64,000 bases of DNA from Allolobophora icterica (Eukaryota > Annelida > Clitellata > Crassiclitellata > Lumbricidae): assembly GCA_963556255.1 (NCBI GenBank), contig OY744605.1:85821021-85885020 (forward strand), read 5' to 3'. Position numbers and translations under genes: made by a program. How positions within the stretch are numbered: the stretch's first letter is position 1; each line of letters opens with the position of its first letter. A model generated the notes under the pieces. The model saw only the letters and a program-made list of their open reading frames with translations, searched no databases and was not told the origin of the DNA. Shown one piece after another: positions 1-64,000 of this stretch.

Positions 1-107
1 ATGTCGTTAAACTGTTTGAATCCATTGAACGGCAAGGTAGACCAGGATGTAAAATTACTTTGTAAAGTGAGTGTTATATGGTTTTCTGGAAGATCAGACT
101 AATTTAA

Positions 108-777
108 CCCTCGAGTGCCCAAGCTATTTTTTGGTACACGAATGCCCAACGGGGGGAGGGGGGTCCGACCGGACCCCAATGCTTTCATTGTGATATCTGG
201 AGAACGAATTAGAATTATTTTAACGGGATTTGGCTTGTTATAATCCAAATTCAATTTGCAATCGATTGATATATGGTATTTCACAATAGCGCCACCTGGT
301 GAAACTTTATTTGAACTTTAACACTTGGTTGTAGTGTTTTGCAATTTCGCGATTTTTCGCAGGTATTCAATTGTACGCATGTATACATATATAGTTGTTG
401 CCTGGTTGTGTGGTACAGGATTGGAATATTTTAACGGGATTCGGCTTGTTATAATCCAAATTCAATTTGCAATCGACTGATGTATGGTATTTCACAATAG
501 CGCCACCTGGTGAAACTCTATTTGAACTTTAATACTCGTTTGTAGTGCTTTGAAATTTCGGGATTTTTTGCATGTATTCAATTGTACGAATGTAGTTGTT
601 ATGCTATGGTTGTGGGCTACAGGGTGGTAGAATAATCACGCAAAATATATCATACGAAGCCCAATTGAAGGCTTTAGGATGTCCTAAAACCATTTTTACA
701 ATTTCGCTGCCGTTCTAAAGTTATCCATGGAAAAGCGGGTCTGGGGTCCGGTCGGACCCCCCTTGGGCATTCGAGGG
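108..777. mobile_element. piggyBac-type non-autonomous element with TTAA target site
   Basis: Both ends abut TTAA (104-107 and 778-781), the target site duplicated by the piggyBac superfamily. The terminal inverted repeats read CCCTCGAGTGCCCAAG on the left and the complement of CTTGGGCATTCGAGGG on the right, differing at one base. Just inside each end lies a GC-rich dyad, GGGGTCCGACCGGACCCC-like. The middle contains an imperfect tandem duplication: about 190 bases from 211 recur from about 429. There is no transposase frame, so mobility would need a partner in trans. The superfamily call rests on TTAA plus a CCCT start; no protein supports it in this copy. Confidence 0.8.
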
Positions 778-781
778 TTAA

Positions 782-2480
782 ATGAAAGAGCTCTTGAAAT
801 TGGTGCTCATCACATACATAGATAGGATAATCCTGAACACATCAAGACAATCTTGGTGGCATACCATCAAAGACGGTACTACTGTCTGTATAAGGCAATT
901 CAGTCAGTTTCAAACTATAACGATCATTTATAAATGTCATGGGCGTTGACGTCGACTTTACCTTACGAAACTGTATTCACTTAAAATCTAACCTCAATCG
1001 ATGGATCCACAGTTTATTCACATTTTATGGCACGGAGGAATTTATTTTGAACATTTCCCACTCTTCGTGAGGCACGATGCAGCTTATTTTGCTAACAGAA
1101 ATCACAAAAAACGTCGACAGAAATTATTTTGACACAATAGAGCTGAAAGGGTCAATAAAAGAATAAGACTAAAAGGTGTTGGGACACACATTGATATTTA
1201 AGTAGGCCCATTAAAGCAACTCGTTTATTAATCGGTGGCAATTCTTTTCCAGTCCCTTATCCACATAATTTGGACGATTGTGAATGTTAGAACTATGCCG
1301 TTGTTAAGCTTTTGTCGTTTGAAGCAGCTGTGTGTCGGTTAGTGTTAAAATTGGAGCTCCATAAATCATGCATAAAGCGTTTAAATTAGGTAATATGTAG
1401 AGAAATCCAACCAATTTAATTCACGAGGTAGTTTAGACACCTTTAAGTCGGGTGACCAGATGATACATAGAGAGGCCTACTAAATCGCGGAAATTTGTAA
1501 AATAATGAGCTGTAATATGCCAAAACTAATTTCTGTCGACGTCAACGGTCATTGTTGCTATAAGATGTCGTTAAACCCTGGATCCATCCAGCGGAAATTT
1601 GATTATTTTATATGGTGTATGGCCTGCATGACAATTTCCTATCGATGTGAAATGGCGTCTGATGCCAAAAGAAACTTCGTTAAACTATTGGAATCCAATC
1701 TTAATCAATCGGCCTTCATACTTGATTTGCTACTCATGATGTAAAGTAAGGTCGACGCTAACGCTTCTCTTCATATCCATAAGAAATAAAAACAGTCTCT
1801 TAGCCTAGCCTGAGAAGCAACCGTGGAATGAAGTGTTAAATTTGAATTTTAGTGTATGGCACATTACGTTCTTGTAGTAAATGAATAAAAAGGAAACGTT
1901 TCAATCTTTCGATAATTTCTGTGACATTTTTAATGTCTGAAAAAGAAGATTTATGACACCTTAGCGTTGTGATTAATGATGTACAGATTGTACGGCATTC
2001 GGACAATACTAGCACACCCGAACTGCCTAGGCTTCACTCACAAGTATCTTAAAGATATACAGAAGACACGGTAGGAATCTGCGATGGATATTGAAACGAA
2101 CATTGTATGGACGCTGTAAAATAAATAATTATAAGAACACTTAGTTCTAGAATCTTGATTTAGCAACACCTTGTGGCTGCTTCGGCCGTTTACGTCGATA
2201 CCGGATAGCAAGAAGCATGACCCGACATATCTCGAATTAAACAAATTTCGGTATTCATAACCTTTAATGAACGTTATTAAAGGTGTTTAAGGATAACTAC
2301 TGGTGCAGAAGAATTATTAGTGGAATGACCTCGAATTAGTTTTTTTTATGATGCAGATGATTTTACGGGGATTAAGTGTCCAGCGTTGGAAGGTTTGTCT
2401 AGAAAGAGGCATTTAAGAACGCTTTCTATAGATCCATGTGATAATTCGCAGTTACTTTTTCAACCAAAACAGCACCTTTT
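782..2480. repeat. Host repeat units with decayed exon-like motifs
   Basis: This stretch has no intact gene. It holds host unit sequence that recurs across the window: a GACACCTTTAA box at 1436 with a degenerate TATA (TACATA at 1464, 28 bases on), the sequence around GAGAAATCCAACC upstream of it, and a minus-strand Asp-Val-Asn-Gly...His-Lys-Val-Leu-Leu-Asn motif near 2150-2200. A minus-orientation AAAGGTGTTTAA box sits near 2280. Members differ by substitutions and small indels, which suggests old duplication. Confidence 0.6.
1505..1744 (+). pseudogene. Relic open frame with DVNG...KMSLN motif
   Basis: A 79-codon open frame contains Val-Asp-Val-Asn-Gly-His-Cys-Cys-Tyr-Lys-Met-Ser-Leu-Asn near its start. 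The same motif with substitutions is readable elsewhere in either orientation, for example minus strand near 2150-2200, 13800 and 43440, and plus strand near 4830 and 18550. Many differences are at third positions or conservative, so coding ancestry is plausible. No known domain is recognised. It is more likely a decayed exon in a duplicated unit than a working gene. Confidence 0.3.
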
Positions 2481-2639
2481 ATAATTGGTAGGCCTATGTG
2501 TTGAACCGCTAAAAAACAGGACCAAAACATCTCGATTGTGTACAGTTCTAGAGACTGGTATGCCATCAAACCAAATAATAAATTTAATTATAAGAGATAC
2601 CTGTCAGCTTGACTCTCTCTTAAAAAATCTAAAACAGTA

Positions 2640-4175
2640 TGGCATTTTCCGCTACCGTGGATCGAGGGGCGGTTGTCGAAAACCCTCAGCTATACCAGTC
2701 ATCATTACTGAGCACAGACCACAGACACAAAACAACATGAACCGAAAAAAGAAAGACGTAACCTAAAAGTCCTTCGCACTTCTCCCTATATACAAATTTT
2801 CCCTGCACCATTTACTCCATCAACACATGTTCCTTAGCAAAGTCCCCCGCTCTGGATCAACTCCATGCCGACTTAGTAGGTTATAATGTTGATATTGCGA
2901 CATTCACAGAAACTCATTTTAAAAGTCACCGTACTGACGCAGCTTTCTCTATTCCTGACTTCTAGCTATTTCGACGTGACCGACTAGGAGTTACCACCTA
3001 CGTAAGATCGACAATCGCAGCTAAAGTCTGTGAAGTCCATGAGGATTGCTGAGATTTCGAACTCCTGTGGGTGAAAGTCTCATTCAGTCATGGCCCAGTC
3101 ATTATTGGATTTCTTTATTGTCCGCCAAAACCCGTCTACCAAACGATTAAACTGTACGACTTTATAGAGAGAAAACCATTGAAGATCTGATCAATGAAGA
3201 TGCAAGAACCATGATACAACTCAGCGGCGACTTCAACCAACTCGACATCGATGAAATCTCGCAACGCACAGGTCTCACGCCTCTGGTCACCCTCCCCACT
3301 CGTCGAGGCAATATACTCGACATGATAATATCATCGACACCGGGAATATTTAATATTCGAGTCATCAACTCCACAGTCAAGACAGATCATAGAGCAGTCA
3401 TAGCTACAACCACAAATGCCACTTTCTTGGATAAATCTAAAAAATCCGTTACAAAATCTCTTCATCGCCGCACGCCTGAGCAGCATGCGACTATTCTTCA
3501 GGATCTCAAAAACAGTGATTTCTCCAAACTTCTGACTTAAATAATCCCCAAGAAGCCTGGAATGTCTTCTATGCAATCTTGCTGGAATGGATTGACAAAT
3601 AGTATCCTATCCAAACAATCACAATCACCTCCAAAGATCCAATATTCATCACTCCTGAAATAAAATTGTTACTACTTAAAAAAATCGATTCATGCGAGCA
3701 AGACATAGCAAGGGTCACCACCGTAGCTTCCCTGTTGTATGCATGTCCTGCATGGTGGGGCTATACCCGGGCAGGAGACAGGGAGAGGATTGAGCAACTA
3801 CTTAGAAAAATGCGCCGAACTGGCTCACTCTCCCCATCCATCCAAAGCGCTTCAGAACTGGCCAGGCAGGTAGATGAACGCCTATTCAATGCAGCCTTGC
3901 TGACCCAGGCCATGTTCTGCGACCCTATTTCCCTGCTCACCGAAATATTCCCCACAATCTCCGAGTGCGAACTCACAGTTTCACATTGCCTGAGAAGAAC
4001 GATAAAAACTTTATATCCCGTATGCTTTATAAAGACATTTATTAACTAGTCATTGATACCTAATTGAGATCTGATTTAAACCGCACCTGCTGTCAATGTT
4101 TTTAAATACTGTGTAATCCTGTTGCGTTTGTGTCAACGGGAATTTTTGCAATAAACGAATATTGATTGAATGTTT
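2640..4175 (+). mobile_element. CR1/L2-like LINE, internally deleted: endonuclease plus 3' end
   Basis: From about 2839 the plus strand translates, with two internal stops, as an apurinic-type endonuclease: a Thr-Glu-Thr-His-Phe motif near 2915, then Gly-Asp-Phe-Asn (3226-3237) and Thr-Asp-His-Arg-Ala near 3382. After about 3540 the sequence jumps to the carboxy end of the same polyprotein (3666-4049, with Ala-Trp-Trp and Tyr-Thr-Arg), so nearly the whole reverse transcriptase is deleted. The 3' end closes with AATAAACGAATATTGATTG and a TGATT-type tail. The element near 5.94-7.44 kb belongs to the same family and keeps the missing RT part. This copy is dead. Confidence 0.8.
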
Positions 4176-4498
4176 GATTGATTGCCTTACTTTATATCTG
4201 CACAACAGACTACGACTATAAACAGACTGCAAGAGGTAAGTTTTATCTGAAGTCGAAAGACAATCTCTGTGTGAGAGTTGCCATTATGAGGAGGTAGACA
4301 GTTTTCCTCAGTCATCTAAAAATGATGAGAAAGTCTTATGAATGTATGGCTATTAAATGTCGAATTTCTGTTGACTCAAATATGATGGATTTATGTTAAA
4401 ACCACTGTTATAAGGAAATGGAAATGTACACCACTGGGATAGTGTCCGATGACTGCACCTAATATAGACACACCTAACAACGAAACGCGTTTGAAATT

Positions 4499-4534
4499 AT
4501 TTATACTCTTTGGCTAACGGTTAATAAAGGTGTC
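4499..4534 (-). promoter_or_regulatory. Two-box module: GACACC then TATAAAT
   Basis: On the minus strand GACACC begins at 4534 and TATAAAT begins at 4505, exactly 29 bases later. The intervening sequence resembles the module at 36241-36276. Promoter function is inferred from the layout only. Confidence 0.3.
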
Positions 4535-4716
4535 TGATGCACATTTTACAAATAATATACGGTGGTGTAGAAAGACAAAATGAGAACGAGAGACAGAATC
4601 GGGTGGATAGAGGCAAACACTCCAAAAACATATTGGTGGCTCTATTATCATGCGCTAAGATAATATCTGCCATAAGACTCGTTAAACTGTTTGAGTCCAT
4701 CAACATCAGCAACTGT

Positions 4717-4787
4717 GGTGTCGTTTGACTGTAAAAAATAATACTCTATCAAGACACCTCTAAATTATTTTAAAGCCAAGTTATATA
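4717..4787 (+). promoter_or_regulatory. Three-box module
   Basis: GGTGTCGTTTGAC starts at 4717, GACACCTCTAA at 4753 (36 bases on) and TATATAT at 4782 (29 bases on). The spacing matches the best modules in the window although the bases between the boxes differ. Confidence 0.33.
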
Positions 4788-5029
4788 TTCAACCGTTGCT
4801 ATTGTTCGTTGATTACTGATAAACCAAGGTCAACGGCCATGGCACCCATAAGATGTCGTTAAAGAATGGATCACAATAATATAGGCAGCAAATGCAATGT
4901 ATGGGTAGCTTTCGTTCGATATGTTCTTCCACGAACAACCCCATCCACACTCGGGAGTTGAAATATTAAAACCAAATAACATGTTTTATGAATTTTTGCA
5001 CTAAGGGCCTAATTATGGATATACATATT

Positions 5030-5175
5030 GACTGCCAGTGTCTCATAACGAAGCATCAATCGATGGCGCTGAGCATTGACTGACATTGTTCAAGGTCACT
5101 GAGTAGTAAACTTCTCAGGCGAGGATCGAACCCGCACACTCACAGTTACAAGGCACGAGTTGGCTAGGCATTTTT
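5030..5175 (-). mobile_element. tRNA-derived SINE, family 1
   Basis: On the minus strand a tRNA-like head carries a B-box match, GGTTCGATCCTCGC, preceded by CTCGTGCCTTGTAACTGTGA. It is followed by a body ending in CCATCGATTGATGC. Copies with the same order lie at 16728-16815 and 45835-45985. No cloverleaf gene is implied; the head continues into SINE body sequence. Ends are approximate because I could not fix target duplications. Confidence 0.55.
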
Positions 5176-5488
5176 TCTCCCAAATGTTGCAACTATTTCT
5201 ATAATATGGCTTGATAAGATCATCTGATTGCTGTGTCAAATTGAAGAGTAGAGTAAGAATCTCATGTTTTAGTTGTAAATATTATAAATTATCCACAATT
5301 GCTTGATTGTATTAATTAAATACTTATGTTAAAATTTGCCAGTAAATGAGAACCTAGTGTTATAATTGCAAGTTTGGCAAATATAAATAATTTGAAGATT
5401 CGAATGGTAGATTGAGAATCTCGACTAAAATAGTGGTTCTTTTCTACATTATTATCAAGTCTGTATCACGGTTGGTTAATGCAATCCT

Positions 5489-5613
5489 TATATATCGTTG
5501 TTTGACCCAGTTTTGGGGTGTCTAAAGAGAGCGTATCCTACGCTTATATAATATCGAATAACAATTTCAAAGGTGTCTAAAGAGAGTGCTTAAGCAATCG
5601 ACTCAACCACGTC
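5489..5613 (-). promoter_or_regulatory. Two tandem modules on the minus strand
   Basis: The upstream module has GACGTGGTTGA at 5613, GACACC at 5577 (36 bases on) and TATATAA near 5550. The second has GACACC at 5522 and TATATAAGG from 5494 (28 bases). The same sequence, inverted, is found at 26807-26923. Confidence 0.3.
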
Positions 5614-5699
5614 TCACTGTTGAAGTGGTGACCTCAAATGAAAGCCGTCAGAGTTCTGAAATGGTCGTCGTCATTCTATTTTCGTTGGTATCTTGACCA

Positions 5700-5905
5700 G
5701 CCTCATCGTCATCAATTGTATCACCTTGTCTTGGTCGTCATCATCACCAACCCCACTACCACCGCCACTACTACCGACACTGTCATCATCAACCCCACCA
5801 ACAACACCACTACTACCATCGCTACCACGACCACTACTCCCATCACCACCTCCGCCACCATCATCACTATCATCACCACCACCACAACCACCACCAACCA
5901 TCCAT
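5700..5905. repeat. CCA/ACC-rich low-complexity tract
   Basis: Short runs of CACCAC, ACTACC and CATCAT dominate. The tract corresponds to the GGTGGT-rich tracts near 26640-26700 and 32920-33060 and to 47800-47940, so it is part of a larger host repeat. The Thr- or Pro-rich open frames across it are compositional artefacts. Confidence 0.8.
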
Positions 5906-5939
5906 AATGGCTACGGTGGTAAGACTAGAAAGAAGTATT

Positions 5940-7438
5940 TACAATGCTTGATCGGCTTCACATCAGGGCTGTGGGGATGGATGGTGTGCCGTCGTGGTTT
6001 TTGCGCCTGTTGGCACCAGTGGTCTTACCTATAATAACTCATTTGTATAATCTATGATCTATCCATCAACCACCGTCATATTCCTGTACAACGAAAATTT
6101 GCGAGGATTAGACCTGTTCCGAAGGTTCCTAATCCTACTACTCCTGCCGATTACAGGCCGATATCCTCTCCAGACTCATCGAGCGTTACATCGTGCGAAG
6201 ATATCTATACCAGGCCTTCCAGACACCTGGATTCTCAGACAAACTCGATGATCAGTATGCCTTCCGTCCTACAGGAACTACCACTGCTGCCATCATATCC
6301 ATACTGCATCATATAACGACGCTGTTGCAAAATAACGATAACGTGGTAGTCAAATCAATGGATTTTTCGAAGCATTCGACACCATCCGCCATTCCTCGCT
6401 TGCTGAGAAACTATCCGACTTGGACCTAAAAAGACACAATCAACAACTGGATGATTAGTTACTTCTTTGATAGAGGCCATGTAACTAGGTTCGCAGGTGT
6501 TGACTCGGCTATTGCTTTCATAAATGCCAGCATAGTTCAGGGATCTGCTTTAGGTCCCCCGTAATATGATGTTGGGGCATCAGACCTCCATCCTAGAAAT
6601 AACTGCAACCGCATCGATAAATATGCTGATGATACCTATCTGTTGGTTGGTTCGACGCACCTATCCACGGTTGAAGACGAGCTTGCTGGAATAGCGCAGT
6701 TGGCGATGAAAAACAACTTACGATTTAATGAGTCTAAGACGCGACAAATGATTGTCTCCAGGACCGCCGTCCACCGCTCAGCCGCTCCATCGTTCCTTAT
6801 CCCTAAAGCCACCAGAGCTGAAGAACTTAAGGTTCTTGGAGTCACCTTAAGATCTGACCTTCGTATGACTTCGCACGTTGAGTCTATACTTGCCGTGGGT
6901 TCCTCCTCTATATATGCCCTGAATGTGCTCCGATCACATGGTCTCTCAGTGTCTGCTACCCAAGTTGTTGCCAAAGCTACTACCATTGCTAACCTTATGT
7001 ATGCCTCGCTGGCCTGGTGGGAATATACCAGAGCAGCTGAACGCGACAGGATCGACCAGCTCATCGGGGGAATGAAGCGTCGCGGCCTTTTACATCCTTC
7101 GACTCCTACCGCTGCAGAAATGGCTTCTGATGCTGATGCTCGCCTTTTTCGGACAATTCTAACTAATGAAAGACATGTATTACGCCATCTATTCCCCCTA
7201 GCCGACCTAGTGGCCATGTCCTCCGACCTCGTCGTCATGACTTTTCACTCCCTTGCAAGGATGACTCTAACTTTATACCCAGAGTATTATATAGAAACAT
7301 ATATTGATTACTTTTATCAACAACCTTTATACCACTCATCTAATCCTTTTATAACTCTGCTGCAACCATTTAGTGTATTCAAGTTGCGTTATGACAGATT
7401 GTGTTAATAATAAACGAAAGTTGATTGTTTGATTGACT
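5940..7438 (+). mobile_element. CR1/L2-like LINE with RT domain and intact 3' end
   Basis: The plus strand translates as a degraded reverse transcriptase. Leu-Asp-Gly-like finger sequence starts near 5945, Ala-Asp-Tyr-Arg-Pro-Ile is near 6150, and the catalytic Tyr-Ala-Asp-Asp is at 6622-6633. Frameshifts and stops lie between about 6420 and 6600. From 6643 to 7407 a 254-codon frame is open and covers the thumb and carboxy end, matching 3666-4049. The 3' end is AATAATAAACGAAAGTTGATT. The element is 5'-truncated, as is usual after target-primed reverse transcription, and lacks endonuclease. Confidence 0.82.
6643..7407 (+). pseudogene. RT carboxy-terminal fragment of the LINE
   Basis: This is the longest open part of the element: 254 codons directly after the Tyr-Ala-Asp-Asp site. 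It includes a Phe-Asn-Glu-Ser-Lys-Thr motif (the conserved N-x-x-K-T region), Leu-Gly-Val-Thr-Leu and Tyr-Thr-Arg-Ala-Ala-Glu-Arg. The upstream fingers and palm are in other frames. The first methionine is not a biological start; the frame is a remnant of a longer polyprotein. Confidence 0.75.
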
Positions 7439-7439
7439 C

Positions 7440-8230
7440 ATTTTTATTCGGCTTCTGATTCACCAATGGACGAATCGCAAGTTCCTTGACATGGAGGCCA
7501 GTGCATCGCAGGATTTTCTATTAACTTCTGCTGCTTGGTGAAAGAGGCTAACTGTAACACGGTTTTCGTTCTGAAACATCGAAGCCGCAATCGTTAGATC
7601 GGACACCACCGGGTCACATTATTAAGGCGCTAAACAAATGTTAATTACACACGAATACGTAGTCTATAAAATTTACAATCTGTAAACAACACTGTGTGGG
7701 CTTTAATTGTAATTGTTATTGTAATAATATTGTAACTAGTGACTTGTATAATTGAGCCGGTGTAATGCACAAGGCATCAATAGATGGCGCACTAAAACCA
7801 TTGCTATTAGGAGGTGATTCCAGTCTGAAACCTGGATAAAGGAGGAGGGTGACGCTAATCATCTTTGCTCTAGCATAACGTCGTTAAACAACAGTTAACC
7901 AACCAATCAAAATCACAAACATACGAAATACACGAAATTCAGGCCAAAATCAACACCCTAGTAGCCTTAAGATGTTGCTAGACGGTAAATTATGTGACTC
8001 TATTAAGACACCTTTAAAACGTTGTAACGGACCATATATAAACAAAAATTGTGTTTTATCGATAGATCTTCCGGGTCCCCCGTCAAGGGTCCTGTCTGCC
8101 TGCGGTAAACAAATAAGACTTAACTGATGAACGATGAAATTTGCCTCCTCTGTCGTTTTCGAGTGATTCCAGTCTATATCCTGGATGAGGAAGGAAAGCG
8201 ATGATATTTATGACACAGTGACATCTCGCG
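7440..8230. repeat. Dispersed GCGTCACCCTCCTCC repeat and a host module
   Basis: No gene is seen. On the minus strand, about 7760-7920, lies a copy of a dispersed repeat whose core reads GATTAGCGTCRCCCTCCTCC followed by TTTATCC and GACTGG. Related copies are near 8170, 17030, 17950, 22080, 22510, 25710, 26055, 32225, 32660, 42540 and 44250. Its upstream part is GGTTGGTTAGCTGTTGTTT. The class (SINE, MITE or unit segment) is unresolved. Confidence 0.5.
7971..8040 (+). promoter_or_regulatory. Three-box module
   Basis: GATGTTGCTAGAC starts at 7971, GACACCTTTAA at 8007 (36 bases) and TATATAA at 8035 (28 bases). The sequence after the TATA (AACAAAAATTGTGTTTT) also resembles that after the minus-strand modules at 25902 and 32419. 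Confidence 0.33.
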
Positions 8231-10210
8231 ACTAGAGCGCCAACACAGGCGCACCAGTCTTCCCGTTCTGCCTGGGTTCAGTATGTCCGTTACATGCATC
8301 GGCAGTACCGTGAAAAGGAAAAAACTTATTGGGAAGCGAAGATTGCTTCTCATGTTGGGGAGCCGAAGCGAATGTGGGCTGCTTTCAATGCGCTCCTTGG
8401 CCGCCGCCAGCCCAATCGTCCTTTGACCACTTCAACCTTTACAGCGAGCGACTTCTTGACCTCGTTCGAAACCAAGATCTGCGACATCCGCCAATAAACA
8501 GCTAGTTCGCAGCCACCTTATCACCCCCCCCCCCTAATGACTGTCATCTATCCGTCCTGAATGCGGTTACTAGTGACGAATTACGCCGCACTATCCTTTC
8601 ATCGCCACCCAAGTCTTGCGAACTGGATCCTATTCCCACCTTCTTACTCCAGGAATTCATCGATATCCAGCTCCCCCTTCTCACAACACTCTGTAATCGC
8701 TCTCTTCAGGAATGCGACTTACCACCGACGCAGAAGAGATCAATCCTGATTCCTGCCTTAAAGAGTGATAGTCTGGATCCGGATGTCCCTACGAATTACA
8801 GACCGATAGCAAATGTCACCTTTCTCTCTAAAATCATCGAAAAAGTCGTCGCTATGCAGCTTGTCGCTTACTTAGAGAAGAATAATCTTCTGCCGTCAAG
8901 TCAATCGGGTTTCAGGAGATTCCATTCAACTGAGACACTCCTGCTTCGGCTTCTCTCAGACATCTACGGGGCGATTGACAGGGCCCAACTCACACTACTA
9001 ACACTCTTTGACGTCAGTGCTGCATTCGACACTGTAGACCATGAGATCTTGCTAGAACGGTTGCGTGTTTCGTTTGGCCTTTCTGGAGACTTTTATGAAT
9101 GGATAAACTCATTTCTTTGTGAACGTTCCCTCTGTGTGATCCATGGCACCACTAGGTCTTCATGGGTCCCTGCACGGTATGGGTTGCCCCAAGGCTCCGT
9201 CCTATAGGACCTATTTCATACATTATCTATACCTCTGGTCTTTCGACCCTTCTGGCTGCACATGCGGTTCTGAGTCAGCAATATGCTGATGATGTCTAAG
9301 CATACATGCATTGCCTCTCTACCAATGCCATTCCAACAGTCCGGGTTATGAGTGGGACTTTAGATGCCATGGAAGCGTGGATGTCGTCAAATCGACTACG
9401 CTTGAACACGTCCAAAAGCAAATTTATTTGGCTAGGCACGCGACAGCAACTCGCTAAACTTGACCTCACTGCTCTTGCAATTGAATTCCCCAACTATACC
9501 TTCTCAACTCTTGTCCGTGATCTTGGTGTCTGGCTCGACCAGGAGCTTACTTTTGCTCCACAAATACACCGTCTTACTAGTGACTGCTACTACCAGCTGT
9601 GCGCCAGCTTCGCACTGTTACTCGTTCGCTAACGCCCAGTGCCACTGCTACACTGGTTTACTCCTTCGTCACAGCGCGCCTTGATTACTGCTCATCGCTT
9701 TATTTTGGTCTTCCATCTAGTCGCATAGTGTGTCTACAGCGAGTTCTGCGCTCTCAGCCCGTCTCATTGGACATATTCCTAAACATGACCAAGTCTCTAG
9801 ATATATGCTGGAGGTCCTTCACTGGCTTCCTATGCGCTTACGCATAGAATATAGGATCGCTGCCTTAGTACGGCGATGTTGTCAGGGCCCTGCCCCTGCT
9901 TACCTTCGAGAGCTTCGCTGCACAGTTTCAGGTGTCCAAGGCCGACGTTCCCTCCGCTCATCGGGAAAAGGGTACTTTTAGTTCAATTTGCTCGTTCCAC
10001 GACTATGCAAAGTCGAGCTTTTTCAGTGGTGGGCCCGGTAGTCTGGAATAGACTTCCCTTAGAGCTCCGCATGTGCCCTGGGGTCACCTGTGGCATATTT
10101 CTTGCAAAACTTAACACTGTCTTATATGAACGTGCTGTTGTCGGGAGCGCCTCTGAGTAGTTGCCTTGAAGGGGCGCTATATAAATCTTCGAATGAATGA
10201 ATGAATGAAT
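8230..10210 (+). mobile_element. L2/CR1-like LINE (GGCGCTATATAAAT tail), decayed
   Basis: Fragments in several frames follow the normal order of one RT polyprotein. They are a linker region (8294-8497), fingers with Asn-Tyr-Arg-Pro-Ile-Ala near 8798, Gln-Ser-Gly-Phe-Arg and Phe-Asp-Val-Ser-Ala-Ala-Phe-Asp (8854-9207), Gly-Leu-Pro-Gln-Gly-Ser-Val-Leu ending at a stop at 9205-9207, Tyr-Ala-Asp-Asp at 9282-9293, thumb (9306-9632) and carboxy end to 10160. At least four frameshifts and a premature stop show it is dead. The 3' UTR has GGGAGCGCCTCTGAGTAG and GGGGCGCTATATAAAT, then a GAAT tetramer tail (about 10187-10208). The same tail type is used by several LINEs here and by the SINE at 26258. 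Confidence 0.85.
8854..9207 (+). pseudogene. RT palm fragment
   Basis: This 117-codon frame holds RT motifs up to Gly-Leu-Pro-Gln-Gly-Ser-Val-Leu and stops one step before the catalytic loop. The residues shown are diagnostic for LINE reverse transcriptases. A working protein is excluded because the active-site segment lies in a different frame. Confidence 0.75.
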
Positions 10211-10486
10211 CGTGTGGTTGGAAATGGGCGTACACGTCCAATGCTTACTTTACAATTCAAACCAGGAAAACATCTAGCAATTCACACAATTTGCACGCTT
10301 AGGAAAGCGTTAGAACTATTCCGTTATAAGCTCTTGTCGTCCGTTTATTTTAAATTGGCGTCATAGAAATCTTGCATGAAGCGTGTAAATTAATTTTTTG
10401 CATATGAAGGAACCGAAGAGAAATCCAACCAATTTCATTCACGTGCTAATTTAGTGCACAGTGACCAAGCCACGCTTAAACACCTT

Positions 10487-11419
10487 CTTTATGTTCTTCT
10501 TTATGTTCTCTGCCCATTGGCAGGTTCGTATGACCAATGACGCCATCGTTCTCTGTCTTGTGCTCTTCTCTTCAGTCCACTGTATCCTTCTTCTTTTGTC
10601 ATCATCCAGTCTAGCAGCATTGCCCTCGGTCTTCCTCGCGTCTTTCTCCCCTCCATCCTTCCCTCCATGATGTCTCTTAGCAGTGTCTCACTCCTTAGGA
10701 TGTGCCCGATCCATTTCCTTTGTCGTCCGCGTATAGTACTTATGAGTGATCTTTGTTCTTCTACCATTTGCAGGATTTCCTCGTTCGTCCTCCGTTCCAC
10801 CCAGCTAACTCTCTCCATTCTGCGCCACACCCACATCTCGAAGGCCTCCAATCTTTTTATGTCGTCCTTCCTCATTGTCCATGTCTCGGAGCCGTACAGC
10901 ACCACACTCCACACCAGTGTCTTCACCATTCTCTTCTTTAGATTCTTGCTTAAGGTTCCTCTCATCAGCTCTCCTCTTTTGTAAAATGCATCTTTTCCCA
11001 TGGATATTCTTCTTTTTATTTCCTCGTGGCATCTTGCATCGTCTGTGATCACACTTCCTAGATAGCAAAACTTCTCCACCTGTTCTATTTCTTGTCCGTT
11101 TAGTGTGATCTTTATTGTTTGTGGTATTATACCGCTTCTCTTGTTTATCTTCATTACCTTTGTCTTCTTTACGTTTATTTTCATTTCATATTCCAGTGAT
11201 ACCGTATTTAGACGATCCATCATCCTTTGTAAGCCCTCCTGGCTAGTTGCCAGCATCGCCTGGTCATCTGCAAATCTCAATGCCTTCACCCTTCTTCCTC
11301 CTACCTTTATCCCCTCCTCCATATCGTCTAGCGTTTCTCTTATGATCTCTTCTATATAGATGTTGAATAGGATTGGTGACAGTGGGCATCCTTGTCTTAC
11401 CCCTCTTCCTATTTTTCCC
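10487..11419 (-). mobile_element. RTE-like LINE, 5'-truncated, with 9-base target duplication
   Basis: The insert is flanked by AAACACCTT at 10478-10486 and again at 11420-11428. It splits a host GACACCTTTAAG-type box: rejoining the flanks restores the usual unit sequence. On the minus strand the element ends near 10487 with a repeat of AAGAACATAAAG, a short-repeat tail as in RTE elements, and is truncated in 5' direction within the RT. This is one of the cleanest insertion boundaries in the window. Confidence 0.9.
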
Positions 11420-11421
11420 AA
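10501..11421 (-). CDS. Open RT carboxy-terminal frame of the RTE-like element
   Basis: The frame is open for 306 codons from the truncation point to its natural stop. It begins inside the RT palm: [11 protein letters not shown], then Phe-Ala-Asp-Asp at 11263-11274, Phe-Cys-Tyr-Leu-Gly-Ser, Gly-Ser-Glu-Thr-Trp-Thr, Trp-Ile-Gly-His-Ile-Leu-Arg and Gly-Arg-Pro-Arg. These motifs and their order are typical of the RTE/BovB group, and the protein matches decayed copies at 17105-17740. There is no endonuclease, so it cannot mobilise itself. Absence of stops in a dead fragment implies fairly recent insertion. Confidence 0.82.
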
Positions 11422-11598
11422 ACACCTTTAAGTCAAAATTCTTTGATGATATATAAATGAATTTTGCTCTTTAACATTAGATTTAACGACGTATACGGCC
11501 TCTGATGCCAAAAGATGTTAAACAAGTGGAATCCAGTCTCAATCAATCGGACTGTACACTTGCTTTCCTACTCAAGATGTAAAGTAAGGTACAATACA

Positions 11599-12445
11599 AT
11601 ACAATACAATACAATACAATACAAGAAGGCACCGCCAGACAGGCATCGGGTTGATAGGAGATGCGCTGAGAAACAGGGAGCCAGTGAAGGACATCACGCA
11701 TAAAGGCAGAGACAGGAGCATGCTTAGGAAGGTGACCAATGAGGCGAGCCGCTGAGCGAAGAACCCTATCAGGGCGCCCAATTAACTTAAGAGGCAGGCC
11801 TACAAGTACCGCACTGCAGTGATCAAGCCTACTGGTGACGAAGGCATGCACAAGAGCCACAGTAGCATTGTGAGAGAGAGAACGTGAGACAACTCGGAGT
11901 TGGCGTAACTTGTAGTAACAACTACGAGTGACCAAATTAATATGCTTTGAGAAATTCAGCTCTTGATCCAAAGTTACTCCAAGGTCTCGAACTGTGAGAG
12001 AGAAAGAGATATGAGGAAAAGTCACCGCTAATAGACGCAGGTCAATGGACGCCAATTGTCTGCGGGTACCGATCCAGATAAACTGGGTCTTAGATGGATT
12101 CAAAAGCAAGCGATTTGAAGCCATCCATGATGAGAGAGCGACATCAGCGATATAGAAGACACCGCGTCGGTGGCGAGGCAGTGAACATAGCATAGGATTG
12201 GTGCAGGAGGCTATTTGCGGACAGCAAGGAACTAATACCAGCTGTGTAAATAATGCACAGTAAAGGGCCCAACACTGAGCCCTGTGGCACACCAAAAGGG
12301 GCAGGGACCCAACGGGACCTAGAGGCACCAATAACCGCACAGTTTGTGCGCTCAGACAGAAAGGAGCGAAGCCATTCTAAAGGAGCACCGGCCAACCCAA
12401 AAGAAGTAGAGAGGCGTTGGAGCAAGATAGTTTGCGTTTGATGGC
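11599..12445 (-). mobile_element. L2/CR1-like LINE fragment with inverted pentamer tail
   Basis: The minus strand encodes RT from a Ile-Leu-Leu-Gln-Arg-Leu palm segment (about 12430) through Gly-Val-Pro-Gln-Gly-Ser-Val-Leu-Gly-Pro to the carboxy-terminal Leu-His-Trp-Leu-Pro region (about 11660). The active-site region (about 12180-12220) is degraded and changes frame. At the low-coordinate end the plus strand reads (AATAC)n at 11590-11620, so the sense tail is TATTG. Other copies of the family have a sense tail of AATAC, so this copy's tail is inverted or derives from a rearrangement. Confidence 0.78.
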
Positions 12446-12459
12446 TATTTAACACCAAT

Positions 12460-12673
12460 CCACGTAAATTATTCTCGAGCAGTGGTTATTTGCAGTATTG
12501 CTGTTTATTTCTCCAAGTTCTGAGTCGTAGCATTATTTTGCCTGTAAGTCAGCTCAAAGTGAGTTTTAGTTGAATTTGAATTTTAGTGTATGGAAAAATC
12601 ACGTTCCTGTAGTAAATGAATAATTAATGATTTTAATCAAAAGTTTTTTTATTACATTTCAGGTCAAACCATA
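12460..12673. repeat. Host repeat unit, no gene
   Basis: I see no gene. Sequence near 12575-12620 (TTGAATTTTAGTGTATGG and GTAGTAAATGAATAA) repeats that at 1845-1890, 24130-24190 and 29960-30030, so this is a host unit interrupted by the hAT insert that follows. Confidence 0.5.
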
Positions 12674-12681
12674 TTGCTATT

Positions 12682-13261
12682 CAGTGTTGGGTATGAGTTA
12701 ACTCATATGAGTTTAAACTCACGAGTTAACTCACTTGCTGTGATTTATGAGTTTGAGTTAACTCACCTTAAAGAGTGTGAGTTATGAGTTTGAGTTAACT
12801 CATATTTTCTGTGAGTTTGAGTTGTAACTGTCAATTATTTTAAACTCAACTCACTCTTCGGCACTCGGCACATATTATGTTGAAACAAGCCTTTTTATAT
12901 CGTCGACTTTCCCTACTGGTGAGTGGTGACGGCAGGGAGGGTCGTAAACACTGCTAGTGGACAGTATTTAAGCACTGCATATTTTGTATATTGTGAACAG
13001 TAAAGAACAACATGGCTTAAGTACCGTGTATTCTTGATGGAAAATATTTTTCTGTTACAAGTAGGCGTGATGGAAAAATTGTTGCTCGATTAGAACGTGC
13101 TAGTATGAAACGTGTGAGTTCATGAGTTAACTCATTTAACAACTGAGTTTGAGTTAACTCATTTCACTTAGGATGAGTTGAGTTTGAGTTTAAACTCATT
13201 CTGAGGTGCGTAAGTTGAGTTTTGATTTAACTCATTTCTTGTGTGGGTTTACCCAACACTG
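12682..13261. mobile_element. hAT element with perfect 8-base target duplication
   Basis: The terminal inverted repeats are perfect over 12 bases: CAGTGTTGGGTA at the left end and TACCCAACACTG at the right. TTGCTATT flanks both sides (12674-12681 and 13262-13269), the 8-base duplication expected of hAT transposases. Both subterminal regions are packed with copies of TGAGTTTGAGTTAACTCA and its shortened forms. The centre has a short frame near 13020-13130 with Tyr-Phe-Ser-Val-Thr-Ser-Arg-Arg-Asp-Gly-Lys, possibly a remnant of a transposase first exon. No full transposase is present. Confidence 0.92.
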
Positions 13262-13447
13262 TTGCTATTTTAATAGATGATTTGTAATGGCGGATCCCCT
13301 GATCAACCGGACAGCCTTGCATCAGAGACTCCGATTGATGTACGGCATTCGGACAATACTAGCACACCCGGTGCCTGGCTATCATTCACAAGTACCGGTA
13401 TATCATAGAAATACAGAAGACCAGGTAGGAATCTGCCATGGACATTG

Positions 13448-13698
13448 TATTGTATTGTATTGTATTTAGATATTTATAAAGCGCTTCTAGCGGGAGGGCC
13501 ATTCAGAAGCGCTCCCAGTGCGAGACCCCGAGAGAAAAAGCAAGTTTTAAGAAAGGTAAAAGAGGAAGAGACGTTACCTGAGAGAATAGAAGAACGAACG
13601 AACGAACGCAGGAAGCTCATTCCAAAGAGCAGGGCCAATGGAGGCAAAAGACCTAGATTGAGCCAGAGAAGTCCTGACACGGGGAACGAGGAGGTCAA
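13448..13698 (-). mobile_element. L2/CR1-like LINE, 3' end only
   Basis: On the minus strand this is the carboxy end and 3' UTR of the family at 56.5-60.2 kb. It includes the AGCGCTTCTA/GGGAGCGC stem region and an AAATATCTAAATAC pentamer tail. It is heavily 5'-truncated. Flanking host sequence (GGAATCTGC...GAAACGAACATTG) matches 2070-2100, where no insert is present. Confidence 0.78.
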
Positions 13699-13699
13699 A

Positions 13700-14220
13700 A
13701 CGTTGAAACGAACATTGTGTGGACTCTGTATAATTATGGACACTGTATAATTATATCAACCTAAGAACATTATTAGTTATAGATTCTTTGTTTAGCGACA
13801 CCTTGTGGCTGCTTCGGTAGTTTTCGTCGATATCTGATAGCAGGCAAAGCACCTCTAGGAGTCATAGATTAAGCGAAGTTTCCATATTCATAGCGTTTAG
13901 TGATCATAATTAAAGGTGTTTACGTATTATCGCTAGAGCAGAAGAATTATTAATGGAATGACGTCGAATTAGTTAATTTTTTTATGATGTAAATGATTTT
14001 ACGGGGATTAAGTTTCTGGTTTCGGAAGGATTTTTCTATAGAAAGAGTCATTTAAGAACGATTGCTAGATTCATTTGATAAACCGTTCGCTGTTTATATT
14101 CATCGTTTAGCGACATCTTGTGGCTGCTACAAACTACAGTCAGCTGACATAAAAAAACTCACTTGAAAATGCTACGCGTAGGATATATTATAACTTTAAT
14201 AGGAGCCAAAATTTATTGAA
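13700..14220. repeat. Host repeat units
   Basis: Two minus-strand copies of the Ser-Ser-His-Lys-Val/Met-Ser-Leu-Asn motif lie near 13795-13830 and 14100-14130, with an AAAGGTGTTTA box near 13911. The order matches 2150-2290. No intact gene is seen. Confidence 0.5.
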
Positions 14221-14613
14221 ATGGGTCTAAACGGTTCACACGATTTCATTAATTTTTCTTTATCATTCACGTTTCTATCTCGTAAAACACCTTCTTATTT
14301 TCGTTTTCGGTCAGTGTGCTCGTCACCGCTTTTTTTACAAGTTCTTTTTCGTTGTCCTTTTAGTTCTTGTGAAAGAATTGATCATTATTTAAGTTTTCGT
14401 TACGAAAATAACACTGCTAGAAGCAGAAGTAGCTGGATTAAAATTGTCCGTGGTGCAGCCAATCCTTGGATTGAAGACAAGTCCTCATGCTTTATCCTTG
14501 CGTCGGAATCTAGGTTTCGAATTGATTCCACCCCAAAACCGACAGCGCTGTCTATGGATTCAGTAGGTTTTAGTTTTAAAAAAGAATCTTATGGCTCCCA
14601 GTGCCGTTCATGA
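14221..14613 (+). pseudogene. Unrecognised 130-codon frame, related sequence at 41.8 kb
   Basis: The frame has no domain I recognise. It contains Asn-Pro-Trp-Ile-Glu-Asp-Lys-Ser-Ser-Cys and ends with a Ser-Val-Gly-Phe-rich segment. A diverged, frame-broken relative runs from about 41821 to 42181 and keeps Glu-Asp-Lys-Thr-Ser-Cys and Asp-Ser-Leu-Gly-Phe. Retention of these residues in both copies hints at former coding. The reading frame is also compatible with chance in a repeat. Confidence 0.25.
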
Positions 14614-14619
14614 CGACCT

Positions 14620-15110
14620 TACCTTGCCAATTATTCCTTTCAAGTGTAAAATATCAATGTCCGTTGCGTTCCAAGTTGACAACGCATAAGCTAGGCCTAG
14701 CGGTCAAAAGCAATTTTCAAATATATGGATTCGGCTAAAAGCAACAAAAGTTGTCTTAAAAAGAGAGAATCAGTATTACAGTCTAGCGATGTCTTCTGAC
14801 AACCTGACTCGTGTATTGACTAAAACATGAATGCACAGAGGTACAAATTATTTCTAAGGCCTTGATGGACTGAGGCAGCGATAATCGCATTATTATTGTC
14901 AATTATATAGATTCGGTTTAAGAGGTGTCTTACGAGCATTACAGTGTATATATATATGTCTTGTGGCAACTAGTGTTAATTATGACATGTAGACCCATGT
15001 ATTTGTCAAAACATGACTGAAAATTCGTGATCGGAGAGAAACCATTTTGGTTAAAACAGAGGAAGATCCAGAATTTAACTAGGTCTTATAGCAACAAAGG
15101 TCGTTGACGT
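14620..15110. repeat. Host repeat unit, no gene
   Basis: I see no gene. An AGAGGTGTCTTA box lies near 14922 with TATATAAT only 20 bases away on the minus strand, so this module does not keep the usual spacing. CTTATAGCAACAAAGGTCGTTGACGT near 15088 is a degraded copy of a unit motif. Confidence 0.45.
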
Positions 15111-15116
15111 ACAGCC

Positions 15117-15381
15117 TGACTGGAGTCTTCGTCGACCTTGAGAAGCCTTCGACCTGATGTGGACTGATGGACTGCTGCACAAGCTGCAGTAGTACAACAT
15201 CACCGGTCGGATGTTCCCGGATCCAGATGTTCAGATGGATCCGGGACTTCCTGACCGACATGTCGGTTCAGCGCTGTCCGACCTCTTCCGCATGGAAAAC
15301 GGATCCCCGCATGGCAATGTCATCAACCCCGTTCTGTTGATCATCATGATGAACGGCATCCAGGAACCGATTGCAATCGAC
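15117..15381 (+). mobile_element. RT palm fragment of a further LINE
   Basis: Read with one frameshift near 15140, the plus strand gives Val-Phe-Val-Asp-Leu-Glu-Lys, Phe-Asp-Leu-Met-Trp-Thr-Asp-Gly, Tyr-Asn-Ile-Thr-Gly-Arg-Met, then Val-Gly-Ser-Ala-Leu-Ser-Asp-Leu-Phe and Asn-Gly-Ser-Pro-His-Gly-Asn-Val. The last is a degraded form of the conserved NGxPQGSV motif. The fragment ends before the catalytic aspartates. Both ends are truncated, so the clade cannot be fixed; the motifs resemble I/Jockey-group RTs. Confidence 0.65.
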
Positions 15382-15606
15382 TTAAGATTATCCCCTACAA
15401 TTTCGAATTACCCCTCAAACTAATGGGGCCCATTTTCGATTTCTCTATGATAGTACGGTAATTCAAATGTATGCCCCTTTTCGCGGAAGTTTTCTTTTCG
15501 GTGAAATAGACCTACCCTAACCATTAAGTCGGTTTCAATCTTTAACGACCACTCTCTTAGAACCATCCATGAGCGTTAACTGCGATGATACTAATTTATT
15601 ACGGAA

Positions 15607-16337
15607 CTAGCTGGTTTACCCGGCGTTGCCCGGGGTTATAAGTTTCAATCGCTGAAGCACCACCACCACCACCACCACCACCACCACCACCACCACGCCC
15701 GGTTTAGTTGAGTGAAAGTTTAAATCCCTCTAGCGAATCCGTACCTGTAGCACCACCACCACCACCACCACCACCACCACCACCACCACCACCACCACCA
15801 CCACCACCACCACCACCACCACCACCACGCCCGGTTTAGTTGAGTGAAAGTTTCAATCCCTCTAGCGAATCCGTACCTGTAGCACCACCACCACCACCAC
15901 CACCACCACCACCACCACCACCACCACCACCACCACCACCACCACCACCACGACCACCACCACCACCACGACGACCACCACCACCACCACCACAGGAAAA
16001 GTTAATGTGAAGTGAAATTCCTACGGCGCACCTCTAGAAATGCATGCCGGTGAAACAGAATTAGCGATGAAAGACAGAGAATCTTCTCGGGTGGCGCCAT
16101 CTGGGGAATGAAAATAGGTCGACTGGAATTTGTTTGGTGGGGTTAGGGAGAGGTTTTCGCCCGTTTTCACCATGGAAGCGGTGAAAACGGGGGACGCGAA
16201 GCCTCACACTGGGTGTGTAATGCCCACCCCGAGACAGTAGTGAAGGTTTCGAGTGAAAAGGTCGAACACTGTAGAAATGCATTCCGGTCAAAGATCGCGG
16301 TGCTACAGACAGAGTTTCTTCTTTATATATATATAGA
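15607..16337 (-). mobile_element. Helitron-type non-autonomous element carrying CAC minisatellite
   Basis: On the minus strand the element starts with TCTATATATATATAAAG preceded by A (16338). It ends with a GC-rich hairpin (CCCGGGCAACGCCGGG), eight bases, then CTAG at 15610-15607 followed by T (15606). A 5' TC, a 3' hairpin close to CTRR and insertion between A and T are the classical Helitron signature. Removing it restores host sequence TTGGTAA-TTCCGTAATAAATTAG, which matches unoccupied paralogues near 24905, 31425 and 37815. No Rep/helicase frame is present. Three (CAC)n arrays joined by a shared linker expand the 3' half. Confidence 0.85.
15658..15992 (+). repeat. Compound (CAC)n arrays with a recurring linker
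   Basis: Three runs of CAC (about 15658-15696, 15751-15828 and 15883-15990) are separated by nearly identical linkers reading GCCCGGTTTAGTTGAGTGAA and ending in CCGTACCTGTAG. The linker is duplicated with the arrays, so growth was by larger units as well as slippage. The whole tract lies within the Helitron-type element. Confidence 0.9.
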
Positions 16338-16354
16338 TTACCAAGCTGTGCTTA

Positions 16355-16392
16355 GACACCTCTAAGTTGATTGAAAGAATTTTACTTATAAA
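16355..16392 (+). promoter_or_regulatory. Module next to the Helitron insertion
   Basis: GACACCTCTAAG begins at 16355 and TATAAA at 16387, a relaxed spacing of 32. Rejoined across the Helitron, the sequence ahead of it reads Asp-Asp-Thr-Asn-Leu-Leu-Arg-Asn-Tyr-Gln-Ala-Val-Leu-Arg-His-Leu-stop, matching the exon relic at 22979-23155. Confidence 0.3.
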
Positions 16393-16727
16393 CGTCATTC
16401 TCAGTCCATATTAATTATGTCACGTCGTCGAAGTAAGAAGCCAGTGAACCGTCAGAATCCAATTCTAGCCAATCGCTAGTCACTACAGATTCATGCCTGT
16501 AAGATGAAAACTGATTGGAAACTCTTAATACGTTAAGGACCATTGCAGCCATAAGCTGTCGTTAAACATTGGATAATAACACATGTAGCATATGCAATGT
16601 ATAGGTAGCTTTCGTTCAATGTTGTTCCACGAGCATGCCCACATGGGAGTTGATTTATTAAAACTAAATAACATGCATTATGATTGTTTATTATTATAGA
16701 TATATCTGTTAGCAACCACTGTGTCAT

Positions 16728-16815
16728 AACAAAGCATTAGTCGATGGCGCTGAGTATTTGAAGAAGGTCACTAAGTAGTAACCCACACACTCACAGTTAC
16801 AAGACACGAGCTAGT
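16728..16815 (-). mobile_element. tRNA-derived SINE, family 1, shortened
   Basis: It aligns with 5030-5175: GTGTCATAACAAAGCATTAGTCGATGGCGCTGAG, given here only in part, then the Glu-less gap and the CACACACTCACAGTTACAAGRCACGAG head region. The B-box segment is deleted, so this copy could not be transcribed from an internal promoter. Confidence 0.45.
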
Positions 16816-17104
16816 GTTCTGTTTAACGATGCCCTTACATGGCGAAGACTGTTAGCTATCTTTAGCCTAAGTAAATAAGTAAGTAATCTTTATTAGCGCG
16901 AGACAAACGCTCTTACTTGACAAGAACAACATATGTAGTGGCAAGGAGTAGTGTAGCGACGTAGGACTTTCGCAAGGAACGATACCACAGTATTAAAACG
17001 ATGTCGATTAGCGTCGCCCTCCTCCCTCATCCAGGTCATAGACTGGCACCACCCGTAAACGACAATGACGGTTAACCTAGTCGTTAATCAGTTAGTTTCG
17101 TTTG

Positions 17105-17222
17105 TCTCTTTTCGTTGATTTTGAGTCTTTTGTATCCTTCCTTCATCATCCAATCCAGCATCATCTTTCTTGGTCTTCCCCTTGTCCTTTTCCCTCCATT
17201 CTTCCCTCGATGGTATTTCTTA
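17105..17222 (-). mobile_element. RTE-like LINE, 3' part (split copy)
   Basis: The plus-strand text CATCATCCAATCCAGCATCAT and CTTGGTCTTCCCCTTGTCC corresponds to the carboxy-terminal Gly-Arg-Pro-Arg region of the RTE-like element at 10487-11419 (minus strand). The rest of the copy continues at 17472, separated by a SINE and unclassified sequence. Confidence 0.7.
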
Positions 17223-17329
17223 TTGTAATCGTCGTTTAATATTTTCAAACTGACAATTACGCAGTATGATTACAAATCAGTATGAACGGATGATCACAAG
17301 TTATTACATGAGTCGAATTTTAACTGTTT

Positions 17330-17471
17330 ACGGCAGCCATGCAAGGCGCCCTTCATCTCAATTTAACAACGCGCCATCTCCAGAATGATAGGCTGAGTGG
17401 AACCTTGGGAGGGCTGCGGGAAGCGATCCCGCTACCTACTCTTTACGCCAGTGATGTTGCCACTACTCTAT
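17330..17471 (-). mobile_element. tRNA-derived SINE, family 2
   Basis: On the minus strand, TAGAGTAGTGGCAACATCACTGG supplies an A-box-like start (shown in part) and GGGATCGCTTCCCG a B-box-like segment. The 3' portion ends CCTTGCATGGCTGCC. A relative at 34540-34655 has the same beginning and end but a shorter middle. It sits within an RTE-like LINE copy, so it inserted later. Confidence 0.55.
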
Positions 17472-17740
17472 GGACCCCCTCTCAATGTGTGACCGATCCA
17501 TTTCTTCTGCCTCCTTCTTAATGTGTGTACGAAGGACCTTTCTTCTCCAATCCTTCCCAACACTTCTCCATTCTTCTCCAAATCCGCATCTCGAACGTCT
17601 CCAGTTTCTTGATGTCCTCTTTCCTCATGGTCCACGTCTCTGATCCATGCAACACCACACTCCACACCAGTGTCTTTACCATTCTTTTCTTCAGAGTCCT
17701 GGTCATTTTTTCTCTCAATAGCTCTACTTTTCGACATATA
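17472..17740 (-). mobile_element. RTE-like LINE, RT carboxy part (split copy)
   Basis: The minus strand encodes [24 protein letters not shown] and Trp-Ile-Gly-His in two frames. All three match the element at 10487-11419. Frameshifts show it is older than that copy. Confidence 0.75.
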
Positions 17741-17762
17741 TACTTACCAAAATCTATCTATT

Positions 17763-17835
17763 TATATATAGCAGAGGTTGCACGCGTTTTAAAGGTGTCG
17801 TATTGGAGTTACATTAGTTGCCGTCTAGCGACATT
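17763..17835 (-). promoter_or_regulatory. Three-box module
   Basis: On the minus strand the upstream box (AATGTCGCTAGACGG) starts at 17835, GACACC at 17799 (36 bases) and TATATATAAA at 17770 (29 bases). Confidence 0.33.
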
Positions 17836-17879
17836 TATGGTTACTAAAGCGTTGCCGTGTGGCATGATCTTCAACTATT

Positions 17880-18340
17880 TCAGACGTTTGCGATTGTAAT
17901 TGGTTGGTTAGCTGTTATTTAACGACGCTGTGTTAGAACGAAGGTGATTAGCGTCGCCCTCCTCTTTATCCGGGCTTCAGATTGGCACCACCATGTATAA
18001 GGCGGTTTTAGTGGGCCATCGGTTGATGCATTGTGCATTATACCACGGCTCAATAGACGTCACTAATTACAATTAAAACTGCAAGCACACACTGTGTTGT
18101 TTATAGACTGTAAATTTCATAGACGTATTCGTGTGTATTTAACATTTGTTTGGCGCCTTTATGATGCTCGACGACAATAAACCTGACAGCCACAAGATGT
18201 CGCTAGATCGTCGATTAATGCGCGTCACTCTTTAGACCTATTACCACCGACGCCATAAATTATCATTCAGTGCAACTCCACGCCTAAAAAAACATGGAGT
18301 TATCTTATTACATATAAACGGCAACACCTGCTTAAGATAA
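17880..18340 (+). repeat. Dispersed CCCTCCTC repeat plus host unit
   Basis: The repeat core reads GATTAGCGTCGCCCTCCTC, followed by GGCACCACC and CCATCGGTTGATGCATTGTG. The same order occurs at 26005-26250 and 32610-32800. No gene is recognisable; a GCCACAAGATGTCGCTAGA box lies near 18190. Confidence 0.5.
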
Positions 18341-18395
18341 TTCGTGGTTAAACTGTTTGAATCCATTGAACGGTAAGGTAACCATCAAAAACTCT

Positions 18396-18467
18396 GGTAG
18401 CTGTTTGACCGCTAAAATAATACTCCACTAAGACATCTCTAGATCATTTCATAAAGAAGATACACAT
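18396..18467 (+). promoter_or_regulatory. Three-box module with a splice-donor-like sequence downstream
   Basis: GGTAGCTGTTTGACC begins at 18396, GACATCTCTAG at 18432 (36 bases) and TACACAT at 18461 (29 bases). The TATA is degenerate. GATCGCTAGT follows near 18483 and GAGC-GTAAGATAG near 18505. Confidence 0.3.
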
Positions 18468-18899
18468 TCAACAAACGCAATCGATCGCTAGTCAAACAGA
18501 TCTTGGAGCGTAAGATAGAAACCATTTGGAAACTCTTAAATCAACGGCCATGGCAACCATAGGATGTCGTTAAACACTGGATCATAATCCAGGTAGGCCC
18601 TAGCAAATGCAATGTATGGGTAGCTTTTGTTCGATGTTATTCCACGAGCAAACTCATTCACAACTGGGGATCAATTTATTAAACCGAATAGCATGTTTTA
18701 TACGATTATGATTACCATAATTATGAATTTGTATTATTATAAATATATCTGTTAACTTCCAGTGTTGGCTAGTGTCAAAAATAGCGCTTTTGCAAATCAT
18801 GCGGAAAACGTGTAAATTATACAGCTGAAAGAACCGAAGAGAAATCCAGCCGATTTCTTTCACGAGCTAACTCAGTGCACAATTACCAAGCTGCTCTTA

Positions 18900-18934
18900 G
18901 ACACCTTTAAGTCGGATTTACCCAATTATATATA
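18900..18934 (+). promoter_or_regulatory. Module cut by LINE insertion
   Basis: GACACCTTTAAGTCGG begins at 18900 and TATATATA at 18927 (27 bases). The LINE tail starts a few bases later, so the downstream part of this unit has been displaced. Confidence 0.28.
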
Positions 18935-19579
18935 TTCAATTCAATTCAATAAATCTTTATTGGTACTCATGACAATCTTTAACCAAGTTATGAACATCAG
19001 CCAAATGTATTATGTCTAGTGTAGCATTGTTTTACTGTCCGACAAAATCAAGAGTAAGAACATTTGTTAAAATTAAGAGTGTGTGGCTTGTGGTATATTA
19101 TGCATATCCTGTTGTCTTAAATACCAAAGGGTAACCCTAAAGGGATGGAAGTCCCGCTAAACCAGGGATGCCCTATTATTTAATTTACTTTTTAGAATGA
19201 CGGCAGCTAAGATGATCCATTGACGGATTCAACATCTGTTAAGAAGTGCATTTGATTAAGTACTCGGTTAGGTCTTAACTAAACTTAATTATGAATTATG
19301 AAAGAACAACAAGAAATGGAAAAATGGAGAAACAAAAAAACAAAAATGAACCCAAAAAGAAAGAACTAAGTAAAAGAAGCCTACCAAAGCAGGCTACAGT
19401 AAGTCCCTACTGGGACTCTATAGTCAATCGCTTAAAGTAACAACCAATAACTTGAACCAAGTTACCAAGGAGTATACGATGAGCGATACGAGACTCTTAT
19501 ACTTGACCCCATTGTGACCTAGACCAAGTTTACTCAAGTCGATCCAGGGAGTATATGCTGCAGGTTAATTATTCATTGA

Positions 19580-20580
19580 TTAAATATTTTTTAGGCTCTT
19601 TTTAAAGATAAACTTACTTTTAGCATTTCTAACTTCTAATGGCATCGAGTTCCAAATTTGTGGACCATTTGATTTAATGCTGAATTTTCTCAAGTTTGTT
19701 CTTGTTTTAATGGGTCGGTAGAGTGCAGCACCTCTAGTGTAGTGTTCATGTACTGCTGAGTTTAAAGTGAAATAGCCCTCAAAAGAGTCTGGTAGGAGAT
19801 TATGACTATAGGAATAAAGCAGTTCGGCAATTTGGAAGGTGTTAATCTGTTTAAGATTCAGAAGCTTAAGATTTTTAAATATAGGTTTAGAGTGCTCATT
19901 TCGACCTGCCCCCTCTATCATTCGAATTGCTCTTTTCTGCAGCAGAAATAACTTCGTAAGATGAGATTCATAAGTTGAGGCCCATAGTAAGTTACAATAG
20001 CTAAGATAAGGAAGGATCAGGGTATTGTAAAGACTCAGTCTGATAGTTTTAGGAAGGATTTTTGCTACTCTCGAAATTATTCCAATATTTTTTGCTATTT
20101 TTAAGGAGATGTAATTTATATGGGTTTTCCAAGTAAGATGTTGGTCTATGAAGACGCCCAGAAACTTGGCTGAGTCTACTTTGGCGATAGGATCGCTATT
20201 AATGGATAGGTTACCAATTATTGGCCTAATTTTCCTATAAGATTTAAAAATTATGTAATTTGTTTTTCCTATGTTGAGTGTCAATTTGTTTGCAGTAAAC
20301 CAGTCATTGACTATGGTAAGCTCCCTGTTAACAGATTCCATGAGTGTTGCCCAAGAGGTGCCAGATTGGAAAATATTCGTGTCATCCGCAAAGAGTACAA
20401 AGTGAAGAGACGTAGAGATCTTTGCAAGGTCATTTATATACAATAGGAAGAGAAGAGGCCCCAAGTTAGATCCTTGAGGTACCCCCGAGGTTATAATTCC
20501 CGGCAAAGAGAGTGTGCCATTACAACTTACTACTTGAGTACGTGATTCTAAGTAGCTTTTAAACCAAGTGAGCTGGACCC
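19580..20580 (-). pseudogene. RT palm, thumb and carboxy region
   Basis: The frame includes Gly-Val-Pro-Gln-Gly-Ser-Asn-Leu-Gly-Pro, the catalytic Phe-Ala-Asp-Asp (20381-20392), Asn-Ile-Gly-Lys-Thr and Phe-Leu-Gly-Val-Phe-Ile-Asp. It ends in an Ile-Trp-Asn-Ser-Met-Pro segment typical of CR1-group carboxy ends. The upstream boundary is a frameshift in a run of G near 20580; before that point the same protein continues in another frame (20580-21050). The conserved catalytic motif suggests the copy inserted intact and broke later. Confidence 0.82.
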
Positions 20581-21050
20581 CCTAATTCCGAAGTTGGCTA
20601 GCTTATCTATTAGTATAGCATGATCTACACAATCAAAAGCCTTGGCTACATCGATGAACACCCCTACTGCATATTCATTGTTATCCAGTGCCTTAGAGAT
20701 TTTATCCTCCATGTCGAGGAGCGCCATAAATGTAGAATGCCCGGTCTGGAACCCATGTTGGGAGGGGTGAAGAGCTTTAGTCTTAGTGATAAATGAGCTT
20801 AGCCTATGATGCATTATTTTTTCTAAAAACTTAGCAAAAAATGGTAAAACAGATATTGGTCGATAATTTTCACAATTTTGTTTATTGCCCTTTTTAAAAA
20901 TAGGTATTACCTTAGCCGTTTTTAATTGATCCGGCACAATACCATTTGATAGTGAAGAATTAATGATTACCATCAGAGGGTATGTAATTAAGTGTAAGTT
21001 GGGCAACGCTATATACGGATCAATGCCATCGAGCCCCTTCGTATGAGTTT
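20580..21050 (-). pseudogene. RT fingers
   Basis: This segment has Asn-Tyr-Arg-Pro-Ile-Ser-Val-Leu-Pro, Gln-His-Gly-Phe, His-Ser-Thr and Val-Phe-Ile-Asp-Val-Ala-Lys-Ala-Phe-Asp-Cys-Val. It is joined to the palm segment by the frameshift in a G run near 20580 and to the linker segment by a frameshift in an A run near 21052. Both lesions are single-base changes in homopolymers. Confidence 0.8.
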
Positions 21051-21051
21051 T

Positions 21052-21890
21052 TTTATGCTATGTCCAATGTTCAATATTTCTTCCTGCGAAGTCAGTAACA
21101 AACCCATGGATGATGGATTAGTAGCAGGCATGTAGTCCTCGTAATTTGTGGATGGAAGAGGTAGTTTGCTAACTAGGTCATTCGAGATATTAATAAAATA
21201 TTCATTAAATCTATTCGCTATTATTTTAGGATCTTCTGTATTGATGTTCTGTATTACCAAGGAGTCTATTTTCATGCGCCTGTTATCAAGCTGCAAGGCA
21301 GAACGAATTAGTTTCCAAGTTGACTTGAGGTCATTTTGATGTTTTAGAAATTCTTCTGCGTAATAACTACGCTCAGCAGCTAATCTTAAAGTTTTGAATT
21401 TGTTTCGATATAGGGTGAATTTGCTTTTATTATCAGAGGTGGGTTTTTTTAAGTATTTTACATATAATCGGTTCTTTTTCCTAGTGGATTTTAATAGTCC
21501 CGAGGTCATCCATGGTTTTCTTAACTTATTGTTTTTTCCTTTGCCTTCAGACTGAAGAGGGAACGCATCGTTATATGCCTGTTTATATATATGGAAGAAG
21601 GAATCATAAGCATCATTAACCCTTCCTTGTGTGGAGTACTCAGCTACCAGCTCCCATCCCTCCCCCATTAGAGTATCAGCAAATTTTTTTAGTCCATAGG
21701 GAGTTATAGATCTACGCTCTTTATTCATGGATTGGATGGTGGAGCTGCTATCAAATGAGAACTGGGCTAGGATGGGCAAATGATCCGATAAATCAGAGAC
21801 AATAATTGAAGCCATAATCAGCCTGGACCAGGCAGTGGAAAATATATTATCTATTAAGGTCTTTGTATCAGAAGTAATTCGTATCAGAAG
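21052..21890 (-). pseudogene. Endonuclease end and EN-RT linker
   Basis: The frame contains Ser-Asp-His-Leu-Pro-Ile-Leu, the last catalytic motif of apurinic-type endonucleases, and then the charged linker common to CR1-group LINEs. It ends in Ile-Lys-Lys, where the correct protein would continue Thr-(His)-Thr-Lys-Gly-Leu-Asp-Gly-Ile-Asp in the next frame. Confidence 0.75.
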
Positions 21891-22059
21891 TAATTCGTGT
21901 CGGCTTGGTAATGGTATATATATATCTGTATATATATACAGATACAGTTAATCGCAGTGATTTGAAACTAGATTGGATTCCGCTTCTCCGATCGATGTAA
22001 AATTTGGTCTCTGATGCCAAAAGATGTTAATATTTCTTACTTCACTCCGCTACTGTGCG

Positions 22060-22160
22060 TTCTCTAGCAGTGCCAGTCGCAAGCCTGGATAAAGGAGGAG
22101 GGTTACGCTAATGATCTTTGTTATCACACAGTGTCGTTAAACTGCGACTACTACTACGAC
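22060..22160 (-). repeat. Dispersed CCCTCCTC repeat, minus strand
   Basis: Plus-strand text AGTGCCAGTC...CTGGATAAAGGAGGAGGGTTACGCTAA (in part) is the complement of the repeat seen at 17940-18060. A second minus copy is at 22480-22580. No gene is present between 21890 and 22260. Confidence 0.5.
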
Positions 22161-22259
22161 TACTACTACATTTCTTATTTATTTATTGTATATATTACGA
22201 ATATTTTAACGGCGTAAAGTCACACAGAAATGCGAATCTGAGGCGCGTTTAGTCAATCG

Positions 22260-22395
22260 TCAGAGGAAGAGCAGTTGGATATCCAGATGTTTGAAAGCCA
22301 GTGAGAAGTGATGAGTTCTGAGGTGTTTTTTGAAAGAATGAGATTTCGAGCTACGGATAAACATTGGTAGTTGATTACGCACTAAATGCAGCCGC
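22260..22395 (-). mobile_element. LINE carboxy-terminal fragment
   Basis: The minus strand encodes Asn-Gln-Leu-Pro-Met-Phe-Ile-Arg-Ser-Ser-Lys-Ser-His-Ser-Phe-Lys-Lys-His-Leu and Thr-His-His-Phe-Ser. This matches the WNxLPxxIRxSxSxxxFKxxLKxH pattern at the end of many CR1-group proteins. It is too short to classify further. Confidence 0.5.
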
Positions 22396-22755
22396 CCCCC
22401 CCACACACACACGTTTATCACGCTTTCACCGTATATTATCTTCAAATGCGTTCAATCTCGATTAACTCCGCCACTAGCAGTACACTGGCAGTGCCAGTCT
22501 CAAGCCTGTGGAAAGGAGGAGGGCGACGCTAATAATCTTTGTTATGATACAGTGTCGCCAAACAGCAACTAACCAACAAACCATCAATCTCGATTCTGCT
22601 CTTACAAGGGAAATGAACTAATGTAAAATGTCAGATCTTAAAACAGTTAACATGTCGTAAAGTTTAGCGACATCTTGTGGCAATTAGGGCTCTATACGTC
22701 TACTTTACTTACCTTATCAGTTGCCCAACAAGTTTACAGAACGAGTGTTTAGTTT

Positions 22756-22857
22756 GCAATTAATTTGCAATTAATGTCTTTATAACACTGTGTAATCCCA
22801 TCGCGTTTGTGTCGACGGGAATTTTTCAATGAACGAATATTTGATTGATTGATTTGA
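22756..22857 (+). mobile_element. LINE 3' end (family of 2.64 and 5.94 kb), 5-base target duplication
   Basis: Only about 100 bases of 3' UTR are present: GTGTAATCCCATCGCGTTTG and GGGAATTTTTCAATGAACG, then a TGATTGATTG tail. The other duplication copy near 28488 lacks it and reads straight through, which fixes the boundaries; TTAGT flanks both sides. It is severely 5'-truncated and arrived after the segmental duplication, or was lost from the other copy. Confidence 0.78.
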
Positions 22858-22978
22858 TTAGTAAAGGATTTCAACAGTTCGCTTTCTATATCGACAAAAC
22901 CAGGAGGATAAGAGGTTGCGTGAACTCATACGATGAGGCTACGAATAGACGTGAATAAGTAAAATTCTTTAAATAAAC

Positions 22979-23155
22979 TTAGAGGTGTTTAAGCAGAACT
23001 TCGTACTTTCGTAATAAATTAGTATTATCAATAAATTCATCTGGATTTTCTTCAACATCCAAAATTTCTATGTTTATTGCATTATTCATGAGTTGCCAGT
23101 TTTGACTGTTACCAGCATCTAGCAGCTTCAAAAGAGAAATGCCTATTTGTGACAT
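22979..23155 (-). CDS. Candidate carboxy-terminal exon ending in LxxLLKHL-stop
   Basis: The minus strand from ATG (23155-23153) to TAA (22981-22979) is open for 58 codons. It includes Ser-Gln-Asn-Trp-Gln-Leu-Met-Asn-Asn-Ala, Asp-Val-Glu-Glu-Asn-Pro-Asp-Glu-Phe-Ile and Leu-Leu-Lys-His-Leu. Relatives elsewhere (about 24880-24980, 28609-28770, 31400-31500, 37789-37900, and the plus-strand units near 18.8, 39.2 and 46.5 kb) keep NPAxFI and LRHL-stop, but all I checked carry stops or frameshifts. Many differences are synonymous or conservative. I do not recognise the family, and this may be the least-decayed exon copy rather than a functional gene. Confidence 0.35.
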   Translation of the reverse strand: MSQIGISLLKLLDAGNSQNWQLMNNAINIEILDVEENPDEFIDNTNLLRKYEVLLKHL

Positions 23156-23205
23156 AGTTCTGCTTTTCCTAGGATCCTAGTGCGACTGTGCGTTTCTTTT
23201 CATAG

Positions 23206-23247
23206 GTGCAACGCGTCGCTGTTTCAAGTCGAAGCCAGTTCATTGTG
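23206..23247 (+). pseudogene. WD40 exon relic with internal deletion
   Basis: After the acceptor-like CGTTTCTTTTCATAG the sequence translates as Val-Gln-Arg-Val-Ala-Val-Ser-Ser-Arg-Ser-Gln-Phe-Ile-Val, matching the first 14 residues of the exon at 27692. It then jumps by deletion to sequence found downstream of that exon (27889). The copy near 29060 carries the same deletion, so it predates the segmental duplication. Confidence 0.6.
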
Positions 23248-23754
23248 TGCTCTTCAAGGCTCTGAATCTCGTCACAACGAACAGAACGGCAAACTTCAAG
23301 AACTCGTAATCGTAATCGTAATCTCGAAATTTCTACAGCGCTCACAAAAGCGAAGTCTCGGGAACCAGCTTATTCACAGGCGCTCAGTCAAATCAGAATC
23401 GTTCGGCGGGGTTGGTGGGTGAAATCAGTTCCAGGTCAAGATCCAAAGGGTCAGTCAGGCAGACAGTCAGACGGATAAGGAGGGTGATATTTAAGTAGGC
23501 CCTTGACAGCAACTCGTTAATAAAATCGGTTGCAATTCTTTTCCAGTCCCTCATCCGCATAATTTGCACGATTGTGAATGTTAGAACTATACGCGGTTTT
23601 AAATTTTGTCGTTTCAAACAGCTGTGTTGGTTAGTTTAAAAACTAGCGCTTATAAATCATGCATAAAGCATGTAAATTATGTTGCTGAAAGAACCGAAGA
23701 GAAATCCCGCCGATTTCATTCACGAGGTAATTTGGTACACAATTTCGAAGCTTA

Positions 23755-23790
23755 CACACCTTTAAGTCGTAATCACCAGATGCTATATAA
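23755..23790 (+). promoter_or_regulatory. Two-box module
   Basis: CACACCTTTAAG (GACACC with a first-base change) starts at 23755 and TATATAA at 23784, 29 bases on. ATCGAGCAATTTCAG follows about 24 bases after the TATA, as in related modules, and an ATGCAAAT octamer lies near 23854. Confidence 0.32.
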
Positions 23791-24168
23791 ACACCATATC
23801 GAGCAATTTCAGTATTCCATTTGGCGCATATCCCACTTGACAATTTCGTATCGATGCAAATGGCATATGATGTCAAAAGACGTTAAACTATTGTGATCCA
23901 ATCCCAATCCTAATAAATCGGCCTGTATACTTAGTTTAATCCTCATGACATAACGTAAGGTCGATGTCAACGCCTCTGTCATATCCTTACTAAGAAGATC
24001 AGTTGTTTAAGCAAACCCTGGGGCAATCTTGGGATGAAGCGTCAGCGACTTAAATTTCTTAGTTTGAGTTGAATTTTAGTCTTTTTCAGCTGACGATATA
24101 AATAAACCCATTTCTTTTTATTAACACTATTAGCTGTAGTGTGTGTATTTTTTAGTCTATGGCACATC

Positions 24169-24420
24169 ACGTGCTTTTAGTAAATGAAAAAATAAGTAAA
24201 AGTGAAATAGATCTTTTATGGCGTAGGAAGAAATTATTTGAAAAGTTGTCACCTTTCGTATGGCAAAATGCAGCTTATAATTATTGCTAATAATATTCAG
24301 AGTTAAACGACATCTTATGGCGAGAAGTAGCACCAGAAGCGAAATGACGAAATGTAAAATGCCAGATCTTACAACAGCTGAACAGATCTTTAAGTTTAAC
24401 GACATCTTGTGGCAACCAGG
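24169..24420 (-). pseudogene. Relic frame with CHKMSLN motif
   Basis: The minus strand stays open over about 80 codons: Gly-Cys-His-Lys-Met-Ser-Leu-Asn-Leu-Lys-Ile-Cys, a hydrophobic Val-Ile-Ser-Leu-Leu-Val-Leu-Leu-Leu stretch, then Tyr-Lys-Leu-His-Phe-Ala-Ile-Arg-Lys-Val. The duplicate at 30006-30265 is open over the same part. The hydrophobic segment could be membrane-spanning, but repeat-derived sequence of this length often has open frames. Confidence 0.25.
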
Positions 24421-24429
24421 GCTGTATAC

Positions 24430-24696
24430 TGCCCTGGCCCAGAACCGGGCGTTTGCTGTAATGGGTCTCACAATCTGGAATGACCTTCTCCCTCTGCTCA
24501 CGGCCAAACTAATGATTGGCTTTTCCTCATCAGTCTCGCGTTCCCTAAAGGCATTTTTGTTTCCCCGGGGCTCCTGTGCTGAGAGCGCCTCTGAATAACT
24601 GCTAGAGGCGCTCTATAAATTTCTAGGTACAATACAATACAATACAATACAATACAATACAATACAATACAATACAATACAATACAATACAGTACG
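24430..24696 (+). mobile_element. L2-like LINE, 3' end with long AATAC tail
   Basis: The start encodes Ala-Leu-Ala-Gln-Asn-Arg-Ala-Phe-Ala-Val and Ile-Trp-Asn-Asp-Leu-Leu-Pro, the carboxy end of the L2-like RT protein. It is followed by GAGAGCGCCTCTGAATAA, GAGGCGCTCTATAAATT and about a dozen AATAC pentamers. The host sequence it splits is intact near 22690 and 30262. Confidence 0.82.
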
Positions 24697-25866
24697 TCTA
24701 CCTTACTTAACTCATCAGCTTCCCAACAAGTTTACAGCACGACAGGTTAGTAATGGTCGTAATGGATTCCAACAATTCACTGGTTCCTTATGTGACTTGT
24801 CCACAACACTATGTAGTCCTCCAGGAATATAACATTTATGAACAGAATGGAATAAGTAATATTTTTTAATCAAACTTAGAGGTGTCTAAGATCAGCTTTG
24901 TAATTTTGTAATAAATTAGTATCATCAATACATTTAGCTGGATTTTCTTCAACGTCCATAATTTATATGTTTAGTGCATTATTTATGAAGCGCCAGTTTT
25001 TACTCTAACCAACATTTAGCAGTTTCAAAAAAGAAATGCATATTTATTGTATAGTTCTACTTTTCACAGGTTTCCAACGGGGCTGTGCGTCTCTTCCTAG
25101 GTTTTATGGTTAGGATTCCGTAACCATCAGAATCCCTGATGTGAGGCAGTTTCTATCTGAAAACTGATAATAATTTCTGATTTAAACATAAATTGATGAC
25201 ATAACTTGTTGACGATTACATGTCCAATTTGTTTCCCTCTTTCTTACTTACAGGTTTGCTGAAAAATGTTTAAAGCCGATCAGGTGGTAAAAAGCCACAG
25301 TAGTCATTCTTTGTTATCATCTGTGTAACATGAAATGTCCACTGCTATAAAAATTTGTGTGAAGCGCATACATTGCATGCTTTATGCCCAGACACACAAT
25401 TTCTCAGCATGCACTTTCTACTGATGCTTTGTTATGAGATAGTGGCGATTAATAAATGCATTCGTAACAGTACCGTGCTAATTATATTGATGCATAAATT
25501 TCAGTATTACTGGATTATTTTCGCAGTTATTCATGGAGTTGACAATGGAAGAGCAAGGAAAGAAAGCTAAGAATATTATTTCAATTGCTACGAATAATGT
25601 ATAAGGATCCAATGATGAACGATATCTTGTGGCTACAATGCTCGTTTTCATCTTCTGTATACTTTGCAACTGAAGAAAAGAGACACCACTGTGTCATAAT
25701 TAACGTCGCCCTCCTCTCATTTAGGCTATAGACTGGCACCTCCCGAAAACGACGGATAACCTAGTCGTTAATCAGTAAGTTTAACTTCTTTGCTTTCCGC
25801 AGCCAGGGCCGTTGACATCGCATAGAACTGGATTTTCATCAATCTAGCGATGAAAGGAATTTTTAC

Positions 25867-25938
25867 TTATATATCTTCGGGTGAACTAGCTTTAAAGGTG
25901 TCGTAATAGAGTCAAATTATTTACCGTGTAGGGACACC
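25867..25938 (-). promoter_or_regulatory. Three-box module
   Basis: On the minus strand the upstream box (GGTGTCCCTACACGG) starts at 25938, GACACCTTTAA at 25902 (36 bases) and TATATAAG at 25873 (29 bases). Confidence 0.33.
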
Positions 25939-26004
25939 TTAAGACTACTAGGGTGCTTAGGTTGGCATGAACTTCGTGTATTTCGGATGTTTGTGATTCT
26001 GATT

Positions 26005-26250
26005 GGTTGGTTAGCTGTTGTTTGACGACGCTGTGTAAGAACGAAGGTGATTAGCGTCGCCCTCCTCTTTCATGCAACTCTCGGGTTGGCATGAATAATA
26101 AGGTCAGTATCTGATTACGGCATAGCTTTGGAGCGCCATCGGTTAATGCCTTGTGTCTTAGATACCTGCGCAATAGAAGTTACAATTACTCTACAATTAC
26201 AATTTGCATGCCCACACTGTGTTGTTAATAGATTGTAAATTTCATATAGT
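26005..26250 (+). repeat. Dispersed CCCTCCTC repeat
   Basis: The core GATTAGCGTCGCCCTCCTC is followed by TTTCATGC, CATCGGTTAATGCCTTGTG and an AATTACAATT segment. The duplicate at 32610-32800 is shorter. Its downstream side contains the insertion site of the SINE at 26258. Confidence 0.5.
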
Positions 26251-26257
26251 ATATATT

Positions 26258-26490
26258 CGTGGTGGCTCAGTGGTAAGTTCGGCGCCTTGTGACCGGAGGG
26301 TTGCAGGTTCGAATCCCACTCTAGCCGCTGCGTATGGACCTTGGGCAAGTCCTTCACTCGCAATTGCTCGTGGCGCTTCGGCGTGAAAATTCCGACACAG
26401 TATCAATGCTGTAGTCGGGAGCGCCTCTGAGTAGTAGTAGACTTCGAGAGGCGCTATAGAAATATCCGGAATAAATAAATAAAAATAAAT
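26258..26490 (+). mobile_element. tRNA-derived SINE with a LINE-type 3' tail
   Basis: An A box (TGGCTCAGTGG, 26263-26273) and a perfect B box (GGTTCGAATCC, 26306-26316) have normal Pol III spacing and lie in a tRNA-like head. The body ends in GGGAGCGCCTCTGAGTAG and GAGGCGCTATAGAAAT, then AATA repeats. That 3' end matches the 3' UTR of the L2-like LINEs here (10140-10210, 57865-57950), as expected if the SINE uses their reverse transcriptase. ATTCGT flanks both sides. Both promoter boxes look intact, so this copy could be transcribed. Confidence 0.88.
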
Positions 26491-26806
26491 TCGTATATGT
26501 AACATTTCGTTTGGCGCGTTTCAAATGTTACGCGGTGGTGTCCGATGTAATGGTTGCGGCTTCGAGATTTCTGAGCGAAAGCCATGCAAACATTTCCTCT
26601 CTGTCACCAAACGTATTAGTACCGTGATTATGGTGATAGTGGTGGTAGTTGTGTCGGTCGTTGGTAGTTGTGGTGGTAATTGTGATGATGACGACCAAGA
26701 CGATGATGATGCTATTGATGGTGACGATGCTAATGAAAATAGGAACGACTCTAGAATAAGGAAGATAATTAAGACATCTCACCGCTTTTATTTGATGCAT
26801 CAGTAC

Positions 26807-26878
26807 GGTGTGGTTGAACCGATTGGCTGAGTGCTCTCTTTAGACACCTTTGAAATGGTGTTAGTCATCTCTATATAT
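26807..26878 (+). promoter_or_regulatory. Three-box module, followed by a second box
   Basis: GGTGTGGTTGAACC starts at 26807, GACACCTTTGA at 26843 (36 bases) and TATATAT at 26872 (29 bases). A further GACACCTCTAA at 26901 has TATATA only 17 bases on. The arrangement is the inverse of 5489-5613 and of 47584-47699. Confidence 0.33.
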
Positions 26879-26999
26879 TACGTAGCATACGCTCTCCTTA
26901 GACACCTCTAAAAATTTTATATACGGTTGTATTTAAACATGGCATTAGGTAGCATATTGCTGTTCCATGATTGATTTCCTTAATGTAAGATTGTCTACC

Positions 27000-27310
27000 G
27001 TACAGTGTCTGTGGACTACCTTCAAAATACTCAAGAGAAAGCGGGGGTGAGCAAATTTAAAGGAGAAGGAGGAGGAGGAGGAGGGAAAAGAAGTTGAAGA
27101 TGGAGGGGAGCGGAGGAGTAAAAGCAAGAGGAGAAGGAGGAGTATAGAAACACTATTTATTCAGGTACAGAAACAGGGAGAGAAGACACAGGAGCAGGTG
27201 TATATGAACGAGAATAAATATGGGGAGGTGGAGAATGGGTAGGAAGCTGTATTGGAAGGGGAAGGAGGAGAACGGGAAAGAACACTCAGGGTGAGATGTT
27301 GTGGAGAGGA
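27000..27310 (+). repeat. Purine-rich GGA/GAG tract
   Basis: The tract is strongly purine-biased (GGAGGAGGAGG, GAGAAGGAGGAG). Its complement appears at 47260-47470 within an inverted copy of the same host segment. Open frames rich in Arg/Lys/Glu or Leu/Ser across these tracts are artefacts. Confidence 0.75.
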
Positions 27311-27691
27311 TTAGCAATCAATGACTTTACGTTAACTTTTCCTATCGAAACACAATTTCAGTGTTCACGTGGCAAATCATTCGAGTTACCATCAGTCGTT
27401 GTAATCGTCATTGCATCTGTATTTGTAAATGTAATTGTAACTTCAATTGTAATCGTAACCTTAATTGCATCGTAATAAAAATTGTGATCGCTATTGTCTT
27501 TGTAATGTCGTTGTGGTTTGAAGTTGTAACCGTCATCATTCTTCTTGTAACTATAATATGATATCAATAAACCTTGTAATTGAATGGTAATCGATAGCCT
27601 ATTTCAATTGTTTATGCTTCAAATAACAGATTCATATTAATGGCATAGTTCTGCTTTTCCTAGCCGTAAACATGACTGTTTCTTTTCCTAG

Positions 27692-27838
27692 GTGATAAGC
27701 GTCGCTGTTTCAAGTCGAAGCCAGTTCATTGTATCTGGTTCATCGGACTGTACGATTCGCCTGTGGAATGCATTCACCGGACGCCCTCTGACGACCTTTT
27801 CAGCCTACCAAGATGTCTATGATGTCCATCACTTTCGC
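27692..27838 (+). pseudogene. WD40-repeat exon with splice acceptor
   Basis: A pyrimidine tract and AG (TTTCTTTTCCTAG) precede a 49-codon frame. It includes Val-Ser-Gly-Ser-Ser-Asp-Cys-Thr-Ile-Arg-Leu-Trp-Asn and Thr-Gly-Arg-Pro-Leu-Thr-Thr-Phe, a textbook WD40 blade (GSxDxTIRLWNxxTG). The frame then stops at TGA; shifting by one base gives Ile-Thr-Phe-Ala-Glu-Gly-His-Arg-Ile, the expected start of a next WD40 blade, so a single frameshift interrupts it. Relics lie at 23206, about 29070, 30655, 38024 and 60885. It is likely a captured or duplicated exon of a WD40 gene. Confidence 0.7.
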
Positions 27839-28091
27839 TGAAGGTCACCGCATTGGTCGACCAAAATGGTCAACGACGACGTCTTATGCTCTTCAAGGCT
27901 CTGAATCTCGTCAAAACGAATCAAAAGGAAAACTTCTAGGAGTCGAACCCAATGCATTGCACTCGTATCTTGTTATATCGTGTCACGTAATAAATATGTA
28001 GTCACGTACACATGTAATCACGTCTTCCGAAAATAATTTTGTTTGTGTGAAATAAACGTGAGGTATACATCAACAATTCTGGAATCCATAA

Positions 28092-28164
28092 GGTGTTGTT
28101 TGACCGCAATAATAATAATACTCCCCTAAGACACCTCTAAATGAATGTTCAATTTCATTATATA
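28092..28164 (+). promoter_or_regulatory. Three-box module
   Basis: GGTGTTGTTTGACC starts at 28092, GACACCTCTAA at 28130 (38 bases) and TATATAT at 28159 (29 bases). A CA/CG microsatellite begins just after the TATA. Confidence 0.32.
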
Positions 28165-28167
28165 TTC

Positions 28168-28211
28168 GACGCACGCACGCACGCACGTACACACACACAC
28201 ACACACACACA
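28168..28211 (+). repeat. (CACG)n/(CA)n microsatellite
   Basis: Runs of GCAC then CA. They mark the left edge of the right-hand segmental duplication; the left copy has a shorter CA run at 22403-22412. Confidence 0.9.
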
Positions 28212-28772
28212 CCATCATCACGCTTTCACCGTGTATTATCATCAAATGCGTTCAATCTCGATTAACTCCACCACTAGCAGTACACATTGTTATGATACAG
28301 TGTCGACAAACAGCAACTAGCCAACAAACCATCAATCTCGATTCTGCTCTTACAAGGGCAATGAACGAATGTAAAATGTCAGAAACAGTTAACACGTCGT
28401 AAAGTTTAACGACATCTTGTGGTAAACATGGCTCTATACGTCTACCTTACTTGCCTTATCAGTTGCCCAACAAGTTTACGAAACGATTTGTTAGTAAAGG
28501 ATTTCAACATCGCTTTCAATATGGACAAAACGAGGAAGATAAGAGGTTCCGTGAACTCATACGATGATGTAACGAATAGACGTGAATAAGTAAAATTCTT
28601 TAAATAAACTTAGAGGTGTTTAAGCAGAACTTCGTACTTTCGTTATAAATTAGTATTATCAATAAATTCATCTGGATTTTCTTCAACATCCAAAATTTCT
28701 ATGTTTATCGCATTATTCATGAGGTGCTAGTTTTGACTGTTACCAGCATTTAGCAGCTTCAAAAGAGAAATG

Positions 28773-28998
28773 CACAATCCAGAAGTTTCGCCTATGTTGG
28801 CCCCTCTGCTTGGAACTGTCTCCCCTTGTTTCTCCGCCAAGAGCTTCTTGCCCTCTCCCCTCTCCAGTTCCGTAGACGCCTGAAAACTTTCCTTTTTGCC
28901 GGTGCCGGCATTGATGCGGGTTGAAAGCGCCGCTGATTTGAGTGGCGCTATATAAGTTTTCGGTTACAATTACAATTACAATTACAAATTACAATTAT
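28773..28998 (+). mobile_element. L2-like LINE, 3' end
   Basis: The plus strand encodes Tyr-Val-Gly-Pro-Ser-Ala-Trp-Asn-Cys-Leu-Pro-Leu-Phe-Leu-Arg and Phe-Arg-Arg-Arg-Leu-Lys-Thr-Phe-Leu-Phe. It is followed by GAAAGCGCCGCTGATTTG, GTGGCGCTATATAAG and an AATTAC repeat tail. The paralogue at 23140 lacks the insert. It belongs to a different subfamily from 24430, judging by its tail. Confidence 0.8.
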
Positions 28999-29607
28999 TT
29001 GTGACATAGTTCTGCTTTTCCTAGGATCCAAGTGCGACTGTGCGTTTCTTTTCATAGGTGCAACGCGTCGCTGTTATAAGTCGAAGCCAGTTCATTGTGT
29101 GCTCTTCAAGGCTCTCAATCTCGTCACAACGAATAGAACGGAAAACTTCAAGAACTCGTAATCGTAATCGTAATCTCGAAATTTCTACAGCGCCCACAAA
29201 GCGAAGTCTCGGGAACCAGCTTATTCACAGGCGTTCAATCAAATCAGAATCGTTAGGCGGGGTTGGTGGGTGAAATCAGTTCCAGGTCAAGATCCAAAGG
29301 GTCAGTCAGGCAGACAGTCAGACGGCTAAGGAGAGTGATATTTAAGTAGGCCCATGAAAGCAACTCGTTAATAAAATCGGTTGCAATTCTTTTCCAGTCC
29401 CTCATCCGCATAATTTGCACGATTGTGAATGTTAGAACTATACGCGGTTTTAAACTTTTGTCGTTTCAAACAGTTGTGTTGGTTAGTGTCAAAACTAGCG
29501 TTTTATAAATAATGCATAGAGCATGTAAATGATGTGGCTGAAGGAACCGAAGAGAAATCCCGCCGATTTCATTCACGAGGTAATTTGGTACACAATTTCG
29601 AAGCTTA

Positions 29608-29642
29608 GACACCTTTAAGTCGTCGTTACCGGATTATATATA
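29608..29642 (+). promoter_or_regulatory. Two-box module
   Basis: GACACCTTTAAGTCG begins at 29608 and TATATAT at 29635 (27 bases). TAGATCGAAGAAATATCAG follows, then ATGCAAAT near 29702. Confidence 0.3.
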
Positions 29643-30005
29643 AATACTAGATCGAAGAAATATCAGTATTTCATTTGGCTCCTATGACAATTTCCTATCG
29701 ATGCAAATGGCCTATGATGTCAAAAGACGTTAAACAATTGTAATCCAATCCTAATAAATCGACCTGTATACTTAGTTAATTCTGATGACATAACGTAAGG
29801 TCGATGTCAACGCCTCTGTCATACCCTTACTAAGAAGATCAGTTGTTTAAGCAAACCCTGGGGCAGTCTTCGGTATGAAGCGTCAGCGACTTCCATTTCT
29901 TAGTTTGAGTTGAATTTTAGTCTTTTTCAGCTGACGATATAAATAAACCCATTTCTTTTATTAACACTTTTAGCTGTATTGTGTGTATTTTTAGTCTATG
30001 GCACA

Positions 30006-30265
30006 TCACGTGATTTTAGTAAACGAATAATTAAGTAAAAGTGAAATAGCTCTTTTATGGCGTCGGAAGAAATTATTTTGAACAGTTGTCACCTTTCGTA
30101 TGGCAAAATGCAGCTTATAATTATTGCTAATAATATTCAGAGTTAAACGACATCTTATGGAGAGAATTAGCACCAGAAACGAAATGACCAAATGTAAAAT
30201 GCAAGATCTTACAACAGCTGAACAGATCTTTAAGTTTAACGACACCTTGTGGCAACCAGGAATGT
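30006..30265 (-). pseudogene. Relic frame with CHKxSLN-type motif
   Basis: It duplicates 24169-24420 and is open through Met-Ser-Leu-Asn-Leu-Lys-Ile-Cys-Ser-Ala-Val and Ile-Arg-Lys-Val-Thr-Thr. It is the copy without the LINE, so it shows the uninterrupted host sequence. Confidence 0.25.
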
Positions 30266-30984
30266 AGACGTCTACCTTACTTACTTCGTCAGTTTCATAA
30301 CAACTTTACTTTATTTACTACAGTTCACTGCCTTCTTATATCGACAAAACCACGACAATACACAGATGAGGAAATAATGACGACTTTAACGAACAGATGT
30401 GCTTAAGTAAAACGCCTTCAGTCAAAGTTAGAGGTGTCTAAGCACATCTTGGTTTTTTTAAATAAATTATTATCGTCAATAATTCAGCTGGATTTTCTTC
30501 AAAATTAAAAAAATTTATATGTTTAGTGCATTATCTCTGAGGTGCCAGCTTCGTCTTTAACGAAAATTTTACAGCTTTAGTCGAGAAATGCATAATTATG
30601 GTATAGTTCTCCTTTTCCAGAGACGCCAGTGCGGCTGTAAGTTTCTTTTCCTAGGTGCTTTGCATCGCTGTTTCAACTCGATGTCTATGATGTCCATCTC
30701 TTTCACCAGGTAGACGATGAATTTGATTCGAACCAAACCGCAACTGCTTCAAACTGCTAAATGCTAAAATGTGTTAAACCTCAATGAACCTAAATATTAT
30801 ACATCGTTACAACACAAAATTGACCTAATTTCTTTTATTAAACATATATCGGTACTCTATTATTCATCACTGTACAATTGGAGAGAAGTAGCACCAGAAA
30901 CGAAATGACCAAATGTAAAATTCCAGATCTTTTACAACAGCTGAACAGATCTTTATGTTTAGCGACATCTTGTGGCAACCAGGG

Positions 30985-31216
30985 CTGTATACTGCCCTGG
31001 CCCAGAACCGGGCGTTTGCTGTAGTGGGTCTCACAATCTGGAATGACCTTCTCCCTCTGCTCACGGCCAAATAATGACTGGCTTTTCCTCATCAGTCTCG
31101 CGTTCCCTAAAGGCATTTTTGTTTCCCCGGGACTCCTGTGCTGAGAGCGCCTCTGAATAACTGCAAGAGGCGCTCTATAAATTTCTAGGTACAATACAAT
31201 ACATGTATTGTATTGT
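30985..31216 (+). mobile_element. L2-like LINE, 3' end with palindromic tail
   Basis: It is the duplicate of 24430-24696 and occupies the same host position. The AATAC tail has collapsed to two units followed by inverted units, giving a perfect 26-base palindrome at 31191-31216. The host continues at GTCTACCTTAC in both copies. Confidence 0.8.
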
Positions 31217-32385
31217 ATTGTCTACCTTACTTAACTCATCAGCTTCCCAACAAGTTTACAGCACGACAGGTTAGTAATGGTCCTAATGGATTCCAACAAT
31301 TCACTGGTTCCTTATGTGACTTGTCCACAACACTATGTAGTCCTCCAGGAATATAACATTTATGAACAGAATGGAATAAGTAATATTTTTTAATCAAACT
31401 TAGAGGTGTCTAAGATCAGCTTTGTAATTTTGTAATAAATTAGTATCATCAATACATTTAGCTGGATTTTCTTCAACGTCCATAATTTATATGTTTAGTG
31501 CATTATTTATGAAGCGCCAGTTTTTACTCTAACCAACATTTAGCAGTTTCAAAAAAGAAATGCATATTTATTGTATAGTTCTACTTTTCACAGGTTTCCA
31601 ACGGGGCTGTGCGTCTCTTCCTAGGTTTTATGGTTAGGATTCCGTAACCATCAGAATCCCTGATGTGAGGCAGTTTCTATCTGAAAAGTGATAATGATTT
31701 CTGATTTAAACATAAATTGATGACATAACTTGTTGACGGTTACAATCATGTCCAATTTGTTTCCCTCTTTCTTACTTACAGGTTTGCTGAAAAATGTTTA
31801 AAGCCAATCAGGTGGCAAAAAGCCACAGTAGTCATTCTTTGTTATCATCTGTGTAACATGAAATGTCCACTGCTATAAAAATTTGTGTGAAGCGCATACA
31901 TTGTATGTTTTATGCCCAGACACACAATTTCTCAGCATACACTTTCTACTGATGCTTTGTTATGAGATAGTGGCGATTAATAAATAAATTCATAACAGTA
32001 CCGTACTAATTATATTGATGCATAAATTTCAATATTACTGGATCATTTTCGCAGTAATGGATGGGTTTGCCAATGGAAGAGCATGGAACGAAAGCTACGA
32101 ATATATTGCAATTGCTACGATTGTATAAGGATCCAATGATGAACGATATATTGTGGCTGCAAAGGTCGTTTTCGTCTTCTCTTTAAAATTCAAGAAAAGT
32201 TTCTGTGTCAAAATTGGCGTCGCCCTCCTCTCTCATCCGGGCTATAATTGACCTCATCATAATTGACTGGCATCACCCGGGAAATATCAGCAAGTTTCAC
32301 TTCTTTGCTTTCGGCAACCAAGGCCGTTAGCGTCGACATAGAACTGAATGGTCTGTCATTCTAGTGACGAAAGCAATTTTTGTTC

Positions 32386-32548
32386 ATATAGCTTTGGTTG
32401 AAGTAGTTTTAAAGGTGTCGTAAAAGTCGTATTATTTATCGTCTACCGACATCTTAAGGCTAGTTTTGTTTTATATGTATATATATTCTGTTGAAAAAGT
32501 TTTAAAGGTGTCGTAATAGAATCATATTATTTACCGCCTAGCGACATC
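32386..32548 (-). promoter_or_regulatory. Two tandem three-box modules
   Basis: On the minus strand, the first has GATGTCGCTAGGCGG at 32548, GACACC at 32512 (36 bases) and a TATATATA run starting 27-29 bases on. The second has GATGTCGGTAGACG at 32453, GACACC at 32419 (34 bases) and TATATG at 32390 (29 bases). Repeat period is 93 bases between the two GACACC boxes. Confidence 0.35.
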
Positions 32549-33527
32549 TTAAGGCTAGTAGGGCGTTGAATCGACACGATCTTCGTATATTTCGGATGTC
32601 TAGAACTAGTGATTGGTTGTTTAACTGTTGTTAAACGACGCTATGTTTGAACCAATGTGATTAGCGTCGCCCTCCTCTTTTATGCAAGTTCGGGTTGGTA
32701 TGAAAATGAGGTCAATTTGATTACGACATGGCTTTGGTGCTCCATCGGTTGATGACTTTAGAAGTACAGTTGCAATTACAAGCCAAAACTGTGTTGTTTA
32801 ATTATTTTAAATTTCATAGGGTACGTAATTGTGTGTTTGTTTAGCATTTGTGTGCGGATGGTTTATTATGTTACGCGGTGGTGTCCGATGTAACAGTTGC
32901 GGCTTCGAGGTTTCTGAGCGAAAACCGTAGTGGTGGTAATAAAAGTATGAGTGGTTGTGGTGGTGATGGAGGTGATGGTATTGGAGTGGTGGTGATGACG
33001 GTAGAGGTGATGATGGTGTCGGTGGTGGTAGTTGTGGTGGAGTTGGTGATGAAGATAACCACGACAATGATGATGTTGTTGGTGATGCCGCTGATAATGA
33101 CGATAGCAAGGACACTCGGATAACGACAATAATTTAAGATCTAATAATTAATTATATTGTTTATTATTTAAAACCGACAGACGCAGTAAGATTATATTGA
33201 AACACGAAAGTACAATCAAGATCTTAACCCTCAGGCTACCAAGGTTTTTTTGCGACATCGGCTACCAAGGGGGGGGTGGTTACCACCCCCCCCCCCGGAA
33301 TTTCGTGTTTGGTTTAAGATATCATATCATGTAATACAGCATTTGATTCAGCATTCATTTCTGAAAAGAATGGTATATTTAGTTGTAAAATATATGAATG
33401 CATCTCGAAATTATATAGTTTTTAACAAAGGCACCGGTCCATTTAACGATATCTGATATTATCGCACACAATTTGTACTATTGATCAATTAATATTATGA
33501 CGTAAGGCCCTACATCGACACGCAAGA

Positions 33528-33681
<154 letters not shown>

Positions 33682-33957
33682 CACATTATTACCGGTATAT
33701 GTGTGTGTATATATATATGCCCATAGACAATTACGATTGTTACGTAAATACCTGGACAAAAATATATAAATGATGTGGGTTTTGAAAATGAACTATGTAT
33801 CCAAGAATATTCTAAATATAATAAATATAATGAGGCTTAATTTTCAACAATACAAACTATTCCAAAGTCTGTTTTAGTTACAGGCAAAACCTAAAGGTGT
33901 GCAGCTATATCAACATGAAACAAGAAATTATGTAATTTTTCCCGGCAGTCAAATACG

Positions 33958-34083
33958 TCAGTGGTCCTTGCAGTTGTTGCAAGTTACTTTCATTGTTTTG
34001 TGCGAATGCTTCCTGCAAACCGGCTTCTTGAACACTTCACAGCACTACTTTACTCTGTTAGTATTCTGCTTCAACTGTTTATA
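33958..34083 (-). pseudogene. piggyBac transposase cysteine-rich domain, relic
   Basis: On the minus strand the frame reads Cys-Cys-Glu-Val-Phe-Lys-Lys-Pro-Val-Cys-Arg-Lys-His-Ser-His, then Thr-Cys-Asn-Asn-Cys-Lys-Asp-His and a stop. The spacing of Cys and His (PVCxKHS then CxxC before the terminus) is that of the carboxy-terminal zinc-binding domain of piggyBac transposases. A stop sits just upstream and the catalytic core is missing. Confidence 0.55.
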
Positions 34084-34539
34084 GCCCTTCCCCATACCCA
34101 ACCATATCGGTTTACGTTGTGATATTGCATCAGTGATTTTCACACTGAAAAAGCGTATTATTATTCATTATGATCACTTCCGGTTATCAAAAGACAAATA
34201 ACTAAGCAAGTAAATATAACCCTAAATTCCCTCTAAAGAATGGCATAGTTGTTTCTCTTCCAGAAAGAATAATGAATACCTTTATAGCCGACAACAGCTA
34301 ACAGCTGACGAGAGAAATTCCTGATTTCATAAGTGGTACCTAGGCTATATCGGGTATAACTTTTTTATGGCGTGGGATATCATCATGACTTTTACCTCAA
34401 AATTTGCGCAAATGGACCCCCTACAGCTACCTAAAATGTCAAAATTATATTCCATGTGCAAAAAAAAGTTTTTCCAGAAAAACGTAGGGGGGGGGTGGTA
34501 ACCACCCCCCCCCTTGGTAGCCCGAGGGTTAATTACACA

Positions 34540-34655
34540 CTGTTTGGCAGCCATGCAAGGCGTCGCGCCGCCGCCCAAGAGGGGGTTACGGGAGTCGATC
34601 CGCGTGCCTTATGCTCTCCTGGTCATGAGTGTTACCACTACTCTATCCCCCTCCC
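34540..34655 (-). mobile_element. tRNA-derived SINE, family 2
   Basis: The minus strand starts GATAGAGTAGTGGTAACACTC (in part; A-box-like) with GGATCGACTCCC as B-box-like segment, and ends CCTTGCATGGCTGCC. It is adjacent to the right TTAA of the piggyBac-type element. Relative: 17330-17471. Confidence 0.55.
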
Positions 34656-34659
34656 TATC

Positions 34660-34731
34660 TCTCACCGTATAGTTGATTGGTTGAACAATATCTTTAGATA
34701 CCTTTGAAACGTTGTTAGTCGATATTATATA
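34660..34731 (+). promoter_or_regulatory. Module variant
   Basis: GATACCTTTGAAACG begins at 34696 and TATATA at 34726 (30 bases). CACCGTATAGTTGATTGG occupies the place of the upstream box. Closest relative: 26807-26878. Confidence 0.28.
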
Positions 34732-34749
34732 GAAACCACTAAAATTGGT

Positions 34750-35225
34750 TTACAGACTAGCACATCTGCGTGGCATTCTGCAAATAGGTTCGAACAGTCT
34801 TAGCTTTCTCTGGATAACTTGTTGCATCAGATTTTCAGTCAAATTGAATCTTCTTTATAATTCCTCATTGCTGATGTTCTGAGTCCATTCTATTCTGAAA
34901 ATCTTGCGATAACATTTTCGTTCGAATGCTAACACTGCCTTTTGTGAAGCCTTTGTGAGCACCCATATCTTGCATTTATACATCATGCTACTGAACACAC
35001 ACGTCTTTAATACACTCAACTTAGTCGTCATACAAATTGCCTTGCCTTTCCAAATTTTATCTACGACTTTCAGCGTGGCTGTTCCTTTGGCTATTCGTAT
35101 CTTTATTTCACTTTTGTAGTCCAAATCGTTGCTTATGTTCCTTCCGAGATGTGTGAACTTCTCCATGTTCTCCAATCACATACTTTCTACCACAATTTGA
35201 TGATCTATCTCCATGAGTCGCGGGT
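34750..35225 (-). mobile_element. LINE RT carboxy-terminal fragment (RTE-like group)
   Basis: The minus strand reads Glu-Lys-Phe-Thr-His-Leu-Gly, Ile-Lys-Ile-Arg-Ile-Ala-Lys-Gly, Leu-Lys-Thr-Cys-Val-Phe-Ser-Ser-Met, Trp-Val-Leu-Thr-Lys-Ala and Ile-Ser-Asn-Glu-Glu-Leu, continuing past a stop as Gln-Arg-Lys-Leu-Arg-Leu-Phe. These are the thumb motifs (FxYLG, RI, ETW, NEEL) of RTE-group proteins, in a family distinct from 10487. The 40085-40468 palm fragment may be from the same family. Confidence 0.65.
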
Positions 35226-35239
35226 AGTCAGCCTCCAGG

Positions 35240-35465
35240 AAGAGAAGCATTTAGATAAATTATCTAAATGCTTGAAAGCCAAAGAGAAATAGTGAGTTTT
35301 GAGTTTTCAAAGAAGGCAGTGAATTTCAGCCGCGAGTGGAAGTCGGTTCTATTCCCTGGGGACAGAGACATGGAATGCACGCAAGAAGCCCGTAACTGTT
35401 CTGCATTGTGTCTCAGTTAAAAGACCCGTACTTGATGATCGCACGCAACGAGGAGAGATTCAAGA
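35240..35465 (-). mobile_element. LINE 3'-end fragment
   Basis: Plus-strand GTCGGTTCTATTCCCTGGGG and GACATGGAATGCACG resemble, in complement, the WNxLP region of L2-like LINE proteins. A 13-base-arm palindrome (CATTTAGATAA/TTATCTAAATG) lies at 35248-35274. Confidence 0.4.
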
Positions 35466-35479
35466 ACATCAAGAACTAT

Positions 35480-35605
35480 TCATTCATTCATTCATTCATT
35501 CATTCATTCATTCAGATGACTTATATTCCGCCCCTCCAAGATAGCAACTGAGAATCGCTCCTGTCACAACTCCGGCGTGAAAGAATACTTTTCAGATGCA
35601 GGTAA
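35480..35605 (-). mobile_element. L2-like LINE 3' UTR with GAAT tail
   Basis: In minus sense it reads GGGGCGGAATATAAGTCATCT then a GAAT repeat (complement of the ATTC run at 35480-35514). This is the same tail as the element at 8230-10210. The 5' truncation is near 35605. Confidence 0.65.
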
Positions 35606-36240
35606 AATGTTTTTTTTATTCCTAGTTAAAAAATACGCCGATCTGCAAGAAGGTTATTCCACGTTGGCCCAACCACTTGAAACTATATCCGGCTTATTTT
35701 ACAGTAATTTTATACAACATACTACAATTAATACAGACTGGATAAGGTTACTTTAAGCTGAAGTCGAAGTCTTAGTACGAGAGTTGCGATGGTAATTTTC
35801 CTAAGTCATCTATTATGGAATAGAAAGTCTTCTGTATGTATGAATCATTTGCTAATAAATGTTGAATTTATTTTTGACTCAAATATGACGGATTTATTTA
35901 AAAACCATTCAATAAGTGAAACGGAACACTACACCAGTGAGAAGGAGTCCGATGATCGCATCCGGAGAAATCAAAACAGATGGAAATTCTATCGTTAGGC
36001 CTACAATTGGAATTGTGGAAGCAAGGAGATTACATTGAGAGAGTTTTCCATCACATTGAAGCTTACATACGTGCGAGATTCCGCTCAGGTTGTTCATTAG
36101 AATGTAAAACTATTGTCTGATATCAAATTGATGATTGTTGAGAATACTTTCGTCCGATGGCTACGATTTGTGTTCAATTGTTTAAACGAAATTTTGTCGA
36201 CATTGGGACCTGAAGTTCTAGATTGAACGCTTTGAAGAGT

Positions 36241-36276
36241 ATTTATAGTATATTGTTATCGGTTAATAAAGGTGTC
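36241..36276 (-). promoter_or_regulatory. Two-box module
   Basis: On the minus strand GACACC begins at 36276 and TATAAAT at 36247, exactly 29 bases. Another minus module is at 36672-36706 (GACACC to TATAAAT, 28 bases) and at 38598-38631 (GACACC to TATAAAG, 28 bases). Confidence 0.32.
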
Positions 36277-36841
36277 ATATGCACATCGGAAAGAATATAT
36301 TGTAGTATGTAGAAAGACAAAATGTGAATGGGAGCAGACTGTACATAGCAGACAAGGAGGGAGAAAAGGAAAACAGTCCAATAATTTATCCAATAATTAC
36401 TAATACAACTGCTTTAGTATTTACACGGCGTGAATGAGGCTATACTGTTGTTTTGGACAATTATCTTATTTTAGGTTATTTACCATGGAATTATTTCAAA
36501 ACAGATTCACTATTTGTACATTTGCATCAAGTGCTTGAAAAGCTGCTCTGTGTGCCGTCGACAATATTATACAACGCTGTAATCAACTCAAGATTGAACA
36601 ACAAGCAAACGGTAAAACTAAGGCTTCAGTTTTTGTTTCCTCAAGAAAAAGAAGAGGTGAATTTGAAGATTATTTATATAAAATTGATAAGATTAATAAA
36701 GGTGTCGTATTTATTTCATACAGTTCATTGTAGACAGACTAAAGAAAATGAGAATCAGCAGACTGTAGTAGAAGACAAGGTGAGAAACAAGAGAGAACCA
36801 AGAGAGAAACAAGAGAGAACCAAGAGAGAACCAAGAGAGAG

Positions 36842-37001
<160 letters not shown>

Positions 37002-37231
37002 AGGAAGAGACATAGACAGAGACAGGCACAGAGACAGATGGAGAAAGTAAGAATCGGGCAGATAGAAACAAATGCCATCTATGGTAAGAAAACCTTGGAG
37101 ATGTATTATGACATACAAGCGGCGAGATCTGTTTCAGATTTATTATTAGTTGCCATAAGACGTCGTTAAACTGTTCGAAACCATTGAACGGTCAATCGAC
37201 ACATTGTGGCTACTTGAGTTTGTAGCCCTAA

Positions 37232-37303
37232 GATGTCGTTTGACCATGACGTTAATGCTCCTCTAAGACACCTCTAAATCACATTCACCCCACACTATAT
37301 ATA
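37232..37303 (+). promoter_or_regulatory. Three-box module, clearest copy
   Basis: GATGTCGTTTGACC starts at 37232, GACACCTCTAA at 37267 (35 bases) and TATATATAAAA at 37296 (29 bases). GATCGTTAG begins at 37318, 22 bases after the TATA start, and a splice-donor-like GTC-GTAAGTAG follows. Confidence 0.38.
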
Positions 37304-37409
37304 AAACAATTGCCTTTGATCGTTAGTTTGGTCGTAAGTAGCTCCATTTGCAATCGTAATCGTAAACTCCAAATTCTAAAGCATACTCGAAGACAAAGTG
37401 CAGGGCACC

Positions 37410-37670
37410 AGCTTATTCACAAGCGCTGCGTCAGGTCAGACAACCCCGTCCAAAGGGTAGTCAAACGGAGATCAGAGGAGGCAGAGTAACTCCTAAGGCG
37501 GGTGTCGTTTAGGTCGAGAATTGGAAGGCGAAGGATTGGGTGAGTCGGGGTATGAATTCTGGAAGAGGTCAGACTTCAGTTTTGAGTGGAAAGCCTGAGG
37601 GGTGATAGATAGAGAAGCGAGAGGAGGTGGGTGGGTGATTGGCAATGATGATGGAGGAACAGAAAACGAT
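37410..37670. repeat. Repeat shared with 63508-63740
   Basis: GCTGCGTCAGGTCA, CGAGAATTGGAAGGCGAA and CAGTTTTGAGTGGAAAGCC recur in the same order after the assembly gap. On the minus strand near 63.8 kb the longer copy looks like the end of a LINE protein, so this is probably a LINE 3' region. Confidence 0.5.
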
Positions 37671-38023
37671 TAGTTAGTGATGGATTCCAACTGGTTTCTT
37701 GTATCGACCAAATCACGAACTATCGATGTGTTGAGCTGCTACGAAGGCGTCTGCGAACAGATAAGTAAATTTCTCGAAATGAAACTTTGAGGTGTCTAAG
37801 CGCAGCTCAGTTATTTCGTAATAAATTAGTGTCATCAATAAAACCAGCTGGACTTCCTTCAACCATCATATTTTGTATACTTAATGCATTATTTCTATTT
37901 ATGAGGCGTCAATTTCGATTCTAACTAACATTTAGCAGCTTCAACCTAGAAATGAATACATATTGGATAGTTCTACTCCCCTCAGGATTCCAGTGCGGCT
38001 ATAGCCTACTTTTCGTTTCCTAG

Positions 38024-38110
38024 GTGCGTTTTGAAGTCGAAGTCAGTTCGTTGTATCTGGTTCATTGGGCAAATAAAAAGCAAAACTTCTAGGAATCGAA
38101 CCCAACTCAC
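38024..38110 (+). pseudogene. WD40 exon relic
   Basis: After TTTCGTTTCCTAG the sequence AAGTCGAAGTCAGTTCGTTG and TATCTGGTTCATTGG matches the exon at 27692 for about 50 bases. It then skips, by deletion, to GCAAAACTTCTAGGAATCGAACCCAA, which is downstream sequence near 27930. Confidence 0.5.
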
Positions 38111-39227
38111 TGCACCCATTTCCTAATAATTTTGATTCTTAGAAAATATGCGAATCATTCGAGTAAGATGCCAAATAAGTCTACTAAATCAAATAATTAC
38201 CACGTGGAATCAGAATAATTAATTTTAATTTCCGTCAAATACAATTAAATACAGCTAATTTTAAAATGTTCTCCCTACAGATTTCAAAAGAAATCGTAAT
38301 AAATGGAACCAAACGGAAATTTTATTGAGACTGTGGAATTGGAATTGGACAAGCAAGGAGATTATATATAGAGAAGATTTGAGGCATAAATATTGCGAGA
38401 TTCCGCGCTGTTTGTTCAGAGGAATGTTAAACTATCGTCTGATATTAGGCCTACTGTCTGATGAGAACAATTTAAACCTATGGTTTCTGTTTGTGTCCAA
38501 TTTTTTACGACATTTTGTTCGACCTTTATAACCTTAGCAGTTACTATGGTTTTAATCTACAACATTAATCTAACAATTGAGAGTTATCGAGAGGGTCTTT
38601 ATACTACCTTGTGTAAGCTAATAATGGTGTCACACGCAAACTTATAAAAGTATATGTAGTGTGTAGACAGACAAAATGAGAATAAGAGACACAGACTGTA
38701 CGTAGCAGACAAGGGGAGAGGCAAGAAAGACAGAGACAATAAGATAGACAGAGACGAAGACGAAGATAGAGACAGAGAGAAATGTAGATAGACAGAGGGT
38801 GAATGACAGACAGAAGATATATATTCATGAATTGCGTTTGATCGCCAGCTATTACCATGGCAGTCATAATATGCCGTTAAACACTGGAAGTTGATCTATT
38901 TAAAGTTCATACCGAATAACATATTGCATATATGTGTCTAATAACTGTCACTGTATAGCTATTAAAGTAACTCGTGAATATAATATTATTTAGCTGCAAT
39001 TCTTTTTCAAGTCCTTCAGCTTCATAATTTGCACGCTTGTAAGAGAAAGAACAATGCCGTTATTAAGCTTTTGTCGTTTATAGCAGCCGTATGTTGGCTA
39101 GTGTCAAATATGGTCCTCCATAAATCAAATATAAAGCGTATGAATTATGAAGCTGAAGGAAGCGAAGAGAAATCAAACAGATTTAATTCACAAGCTAAAT
39201 GAATGCACAATTACCAAGCTGCCCTTA

Positions 39228-39264
39228 GACACCTTTAAATCGAATTCCACAGACGATATATATA
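39228..39264 (+). promoter_or_regulatory. Two-box module
   Basis: GACACCTTTAAATCG begins at 39228 and TATATATA at 39257, 29 bases. The stretch between is the same length as at 46584-46620 although several bases differ. Confidence 0.35.
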
Positions 39265-39519
39265 CATCTTTGCTTAATTGCAAAATCAATTTGAATATTT
39301 ACATCGTGGCCTGAGTAATAATTTTCGCATCGATACCAAAAGATGTCGTTAAACAATTTGAATCCAATAATAATTAATCGATCTGTATACTGGATTTGAT
39401 ACTCGTGATGCAAAGTAAGGTCAGCGCCTTTGTCATACCCATAAGAAGAAGAAGAACAGTTCCTTAAGCAAGACTGAGAGGCAGCCATGGGTATGAAGTG
39501 TTAGCGACTTCATTTTTCT

Positions 39520-39715
39520 TAGCCTCGGCATGCGAGGGCGATGGCCAGTCGTCTCCCTCGCCGTCCCATCTTCTCTCCGACATTGTACGGTCTATGAACT
39601 CATTATAGCTGATTTGGCTAAGAGAGCAGGTGGGGCAGACATCTCAAACCGAATTTCTGCCCTGGCGGGAATTAGTCCCCGGAGTCAATCACTAAGAAAT
39701 TACCGACTGACTTGA
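39520..39715 (-). mobile_element. tRNA-derived SINE, family 3
   Basis: It aligns with 46775-47015. In minus sense the head is degenerate (GGGGACTAATTCCCGCCAG in the B-box position). The body reads through CAGAAATTCGG and the GCGAGGGAGACGACTGGCC segment to GCCGAGGCTAAG. Confidence 0.5.
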
Positions 39716-40008
39716 TGACTGACTTAGCGACTTAAGTCAACTGGTCGTAGACGTGGATACCAACGTAAATTCAACGAACAGACACCATCACGTGATGTCA
39801 TGCAACGCAACAGACGCCAATCAGGCAGGTAGTAAGTAGAGAACTGGTGACCTGACATCAACTGATTGTTAGACTGTTAGTCTGTTGCACTGTGACTCGT
39901 ACTTTATAAGCAAACGTTGCTTGTGTCCTGCTGCTGATGTCTTCGTCAAAAATCGAAACTCGGAGACTGCGATGACAACATATTCTCGAGCGCCCCATAA
40001 TCCATTAA

Positions 40009-40044
40009 GACACCTCTAAATCTTTTACACCCAAAAATATATAT
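40009..40044 (+). promoter_or_regulatory. Two-box module
   Basis: GACACCTCTAAA begins at 40009 and TATATAT at 40038, 29 bases. GATCGCTAGT lies near 40089. Confidence 0.32.
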
Positions 40045-40084
40045 TTATCCCTTCTACACACGATTGATGATCAGATTGAATTTC

Positions 40085-40468
40085 ACGTGATCGCTAGTTA
40101 AGCTAGTGATAGGTTCTGAGAAACTATGGAATCCCAGAGGAATTATGGTGCTGCTAGAGGATCTGTACAGCAATACGGAGAGTGCAGTAAGAGTAGACGG
40201 AAAATTAATGAAGTGGTTCAAGAGCATGGTGGGGGTAAGACAATGATGTGGGCTGTAACCAGACCTTTTCAACTTGTTCATGGAGGCAGTGATGAGCCTT
40301 GCAATGAGATCTGTGGAGGCCGAAGTGTCAATTAATGGACGATTGCTCAACAATCTGCGTTTACCTGACGATATCAATCTGGTTGCAGATTCATACAAGC
40401 AACTACAAGAGCTGACAGACAGGGTAAATGACAGCAGTAAAATATTGGAACTTAAAATCAATGCGTAA
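40085..40468 (+). mobile_element. LINE RT palm fragment with altered active site
   Basis: With frame changes the plus strand gives Tyr-Gly-Ile-Pro-Glu, Leu-Tyr-Ser-Asn-Thr-Glu-Ser-Ala-Val-Arg-Val-Asp-Gly-Lys, then Glu-Ala-Val-Met-Ser-Leu-Ala-Met-Arg-Ser and Asn-Asn-Leu-Arg-Leu-Pro-Asp-Asp. The last is the FADD site with Phe-Ala replaced by Leu-Pro. Lys-Ile-Asn-Ala closes the fragment. It is truncated on both sides. Confidence 0.68.
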
Positions 40469-40862
40469 AAACCAACACAATTACTCCTGATTCCTGTATA
40501 GACTGTTAATCTCTGTGTTGATAGATCGATCGTTTCATCGCTGATCTTCGTTCGTCTTACAGAATGTCAGTTTCTAAAACTCAGTTTGTGGCAAATTCGT
40601 TCGTGAGGTTGATTCTTCTGGCAGCCGCAATGTGTCTCTAGTCCGAAGAAGATCGCTATGTTTGGTTTCTGAGCTGTACCGATTTCCAAAGCCCTATCCG
40701 CATCGTATGCGTTTGAACCCTGAATGCGAAACTGGTAATCCTTTTAGCCCCCTAAACAGGTTTCATGGCACAACGAAGTTCCACCGTCGTCACAACTCGT
40801 CAGGGTAGCGCCTGGCAGGGACGGACATTGGTGGTATGGCGTCACAGTAGCACGACAACACA

Positions 40863-41085
40863 ATATCAAATCAAATCAAATCAAATCAAAAAGTCTTTAT
40901 TGCAACCAAAAAAAACAAAACGTAACAAGCTTTCCATATATCAACGTAAAAAACACAAGAAAAAATACATCTTTTCGATTATAAATACAAAATATAAATA
41001 CTGGTTAAAGGTTGCAAAGGGTGGCCCCAAAGGGATATAATCCCGCTAGGCGGGGTCACCCACCTATCAGTAGAACACAGAAACC
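40863..41085 (-). mobile_element. CR1-like LINE 3' UTR with TGATT tail
   Basis: In minus sense it ends GCAATAAAGACTTTTTGATT followed by TGATT repeats at 40863-40890. The UTR has a GGTGACCCCGCCTAGCGGGA segment comparable to the copy at 19130-19165. It is 5'-truncated near 41085. Confidence 0.65.
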
Positions 41086-41213
41086 TGATGCAAAATTATA
41101 AACAGTTTTAGAGTGTCTGATTTATATTTACTTATGCAGCTGAAGGAACCGAAGAAAACTCCAATCAATTTCATTAACGAGCTAATTTGGTGCACAATTA
41201 CAATCAGCGCTTA

Positions 41214-41249
41214 TACACCTTTAAGTTGGATTTATCTGATGTTATATAT
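41214..41249 (+). promoter_or_regulatory. Two-box module
   Basis: TACACCTTTAAG starts at 41214 in the GACACC position and TATATAT at 41243, 29 bases. AATCGCGACAGTTCAG follows. Confidence 0.3.
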
Positions 41250-41820
41250 TCGCTTAATCGCGACAGTTCAGAAGCTGTTGGTGCCTCCATTATGCCAATT
41301 TTCCTCTCGATGTAAATGGCTTCTGATGCCAAACGATGTTCATGAAATAAAGAGGTGCAAAATACCGAATATGTGGGCATTTCTGTTTCAGTTCAAGTGT
41401 TATTTTCTAAATAATTTTGATTTTAGTTCTGCTTTTACAATTATTTAAATTTTAGCTTTCAGTTTCAGTTATACGTCTAATTTTAAAGCTTTAGGCCAAA
41501 ATCTAGAAAAAGGTTCAAATCCAAAAAAGAACTAGGTACGATAATTAAATGATAAATTAGAACTCTAGCAAGTTAGTCTCAGTTGGGGGTTAGACTTTTC
41601 CCAAAGTGTAATTACTGGCAGAGTTGATATCATCTGCTGAAACGACTTTATATTAGAGCCACTGCGGCCTCTGTAATAACTGGTCCTTTGGTCATAGGAG
41701 TTCCAAAGGATTGAAAGGTCATGTGGATCGGTTGACCTTTGGAGTACCATTACTATCAACTGTCATTAGCTCCTAATACACGATCTAGTAACTAGTAAGG
41801 TCTCTCCCTGTTGCATGGCT

Positions 41821-42181
41821 GAAATGGGTCTAAACTGTTCACATGATTTCTTTTAATTTTCTGTATCGTTCTCGTTTCTATTTCGTTCAATACCATCTCA
41901 TTTTCGCTATATTCTACTTTACAATTTAGTTTTTTTTCGTTACGAAAAATACTGCAAGAAACAAAATTGAATGGCAATTATTGTCCGTAGTGTGGCCAAT
42001 CCTTGGATCGAGAACGGTTGAAGACAAAACCTCATGCAGCATCCAGGAGTCGGAATTCAGCTTTCCAATTCGCTTCACCAAAAAAACGACAGTTGCAGCG
42101 CTATCTAGCGATTCATTAGGTTTTTTGGTTTTTAAAGATATCTTTCAAGTGTGCCTATCAGTTTCTACCGTTCACAGATGA
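41821..42181 (+). pseudogene. Diverged relative of the 14221-14613 frame
   Basis: GAAATGGGTCTAAACTGTTC and TCGTTACGAAAA segments, then Arg-Thr-Val-Glu-Asp-Lys-Thr-Ser-Cys and Ser-Ser-Asp-Ser-Leu-Gly-Phe, follow the same order as in 14221-14613. The frame is broken in the first third. Function unknown. Confidence 0.25.
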
Positions 42182-42489
42182 CGAGATCGGAGCTAACGGT
42201 GAAACGCAACGGTAATGTATATAGCTTTGATATTAAAAACAAAGAGGTGTCTAAAGAGAGCGTCAGTATTACAGTGTTGAGATGACTTCTTGTCACCAGT
42301 GTTAACAACGTCAACCCAGATATTTGCCAAACCATGACTGAAAATTTCTGATGCTTACGCTAGAGATTTAGTCCAATAGCTTAACGACATCTCATGGTAA
42401 GAAAGGTGTTGACGTCGACAGAAATTATTTCGAAGAATTCTCACCTTCCGTGAGGTATAATAAATACGATTTTTAATCACCGAATGCGT

Positions 42490-42650
42490 TGTTGGTTAGT
42501 TGCTGTTTAACGACATTGCGTCATAAAAAAAAACGATTAGCGTCGCCCTCCTCCTTTCTGCATTGTTGGGATTGGCACTGCCAAAGTACGAGCAGTGGCG
42601 GAGTATGAATGTGTTGAGTCCCATTCGATGGTTTTATTATTGAATTCCAG
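42490..42650 (+). repeat. Dispersed CCCTCCTC repeat
   Basis: GTTGGTTAGTTGCTGTTTAAC, GATTAGCGTCGCCCTCCTCC and GGCACTGCC...GCAGTGGCGGAGT are all present. This is the unoccupied counterpart of the copy split by the hAT at 44332. Confidence 0.55.
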
Positions 42651-42839
42651 ACTCAGTTAGCACACCTTTAAAACTGTTTCCACCGACGTAATAATAATCA
42701 TCATCATCAAGCGTGTTAATTAGTTTATGTAAAATAGGCGTCTGTCCCAGATCTGCAGGATATCATGGACTAAGAAGAAAAGAAACGAGTGGATGTTGGA
42801 GGAGTGGGAAAGGAGTCAACTCGGATTGATCAAGTAGGG

Positions 42840-43192
42840 CAGTGGTGCACACTGCACAACCTTTTTCGGCCAAAAGCCACTAAACGATTTCTTAAACCAT
42901 TTCGGGGTGCCAAAGAGTGTGACAAATCAGCTTAGTTCAGATGAATGCATACCAAACTTTATGAAGATGACGTGTGCAGTAAAACACATATAAAGTTAAC
43001 ATAAAGAGTCATAGAGAAAGGGGACCCATAGTTCTTCTATAGTACTACAATACTGATGTTTTTTTCCACTGAATGTCAGTGCCGGTTCTTGAATAGTCTC
43101 TAAATAGTCGCTTTTCTTGTTGGACATCGCGGTCCGCATGACGACTCGTCGCGGCCCGAATTTGGCCGGCGGCGGGACGATGTCCACCACTA
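42840..43192. mobile_element. hAT element (353 bases) with 8-base target duplication
   Basis: The ends read CAGTGGTGCACACTGC and the complement of TGTCCACCACTA, an imperfect inverted repeat. AAGTAGGG (42832-42839) and AAGTAGAG (43193-43200) are the 8-base duplication with one substitution. The left end continues ACCTTTTTCGGCCAAAAGCC and the right end GCGGCCCGAATTTGGCC, both typical of hAT elements with GGCC-rich subterminal sequence. No transposase is encoded; the short frame at 43117-43305 crosses the boundary and is not a gene. Confidence 0.85.
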
Positions 43193-44034
43193 AAGTAGAG
43201 GAAGCTTTCGTATTTCTGGTAAGTGTTGCGGAGGAAAAAGAGTTTATCGAAGGCACCATTCCTGGATCAAGAGTTCAAGGAAGACCTGTCTACGCTGCTT
43301 CATAACAAATATGTTTAGTGCCGCCCTCCTCATAAGCATCCCGATTGATAAGAAAGCCATCGACTGGATTATCATACGACCGTCTATTGACAGATAACAG
43401 AAACGAATGGTATGAATGGATTGAGAGTTTAACGACATCTTATGACAACAAAGACCGTTGATGTCCGACAGAACAAATTTAAGCATATTACAAGTTTGAA
43501 TACATATCTTATAATAGTTTGATGATTCTTATCGCGTAAATCGAAATAGTTTGAAAGGTGCGTTAAGTGGGTTTGTCATTCAAACACGTTCTAGCGAAAT
43601 CTTGTGCTTGCCAGGGTTGTTGACGTCGAGCTTACCGCGCAGTACAGCATTGAAATTAACATCTAATTCAATTTTTTTAAAGTAACAAATATACAAATAA
43701 GACTTTAAGGCGTATGAAATCAGATTGATCAATAACTAGTCCTACCAAAGTAGCTCGTGAATAAATCGGCTGCAATTCTTTCGAATCCTTCAGCCGCACA
43801 ATTTACACGACTAGGAAAACATTAGAATAATGCCTTTATGGGGCTTTTGTCGTTTTGAACAACTGCATGTTCGTTAGTTTAAAAACTGGCGCACCATAAA
43901 TCACGAATAAAGCGTGTAAATTATTCGGTTTAAGTAACCGAAGAGAAATTCAGCCGATTTCATTCACCTTCTAATTTAGTTCACAACTAAAATAGAAACA
44001 TTATTTACGGTTTATAAGTTACTTAAGTCGAGTT

Positions 44035-44110
44035 TATATTGCCGTGGAGCGCTTCTGAGTAGGTAACTATATTAATTTTTTTTAAATGAATGAATGAATG
44101 AATGAATTAA
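44035..44110 (+). mobile_element. L2-like LINE tail fragment
   Basis: CGTGGAGCGCTTCTGAGTAG, then AATGAATGAATG. It is the very 3' end of the family at 8230-10210. The GGCGCTAT segment is mutated. Confidence 0.5.
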
Positions 44111-44132
44111 ATGAACTACCTAGCAGCGCTTA

Positions 44133-44168
44133 AACACCTTTTAGTCGGATTCAGTAGATGCTATAAAA
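44133..44168 (+). promoter_or_regulatory. Two-box module
   Basis: AACACCTTTTAGTCGG begins at 44133 and TATAAAAAT at 44162, 29 bases. Confidence 0.3.
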
Positions 44169-44331
44169 ATTCGAGGGCGGCGATTTCGTTTATGCCGACC
44201 GATCGAGGCCAGTTAAACGACTCTGTGTGATAATAACAAAGATCATTATGGTCGCCCTCCTCCTTTATCTATGCATGGGACTGGCACTGCCAGAGCACTA
44301 GCAGTTGCGGAGTTTGCCGATTGGATAAAAC

Positions 44332-45384
44332 CAGCGTTACCACTCCTTGGGTTTTTTCACAAGATCTTGGGTTTTTTAATCCGAACTTGGGAAATGGGGT
44401 TTTTTCTTGGAGACCTTGGGTTTTTTCCTTGGGTTTTTTCTTATTTTATTGAAACCCTATTTTTCATTATTTTAATCAAGTTTTGCAACGGTCTGGATAT
44501 TTGAGGTCAATAAATAAATGGTGTAATATGCGTGCAAGAATGTGCTATAGTAGTATATTGCTGATTTTAAGATATAACTCTAAAGACTAAACTCGCTATT
44601 CTAGTCTACCGCTACATTTAGAAAATATAACTCTAAAGACTAAAGGAAACTGCAGACTCAGAGTGTACTTTTTGGAAGTTTTCCCGAAGTAATCAGCTCT
44701 TGCTCATTTTTAAAACTTAAGATATAATATTTTGAGCTTCATCATGGGCGACAGCAGGAATTTGTTTAGCGGGGAGGGGGCGAAATTTTTAAGGGGGCAA
44801 ATTTTTAGGGGGTCTGGAAAAATGAAGTTTGTGCACAGAAACTAATATTAGATAGAAATTTTTTAAAATAAATAATGATCAATAAACTGCACCATAATAA
44901 TTGTTTTTTTTCGCATTGAAAATCGTGTTGGGACTGTTGTAATAATCATAATAATCAAGATTTTATTTTTGTAAAATATTTGCAAAATCCAGGGGCCCTC
45001 CTATGTTCTTCATAGTCGTTTATCTTCATTCCTGTTTTAAAAATTAAAAAATTAAATATGCGATAGAAGTAATTCACGTGATTCGGACTCTGATGAAAAT
45101 AAAAACATGTATATAGGCCTAAACATTTTAAATTTGCTTTGAATATTTACTGACAACGTTTAGCAATTGACGATTACCCATACAATTTTAAAAATGAAAG
45201 ATAGAAATGAAAGATAGCAGAACATTTTTATTACAGGAATTGGTATAATGGCATTATATTATTATATTTTATCCTATAATGCGTTTATTAATTTAAAAAG
45301 TATGCAGAAAAACGACCTTGGGTTTTCTTGGGTTTTTTCAATGTCCTAACTTGGGTTTTTCATTTATTATGAGTGGTAACACTG
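44332..45384. mobile_element. hAT element (1053 bases) with perfect 8-base target duplication
   Basis: GATAAAAC flanks both sides (44324-44331 and 45385-45392). Terminal repeats are CAGCGTTACCACTC and, in complement, CAGTGTTACCACTC: 13 of 14 identical. CTTGGGTTTTTT-type motifs recur five or more times near the left end and three times near the right end, all in the same orientation, as expected for subterminal transposase-binding motifs. No transposase frame is present. It splits a CCCTCCTC repeat whose intact form is at 42490-42650. Confidence 0.93.
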
Positions 45385-45460
45385 GATAAAACGTACAAAC
45401 CCTATTGACCGCCACTGATGTGAATATTCAGCTACAGAATACTTACAAAATTGTTGAATG

Positions 45461-45493
45461 TATAGCATCGGCTCTGAATAATTCAGAGGTGTT
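45461..45493 (-). promoter_or_regulatory. Two-box module
   Basis: On the minus strand AACACCTCTGA begins at 45493 and TATACAT at 45464, 29 bases. Confidence 0.3.
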
Positions 45494-45834
45494 TACTGGA
45501 GCATTATTGTCACGGTAAAACTACACCTTGTGGCTAGCAGAGTTGTTGACGTATAGCAAGAACACCGTTGAAATTTCTTCTCTAATTGTTCTTGGTTTAT
45601 TAGTAGAGTCAAAAACTGAAACCTTATTTTTCCCGTTTACTCGTGAGTTGATGCGAAGGCTTAGAGTTGTATAATATTATGCACGGCTTACTTTGTGCAT
45701 ATGTGTCAAGTTTGCTTATGTTGGCCCATCTATATGTATATAGTTGGAACCATCTACCACATGAATTGCGTCATCAGCTCCTCAGCCTTTCTCTTCCTCT
45801 GTTCGGGCAATATGTATTTTTAAACTGACTCTGT

Positions 45835-45985
45835 CTGATAACGAAGCATTAATCGATGGCTCTAGCAATTGAATGACCTTGTTCAAGGTAAATAAGTAGA
45901 GAACGTCTCATGCGAGGATCGGACCAGCGCACTCAGAGTTACAAGGCACGAGTTATAGGTAGGCAGTATACTGTTTAACTTTTGC
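45835..45985 (-). mobile_element. tRNA-derived SINE, family 1
   Basis: In minus sense it reads CTATAACTCGTGCCTTGTAA and a B-box-like GGTCCGATCCTCGC, then ATCGATTAATGCTTCGTTAT. It aligns with 5030-5175 over its full length. One B-box base (TTCGA to TCCGA) is changed. Confidence 0.55.
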
Positions 45986-46122
45986 GACCACTTATACCTG
46001 CCATGGACGTAGTCGTCAACTTTACGTTAACAAACATTATTCCCAAAAAATTCCAGTGTCGATGGATGTTCTCAGTTTATCGACAATATACGGCTTTGGC
46101 CGAAATTAGTTTCAACAGTTCT

Positions 46123-46183
46123 TACTCTTCACGTGGCCTAATACAGCTCATAATATGAGCTGTATTAGGCCACGTGAAGAGTA
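46123..46183. other. 61-base hairpin: perfect 30-base arms, one-base loop
   Basis: The left arm (46123-46152) and right arm (46154-46183) are exact reverse complements, separated by a single A at 46153. Next to it, 46187-46213 has 12-base perfect arms around a 3-base centre. The matching unit at 24260-24300 has only one copy of the sequence, so this looks like a recent inverted duplication or a fold-back event, including one arising during library or assembly steps. Confidence 0.9.
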
Positions 46184-46583
46184 GCTATAATTAGCAATAT
46201 TATTGCTAATTATGAATATTATTCTAAATTTTAAGGAAATGAAGCGCATGGGCTTAGGTCTATTTATATCATCAGTTGAATAAGACCAGAGGTGTTGGGA
46301 CGCAGATTGATATTTAAGTAGGCCCATTAAAGCAACTCGTGAATAAAATCGGTTGCAATTCTTTCCAACTCCCACATTCGAATAATTTGCACGATTTAGA
46401 ATGTTAGAATTATGCGGTTTTAAGCTTTATCGTTTCAAACAACTGTGTGTTGGTTAGTGTCAAAACTGGCGCTTTATAAATCATACATAAAGTGCGCAAA
46501 TTATGGAGATGAAGGAATTGTCGAGAAATCAATCCAGTTTCATTCACGAGCTTATTCAACGTACAATTACCCAGCTGCACTTA

Positions 46584-46620
46584 GACACCTTTAAATCGTA
46601 TACGACAGGCGATATATATA
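46584..46620 (+). promoter_or_regulatory. Two-box module
   Basis: GACACCTTTAAATCG begins at 46584 and TATATATA at 46613, 29 bases. GATCGCTGAAATTTCA starts near 46625, and ATGCAAAT near 46692. Confidence 0.35.
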
Positions 46621-46774
46621 CTTGATCGCTGAAATTTCACCAGTTTGGGAACGCACTGAAGCTTTTGCAGTGTGCCAATTTTCGTATCGATGCAAATGGC
46701 TACTGATGCCAAAAGATGTCATTAAGCTATTAATTAAAGTTGTCCCTTAAACTAGCCTGAGAGGCAGCCATGGA

Positions 46775-47015
46775 AATGAAGTGTTAGTGACTTCATTTTC
46801 TTAGCCTCGGCATGTATGAAGGCGGGTGGCCAGTACCCTCTCTCGCCGCCTCATTGTCCCACCAACAGTGTATACAGTCGGTGTACTCATTATACTGAGT
46901 TGACTAGGGGTCGCAGGTGAAGCAGAAATCTCCAACCAAATTTCTGCAGTGGTTGGAATTTGAACCTCCGACCTTTCGACTGACAGTCCATCACGCCAAC
47001 TACTAAACAGCTGTA
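46775..47015 (-). mobile_element. tRNA-derived SINE, family 3, best copy
   Basis: In minus sense the tRNA-like head has TAGTTGGCGTGATGGACT (A-box region) and GGTTCAAATTCC (B box), correctly spaced. The body continues CAGAAATTTGGTTGG to a 3' part ending near GCCGAGGCTAAG and GAAGTCACTAACAC. Copies: 39520-39715 (minus) and 48745-48885 (plus). Confidence 0.65.
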
Positions 47016-47232
47016 AAACAGAAGGAGAGATAAAATAAGCGAACGAAGAGAACGTCGAGGCAATGAGTAAACGAGAACATACCGCTACAGCTCCGTGTCC
47101 TATCGTATCGTAAAGAACAGTTTTACGTAGCTCAATGCGATGCGGGGACTTATAAGTTGTCGTTATTAGACAATAATATTACATTAGATTGCTTGAAGAG
47201 GAGAGTCAACGTAAATTCATTGATTTTGATTC

Positions 47233-47560
47233 CTATTCCTCTCCAAGACATCTCATCCTGTGTCTTCTTTCCCGTCCTCCTCCTCCTCCTCCGCCCCAAT
47301 ACAGCTTCTTACGCATCCTCCTCCTCCCCATCTTTATTCTCGTCCATTCTCCCTGTTTCTCAATCTGAATAAATAGTGCTTCTATGCTCCTCCTCCTCCT
47401 GGTTTTGCTCCTTCTCTCCCTCCTTCTCCCCCTTCTCCTCCGCTTTCTCCTCCTCCCCCATCTCCTCACGGGCTTCGTTTTGAAAATTCCGAAGACAGTC
47501 GAAAGACGCTACACCGTGGACAATTTTACAATATACAAGCCGATCACGGAGAACCAATAT
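47233..47560 (+). repeat. Pyrimidine-rich tract, inverted copy of 27.0-27.3 kb
   Basis: Runs of CTCCTCCTCC and CTTCTCC dominate. Flanking text (ATATGCTACCTAAT, GTGGACAATTTTAC) is the complement of 26950-27010, so the tract lies in an inverted host segment. Confidence 0.7.
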
Positions 47561-47583
47561 GCTACCTAATACCGCAATTACAT

Positions 47584-48135
47584 ATTAGCGTCTGTCAAAA
47601 TTTTAGAGGTGTCTAAACAGAGCGTATACAAGCATTATAAATATAACAGCATTTCAAGGTGTCTAAAGAGAGCACTCAGCCAATCAATTCAACCACATCC
47701 TACTGATGAATTGGTTGCATCAAATGAAAGCTATGATATATCTGAAATTATTGTCCTTAAGGCTTATTCTAGAGTCGTTGCTGTTATCATTAGCGTCGTC
47801 ATCATCACCAACTCTACCAGCACCGCCCCACTACCGACACCATCATCATCCTCACCCAAACAGTCGTCACCAACGACGCCACTGCTACCATCGCTACCAC
47901 CCTACTCCAATCACCACCCTCACCACAATCACGGTGGTAAGACGCTCAAATCTATTCGGCTCCTGAGCCAGCAGTGGACTAAGACAGCGTCGTTAAGCAG
48001 CAGCTAGCCAACCAATCACAATCACAAACATCCAAAATGCACGAAGATCATGCCAACGTAAACGTCCTGGTAGCCTTAAGATGTCGCTAGACGGTAAGTA
48101 ATGCGAGACCAATACGACACCTTTAAAACGATTCT
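47584..48135 (-). repeat. Inverted copy of the 26.0-26.9 kb host segment
   Basis: The complement of 47640-47780 matches 26740-26860, including TATTCTAGAGTCG, the module boxes (minus, GACACC at 47613 and 47663) and the upstream box at 47699. A CCA/CAT-rich tract and the complement of the CCCTCCTC repeat flank (GCAGCTAGCCAACCAATCAC) follow. Confidence 0.65.
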
Positions 48136-48150
48136 AACCTAAGCTATATA
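48080..48150 (+). promoter_or_regulatory. Three-box module
   Basis: GATGTCGCTAGACGG starts at 48080, GACACCTTTAA at 48116 (36 bases) and TATATA at 48145 (29 bases). A TA microsatellite follows. Confidence 0.35.
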
Positions 48151-48152
48151 CA

Positions 48153-48214
48153 GATATATATATATATCACGACAATGACTGCTGTAAATAAATATATATA
48201 TATATATATATATA

Positions 48215-48302
<88 letters not shown>
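48153..48302. repeat. (TA)n microsatellite with short interruptions
   Basis: Runs of TA interrupted by CACGACAATGACTGCTGTAA and by a few AAA steps. Confidence 0.95.
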
Positions 48303-48307
<5 letters not shown>

Positions 48308-48744
48308 AAATATGTAAACAACTAAACCAGAAATGATTTGGAAAACAAGTTGAGCCGAAACTGATACGATTGAGATGGGAAAACAAAATCAGAACTTGAA
48401 CTAAAATGATCAAATACGAACTAAATGAAAAATGGAATTTAAAAAATTCTGAACAAAAATAACACTGGTTTCTTCTCTCTTTCAACATTCCGTCTAATGA
48501 TAATGCAGTCTACAACTGCTTGTTATCAATCCAACCAATTTTGCGTCTTTCTGGAGCTTTTGATCCAGGAATCGTGCCTAGGATAATCTCCTTTTCCAGA
48601 CAATCTCCACTCTTCCGCAGCAACTGCCCGGAATAAGCTTCATCTACTTGATCAATCCGAGTTCACTCCTTCCCACTCCACCAGTATCCAACACGCTCTC
48701 ATTTATCTTCTTCTCGATCCATGACACTCTCAGCATCTCGCTCA

Positions 48745-48885
48745 GAAAATAACGAGTTCATAGACCGTGATCTGTCGGTGGGGACATGAGACGGCGAGGG
48801 AGATGACTGGCCACCGCTTCACCTGCCGATGCTGAGAAAAATGAAGTCACACCCAAGGTTGCCTCTCAGTCTTGCTGAGGGAACT
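48745..48885 (+). mobile_element. tRNA-derived SINE, family 3, partial
   Basis: GAGTTCATAGACCGTGATC, GGCGAGGGAGATGACTGGCC and GATGCTGAGAAAAATGAAG match the body and 3' end of 39520-39715 in the opposite orientation. The tRNA head is missing. Confidence 0.5.
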
Positions 48886-49039
48886 GCTCTTCTTCTTATG
48901 GGTGTGACAGGGGCGTTGACCTTACTTTACATCACGGTATCAAATCAAGTATACAGACCGATTGATTAACATTGAATTCCAATTGTTTAGCGACATCTTT
49001 TGGCCTCATAGTCCATTTACATTGATCGGTAACTCGGCA

Positions 49040-49076
49040 AATATATATCATCTGGAGTATTCGACTTAAAGGTGTC
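49040..49076 (-). promoter_or_regulatory. Two-box module
   Basis: On the minus strand GACACCTTTAAGTCG begins at 49076 and TATATAT at 49047, 29 bases. A second minus module has GACACC at 49224 and TATAAG at 49195, also 29 bases. Confidence 0.35.
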
Positions 49077-49823
49077 TAATCGTAGCTTGGAAAAGTGTGT
49101 TATTTATTTATTCCAAAGTTTAACGTCGTCCTTCGGCAACAATGGCCGTTGACGACAATTCACAAATACAATTTCTAGAAAACGATAAACTTATAGTGTC
49201 CGTATAACACCATGTAAAGGTGTCAAACATAAGCTTACAATGTCAGTAATGTCACATCACCCAAAGCAACATATCTAATGTTATTTATAATACACATAGC
49301 AATAAAATGTTCCGACGCAAACCAAACAGTACTTCGCAACTATTATCACTCGCTAGAAATATTTAAACAACTTCAGACATAAATGCACAGCACATATGAT
49401 TATAATTATGACATTATATTCCCATTCTATTATTGAAATCTTTAATTGATCATTTCTTATTCCTCAGTTCAATGAGATCTTATAGCAATATGTACCACTA
49501 CAATCATATCATGTATGAAATAGTACCAATCTCACATACATCATGCATATTAAATGAAACGTATGGTTATACCAAGTACCTTTCCTCAAAGAAACTGCTC
49601 AGGTACTAAACACACTCAAGTACAAATCTCATCAACCAACAAAGCATAAAATTACATGAGCATAATAATTACAATTGTTCAAGTTTGATATTAATGCATT
49701 CAAGATTGCATTATAATAATGTAATAATTAATACAATAAAATAAAATGCACAAGGAAAAGACTAATTAAAATTAGATTTAAAAAAAAAAAAACTATTTAC
49801 ATTAGCAAACTTAGCATATCTCT

Positions 49824-52800
49824 TTACAGAATTTGACCTTTAGTAATTAGTTTAAGTACCCTATACACTTCATTTTGTAATATATTTACTGTTAAAAGGG
49901 TTGAAATAGAAATGTCCCTTTTATACAATTGACATTTATCTCCCAACAACTTCGATATATCTTCTTTTTTACACTCAAGTAGTAGGTGATGAATAGTCTC
50001 CTTGACCTGACAGGTATCACATAAACCACTTGAATGTCGTTTTATAATAAACAGCCTTTGATTAGTATTCGCGACTCCCAGACGTAACCTAGAAATTTGG
50101 ACTTCTTTATGCCTATAAGGTTCTAAATATTTAATATCTGTACTTACAGTTGGAGAAATAGATTTATAGAAATGACCTCTATTATCATTAGTATATTCTA
50201 ATTGCCATTTATTTACTATATACAGTTTCATTAAAGTAAAAATTTCTGAAAGTTCAAGATAATTAGTAGAATTAACATGATCAATACTCAGGGCTTCTTT
50301 AGCCAAAGTATCTGCTCGATCATTACCTGTCAGGCCAATGTGACTTGGGATCCAAATAAATCTTATTTGATTGGAATTTAGTCTGTTAATCAGAGACAAT
50401 AAATCATTCAATAAAGTAGGTCTAGACTGAGAACAAGACTCCTTAATTGACGTAAGAACACTCAATGAATCAGAAAACCAAGCAAATTGACAATTCTTAT
50501 GACATTCGGAGTTTAAAATCCATATTACAGTTTCTATAATTGCAGTCAACTCTGCTGCATAAATACTGGAGTTATTACATAATCTAACTTTTTTATCTAT
50601 GTTTAAACTTGGTACTGTAAAGGCAGCAGAGACAAATTCATCTACCTTCGACCCATCAGTATAGATATGTATGTAAGAGCTGTACTTAGAAACTAATTCC
50701 AAAGCAGATTGCTTTAAATATTCTGGATGATCAGTTTTCTTATTTATTAATTTATTCAAAGTTAAGTCAACCTCTACTTGTTTGTTACACCAAGGAGGTT
50801 CAGAAGGGAAAGAAGGGCCAATAACAGATGTATTAAGTGAAGAAAAGAATTCAGAAGTACGAGTATAAATGGAATGCTCCCTATTCTCAGATGTCCTAAA
50901 AACATTTGTCCAGTGGTTCTCCATTGTTGCTGTATTTATGTGAAATTTATTACCCAAAATTTTAGTCCCACATTTTATTGAATTTTGGAGTCGTCTTAAA
51001 TGAAGAGGCAACTCTCCACATTCATTTTGAAGTGCTGAAGCTGCAGTACCCTTAGGGGCTCCACAACATAATCTAAGTGCCTCAGTTTGGATACAAGAGA
51101 GTTTATCTAGGTGCGATTTACAAGCAGAAGAATAAGCAACGTCACCATAATCTAAAATAGACCTAATTAATGCCCTATATATGGTTAGGAGAGTTTTCTT
51201 ACAAGCTCCCCAACCATAGCCACTGATGGCTCTTATGAGATTTAACCTCTTTTTGCATTTTTCAATTATATAATCAATATGTGGTTTCCAACTCAATTTA
51301 CTGTCAAAAATTACTCCCAAGAATTTGACCTCATTTTCCATTTTAATTTGTTCTTTATCAATTTTAATAGTAATCCTTGACAAATTATTTCTTTTGGAGA
51401 AAAGGACTCCAGTGGTTTTATTAATAGATATTTTAAAACCATTTCTATTACACCAATTTTGTATTAAATTGATCGATAATTGAATTTTATTTTGTAATAT
51501 TTTAACATTTCTATGTCCTAAGTAAATAGCACTATCATCAGCAAACAGTGACATCTCTACACCATCCACACCTGCAGCAATATCATTTATCATTAGCAAG
51601 AATAAAATAGGAGATATTACCGAACCCTGGGGTGTACCATTCTGTTGTATACATTTATCAGACAGTTCTGCCCCAACTTTCACCTGAAAAGTTCTATTTG
51701 AAAGAAAGTTTTCAATCCAGTTAAATGTATTACCCACTATTCCCAAATTCTGAATTTTATTTAAAAGGGTAGGTACATGTAACATGTCATATGCTCTTTC
51801 AAAGTCAATGAAAATAGCCAAAACGTGTTCTTTATTTTTAATTTTTTTAAGAATATTATCCTGAAGTTTAAGGATTTGATCATTTGTACTTCTATATTTT
51901 CGAAAGCCAGACTGATTTTTTGAAATAAGGTTATTTTTTTCCAAAAACCATTGGAGACGTTTTGTTACCATTGTTTCCATTACTTTACAAATCGTTGGAG
52001 TCAATGATATAGGTCGATAAGATTCTGGAACCGAGGCGTCTTTATTTGGTTTTAATAATGGTAGAATAATGGCATGATGCCAGTCAGTTGGCAATTTCCC
52101 TTCCTCCCAGATTTCATTATAAAATATTAATAGGGTTTAAAGAGCATTTTTATGAAGATGTTTTAACAACTCATAAGGTAATTTGTCATCACCTGGTGAC
52201 TTATTATTTTTTGCTGATCTTATAGCTTGTTTCAATTCATTAAGGTAAAACCTCTCATTTAAGATTTCCATTTCATGAACAGGACTACTGTCAATTCTAT
52301 TAGGGTTATTTTGTAAATTATTATCTTTGATATAATTTAAGAATTTTTTACTATAATTTTGGGTACTACTAGTACTTGCATAAGTGTTAGCTAAAAGATT
52401 TGCTTTTTCAAGGTTTGTTTCAGCTATTAATTCATTACGATTCAGAGTAGGAATGGAACTATAGGTTGCAATACCATTCATTTTTCTTGCCCATGTCCAA
52501 ACAGAGCCCAATTTTGTCTGATCCGCAAGTTCAGAGCAATATGTTTGCCAACAAGTTTTTGCTTCTGTTTTAAGTGTCTGTTTAACTATAGCCTCTTGTT
52601 TCTTGTATTCCAAATAATCATTTAACTCCCTTGTTTTATTCATTTTATTCCTATACTGATTTCTTTTATAAATGACTTCACTGCATTTATCACTCCAATA
52701 TGGTAAAGGTCTAAATTTTTTATTTTTATTCTTTCTATTTTTTAGATTTTTACTAGGAATTGATTGATTCGCTATAGAAGTAATACAATCTACTAAATTA

Positions 52801-53603
52801 TTGAAATTAGCATCAACATTTTTATCAACTAAAATATCTGTTGTTATTGAAAATTTACTTAGTTCTTCATAATTCTTCCAATCCGCTTTTTTTAATTTCC
52901 ATAGATGCATACTTAAATTATACTCTATTGTGATTTCTTCATTAATAGTAGTTATAGTAGCATAATGATCAGAGCCCATATTGCTATTGGTGACGTTATG
53001 TCTAGCATTAAGTGCTACATCTTGTGAACATATGCTCAAATCTATAACATAATTCAAATTTGATTGGTTTGATGTGATACGTGTAGCTTGACCTGTATTA
53101 AGCACAACTAAATTCTTTTCTGTTAATATTTCTTCTATAATTTTCCCTCTGTTATTTGTCTTAGAACAGCCCCAGAGTTTATTATGAGCATTAAAATCGC
53201 CAACAATTATTGATCTTTTATGTGGAAAAATATTCTGAATATCTTCTTTTTTAAATGTATATGAAGGTGTGATATAAGAATTAAATATTTTTAAATGACC
53301 GTTGAAAGTTTTAATTTCAATACCCTGAATTTCAATGTTTGGAATGTCTTCCACAGTTAGTACATTAAAATTTAAGCCCACTTTTAAGTAAATAGCTAAA
53401 CCCCCCCCCCTTTCATTATTTAAGCAGTCCTTACGTATAATATTGTAACCATCCAATTTTGGTGATTGAGTGACACCTTTCACAAAAGTCTCTTCCACAC
53501 ACATCACATCTGGTGGAACACACACCTTCATTATATAATTTCTAAGTTGGTCCTTATGACCACGTAAACCACGTGCATTCCATTGAAGAATGGTCAACGC
53601 CAT
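49824..53603 (-). pseudogene. I-clade ORF2: endonuclease, RT, RNase H; one in-frame stop
   Basis: Starting from ATG at 53603 (Met-Ala-Leu-Thr-Ile-Leu-Gln-Trp-Asn-Ala-Arg), the frame has endonuclease motifs (Glu-Glu-Thr, Gly-Asp-Phe-Asn-Ala-His, Gly-Ser-Asp-His-Tyr). RT follows, with Tyr-Arg-Pro-Ile-Ser-Leu, Gly-Thr-Pro-Gln-Gly-Ser-Val and Phe-Ala-Asp-Asp at 51534-51545. RNase H has Tyr-Thr-Asp-Gly-Ser, Ala-Ala-Glu-Leu, Ser-Asp-Ser and Asn-Asp-Arg-Ala-Asp. A Cys-x2-Cys-His-His-Cys tail closes it. A TAA at 52139-52137, between endonuclease and RT, is the only lesion: the frame is otherwise continuous for about 1,259 codons. All visible catalytic residues are kept. A poly-C run (53401-53410) encodes Gly-Gly-Gly and could be a frameshift hot spot. 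Confidence 0.9.
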
Positions 53604-53640
53604 AGTGGACAACAACAAAAATGAAACTACTGCTCTTAAT

Positions 53641-55659
53641 TTACGTGTCTTTATAGCTAAATTCTATCTCATTATCAAAAAGGATTTCAGATGCTGCATG
53701 GCAGATTACAAACTGTGCATGTTTTCTGGACTCAGCTTTTGCAATAGCTGCCAAGACGCCAAGAACAAAGGACACTTTTATTTTTGTAATTGGGTCATAA
53801 TCTTCTACTGTGTTATTTGCTGGTTTTCTGTTATATTTTGCCTTATAATCTTTGTCATTGAATGACAAAAACCTTTTAACTACATCATCAGACGTTTGAA
53901 CATTAGAATTAGTTGGTGTTTGTATATCTAATGAAGTATTTATTACTCTTGCTTGGGTTTCTAGTCCAGTTTTAACTTTTGAGGCATAAGTGGAATTGTC
54001 TGTTTTAAGAGCATTGACAGGAACATTCTGATACTGGATCTCATCAACCTTAACAACAGCATCAGCAAAAGTAATATTTTGTTCTGCTCTTATTCTTAGA
54101 GAAGCTTGGATTTTGATATACATTGGACAGCTTCTGTGGGCAGCACTATGATTCTGACCACAGTTAGCACATCTTAATTTAGTTTTATCTGGACAATCGA
54201 CATAAGAGTGGCTACCACTGCATCTACTGCACACAACTTCTCGTCTGCAAAATAATTTAGAGTGACTAAACATTTGGCAATGATCACATCTTTGAGGTCT
54301 AGGTACAAAAGAATTAATTCTATACCTCCTGCCATTCACTTCCAAAAATTCTGGCAAAACAGTCCCTTTGGGATAAGCAATCAAAGTCGCTTTGCTAAAT
54401 TCGGAATTGCCAATTCTATGGATATGATGGGCTCCATTTTCCAATGCTATTTCATTTAAATTCTCTTGACTTTCAAGTAGTCCAAAAACTACCCCTTTAA
54501 CAAAGTACTCGTTTTCCTGTCTTTTCACAGGAGGTGGTTTATTAGACACAGGCTGAAATGTCAAAGAAAAGGGAATACTAGTTTTCACGGGCTTATCATT
54601 CAATGATTGTATCTTAAGAAGTTGATTTTTCTGAGCTTCATCTTTAGCTATTATTTTCAGTACACCCTGTTGAGTAACAAAAACTTTGTCAACCTCTCCC
54701 CTAGTCTTCTCAACTATTTCCTTGTTGAGTTGACGAGGAATGTGTTTGAAGTAGTTACGAAGATCATCTTTATGCCCATCTATATACACAGTGCGTGACT
54801 GAACCTCCCGTAAGAGCTTCTTTTTTTCCTCAGTCAGAGGAGGACGGGATTTATGGTTAATTTTGTTTTCAATAACTTGGTCAGTTATTGATTTATTTAC
54901 ATCATTTATCACCTCATTTGTCAACATTGTGGAATTATTCATGGTAATGATCTTCTCTTGTCTTACCATATTTGCGCAATTTGAAATTTCAATCATTTCA
55001 ATATCGCTTAAAACCTGAAAATTTGCATCATCCTGACATGCAGCAGATTCATCAATACATATCACATCAACACATTTCTTAGAAACAGATTTCTTAGCGC
55101 TATCAATGACCGGACTTTTAAAAATACTTGTCTTGAGTCTCTTTTTCGGGTGTGCTTGTGGGTGACCATCCATCCTACACCGCCGATCCTGGAGCTTCTC
55201 AGTAGGGACTGCCTTCAAGAAGTCATCTTTAATCAATGTTTTTGTATAATTCCCATTTATTGCAAGACCTTGCCGGTTTTCCAATGAATATGATCGTCTT
55301 TTTGCCGTTGACTCAAAGTACGATTCAAAATGCGTGACATTATCATGTCGAAGATTGTCGGAGGAATTACATAAGAAATTTCTCATATCTTCAACAGAAT
55401 TTGATTTATAGTTACCACGTTTGTCTTCATCTGCATCTTCACCGTTTGTATTTCCAGAAGTTTCAGCGAAACCCGTTTGGTATGAATCGGTTTCACAGGC
55501 TGAAGAAGACAAGATTTCCTGGCTTTCAAGTAGTACGTCTGACTTATGTTGATTGTCTGATTTAGGTGTATCAATGATATTTTTTGTCATCGATACATCG
55601 CCTGCATTTGAAGAGCTCGATGATGTATTGAGAGGTCTCTTTCTCTTGCCTTTTCCCAT
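53641..55659 (-). CDS. I-clade ORF1, gag-like with three CCHC knuckles
   Basis: The frame runs 672 codons from ATG at 55659 (Met-Gly-Lys-Gly-Lys-Arg) to TAA at 53641. The first 280 residues are Ser/Asn/Asp-rich and probably disordered, with an early basic cluster. Residues roughly 480-545 hold three zinc knuckles: Cys-x2-Cys-x4-His-x4-Cys, then Cys-x2-Cys-x3-His-x4-Cys and a third with longer final spacing. Such proteins bind element RNA and form the RNP in which ORF2 acts. ORF2 begins about 38 bases after this stop. It is intact, so the element is young or conserved by chance. Confidence 0.88.
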   Translation of the reverse strand: MGKGKRKRPLNTSSSSSNAGDVSMTKNIIDTPKSDNQHKSDVLLESQEILSSSACETDSYQTGFAETSGNTNGEDADEDKRGNYKSNSVEDMRNFLCNSSDNLRHDNVTHFESYFESTAKRRSYSLENRQGLAINGNYTKTLIKDDFLKAVPTEKLQDRRCRMDGHPQAHPKKRLKTSIFKSPVIDSAKKSVSKKCVDVICIDESAACQDDANFQVLSDIEMIEISNCANMVRQEKIITMNNSTMLTNEVINDVNKSITDQVIENKINHKSRPPLTEEKKKLLREVQSRTVYIDGHKDDLRNYFKHIPRQLNKEIVEKTRGEVDKVFVTQQGVLKIIAKDEAQKNQLLKIQSLNDKPVKTSIPFSLTFQPVSNKPPPVKRQENEYFVKGVVFGLLESQENLNEIALENGAHHIHRIGNSEFSKATLIAYPKGTVLPEFLEVNGRRYRINSFVPRPQRCDHCQMFSHSKLFCRREVVCSRCSGSHSYVDCPDKTKLRCANCGQNHSAAHRSCPMYIKIQASLRIRAEQNITFADAVVKVDEIQYQNVPVNALKTDNSTYASKVKTGLETQARVINTSLDIQTPTNSNVQTSDDVVKRFLSFNDKDYKAKYNRKPANNTVEDYDPITKIKVSFVLGVLAAIAKAESRKHAQFVICHAASEILFDNEIEFSYKDT

Positions 55660-55985
55660 TTCAGATTTCGTTTTTGTTTAAAGTTCAGTATTATAAATTT
55701 CAGTACGGTACAGATTTCGCGCGTAAATGGCGCGAAAAACCGAATCTCTCGATTAACTCGTATTAACTCGTTTAATCTCTTGATTAACTCGTATAATCCT
55801 TTACAATGTCTCGATTATTTCGTATGTAATCAGGCATAATATCGAATCGCATTATTTATCATGTCTATCTATGTAGAAAACAAAATCTCTTGACAACGAT
55901 TCTCGACAACGATTCGACGTATCAACTTCTCGACGCCATTTTCTCAGTGACGATTGTCTAAAAAGTGTGTATTCGTTTAAGTTAA

Positions 55986-56021
55986 ATATATATCATCTTG
56001 TGAATTCGACTTAAAGGTGTC
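55986..56021 (-). promoter_or_regulatory. Two-box module upstream of the I-clade element
   Basis: On the minus strand GACACCTTTAAGTCG begins at 56021 and TATATATTT at 55992, 29 bases. The strand is the same as the LINE's sense strand, so transcription from here, if it exists, would read into ORF1. Confidence 0.33.
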
Positions 56022-56403
56022 TAAACGTAGCTTGGTAAAATGTGCTCTCATTTAGCTTGTGAATTAAATCTGTTTGATTTCTCTTCGGTTCCTTCAGCTG
56101 CATAATTTAAAGGCTTCATTTTTTATTTATGGAGGACCATATTTGACAGTCATTCAATCAATCAATCAATTTTCGTTTGTTACTACCTAAATGTAAATGT
56201 AAATCTTTGAAATTTCCAAGCGCCACTCGAAAGCGGCGTCAGGGAGAGCAGATTAACGACCGGCGCTATATCAAATCAAGTCGGACTGTATCGTCGTATG
56301 GCTATGATGCCCCTATAGGGCGGCCAACTGACAGAGTCCGTAAGAGTAACCATGCAGCAAAAACACTTACTACTATCACTATTTTCACCAACACAACCAT
56401 TAC

Positions 56404-56457
56404 CACCACCACCACCACCACCACCACCACCACCACCACCACCACCACCACCACCAA
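56404..56457 (+). repeat. (CCA)n microsatellite
   Basis: A CCA run abutting the 5' truncation point of the LINE at 56458. The Thr-rich frame is an artefact. Confidence 0.95.
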
Positions 56458-57946
56458 GAAACCTCTCTCAAGAAACCCAATCTGGACCCTAGTTTATGCC
56501 ATAACTACCGTCCTATATCTAATCTCTCCTTTCTTTCAAAGACTCTAGAGCGCTTGATCTCTTTGCAGCTTTTACCTTATCTTGAGCAATCGGATCTTCT
56601 CCCTTCCAGGCAATCGGGTTTTAGAGCTCACCACTCTACTGAAACCGCTCTTCTGTCTCTCCTTTCTGATATCTACTCTGCTATTGACAAGTCTCACGTT
56701 TCTCTTCTAGCCCTCTTCGATGCCTCTTCAGCTTTTGACATGGTTGATCACGACATTCTCTTAAGCCGTCTTGAAATATCCTTTGGCATTAGTGGCTCTC
56801 CACTTCGTTGGTTCCGGTCGTACCTGACCGACCGTTCACAGATGGTCATTCTCGGTGACTCTCGCTCCTCCTGGGTACCTGTCAAATTCGGGGTTCCTCA
56901 AGGTTCCGTGCTGGGTCCCCTTCTCTATATATTGTTTACCGCTGACATTCCTCGTCTCTTTGCCAAACACTCTGCTGTGGGGCTCCTATATGCTGATGAT
57001 GTCCAGGCCCTGGTTCATGGTCCTCCTGCTCACCAACTTGCCCTTTGTCAATCTATTGAGTCACTTTCCTCAGATCTCCACTGCTGGATGTCCTCAAATC
57101 GCCTCTCTCTTAATTCTGTAAAAACTCAGCTGATCTGGTTTGGCACTCGCCAGCAGCTCCTCAAGCTTGATTATGCAACTCTCGCCAAGCGGTTTCCGCT
57201 CTTCTCTTTCTCGACAAGTGTTCGGGACTTGGGTGGCATTCTTGACAGTACTCTTTCATTTGCCGACCACATCTCAAGCCTCTCTCGGTCTAGTTTTTAT
57301 CATCTAAGGCGTCTTCGTGCTGTCCGGCGTTCTGTTCCTTCCTCCACTTTCACCTCCATGGTTCATGCCTTTATCTGCTCACGCATTGACTACTGTAATG
57401 CATTACTCATTGGTCTCCCAAAATCCCGTCTGTCTCCACTTCAATCGGTCTTAAACGCAGCTGCTCGTCTGATTGCCCGCCTTCCACGCTACTCTCATAT
57501 CTCGACTTTTATGTCTGAGCAATTGCATTGGCTTCCGCTCACCGCGCGTATCCAGTTTAAAATTCTTTTTCTTACCTCTCGAGCGTTCCAGGGCAAAGCT
57601 CCTCGTTACCTTTGTGACCTTATCTGTCGACCTCTGTCGGTTGCCTCTGGTCGTCCTCTCCGCTTTTTTGACCGACATGACCTCTTGGTCCCTCGGACCC
57701 GGACTTCTATGGCTCAACACCGTGCCTACGCATCTGCTGGCCCGTCCCTTTGGAATGATCTTCCTCCTATGACTCGTTCTCAGATTCTAACTGGGGGAAT
57801 TTCTGCTACTTCTCGATGTCTTAAGACTTTTCTTTTCTCACGAAGCTCTGCGCACTGGGAGCGCCTCTGATTAGGTTGTACTGCGAGAGGCGCTTTACAA
57901 ATGCATAAATACAATACAATACAATACAATACAATACAATACAATA

Positions 57947-57947
<1 letters not shown>
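56458..57947 (+). mobile_element. L2-like LINE, 5'-truncated, open RT frame
   Basis: It starts inside the RT fingers immediately after a CCA microsatellite and ends with GGGAGCGCCTCTGATTAG, GAGAGGCGCTTTACAAATG and AATAC repeats. The 3' half faces the next LINE (58010-60205) tail to tail. Confidence 0.9.
56470..57870 (+). CDS. Open RT frame of the L2-like LINE
   Basis: The frame is open for about 467 codons from the truncation point to its natural stop. It has Asn-Tyr-Arg-Pro-Ile-Ser, Gln-Ser-Gly-Phe-Arg, His-His-Ser-Thr-Glu-Thr, Gly-Val-Pro-Gln-Gly-Ser-Val-Leu and Tyr-Ala-Asp-Asp (56989-57000). It ends with Ser-Leu-Trp-Asn-Asp-Leu-Pro and Phe-Leu-Phe-Ser-Arg. No stop or frameshift is seen, the endonuclease is missing, and there is no native start codon. 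It is the best RT reference for the L2-like family in this window. Confidence 0.9.
   Translation, partial: KKPNLDPSLCHNYRPISNLSFLSKTLERLISLQLLPYLEQSDLLPSRQSGFRAHHSTETALLSLLSDIYSAIDKSHVSLLALFDASSAFDMVDHDILLSRLEISFGISGSPLRWFRSYLTDRSQMVILGDSRSSWVPVKFGVPQGSVLGPLLYILFTADIPRLFAKHSAVGLLYADDVQALVHGPPAHQLALCQSIESLSSDLHCWMSSNRLSLNSVKTQLIWFGTRQQLLKLDYATLAKRFPLFSFSTSVRDLGGILDSTLSFADHISSLSRSSFYHLRRLRAVRRSVPSSTFTSMVHAFICSRIDYCNALLIGLPKSRLSPLQSVLNAAARLIARLPRYSHISTFMSEQLHWLPLTARIQFKILFLTSRAFQGKAPRYLCDLICRPLSVASGRPLRFFDRHDLLVPRTRTSMAQHRAYASAGPSLWNDLPPMTRSQILTGGISATSRCLKTFLFSRSSAHWERL

Positions 57948-57949
<2 letters not shown>

Positions 57950-57995
<46 letters not shown>
57950..57995. repeat. (TA)n spacer between two LINEs
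   Basis: About 45 bases of TA separate the tails of two oppositely oriented L2-like LINEs. Confidence 0.95.
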
Positions 57996-57996
<1 letters not shown>

Positions 57997-58009
57997 TATC
58001 TTATATAAT

Positions 58010-60205
58010 TATTTATAAAGCGCCTCTCACAGCATAGACTATTCAGAGGCGCTCCCAGCGTGTCAGCCTCGAGGGAAAAGAAAGGTCTTTAAGCAGCGGA
58101 GAGAAGAAGGCGAGATCCCAAGCAAAATCTTGCTACGGAGAGAGGGGGGCAGGTCATTCCAAAGGGAAGGGCCAAGGATGGCAAACGCACGATGCTGAGC
58201 CATCGAAGTCCTTGCACGAGGGACAAGCAGATCAAGGCGGTCAGCAGACCGAAGAGGGCGGGAAGACAGAGCAGATAGAGGTTTGCGCATTAGGTCACAG
58301 AGGTATTTAGGAGCTTTTCCCAGTTGAGTCCTAGAGACCAGGAGAAGAACCTTGTATTGGATGCGGGAAGCAACAGGAAGCCAGTGAAGTACATCAGTCA
58401 TAAAGGTAGTTATGTGAGAGAAGCGAGGAAAACGGGCAATGAGCCTGGCAGCCGCATTCAGAACAGACTGCAGAGATGAAAGGCGCGCTTTAGGGAGCCC
58501 AGCAAACAATGAATTGCAATAGTCAATGCGGCAGCAAATGAAGGCATGGACTATAGTAGTAAACACTGAAGGAGAAACTGATCTTCTTACAGCCCTCAAA
58601 CGCCTCAGATGATAGAAACATGAACGTGTTAGATGGGAGAGGTGTTCAGAAAACGAGAGGGTACTATCAAGGGTGACACCCAAATCCCGAACACTGGATG
58701 AAAATGAAAAAGCAGGGTATATTGACTACAGAAGAGGGATATCAAGTTTAGAAAGTTGCTGTTTAGTGCCAAACCAGATCAGTTGGGTCTTAGAAGAGTT
58801 AAGGTTAAGTCGATTTGATGACATCCAAGAGTGGAGATCATGTGACAGGGAATCAATGGATCCAACAAGGGAGATCTGCTGAGAGGATGGGCCTTGGACA
58901 AAGATCTGAACATCATCTGCATAAAGGTAACCAGAGGTAAAGTGTTTAGTAAATATAGAAGGAATGTCAGCTGTGTAGAGTAAGTACAGAATGGGGCCAA
59001 GGACAGAACCCTGTGGGACACCATACTCAACTCTAACCCAGGCAGTTCTGGAGTCACCAAGGACAATCCTCTGAGTACGGTTAGAGAGGTAAGATTTGAA
59101 CCAAAGAAGAGGGAGACCACTGAGACCACAAGATAGTTCAAGACGTTGAAGTAGGATTTCATGGTCAACCATGTCGAAGGCCGAGGAAACATCAAAGAGT
59201 GCTAGAAGCGTCAAATGAGACCTGTCAATGGCAGTATAAATGTCCGAGAGAAGTGACAGGAGGGCAGTTTCCGTAGAATGGTGACCTCTAAACCCTGATT
59301 GACTAGAAGGGAGGAGTCCAGACTGTTCAAGATAGGGGAGAAGTTGAAGCGAGACAAGTCTCTCAAGAGTTTTAGAGAGAAAAGAAAGGTTAGAAATAGG
59401 ACGATAGACTCGTCGATAGTTAGAACATACTTGTGAGTCAAGATTAGGTTTTTTGAGGGTAGGGAAGACAATAGCTTGCTTCTGAGATGGAGGGAGATGG
59501 CCCTCTGCTAGAGACCTATTGAACAAATATATCAAAAATGGGACAACATCATCCAAAACATTAGTAAGAATAAACGGAGGAAGCGGGTCCAGTTCACAAG
59601 ATTTCTGATTTGAAGAGCTGAGAACACGTCGAAGATCAGCCTCAAGGATGGGACGAAAGTCACCAAACTTGAAGTCCGTGCGTGTGAATTCAGGTGGAGG
59701 CGAGTCAGCGGTTGAAGCACGTAAGCCCGCAATCTTTTCTGTCATCATTCTGAGGAAATCATTGGCCGAAAACGCAGGAGAGGAAGACGAACGGGAGGCT
59801 CGGCCCAGGAGTCCCGAGATGGAAGACCAGAGACGTTTTGGGTTCTTTTCATCTCGAGCGACGAGTCTCTCCCAAAATTCAGCCTCCTTGCGGTGATATA
59901 GACGATGGAGCGATCGGAGTTGAGTCACCCACGTCAGGTGGTCGGCCGGATCTTTCGAGCGACGGTAGCGTCTTTCAAGACAGCGTGTACGTCGACGATA
60001 CTGGCGGCACTCGCTGTCAAACCACACAGCAAGTGGTCGCATGCGCATTTTGACCCTCCGCTGAGGTAGTAATTTATCCAGTATTTCGTTCATGGTGGTG
60101 GAGTAAAGGTCAAACAGGTCAGCCACCGACAAGACATCCAGTGAAGAGGAGTCAGAAGCAAGTTTTGAGCAGCGAAGAGCATCACGGAAAACTTGATAGT
60201 CGATA
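58010..60205 (-). mobile_element. L2-like LINE, minus strand, one in-frame stop
   Basis: The 3' end, in plus-strand view, is TTATTTATAAAGCGCCTCTC and GGCGCTCCCAGCGTG near 58010-58065. The element extends through RT into the EN-RT linker near 60200, where it is truncated next to a TA-rich stretch. With the preceding LINE it forms an inverted pair. Confidence 0.88.
58063..60205 (-). pseudogene. LINE linker and RT; single TAG
   Basis: The frame is continuous for about 714 codons except one TAG at 58728-58726. Order: linker (Phe-Asp-Ser-Glu-Cys, Arg-Arg-Arg-Thr-Arg), Tyr-Arg-Pro-Ile-Ser, Gln-Ser-Gly-Phe-Arg-Gly, Gly-Val-Pro-Gln-Gly-Ser-Val-Leu, Tyr-Ala-Asp-Asp (58912-58923), Asn-Ser-Ser-Lys-Thr. 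After the stop come Val-Thr-Leu-Asp-Ser and the carboxy end. Catalytic residues are preserved, so the lesion looks recent. Confidence 0.88.
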
Positions 60206-60234
60206 TATATACTGTATAAATGCCACGATTTTCT

Positions 60235-60271
60235 ATTTATCATATATATATTTATTATATATATATGAATT

Positions 60272-60316
<45 letters not shown>

Positions 60317-60330
60317 ATATACAGTATAAA
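60235..60330. repeat. TA-rich stretch with imperfect dyad
   Basis: Runs of TA and TTAT. ATATATACTGTATAAAT-like text on one side and ATATATACAGTATAAAT on the other bracket it. Confidence 0.8.
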
Positions 60331-60590
60331 TGAAACTAAAAGGCCCCAAAACAAAAAATTCTGATTTGTTAGGTCCCTACGAATTGTGATGCCTTAAGAT
60401 GTTGCCTTTTTAGCTAATGAATAAACCCGCCACTGCCTACGACAATAACAACTATTACTACTACAACTACTATTACTATTACTGTTACAATTGGATTTGA
60501 TTTGATATCACAAATGTGGCAGCATTGTGCGGTGATGAGTTAAAACGCGTTGTATCTGTGTAATACACAGAATAATTGAAGGATTTCTCT

Positions 60591-60626
60591 ATTTATAGAG
60601 CATTATAAAACTGACTTAAAGGTGTC
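60591..60626 (-). promoter_or_regulatory. Two-box module
   Basis: On the minus strand GACACCTTTAAGTC begins at 60626 and TATAAAT at 60597, 29 bases. Confidence 0.33.
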
Positions 60627-60884
60627 TAAATAGAGTTTCGTTAAATCGACTTACATGTGTCTAATAAGACAGCTTTGATAATTTGTTATTGAATGAAGCT
60701 TGTTTATAATAATAGAATAAGAAGAGAAGAACAGGGCCGGATTAATCACTCGGGGCCCCATGCTTACTATAAACGGGCCCCTTGTATTGAGCATGAACTG
60801 ATAGAATGCTTAAAGACTTAAAAATTTTGAGCAGCACGGCCAACTCTATATAAATAAAAATTGCGATTAAAGATCGATGCATGA

Positions 60885-60968
60885 GAACACAATTCGCCTG
60901 TGGAACGCCATACCCTGACGCCCTCTGACGAACACTTCGGCCTATTCGAGGATGGCTATGAATGCGAA
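60885..60968 (+). pseudogene. WD40 exon relic
   Basis: ATTCGCCTGTGGAACGC and CGCCCTCTGACGA match 27750-27800 (Ile-Arg-Leu-Trp-Asn-Ala ... Arg-Pro-Leu-Thr). Small indels break the frame. This is the copy furthest from the others. Confidence 0.5.
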
Positions 60969-61035
60969 TAAAAGGTGTAATTGACACTTTTACCACAAGC
61001 TATCCGCATAGACTCCAAAACTAATGCGCTCATAA

Positions 61036-61070
61036 GACACCTTTTAATCGCTTATAACCGAAGCTATATA
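61036..61070 (+). promoter_or_regulatory. Two-box module
   Basis: GACACCTTTTAATCG begins at 61036 and TATATAT at 61065, 29 bases. CCACAAGCTATCCGC lies near 60993 in the upstream-box position. Confidence 0.32.
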
Positions 61071-61189
61071 TTTTAAAATTTTGGCTTGTTCGTTGGCTTT
61101 CATTCCATCAAAATTGAATAATAAAACGTGGTTGTTTGGACACTCGAAACAAATTGGCAAGATAAGGTCTATTTTAAACCTAAAAGTTA

Positions 61190-61555
61190 CTTAACCGCTA
61201 GACAGCGCTGCAGCAGCTGTCGTTTTTAACGACTGCGCATGTCATCCGCCATGTTGGTCGTTGATCGCTTTCTGCGTCATTTCGACGGATTTTTAATCCA
61301 AATGCAGAATTGGTTTAGTAACCTCGAACATGTTGGAGTTTTCTGGTGCTAGGTTTGCGTAAGAGACTTATTCGTCGGTTCTACCAAAGATTTTGCACGT
61401 TCGAAGGGCATTTTGTTTGCAAGTCGCCTCGGACTGTGTAACTGCATCAGTCGCATCCTTTTGATGTACGATCGAGGAGCCTGAGCCATACGGACCGTGC
61501 ATCGAAGTGTTTTCGTTTCGGTGGATCATTGGAGTGACATCGACCGTTAATCACT
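61190..61555. other. Unassigned sequence, higher GC
   Basis: I see no open frame, repeat or motif I can assign. It is less AT-rich than its surroundings and has no copy elsewhere in the window. It ends where the LINE begins. Confidence 0.4.
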
Positions 61556-61559
61556 GGAG

Positions 61560-63307
61560 TGGTTCTTTAGGGAACGCGACACCGATGAGGAAAAGCCAGT
61601 CATTAATTTGGCCCTGAGCACAGAGGGAAGGTCATTCCAGATCGTGGGACTAACTACAGCAAACGCCCGGTGCTGGGCCAAGGCAGTTTTAGCCCTGCGA
61701 ACAAAAAGATCAAACCGATTTACAGAGCGCAATGAGCGAGAAGAAGATGCAGATAGCGGTTTTCGCAGATAGTTAGAGAGATATTTCGGGTCAGTAGGCT
61801 GCTGAGATTTAGAGACAAGGAAGATGATCTTATTTCGGATGCGCGCAGCAATAGGGAGCCAGTGAAGAACATCAAGCATGTAAGTAGAGATATGGGCAAA
61901 CCGGGGAAGTCTAGCGGTTATCCTAGCAGAAGCATTTAGAACAGATTGAAGGGGCGGAGAGACGCTGCTTGGGGAGACTCATGAGGAGCGAGTTGCAGTA
62001 GTCCAAGCGTGAGCAGACAAATGCGAGCCCTGAGACGCCTCAATTGAAAGAAGCAGGAGCGAGTCATGTTGGAGATATGCTCTGTGAATGTGAGGGAGGA
62101 GTCAAGTGTCACACCCAAGTCGCGGACGATGGAAGTATAGGTGTAAGCAGGAAATTTCTCAGTCAGCAATGGAAAGTTTAGTTTAGCAAACTGCTGTCTT
62201 AGCAGTGTTTAGGCAGAGACGGTTAGTCGACTTCCAGTAGTGAAGGTCAGAGACAAGATGGTCAATGGAGCAAACAAGGGAGAGTTGATCAGTTGACGGA
62301 CCATGTACAAAAGCCTGAGCATCATCTGAATAAAGCTGGCCATTTGCCCCATGTTTAGTAAATAGAGACGGGATATCAGCGGTGAAGAGGATGTTTAGGA
62401 TGGGACCGAGCAGCGAGCCCTGGGGAACACCAAATTCAACCTCTGTCCACTGAGTTCTGGTTTCACCGAGGACAACCAACTGTGAGCGGTCAGAGAGGTA
62501 TGATTTAAACCAAAGAAGAGGAACACCAGAAAGGCCACAGGACAGTTCCAGTCGCTGAAGCAGGATCTCGTGGTCAACCATGTCAAACGCAGATGAGACA
62601 TCAAAAAGCGCCAGAAGAGAGAGATGAGAGTGATCAATAGCTGTATAAATATCAGACAGTAGGGATGAGAGAGAAGTTTCGGTGGAATGGTGGCCCCTGA
62701 AGCCAGATTGGGCGGCCGGCAGAAGCCCAGCTTGCTCAAAATAATGGAGCAGCTGAAGTGAAACTAGTCTTTCAAGGGTCTTTGAGACGAAAGAAAGATG
62801 GGAAATTGGCCGGTTATTTTGACAGGCATTTTGGTCAAGGTTTTGCTTTTTCAAGGTCGGAATAACAATAGCCCGTTTTTGGGAAGCAGGTAGATAACCT
62901 TCAGAAAGCGATCTGTTAAATATATAGACTAGATATGGAGCTAAATCATCTAAAATGTTCACCAAAATAAATGGAGGAAGAGGGTCCAGTTCGCATGATT
63001 TTTTGTTTGTTGATCCAATTATTAGACGTAGTTCCGTTTCAAGGATTGGACGGAATCCTTCGAAGGTGTGGTCCGTGTGGTAGAATTGCTCTGGAGGGGC
63101 ATCGTGAGTCTTCGCTCAAAGACCAGCTATCTTCCTTGTCATCATCTGCAGAAAATCCTCAGCAGAAAAGCCAGGAGAACCCACTGAGCGTGTGCCTTGT
63201 CCCAGTAGACCGGAGATCGAGGACCAAAGACGTTTTGGGTTGTCTTTATGTTGTTCAACCAGGCCCTCCCAATGGTCAGCCTCCGTCTCGCGATAAAGGC
63301 GATGTAA
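61560..63307 (-). mobile_element. L2-like LINE, minus strand, lacks its 3' tail
   Basis: Segments at 61560-61879, 61936-62169 and 62183-63306 encode, in order, carboxy end, thumb, and linker plus RT. The stretch from 62183 to the gap is one frame with a TGA near 63116. The active-site motif reads Tyr-Ser-Asp-Asp (62321-62332) instead of Tyr-Ala-Asp-Asp. Unlike the other copies there is no GGCGCT UTR or AATAC tail after the last coding segment, so the 3' end was deleted or rearranged. The other end is lost in the gap. Confidence 0.82.
62183..63306 (-). pseudogene. LINE linker and RT palm
   Basis: Linker text (Pro-Lys-Arg-Leu-Trp-Ser-Ser-Ile-Ser-Gly-Leu-Leu) is followed by a TGA near 63116. 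Then come Cys-Glu-Leu-Asp-Pro-Leu-Pro-Pro, Asn-Arg-Pro-Ile-Ser-His, Gln-Ser-Gly-Phe-Arg-Gly, Gly-Val-Pro-Gln-Gly-Ser-Leu-Leu and Tyr-Ser-Asp-Asp. The frame ends at a stop at 62183, after which the protein continues in another frame. Confidence 0.8.
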
Positions 63308-63507
63308 NNNNNNNNNNNNNNNNNNNNNNNNNNNNNNNNNNNNNNNNNNNNNNNNNNNNNNNNNNNNNNNNNNNNNNNNNNNNNNNNNNNNNNNNNNNNN
63401 NNNNNNNNNNNNNNNNNNNNNNNNNNNNNNNNNNNNNNNNNNNNNNNNNNNNNNNNNNNNNNNNNNNNNNNNNNNNNNNNNNNNNNNNNNNNNNNNNNNN
63501 NNNNNNN
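63308..63507. other. Assembly gap (200 N)
   Basis: A run of exactly 200 N, a conventional gap size. It truncates the LINE on its left; nothing can be said about the missing sequence. Confidence 1.
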
Positions 63508-64000
63508 GCTGCGTCAGGTCAAAGAATAGTCAAAAGGAGGTCGGAGGAGGTAGAGTAGCTCACTGTAGCTGCTAGGGCGTGTGTTGTTGAATTCGAGAAT
63601 TGGAAGGCGAAGAATTTGGTGAGTCAGAGTATGAATTCTTGAAGAGGTCACACTTCAGTTTTGAGTGGAAAGCCAGAGGAGTGACAGAGGAGCGTGAGGA
63701 GATAATGGTGGATGATTGGCAATAATGATGGAGGAATAGAAAATTTGCAGAATTAAGAGGGAAGATCTATAGTTCCAGAGACGTCGTGCAGTGTGGGATA
63801 TAGCTATGGAGGAGAACTTGAGATGAGTAATGACCGGGGATCCAAAACCGACTGAGATACGAGAATCATCGAGTAGAGCGAGTTGGCTGAATGGTGAAGA
63901 GTTCGAGTAGATAGTTGGGCTGAGAATATTGTAGGGAGTCGGGAGTCGTAAGTTGACCATATGACTATGAACTGGATTTGCTCTGGTATCATTAGCCAAT
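63508..64000 (-). mobile_element. Probable CR1-group LINE carboxy end
   Basis: The minus strand is open for 114 codons (63999-63655) and contains Ile-Ser-His-Thr-Ala-Arg-Arg-Leu-Trp-Asn, which resembles the (A)xxLWNxLP motif at the end of CR1-group proteins. The segment 63508-63740 recurs at 37410-37670. No RT core is in view. Confidence 0.4.

Follow-up and report, generated by a model that had tools for sequence, protein, structure and literature searches.

The genome of the earthworm Allolobophora icterica carries clusters of short modules that are probably RNA polymerase II promoters of the snRNA type, each driving a short noncoding RNA. The modules have the anatomy of a promoter, match the genome's own snRNA promoters, are constrained at their boxes and lie clustered. 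Each consists of a putative proximal sequence element (about -19 to +14 around GACACCTYTAA) followed by a TATA box 29 bases downstream. SNAPc and TBP would recruit RNA polymerase II to the module, and the unit-specific short noncoding RNA would end near or past the block AAGATGTCGTTAAAC where this is present. By a further and weaker step, these RNAs may feed a Piwi small-RNA pathway, like those of nematode 21U-RNA loci. The clusters give the impression of very small, independent RNA genes in the thousands, each with a promoter of the splicing-RNA type, a picture that fits the "dense array of small transcription units" proposed in a preliminary description of this DNA.

Probable promoter modules in the window

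The analysed stretch (the window, 64 kb) contains 45 modules, defined by ACACC, no more than two differences from GACACCTYTWA and a TA-box that begins at 26-33; in 31 of them the distance is exactly 29. The preliminary description had counted some 36 modules, about 24 of them at 29. Those totals rise on recounting, and the 24 coordinates given for the 29-base class hold: in every one the TA-box stands at exactly +29, reading TATA in 22 and TACACAT (+18432) or TATGTAA (-47613) in the others. The box at +18432 reads GACATC, and those at 23755, 41214, 44133 and 45493 deviate at the first base. Only one of the 45 modules (11421) begins within the RT-like frames (17 frames examined). The modules and associated features are as follows.

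1436..1471, +, module, GACACCTTTAA, TA-box at 28; 3' block at 1562
2252..2287, -, module, AACACCTTTAA, TA-box at 28
4499..4534, -, module, GACACCTTTAT, TA-box at 29
4715..4729, +, 3'-type block (AAGATGTCGYTARAC-like), 38 bases upstream of module 4753
4753..4788, +, module, class A, GACACCTCTAA, TA-box at 29
4850..4864, +, 3' block, 97 bases past start of module 4753
5487..5522, -, module, GACACCCCAAA, TA-box at 28
5542..5577, -, module, GACACCTTTGA, TA-box at 29
8007..8042, +, module, TA-box at 28
11421..11456, +, module, AACACCTTTAA, TA-box at 29; starts inside RT-like frame
13885..13920, -, module, AACACCTTTAA, TA-box at 28
16355..16390, +, module, TACTTA type, TA-box at 28
17764..17799, -, module, TA-box at 29
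18432..18467, +, module variant, GACATCTCTAG, TACACAT at 29; outside the 45
18900..18935, +, module, TA-box at 29
22954..22989, -, module, TACTTA type, TA-box at 28
23755..23790, +, module, CACACCTTTAA, TA-box at 29
24851..24886, -, module, TACTTA type, TA-box at 28
25867..25902, -, module, TA-box at 29
26843..26878, +, module, GACACCTTTGA, TA-box at 29
26901..26936, +, module, TATT at 29
28130..28165, +, module, TA-box at 29
28585..28620, -, module, TACTTA type, TA-box at 28
29608..29643, +, module, TA-box at 29
30403..30438, -, module, TACTTA type, TA-box at 29
31375..31410, -, module, TACTTA type, TA-box at 28
32384..32419, -, module, TA-box at 29
32477..32512, -, module, TA-box at 29
36241..36276, -, module, GACACCTTTAT, TA-box at 29
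36671..36706, -, module, GACACCTTTAT, TA-box at 26
37157..37171, +, 3'-type block, first of two upstream of module 37267
37230..37244, +, 3'-type block, second of two, 37 bases upstream of module 37267
37267..37302, +, module, TA-box at 29; start-site region ATCGTTAGTT
37761..37796, -, module, GACACCTCAAA, TA-box at 29
38596..38631, -, module, GACACCATTAT, TA-box at 28
39228..39263, +, module, TA-box at 29
40009..40044, +, module, class A, TA-box at 29
41214..41249, +, module, TACACCTTTAA, TA-box at 29
42216..42251, -, module, GACACCTCTTT, TA-box at 28
44133..44168, +, module, AACACCTTTTA, TA-box at 29
44490..44525, -, weak module, TACACCATTTA, TA-box at 26
45458..45493, -, module, AACACCTCTGA, TA-box at 29
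46584..46619, +, module, TA-box at 29
47578..47613, -, module, TATGTAA at 29
48116..48151, +, module, TA-box at 29
49041..49076, -, module, TA-box at 29
49189..49224, -, module, F1 subfamily, GACACCTTTAC, TATAAGT at 29; in LINE 3' region
49824..55677, -, LINE with the F1 module in its 3' region; reverse transcriptase and RNase H domains share one open frame, endonuclease domain in another, third frame without Pfam match
55986..56021, -, module, TA-box at 29
60591..60626, -, module, TA-box at 29
61036..61071, +, module, GACACCTTTTA, TA-box at 29

GACACC occurs 60 times in the window, against a mean of 17.1 and a maximum of 26 in 20 dinucleotide-Markov sequences. TATAW starts at 25-31 in 27 of these 60; the 20 Markov sequences, scored at 26-31, gave a mean of 0.5 and a maximum of 2. 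Across 214 kb of cluster sequence there are 82 exact GACACCTYTAA sites, of which 47 carry TATAW at offset 29 and none at 34; the count of 37 at offset 31 comes mostly from the second register of TATATAW.

Relationship to snRNA promoters

The 43 snRNA promoters of this genome that were compared (17 U2, 8 U6, 11 U1 and 7 U4) have their best ACACC-type box at a fixed place, -54 to -59 in all 35 U1, U2 and U4 promoters and -63 in all eight of U6. The U2 box-to-TATA distance is 28-29 in 10 of 17 (four of the ten being nearly identical), as in the modules; it is 26 in four, 31 in two, and one has none. In U6 it is always 34 (8/8), a spacing that the modules do not show. T at -3 is common to both sets (34/43 snRNA promoters; 0.91 in modules). 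Shorter cores of the box recur in the snRNA promoters (ACACC in 17/43, CACC in 28/43, ACC in 42/43); because the best box was chosen by an ACACC-favouring score within a 30-base range, these letters are biased towards the promoter hypothesis, which the constant position is not. The exact module 11-mer and the AA at box positions 9-10 that marks the module variant each occur in 0/43.

A weight matrix made solely from 32 nonredundant snRNA promoters of this genome was run on the window. A TA-box follows at exactly 29 bases in 24 of its top 100 positions, versus 2.7 expected; in the top 150, offset 29 accounts for 22 occurrences of TATAW, offset 31 (the second register) for 14 and no other offset for more than four. 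The modules resemble SNAPc-recognised promoters (PSE plus TATA) in box core, T at -3, the box-to-TATA distance of most of the U2 promoters compared and predicted start distance (TAG at TATA+28). They differ in their own box variant and in lacking a recognisable snRNA and an AAGAAAA-type 3' box.

Constraint on the boxes

The preliminary description, which read the modules as snRNA-type promoters with a fixed spacing between proximal element and TATA, had named a spacer as conserved as the boxes as evidence to the contrary. The spacer changes more than the boxes, and the promoter reading gains support from this as well as from the matrix. With masked-box queries, ACACC was intact at 61 of 63 paralogous places, at a difference per site of 0.23 in the spacer and 0.07 in TATA. 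At the most diverged places it was intact in 14/14, with a spacer difference of 0.34 per site. The spacer also has fewer gaps, 0.030 per site against 0.083 at +51..+70. In four subfamily alignments, whose members were selected by the same boxes, pairwise identity is 0.44-0.69 in the spacer, 0.96-1.00 in the core and 0.85-1.00 in TATA.

These figures bear on whether the array is inert, that is, made of satellite-like or segmentally duplicated former snRNA-type promoters, now functionless, in which descent alone keeps boxes and spacing. Subfamilies do have upstream and downstream sequence in common by descent, as such an array would. But drift at only half the observed spacer difference would leave about 34 of the 63 ACACC cores intact rather than 61, and spacer changes exceed box changes; an inert array is very unlikely.

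Predicted start and transcribed region

The promoter reading predicts a start at about +57/58 of each unit, counted from the G of GACACC, at an initiator-like TCGNTAG. This motif is enriched at the position predicted by snRNA geometry: of 145 units, 15 have TAG at TATA+28, compared with a mean of 1.9 per position and a next-highest count of 8, and 12 have CGNTA at TATA+25 (mean 0.9); these k-mers were selected after the subfamily consensus had been seen. YRNT at TATA+28 (38/145, mean 12.1) is nearly equalled at 17 (35) and 25 (34); with a stricter redundancy cut, offset 17 (26) exceeds offset 28 (25). The third base is T in 67/145.

Of five segments compared, the 30 bases past the predicted start recur least often: 21 of 145 nonredundant units have another match there, compared with 46-104 for the other four. 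Conservation of these 30 bases is at background level, not clearly below that of the far flanks, a point against the promoter reading.

The promoter type would also suit an expanded family of known structured RNA genes, such as those for ordinary snRNA, spliced-leader RNA or snoRNA. Yet unit bodies align poorly with one another, and Rfam gave no match in the window or in six of 15 cluster loci. Sm-like sites (3/145), donor-like GGTAAG (4/145) and C box (2/145) are at chance level, and an snRNA-like AAGAAAA 3' box is found in 5/145 units versus 11/15 U1, U2 and U4 3' flanks. Such a family is unlikely to the point of being negligible. The missing 3' box, Sm site and Rfam match count against the promoter reading of the modules too.

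Genomic distribution and repeat context

GACACCTYTAA-N15..22-TATA has 12,067 matches in the genome (4720+7347), the reversed control 105 (53+52); distinct sites are somewhat fewer because overlapping TATATA registers are counted separately. Clustering was judged from samples of 10 kb each: five taken elsewhere on the chromosome, one of them containing 2,471 N, have no box site, and among ten from the flanks the two at the far left have none and the remaining eight 2-10. By these counts and samples, an snRNA-related upstream motif recurs at separate loci that number in the thousands and lie in clusters.

Of 172 modules, 46 are followed at 70-129 bases by the block AAGATGTCGTTAAAC, which terminates other repeats too, some of them with microsatellite tails. 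Covariation in a possible hairpin of the block gave z of 1.9-2.5 for the proposed inner stem and -1.1 to 1.8 for the proposed outer stem. At 51 of 172 modules a same-strand block lies 35-59 bases upstream, a head-to-tail order. The F1 subfamily sits in the 3' region of a LINE, has near-identical copies on chromosomes C1 and C4, and is mostly A-rich tailed (locus L033 is not); among aligned units, tails are confined to F1. Since the block is common to other repeats and F1 lies in a LINE 3' region on two chromosomes, part of the array may be retroposon-derived.

The modules might be parts of retroposon units, SINE-like elements or LINE 3' ends carrying an snRNA-type promoter, whose promoters look conserved because only working-promoter copies multiply. 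A 3' promoter firing the next copy in a head-to-tail array would resemble HeT-A. If true, a mobile family with a Pol II snRNA-type promoter would be unusual in its own right. The block, the F1 copies and the head-to-tail order all speak for this alternative, but several observations make it unlikely. Unlike SINEs and LINE 3' ends, the modules lie outside the predicted transcript, so that a copied transcript would lose its promoter. All 12 genomic matches to the exact, cluster-specific class-A pattern fall within C4:84.97-86.10 Mb (1.13 Mb of 1.1 Gb), unlike a mobile family, and class-A homology runs on beyond the block. The recent copies seen are local tandem duplications (a 128-bp unit nine times at L042, a 0.95-kb unit three times at L037), and diverged copies with intact boxes would need source copies nearly as numerous as the copies themselves.

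Comparison with piRNA loci

PMC6436959 and PMC9683057 describe nematode piRNA genes that are transcribed autonomously from snRNA-type promoters, and long piRNA clusters in the flies and vertebrates they name; they also give snRNA-like motifs for the 21U-RNA (type I piRNA) loci of P. sambesii and P. murrayi. As at those loci, the earthworm has short separate units in very large numbers, in clusters and on both strands, an upstream motif akin to the genome's own SNAPc/PSE motif and dissimilar sequence past the start. The earthworm box is GACACCTYTAA where the nematode has CTGTTTCA. TATA is not found at nematode piRNA or Pol II snRNA loci in PMC6436959, whereas the earthworm modules have it at 29; most of the U2 promoters compared in the same genome carry a TATA box as well. 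Transposons are not enriched at worm piRNA clusters according to PMC9683057, whereas the earthworm modules lie amid them. The block 70-129 bases past many boxes is a further difference.

The short RNA of each unit is perhaps a piRNA precursor, as at the 21U loci. The fuller proposal, offered tentatively and with the balance against it, is that the earthworm has piRNA-type genes that are transcribed autonomously: short Pol II units, separate from one another and thousands in number, each with its own small RNA, a variant snRNA proximal element and TATA, in clusters towards chromosome ends, of an origin separate from that in nematodes or in an ancestral mode. That the YRNT start signal has near equals at other offsets lowers its weight. 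An annelid array of nematode-like logic, if true, would suggest more than one recruitment, or an earlier one, of the snRNA machinery for the mass production of small RNAs. Piwi-domain (Argonaute-family) genes, PIWI and Argonaute counted together, are present in the genome.

Modules, spacing and conservation

Each module consists of a GACACCTYTAA-type box, the proximal element (PSE), and a TATA-like box, usually 29 bases apart from first base to first base. All 24 coordinates that the preliminary description had listed at a spacing of 29 held on recheck; by a slightly wider rule the window contains 45 modules, with a spacing of exactly 29 in 31. GACACC is 3.5-fold above a dinucleotide model, and GACACC followed by TATAW at 25-31 occurs 27 times against a model mean of 0.5 (model scored at 26-31). 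Chance or AT-rich composition as the source of the modules was ruled out by the dinucleotide model, a reversed-pattern control and the spacing counts. A pattern with spacing 30 (N{17,17}) gave 0 matches and the N{16,16} pattern 6, but this pair is no strict spacing control since the patterns also differ in one flank letter.

An information profile was drawn from 168 sites, 144 of them nonredundant and 100 of these with a TA-box at 29. These 100 modules show high information between about -19 and +14 (counted from the G of GACACC) and at 29-34, and almost none past +50; the sites were selected by core and TA-box, so those columns are inflated. Selection bias was avoided in a masked test, in which the boxes were masked in the query, paralogues were found through the remaining sequence and the box position was then inspected. 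ACACC was intact in 61 of 63 places, the spacer between the boxes differing by 0.23 per site and the TATA by 0.07; in the most diverged set ACACC was intact in 14/14, with a spacer difference of 0.34 per site. On these masked data the spacer is less conserved than the boxes; equal conservation would, by the preliminary description, have counted against a promoter, and the promoter reading withstands this check. In subfamily alignments, spacer pairwise identity is 0.44-0.69 and the gap rate is 0.00-0.04 in the spacer versus 0.10-0.24 at +68 to +78; the members (class E not included) were picked by box and TA-box, which inflates core and TATA identities and somewhat disfavours spacer gaps.

Comparison with the host snRNA promoters

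Genes for U1, U2, U4 and U6 were located in the host genome, and loci were fetched for 20 of 46 genome matches of U2, 12 of 30 of U1, 8 of 11 of U4 and 9 of 14 of U6. Promoters were read in 43 of the 49; L026-L028, L057, L063 and L077 were left out because the 5' anchor was absent. U2 gene clusters lie at 43.12-43.33 Mb of contig C2 and 42.16-42.49 Mb of C20 (assembly G000), several copies being diverged or cut off, and chromosome 4 has two U2 relatives at 86.30 Mb, close to the cluster of modules.

In every one of the 35 U1, U2 and U4 promoters the best ACACC-type match is found between -54 and -59, and in all 8 of U6 at -63. It contains ACC in 42/43, CACC in 28/43 and ACACC in 17/43; as it was picked within a 30-base range by a score favouring ACACC, its place is unbiased and its letters are biased. 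In U2 promoters the TATA follows the equivalent of the GACACC G by 28-29 bases in 10/17, by 26 in four that are mutually alike and by 31 in two, one having none. It lies at 34 in 8/8 U6 promoters and at 27-33 in 6/7 U4 promoters, and is absent from 8/11 U1 promoters. A matrix built from 32 nonredundant snRNA promoters, with no modules included, was applied to the window: a TA-box stands at exactly 29 in 24 of the 100 best positions, 2.7 being expected. AA at box positions 9-10, as in the module variant, occurs in 0/43 snRNA promoters. The matrix result and the box-TATA distances therefore indicate that the modules have the host's proximal element, in an AA variant at 9-10, with the spacing of U2 and not of U6. 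U2 is a Pol II transcript and U6 a Pol III transcript; a Pol III (U6-type) reading of the modules was rejected, the spacing being 34 in 0/82 exact GACACCTYTAA sites. The snRNA-type promoter with fixed element-TATA spacing proposed at the outset is borne out by the snRNA-only matrix and the U2-like spacing, and we consider this identity very probable.

Predicted start and downstream sequence

Start-site and downstream counts were made on 145 nonredundant units, near-identical copies having been removed beforehand. Counted from the first T of the TATA, TCG peaks at +24, CGNTA at +25 and TAG at +28; these k-mers were picked after the subfamily consensus had been seen. TAG at TATA+28 is found in 15/145 units (average over positions 1.9, second-highest count 8) and CGNTA at TATA+25 in 12/145 (mean 0.9). 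TATA+28 is PSE position +57, matching the start expected from U1/U2/U4 geometry. A tighter redundancy cut leaves 55 units, in which TAG at 28 still ranks first, though with a count of just 5. YRNT occurs at TATA+28 in 38/145 units against a mean of 12.1, and with near-equal peaks of 35 at 17 and 34 at 25 it is no clear start signal.

Of five segments compared, the 30 bases after the predicted start recur least: another match of at least 18 bases within 214 kb was found in 21 of the 145 units, versus 46-104 for the other segments. These 30-mers all differ among the units, largely by construction, since near-identical copies were removed first. Conservation after the predicted start falls to about far-flank level, not clearly lower. 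Two analyses had suggested a hypervariable, guide-like segment here; it was rejected, as positions 58-88 are conserved at about that level, and no accelerated evolution is claimed.

Many modules are followed by a short recurrent stretch, the 3' block. On the same strand, the block AAGATGTCGTTAAAC occurs within 150 bases upstream of 58/172 modules (51 of these at 35-59) and 40-400 bases downstream of 68/172 (46 of these at 70-129); on the opposite strand it occurs upstream of 9 and downstream of 9. The same-strand blocks on both sides indicate that the array is partly head to tail, and tandem duplications are present. Identity of the block with an snRNA 3' box was rejected, the 3' flanks of U1, U2 and U4 having AAGAAAA instead (11/15 seen). 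For a candidate RNA hairpin in the block, stem covariation was mixed, z being 1.9-2.5 for the inner and -1.1 to 1.8 for the proposed outer stem. Reading the modules as ordinary snRNA, SL RNA or snoRNA genes also failed: there was no Rfam match in the window or in six cluster loci scanned, and Sm site, donor and boxes were not above chance. As far as tested, known structured RNAs are excluded as unit products.

Genomic distribution

The published genome report gives 1,117.80 Mb in 16 chromosomes, with 87.13 Mb for chromosome 4 (PMC11530748); the assembly used here has 1,117,693,669 bases. The window lies on chromosome 4 (87,128,788 bases), about 1.2 Mb from the chromosome end. Genome-wide, the module pattern has 12,067 matches, overlapping registers included. 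A restricted pattern has 23, across contigs of ten or more chromosomes; 16 of the 17 on contigs of known length are no farther than 13% from a chromosome end, against 26% expected by length, the 13% limit having been set after the matches were seen and two matches being alike. The exact pattern of the class A subfamily has 12 matches genome-wide, all inside 1.13 Mb of chromosome 4. Module strands are mixed, without runs, in a 164-kb stretch (64 runs versus 56.4 on shuffling). Among the matches listed for chromosome 1, a single strand dominates over long stretches, as judged by eye.

The left part of the window (about 800-4850; see also locus L032) is a segmental duplicate of DNA about 20 kb leftward (86-98% identity in the aligned pieces). 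A 211-bp tandem repeat occupies 208-594 and a perfect (TA)72.5 microsatellite 33530-33674.

Relation to retroposons

Part of the units may be of retroposon origin. The main evidence is that the 3' block also terminates other repeats and that a LINE encoding reverse transcriptase (RT), RNase H and endonuclease domains harbours the F1 subfamily in its 3' region:

Window 49824-55677 (-), with loci L039, L033, L040 and L043: LINE that has frames for RT, RNase H and endonuclease and, near its 3' end, a PSE-TATA unit (F1)

Chromosomes 1 and 4 hold related copies of this 3' region, and an A-rich tail closes most of them. A search for empty sites recognised no clean single-unit insertion among 57 candidate places. 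Only 1 of the 45 modules starts inside an RT-like frame versus 12.4 expected; the 17 frames were hand-picked from 38, and three were checked by Pfam.

A second dispersed repeat (plus strand of the window at 7875 and 22128, also at other cluster loci) ends in ACAGTGTCGTTAAAC-like sequence and seems to have the modules' 3' block without the module promoter. In L043 331-6808 on chromosome 1, units stand in tandem and a TGGTTAGAGCGCTC stretch directly precedes the box; by eye, we take it to resemble a tRNA D-arm.

Predicted transcription and small-RNA comparison

In the most likely mechanism, SNAPc and TBP would bind the box and TATA, Pol II would begin transcription close to the initiator-like motif, and one short RNA would be made per unit. 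Many of the units are probably transcribed. The nearest working model for the earthworm units is the nematode 21U loci. PMC6436959 derives the nematode piRNA motif from the snRNA motif and describes nematode piRNA and Pol II snRNA loci as lacking a TATA. That the earthworm RNAs would themselves be piRNA-like, as this analogy suggests, is rather doubtful. In pooled Amynthas and Lumbricus material, TE-derived earthworm piRNAs were reported with a peak at 29-30 nt for the 5'-U strand (PMC6085071). Capitella piRNAs measure 28-31 nt, and the word 'promoter' does not occur in the main text of that report (PMC8915122). Among the open-access papers listed, no title or abstract start described non-nematode small-RNA arrays with snRNA-type promoters, which is weak evidence of absence.

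Other observations

The mitochondrial contig (15,328 bases) has a COX1 that is read with the invertebrate code and looks annelid. Mitochondrial COX1-like stretches in opposite orientations lie inside a nuclear chromosome (G000:C8:61145195-61147845). Another COX1 match (G000:C257:6513-7808) falls in a 721-aa open frame without TGA codons, and contig C257 is possibly bacterial.
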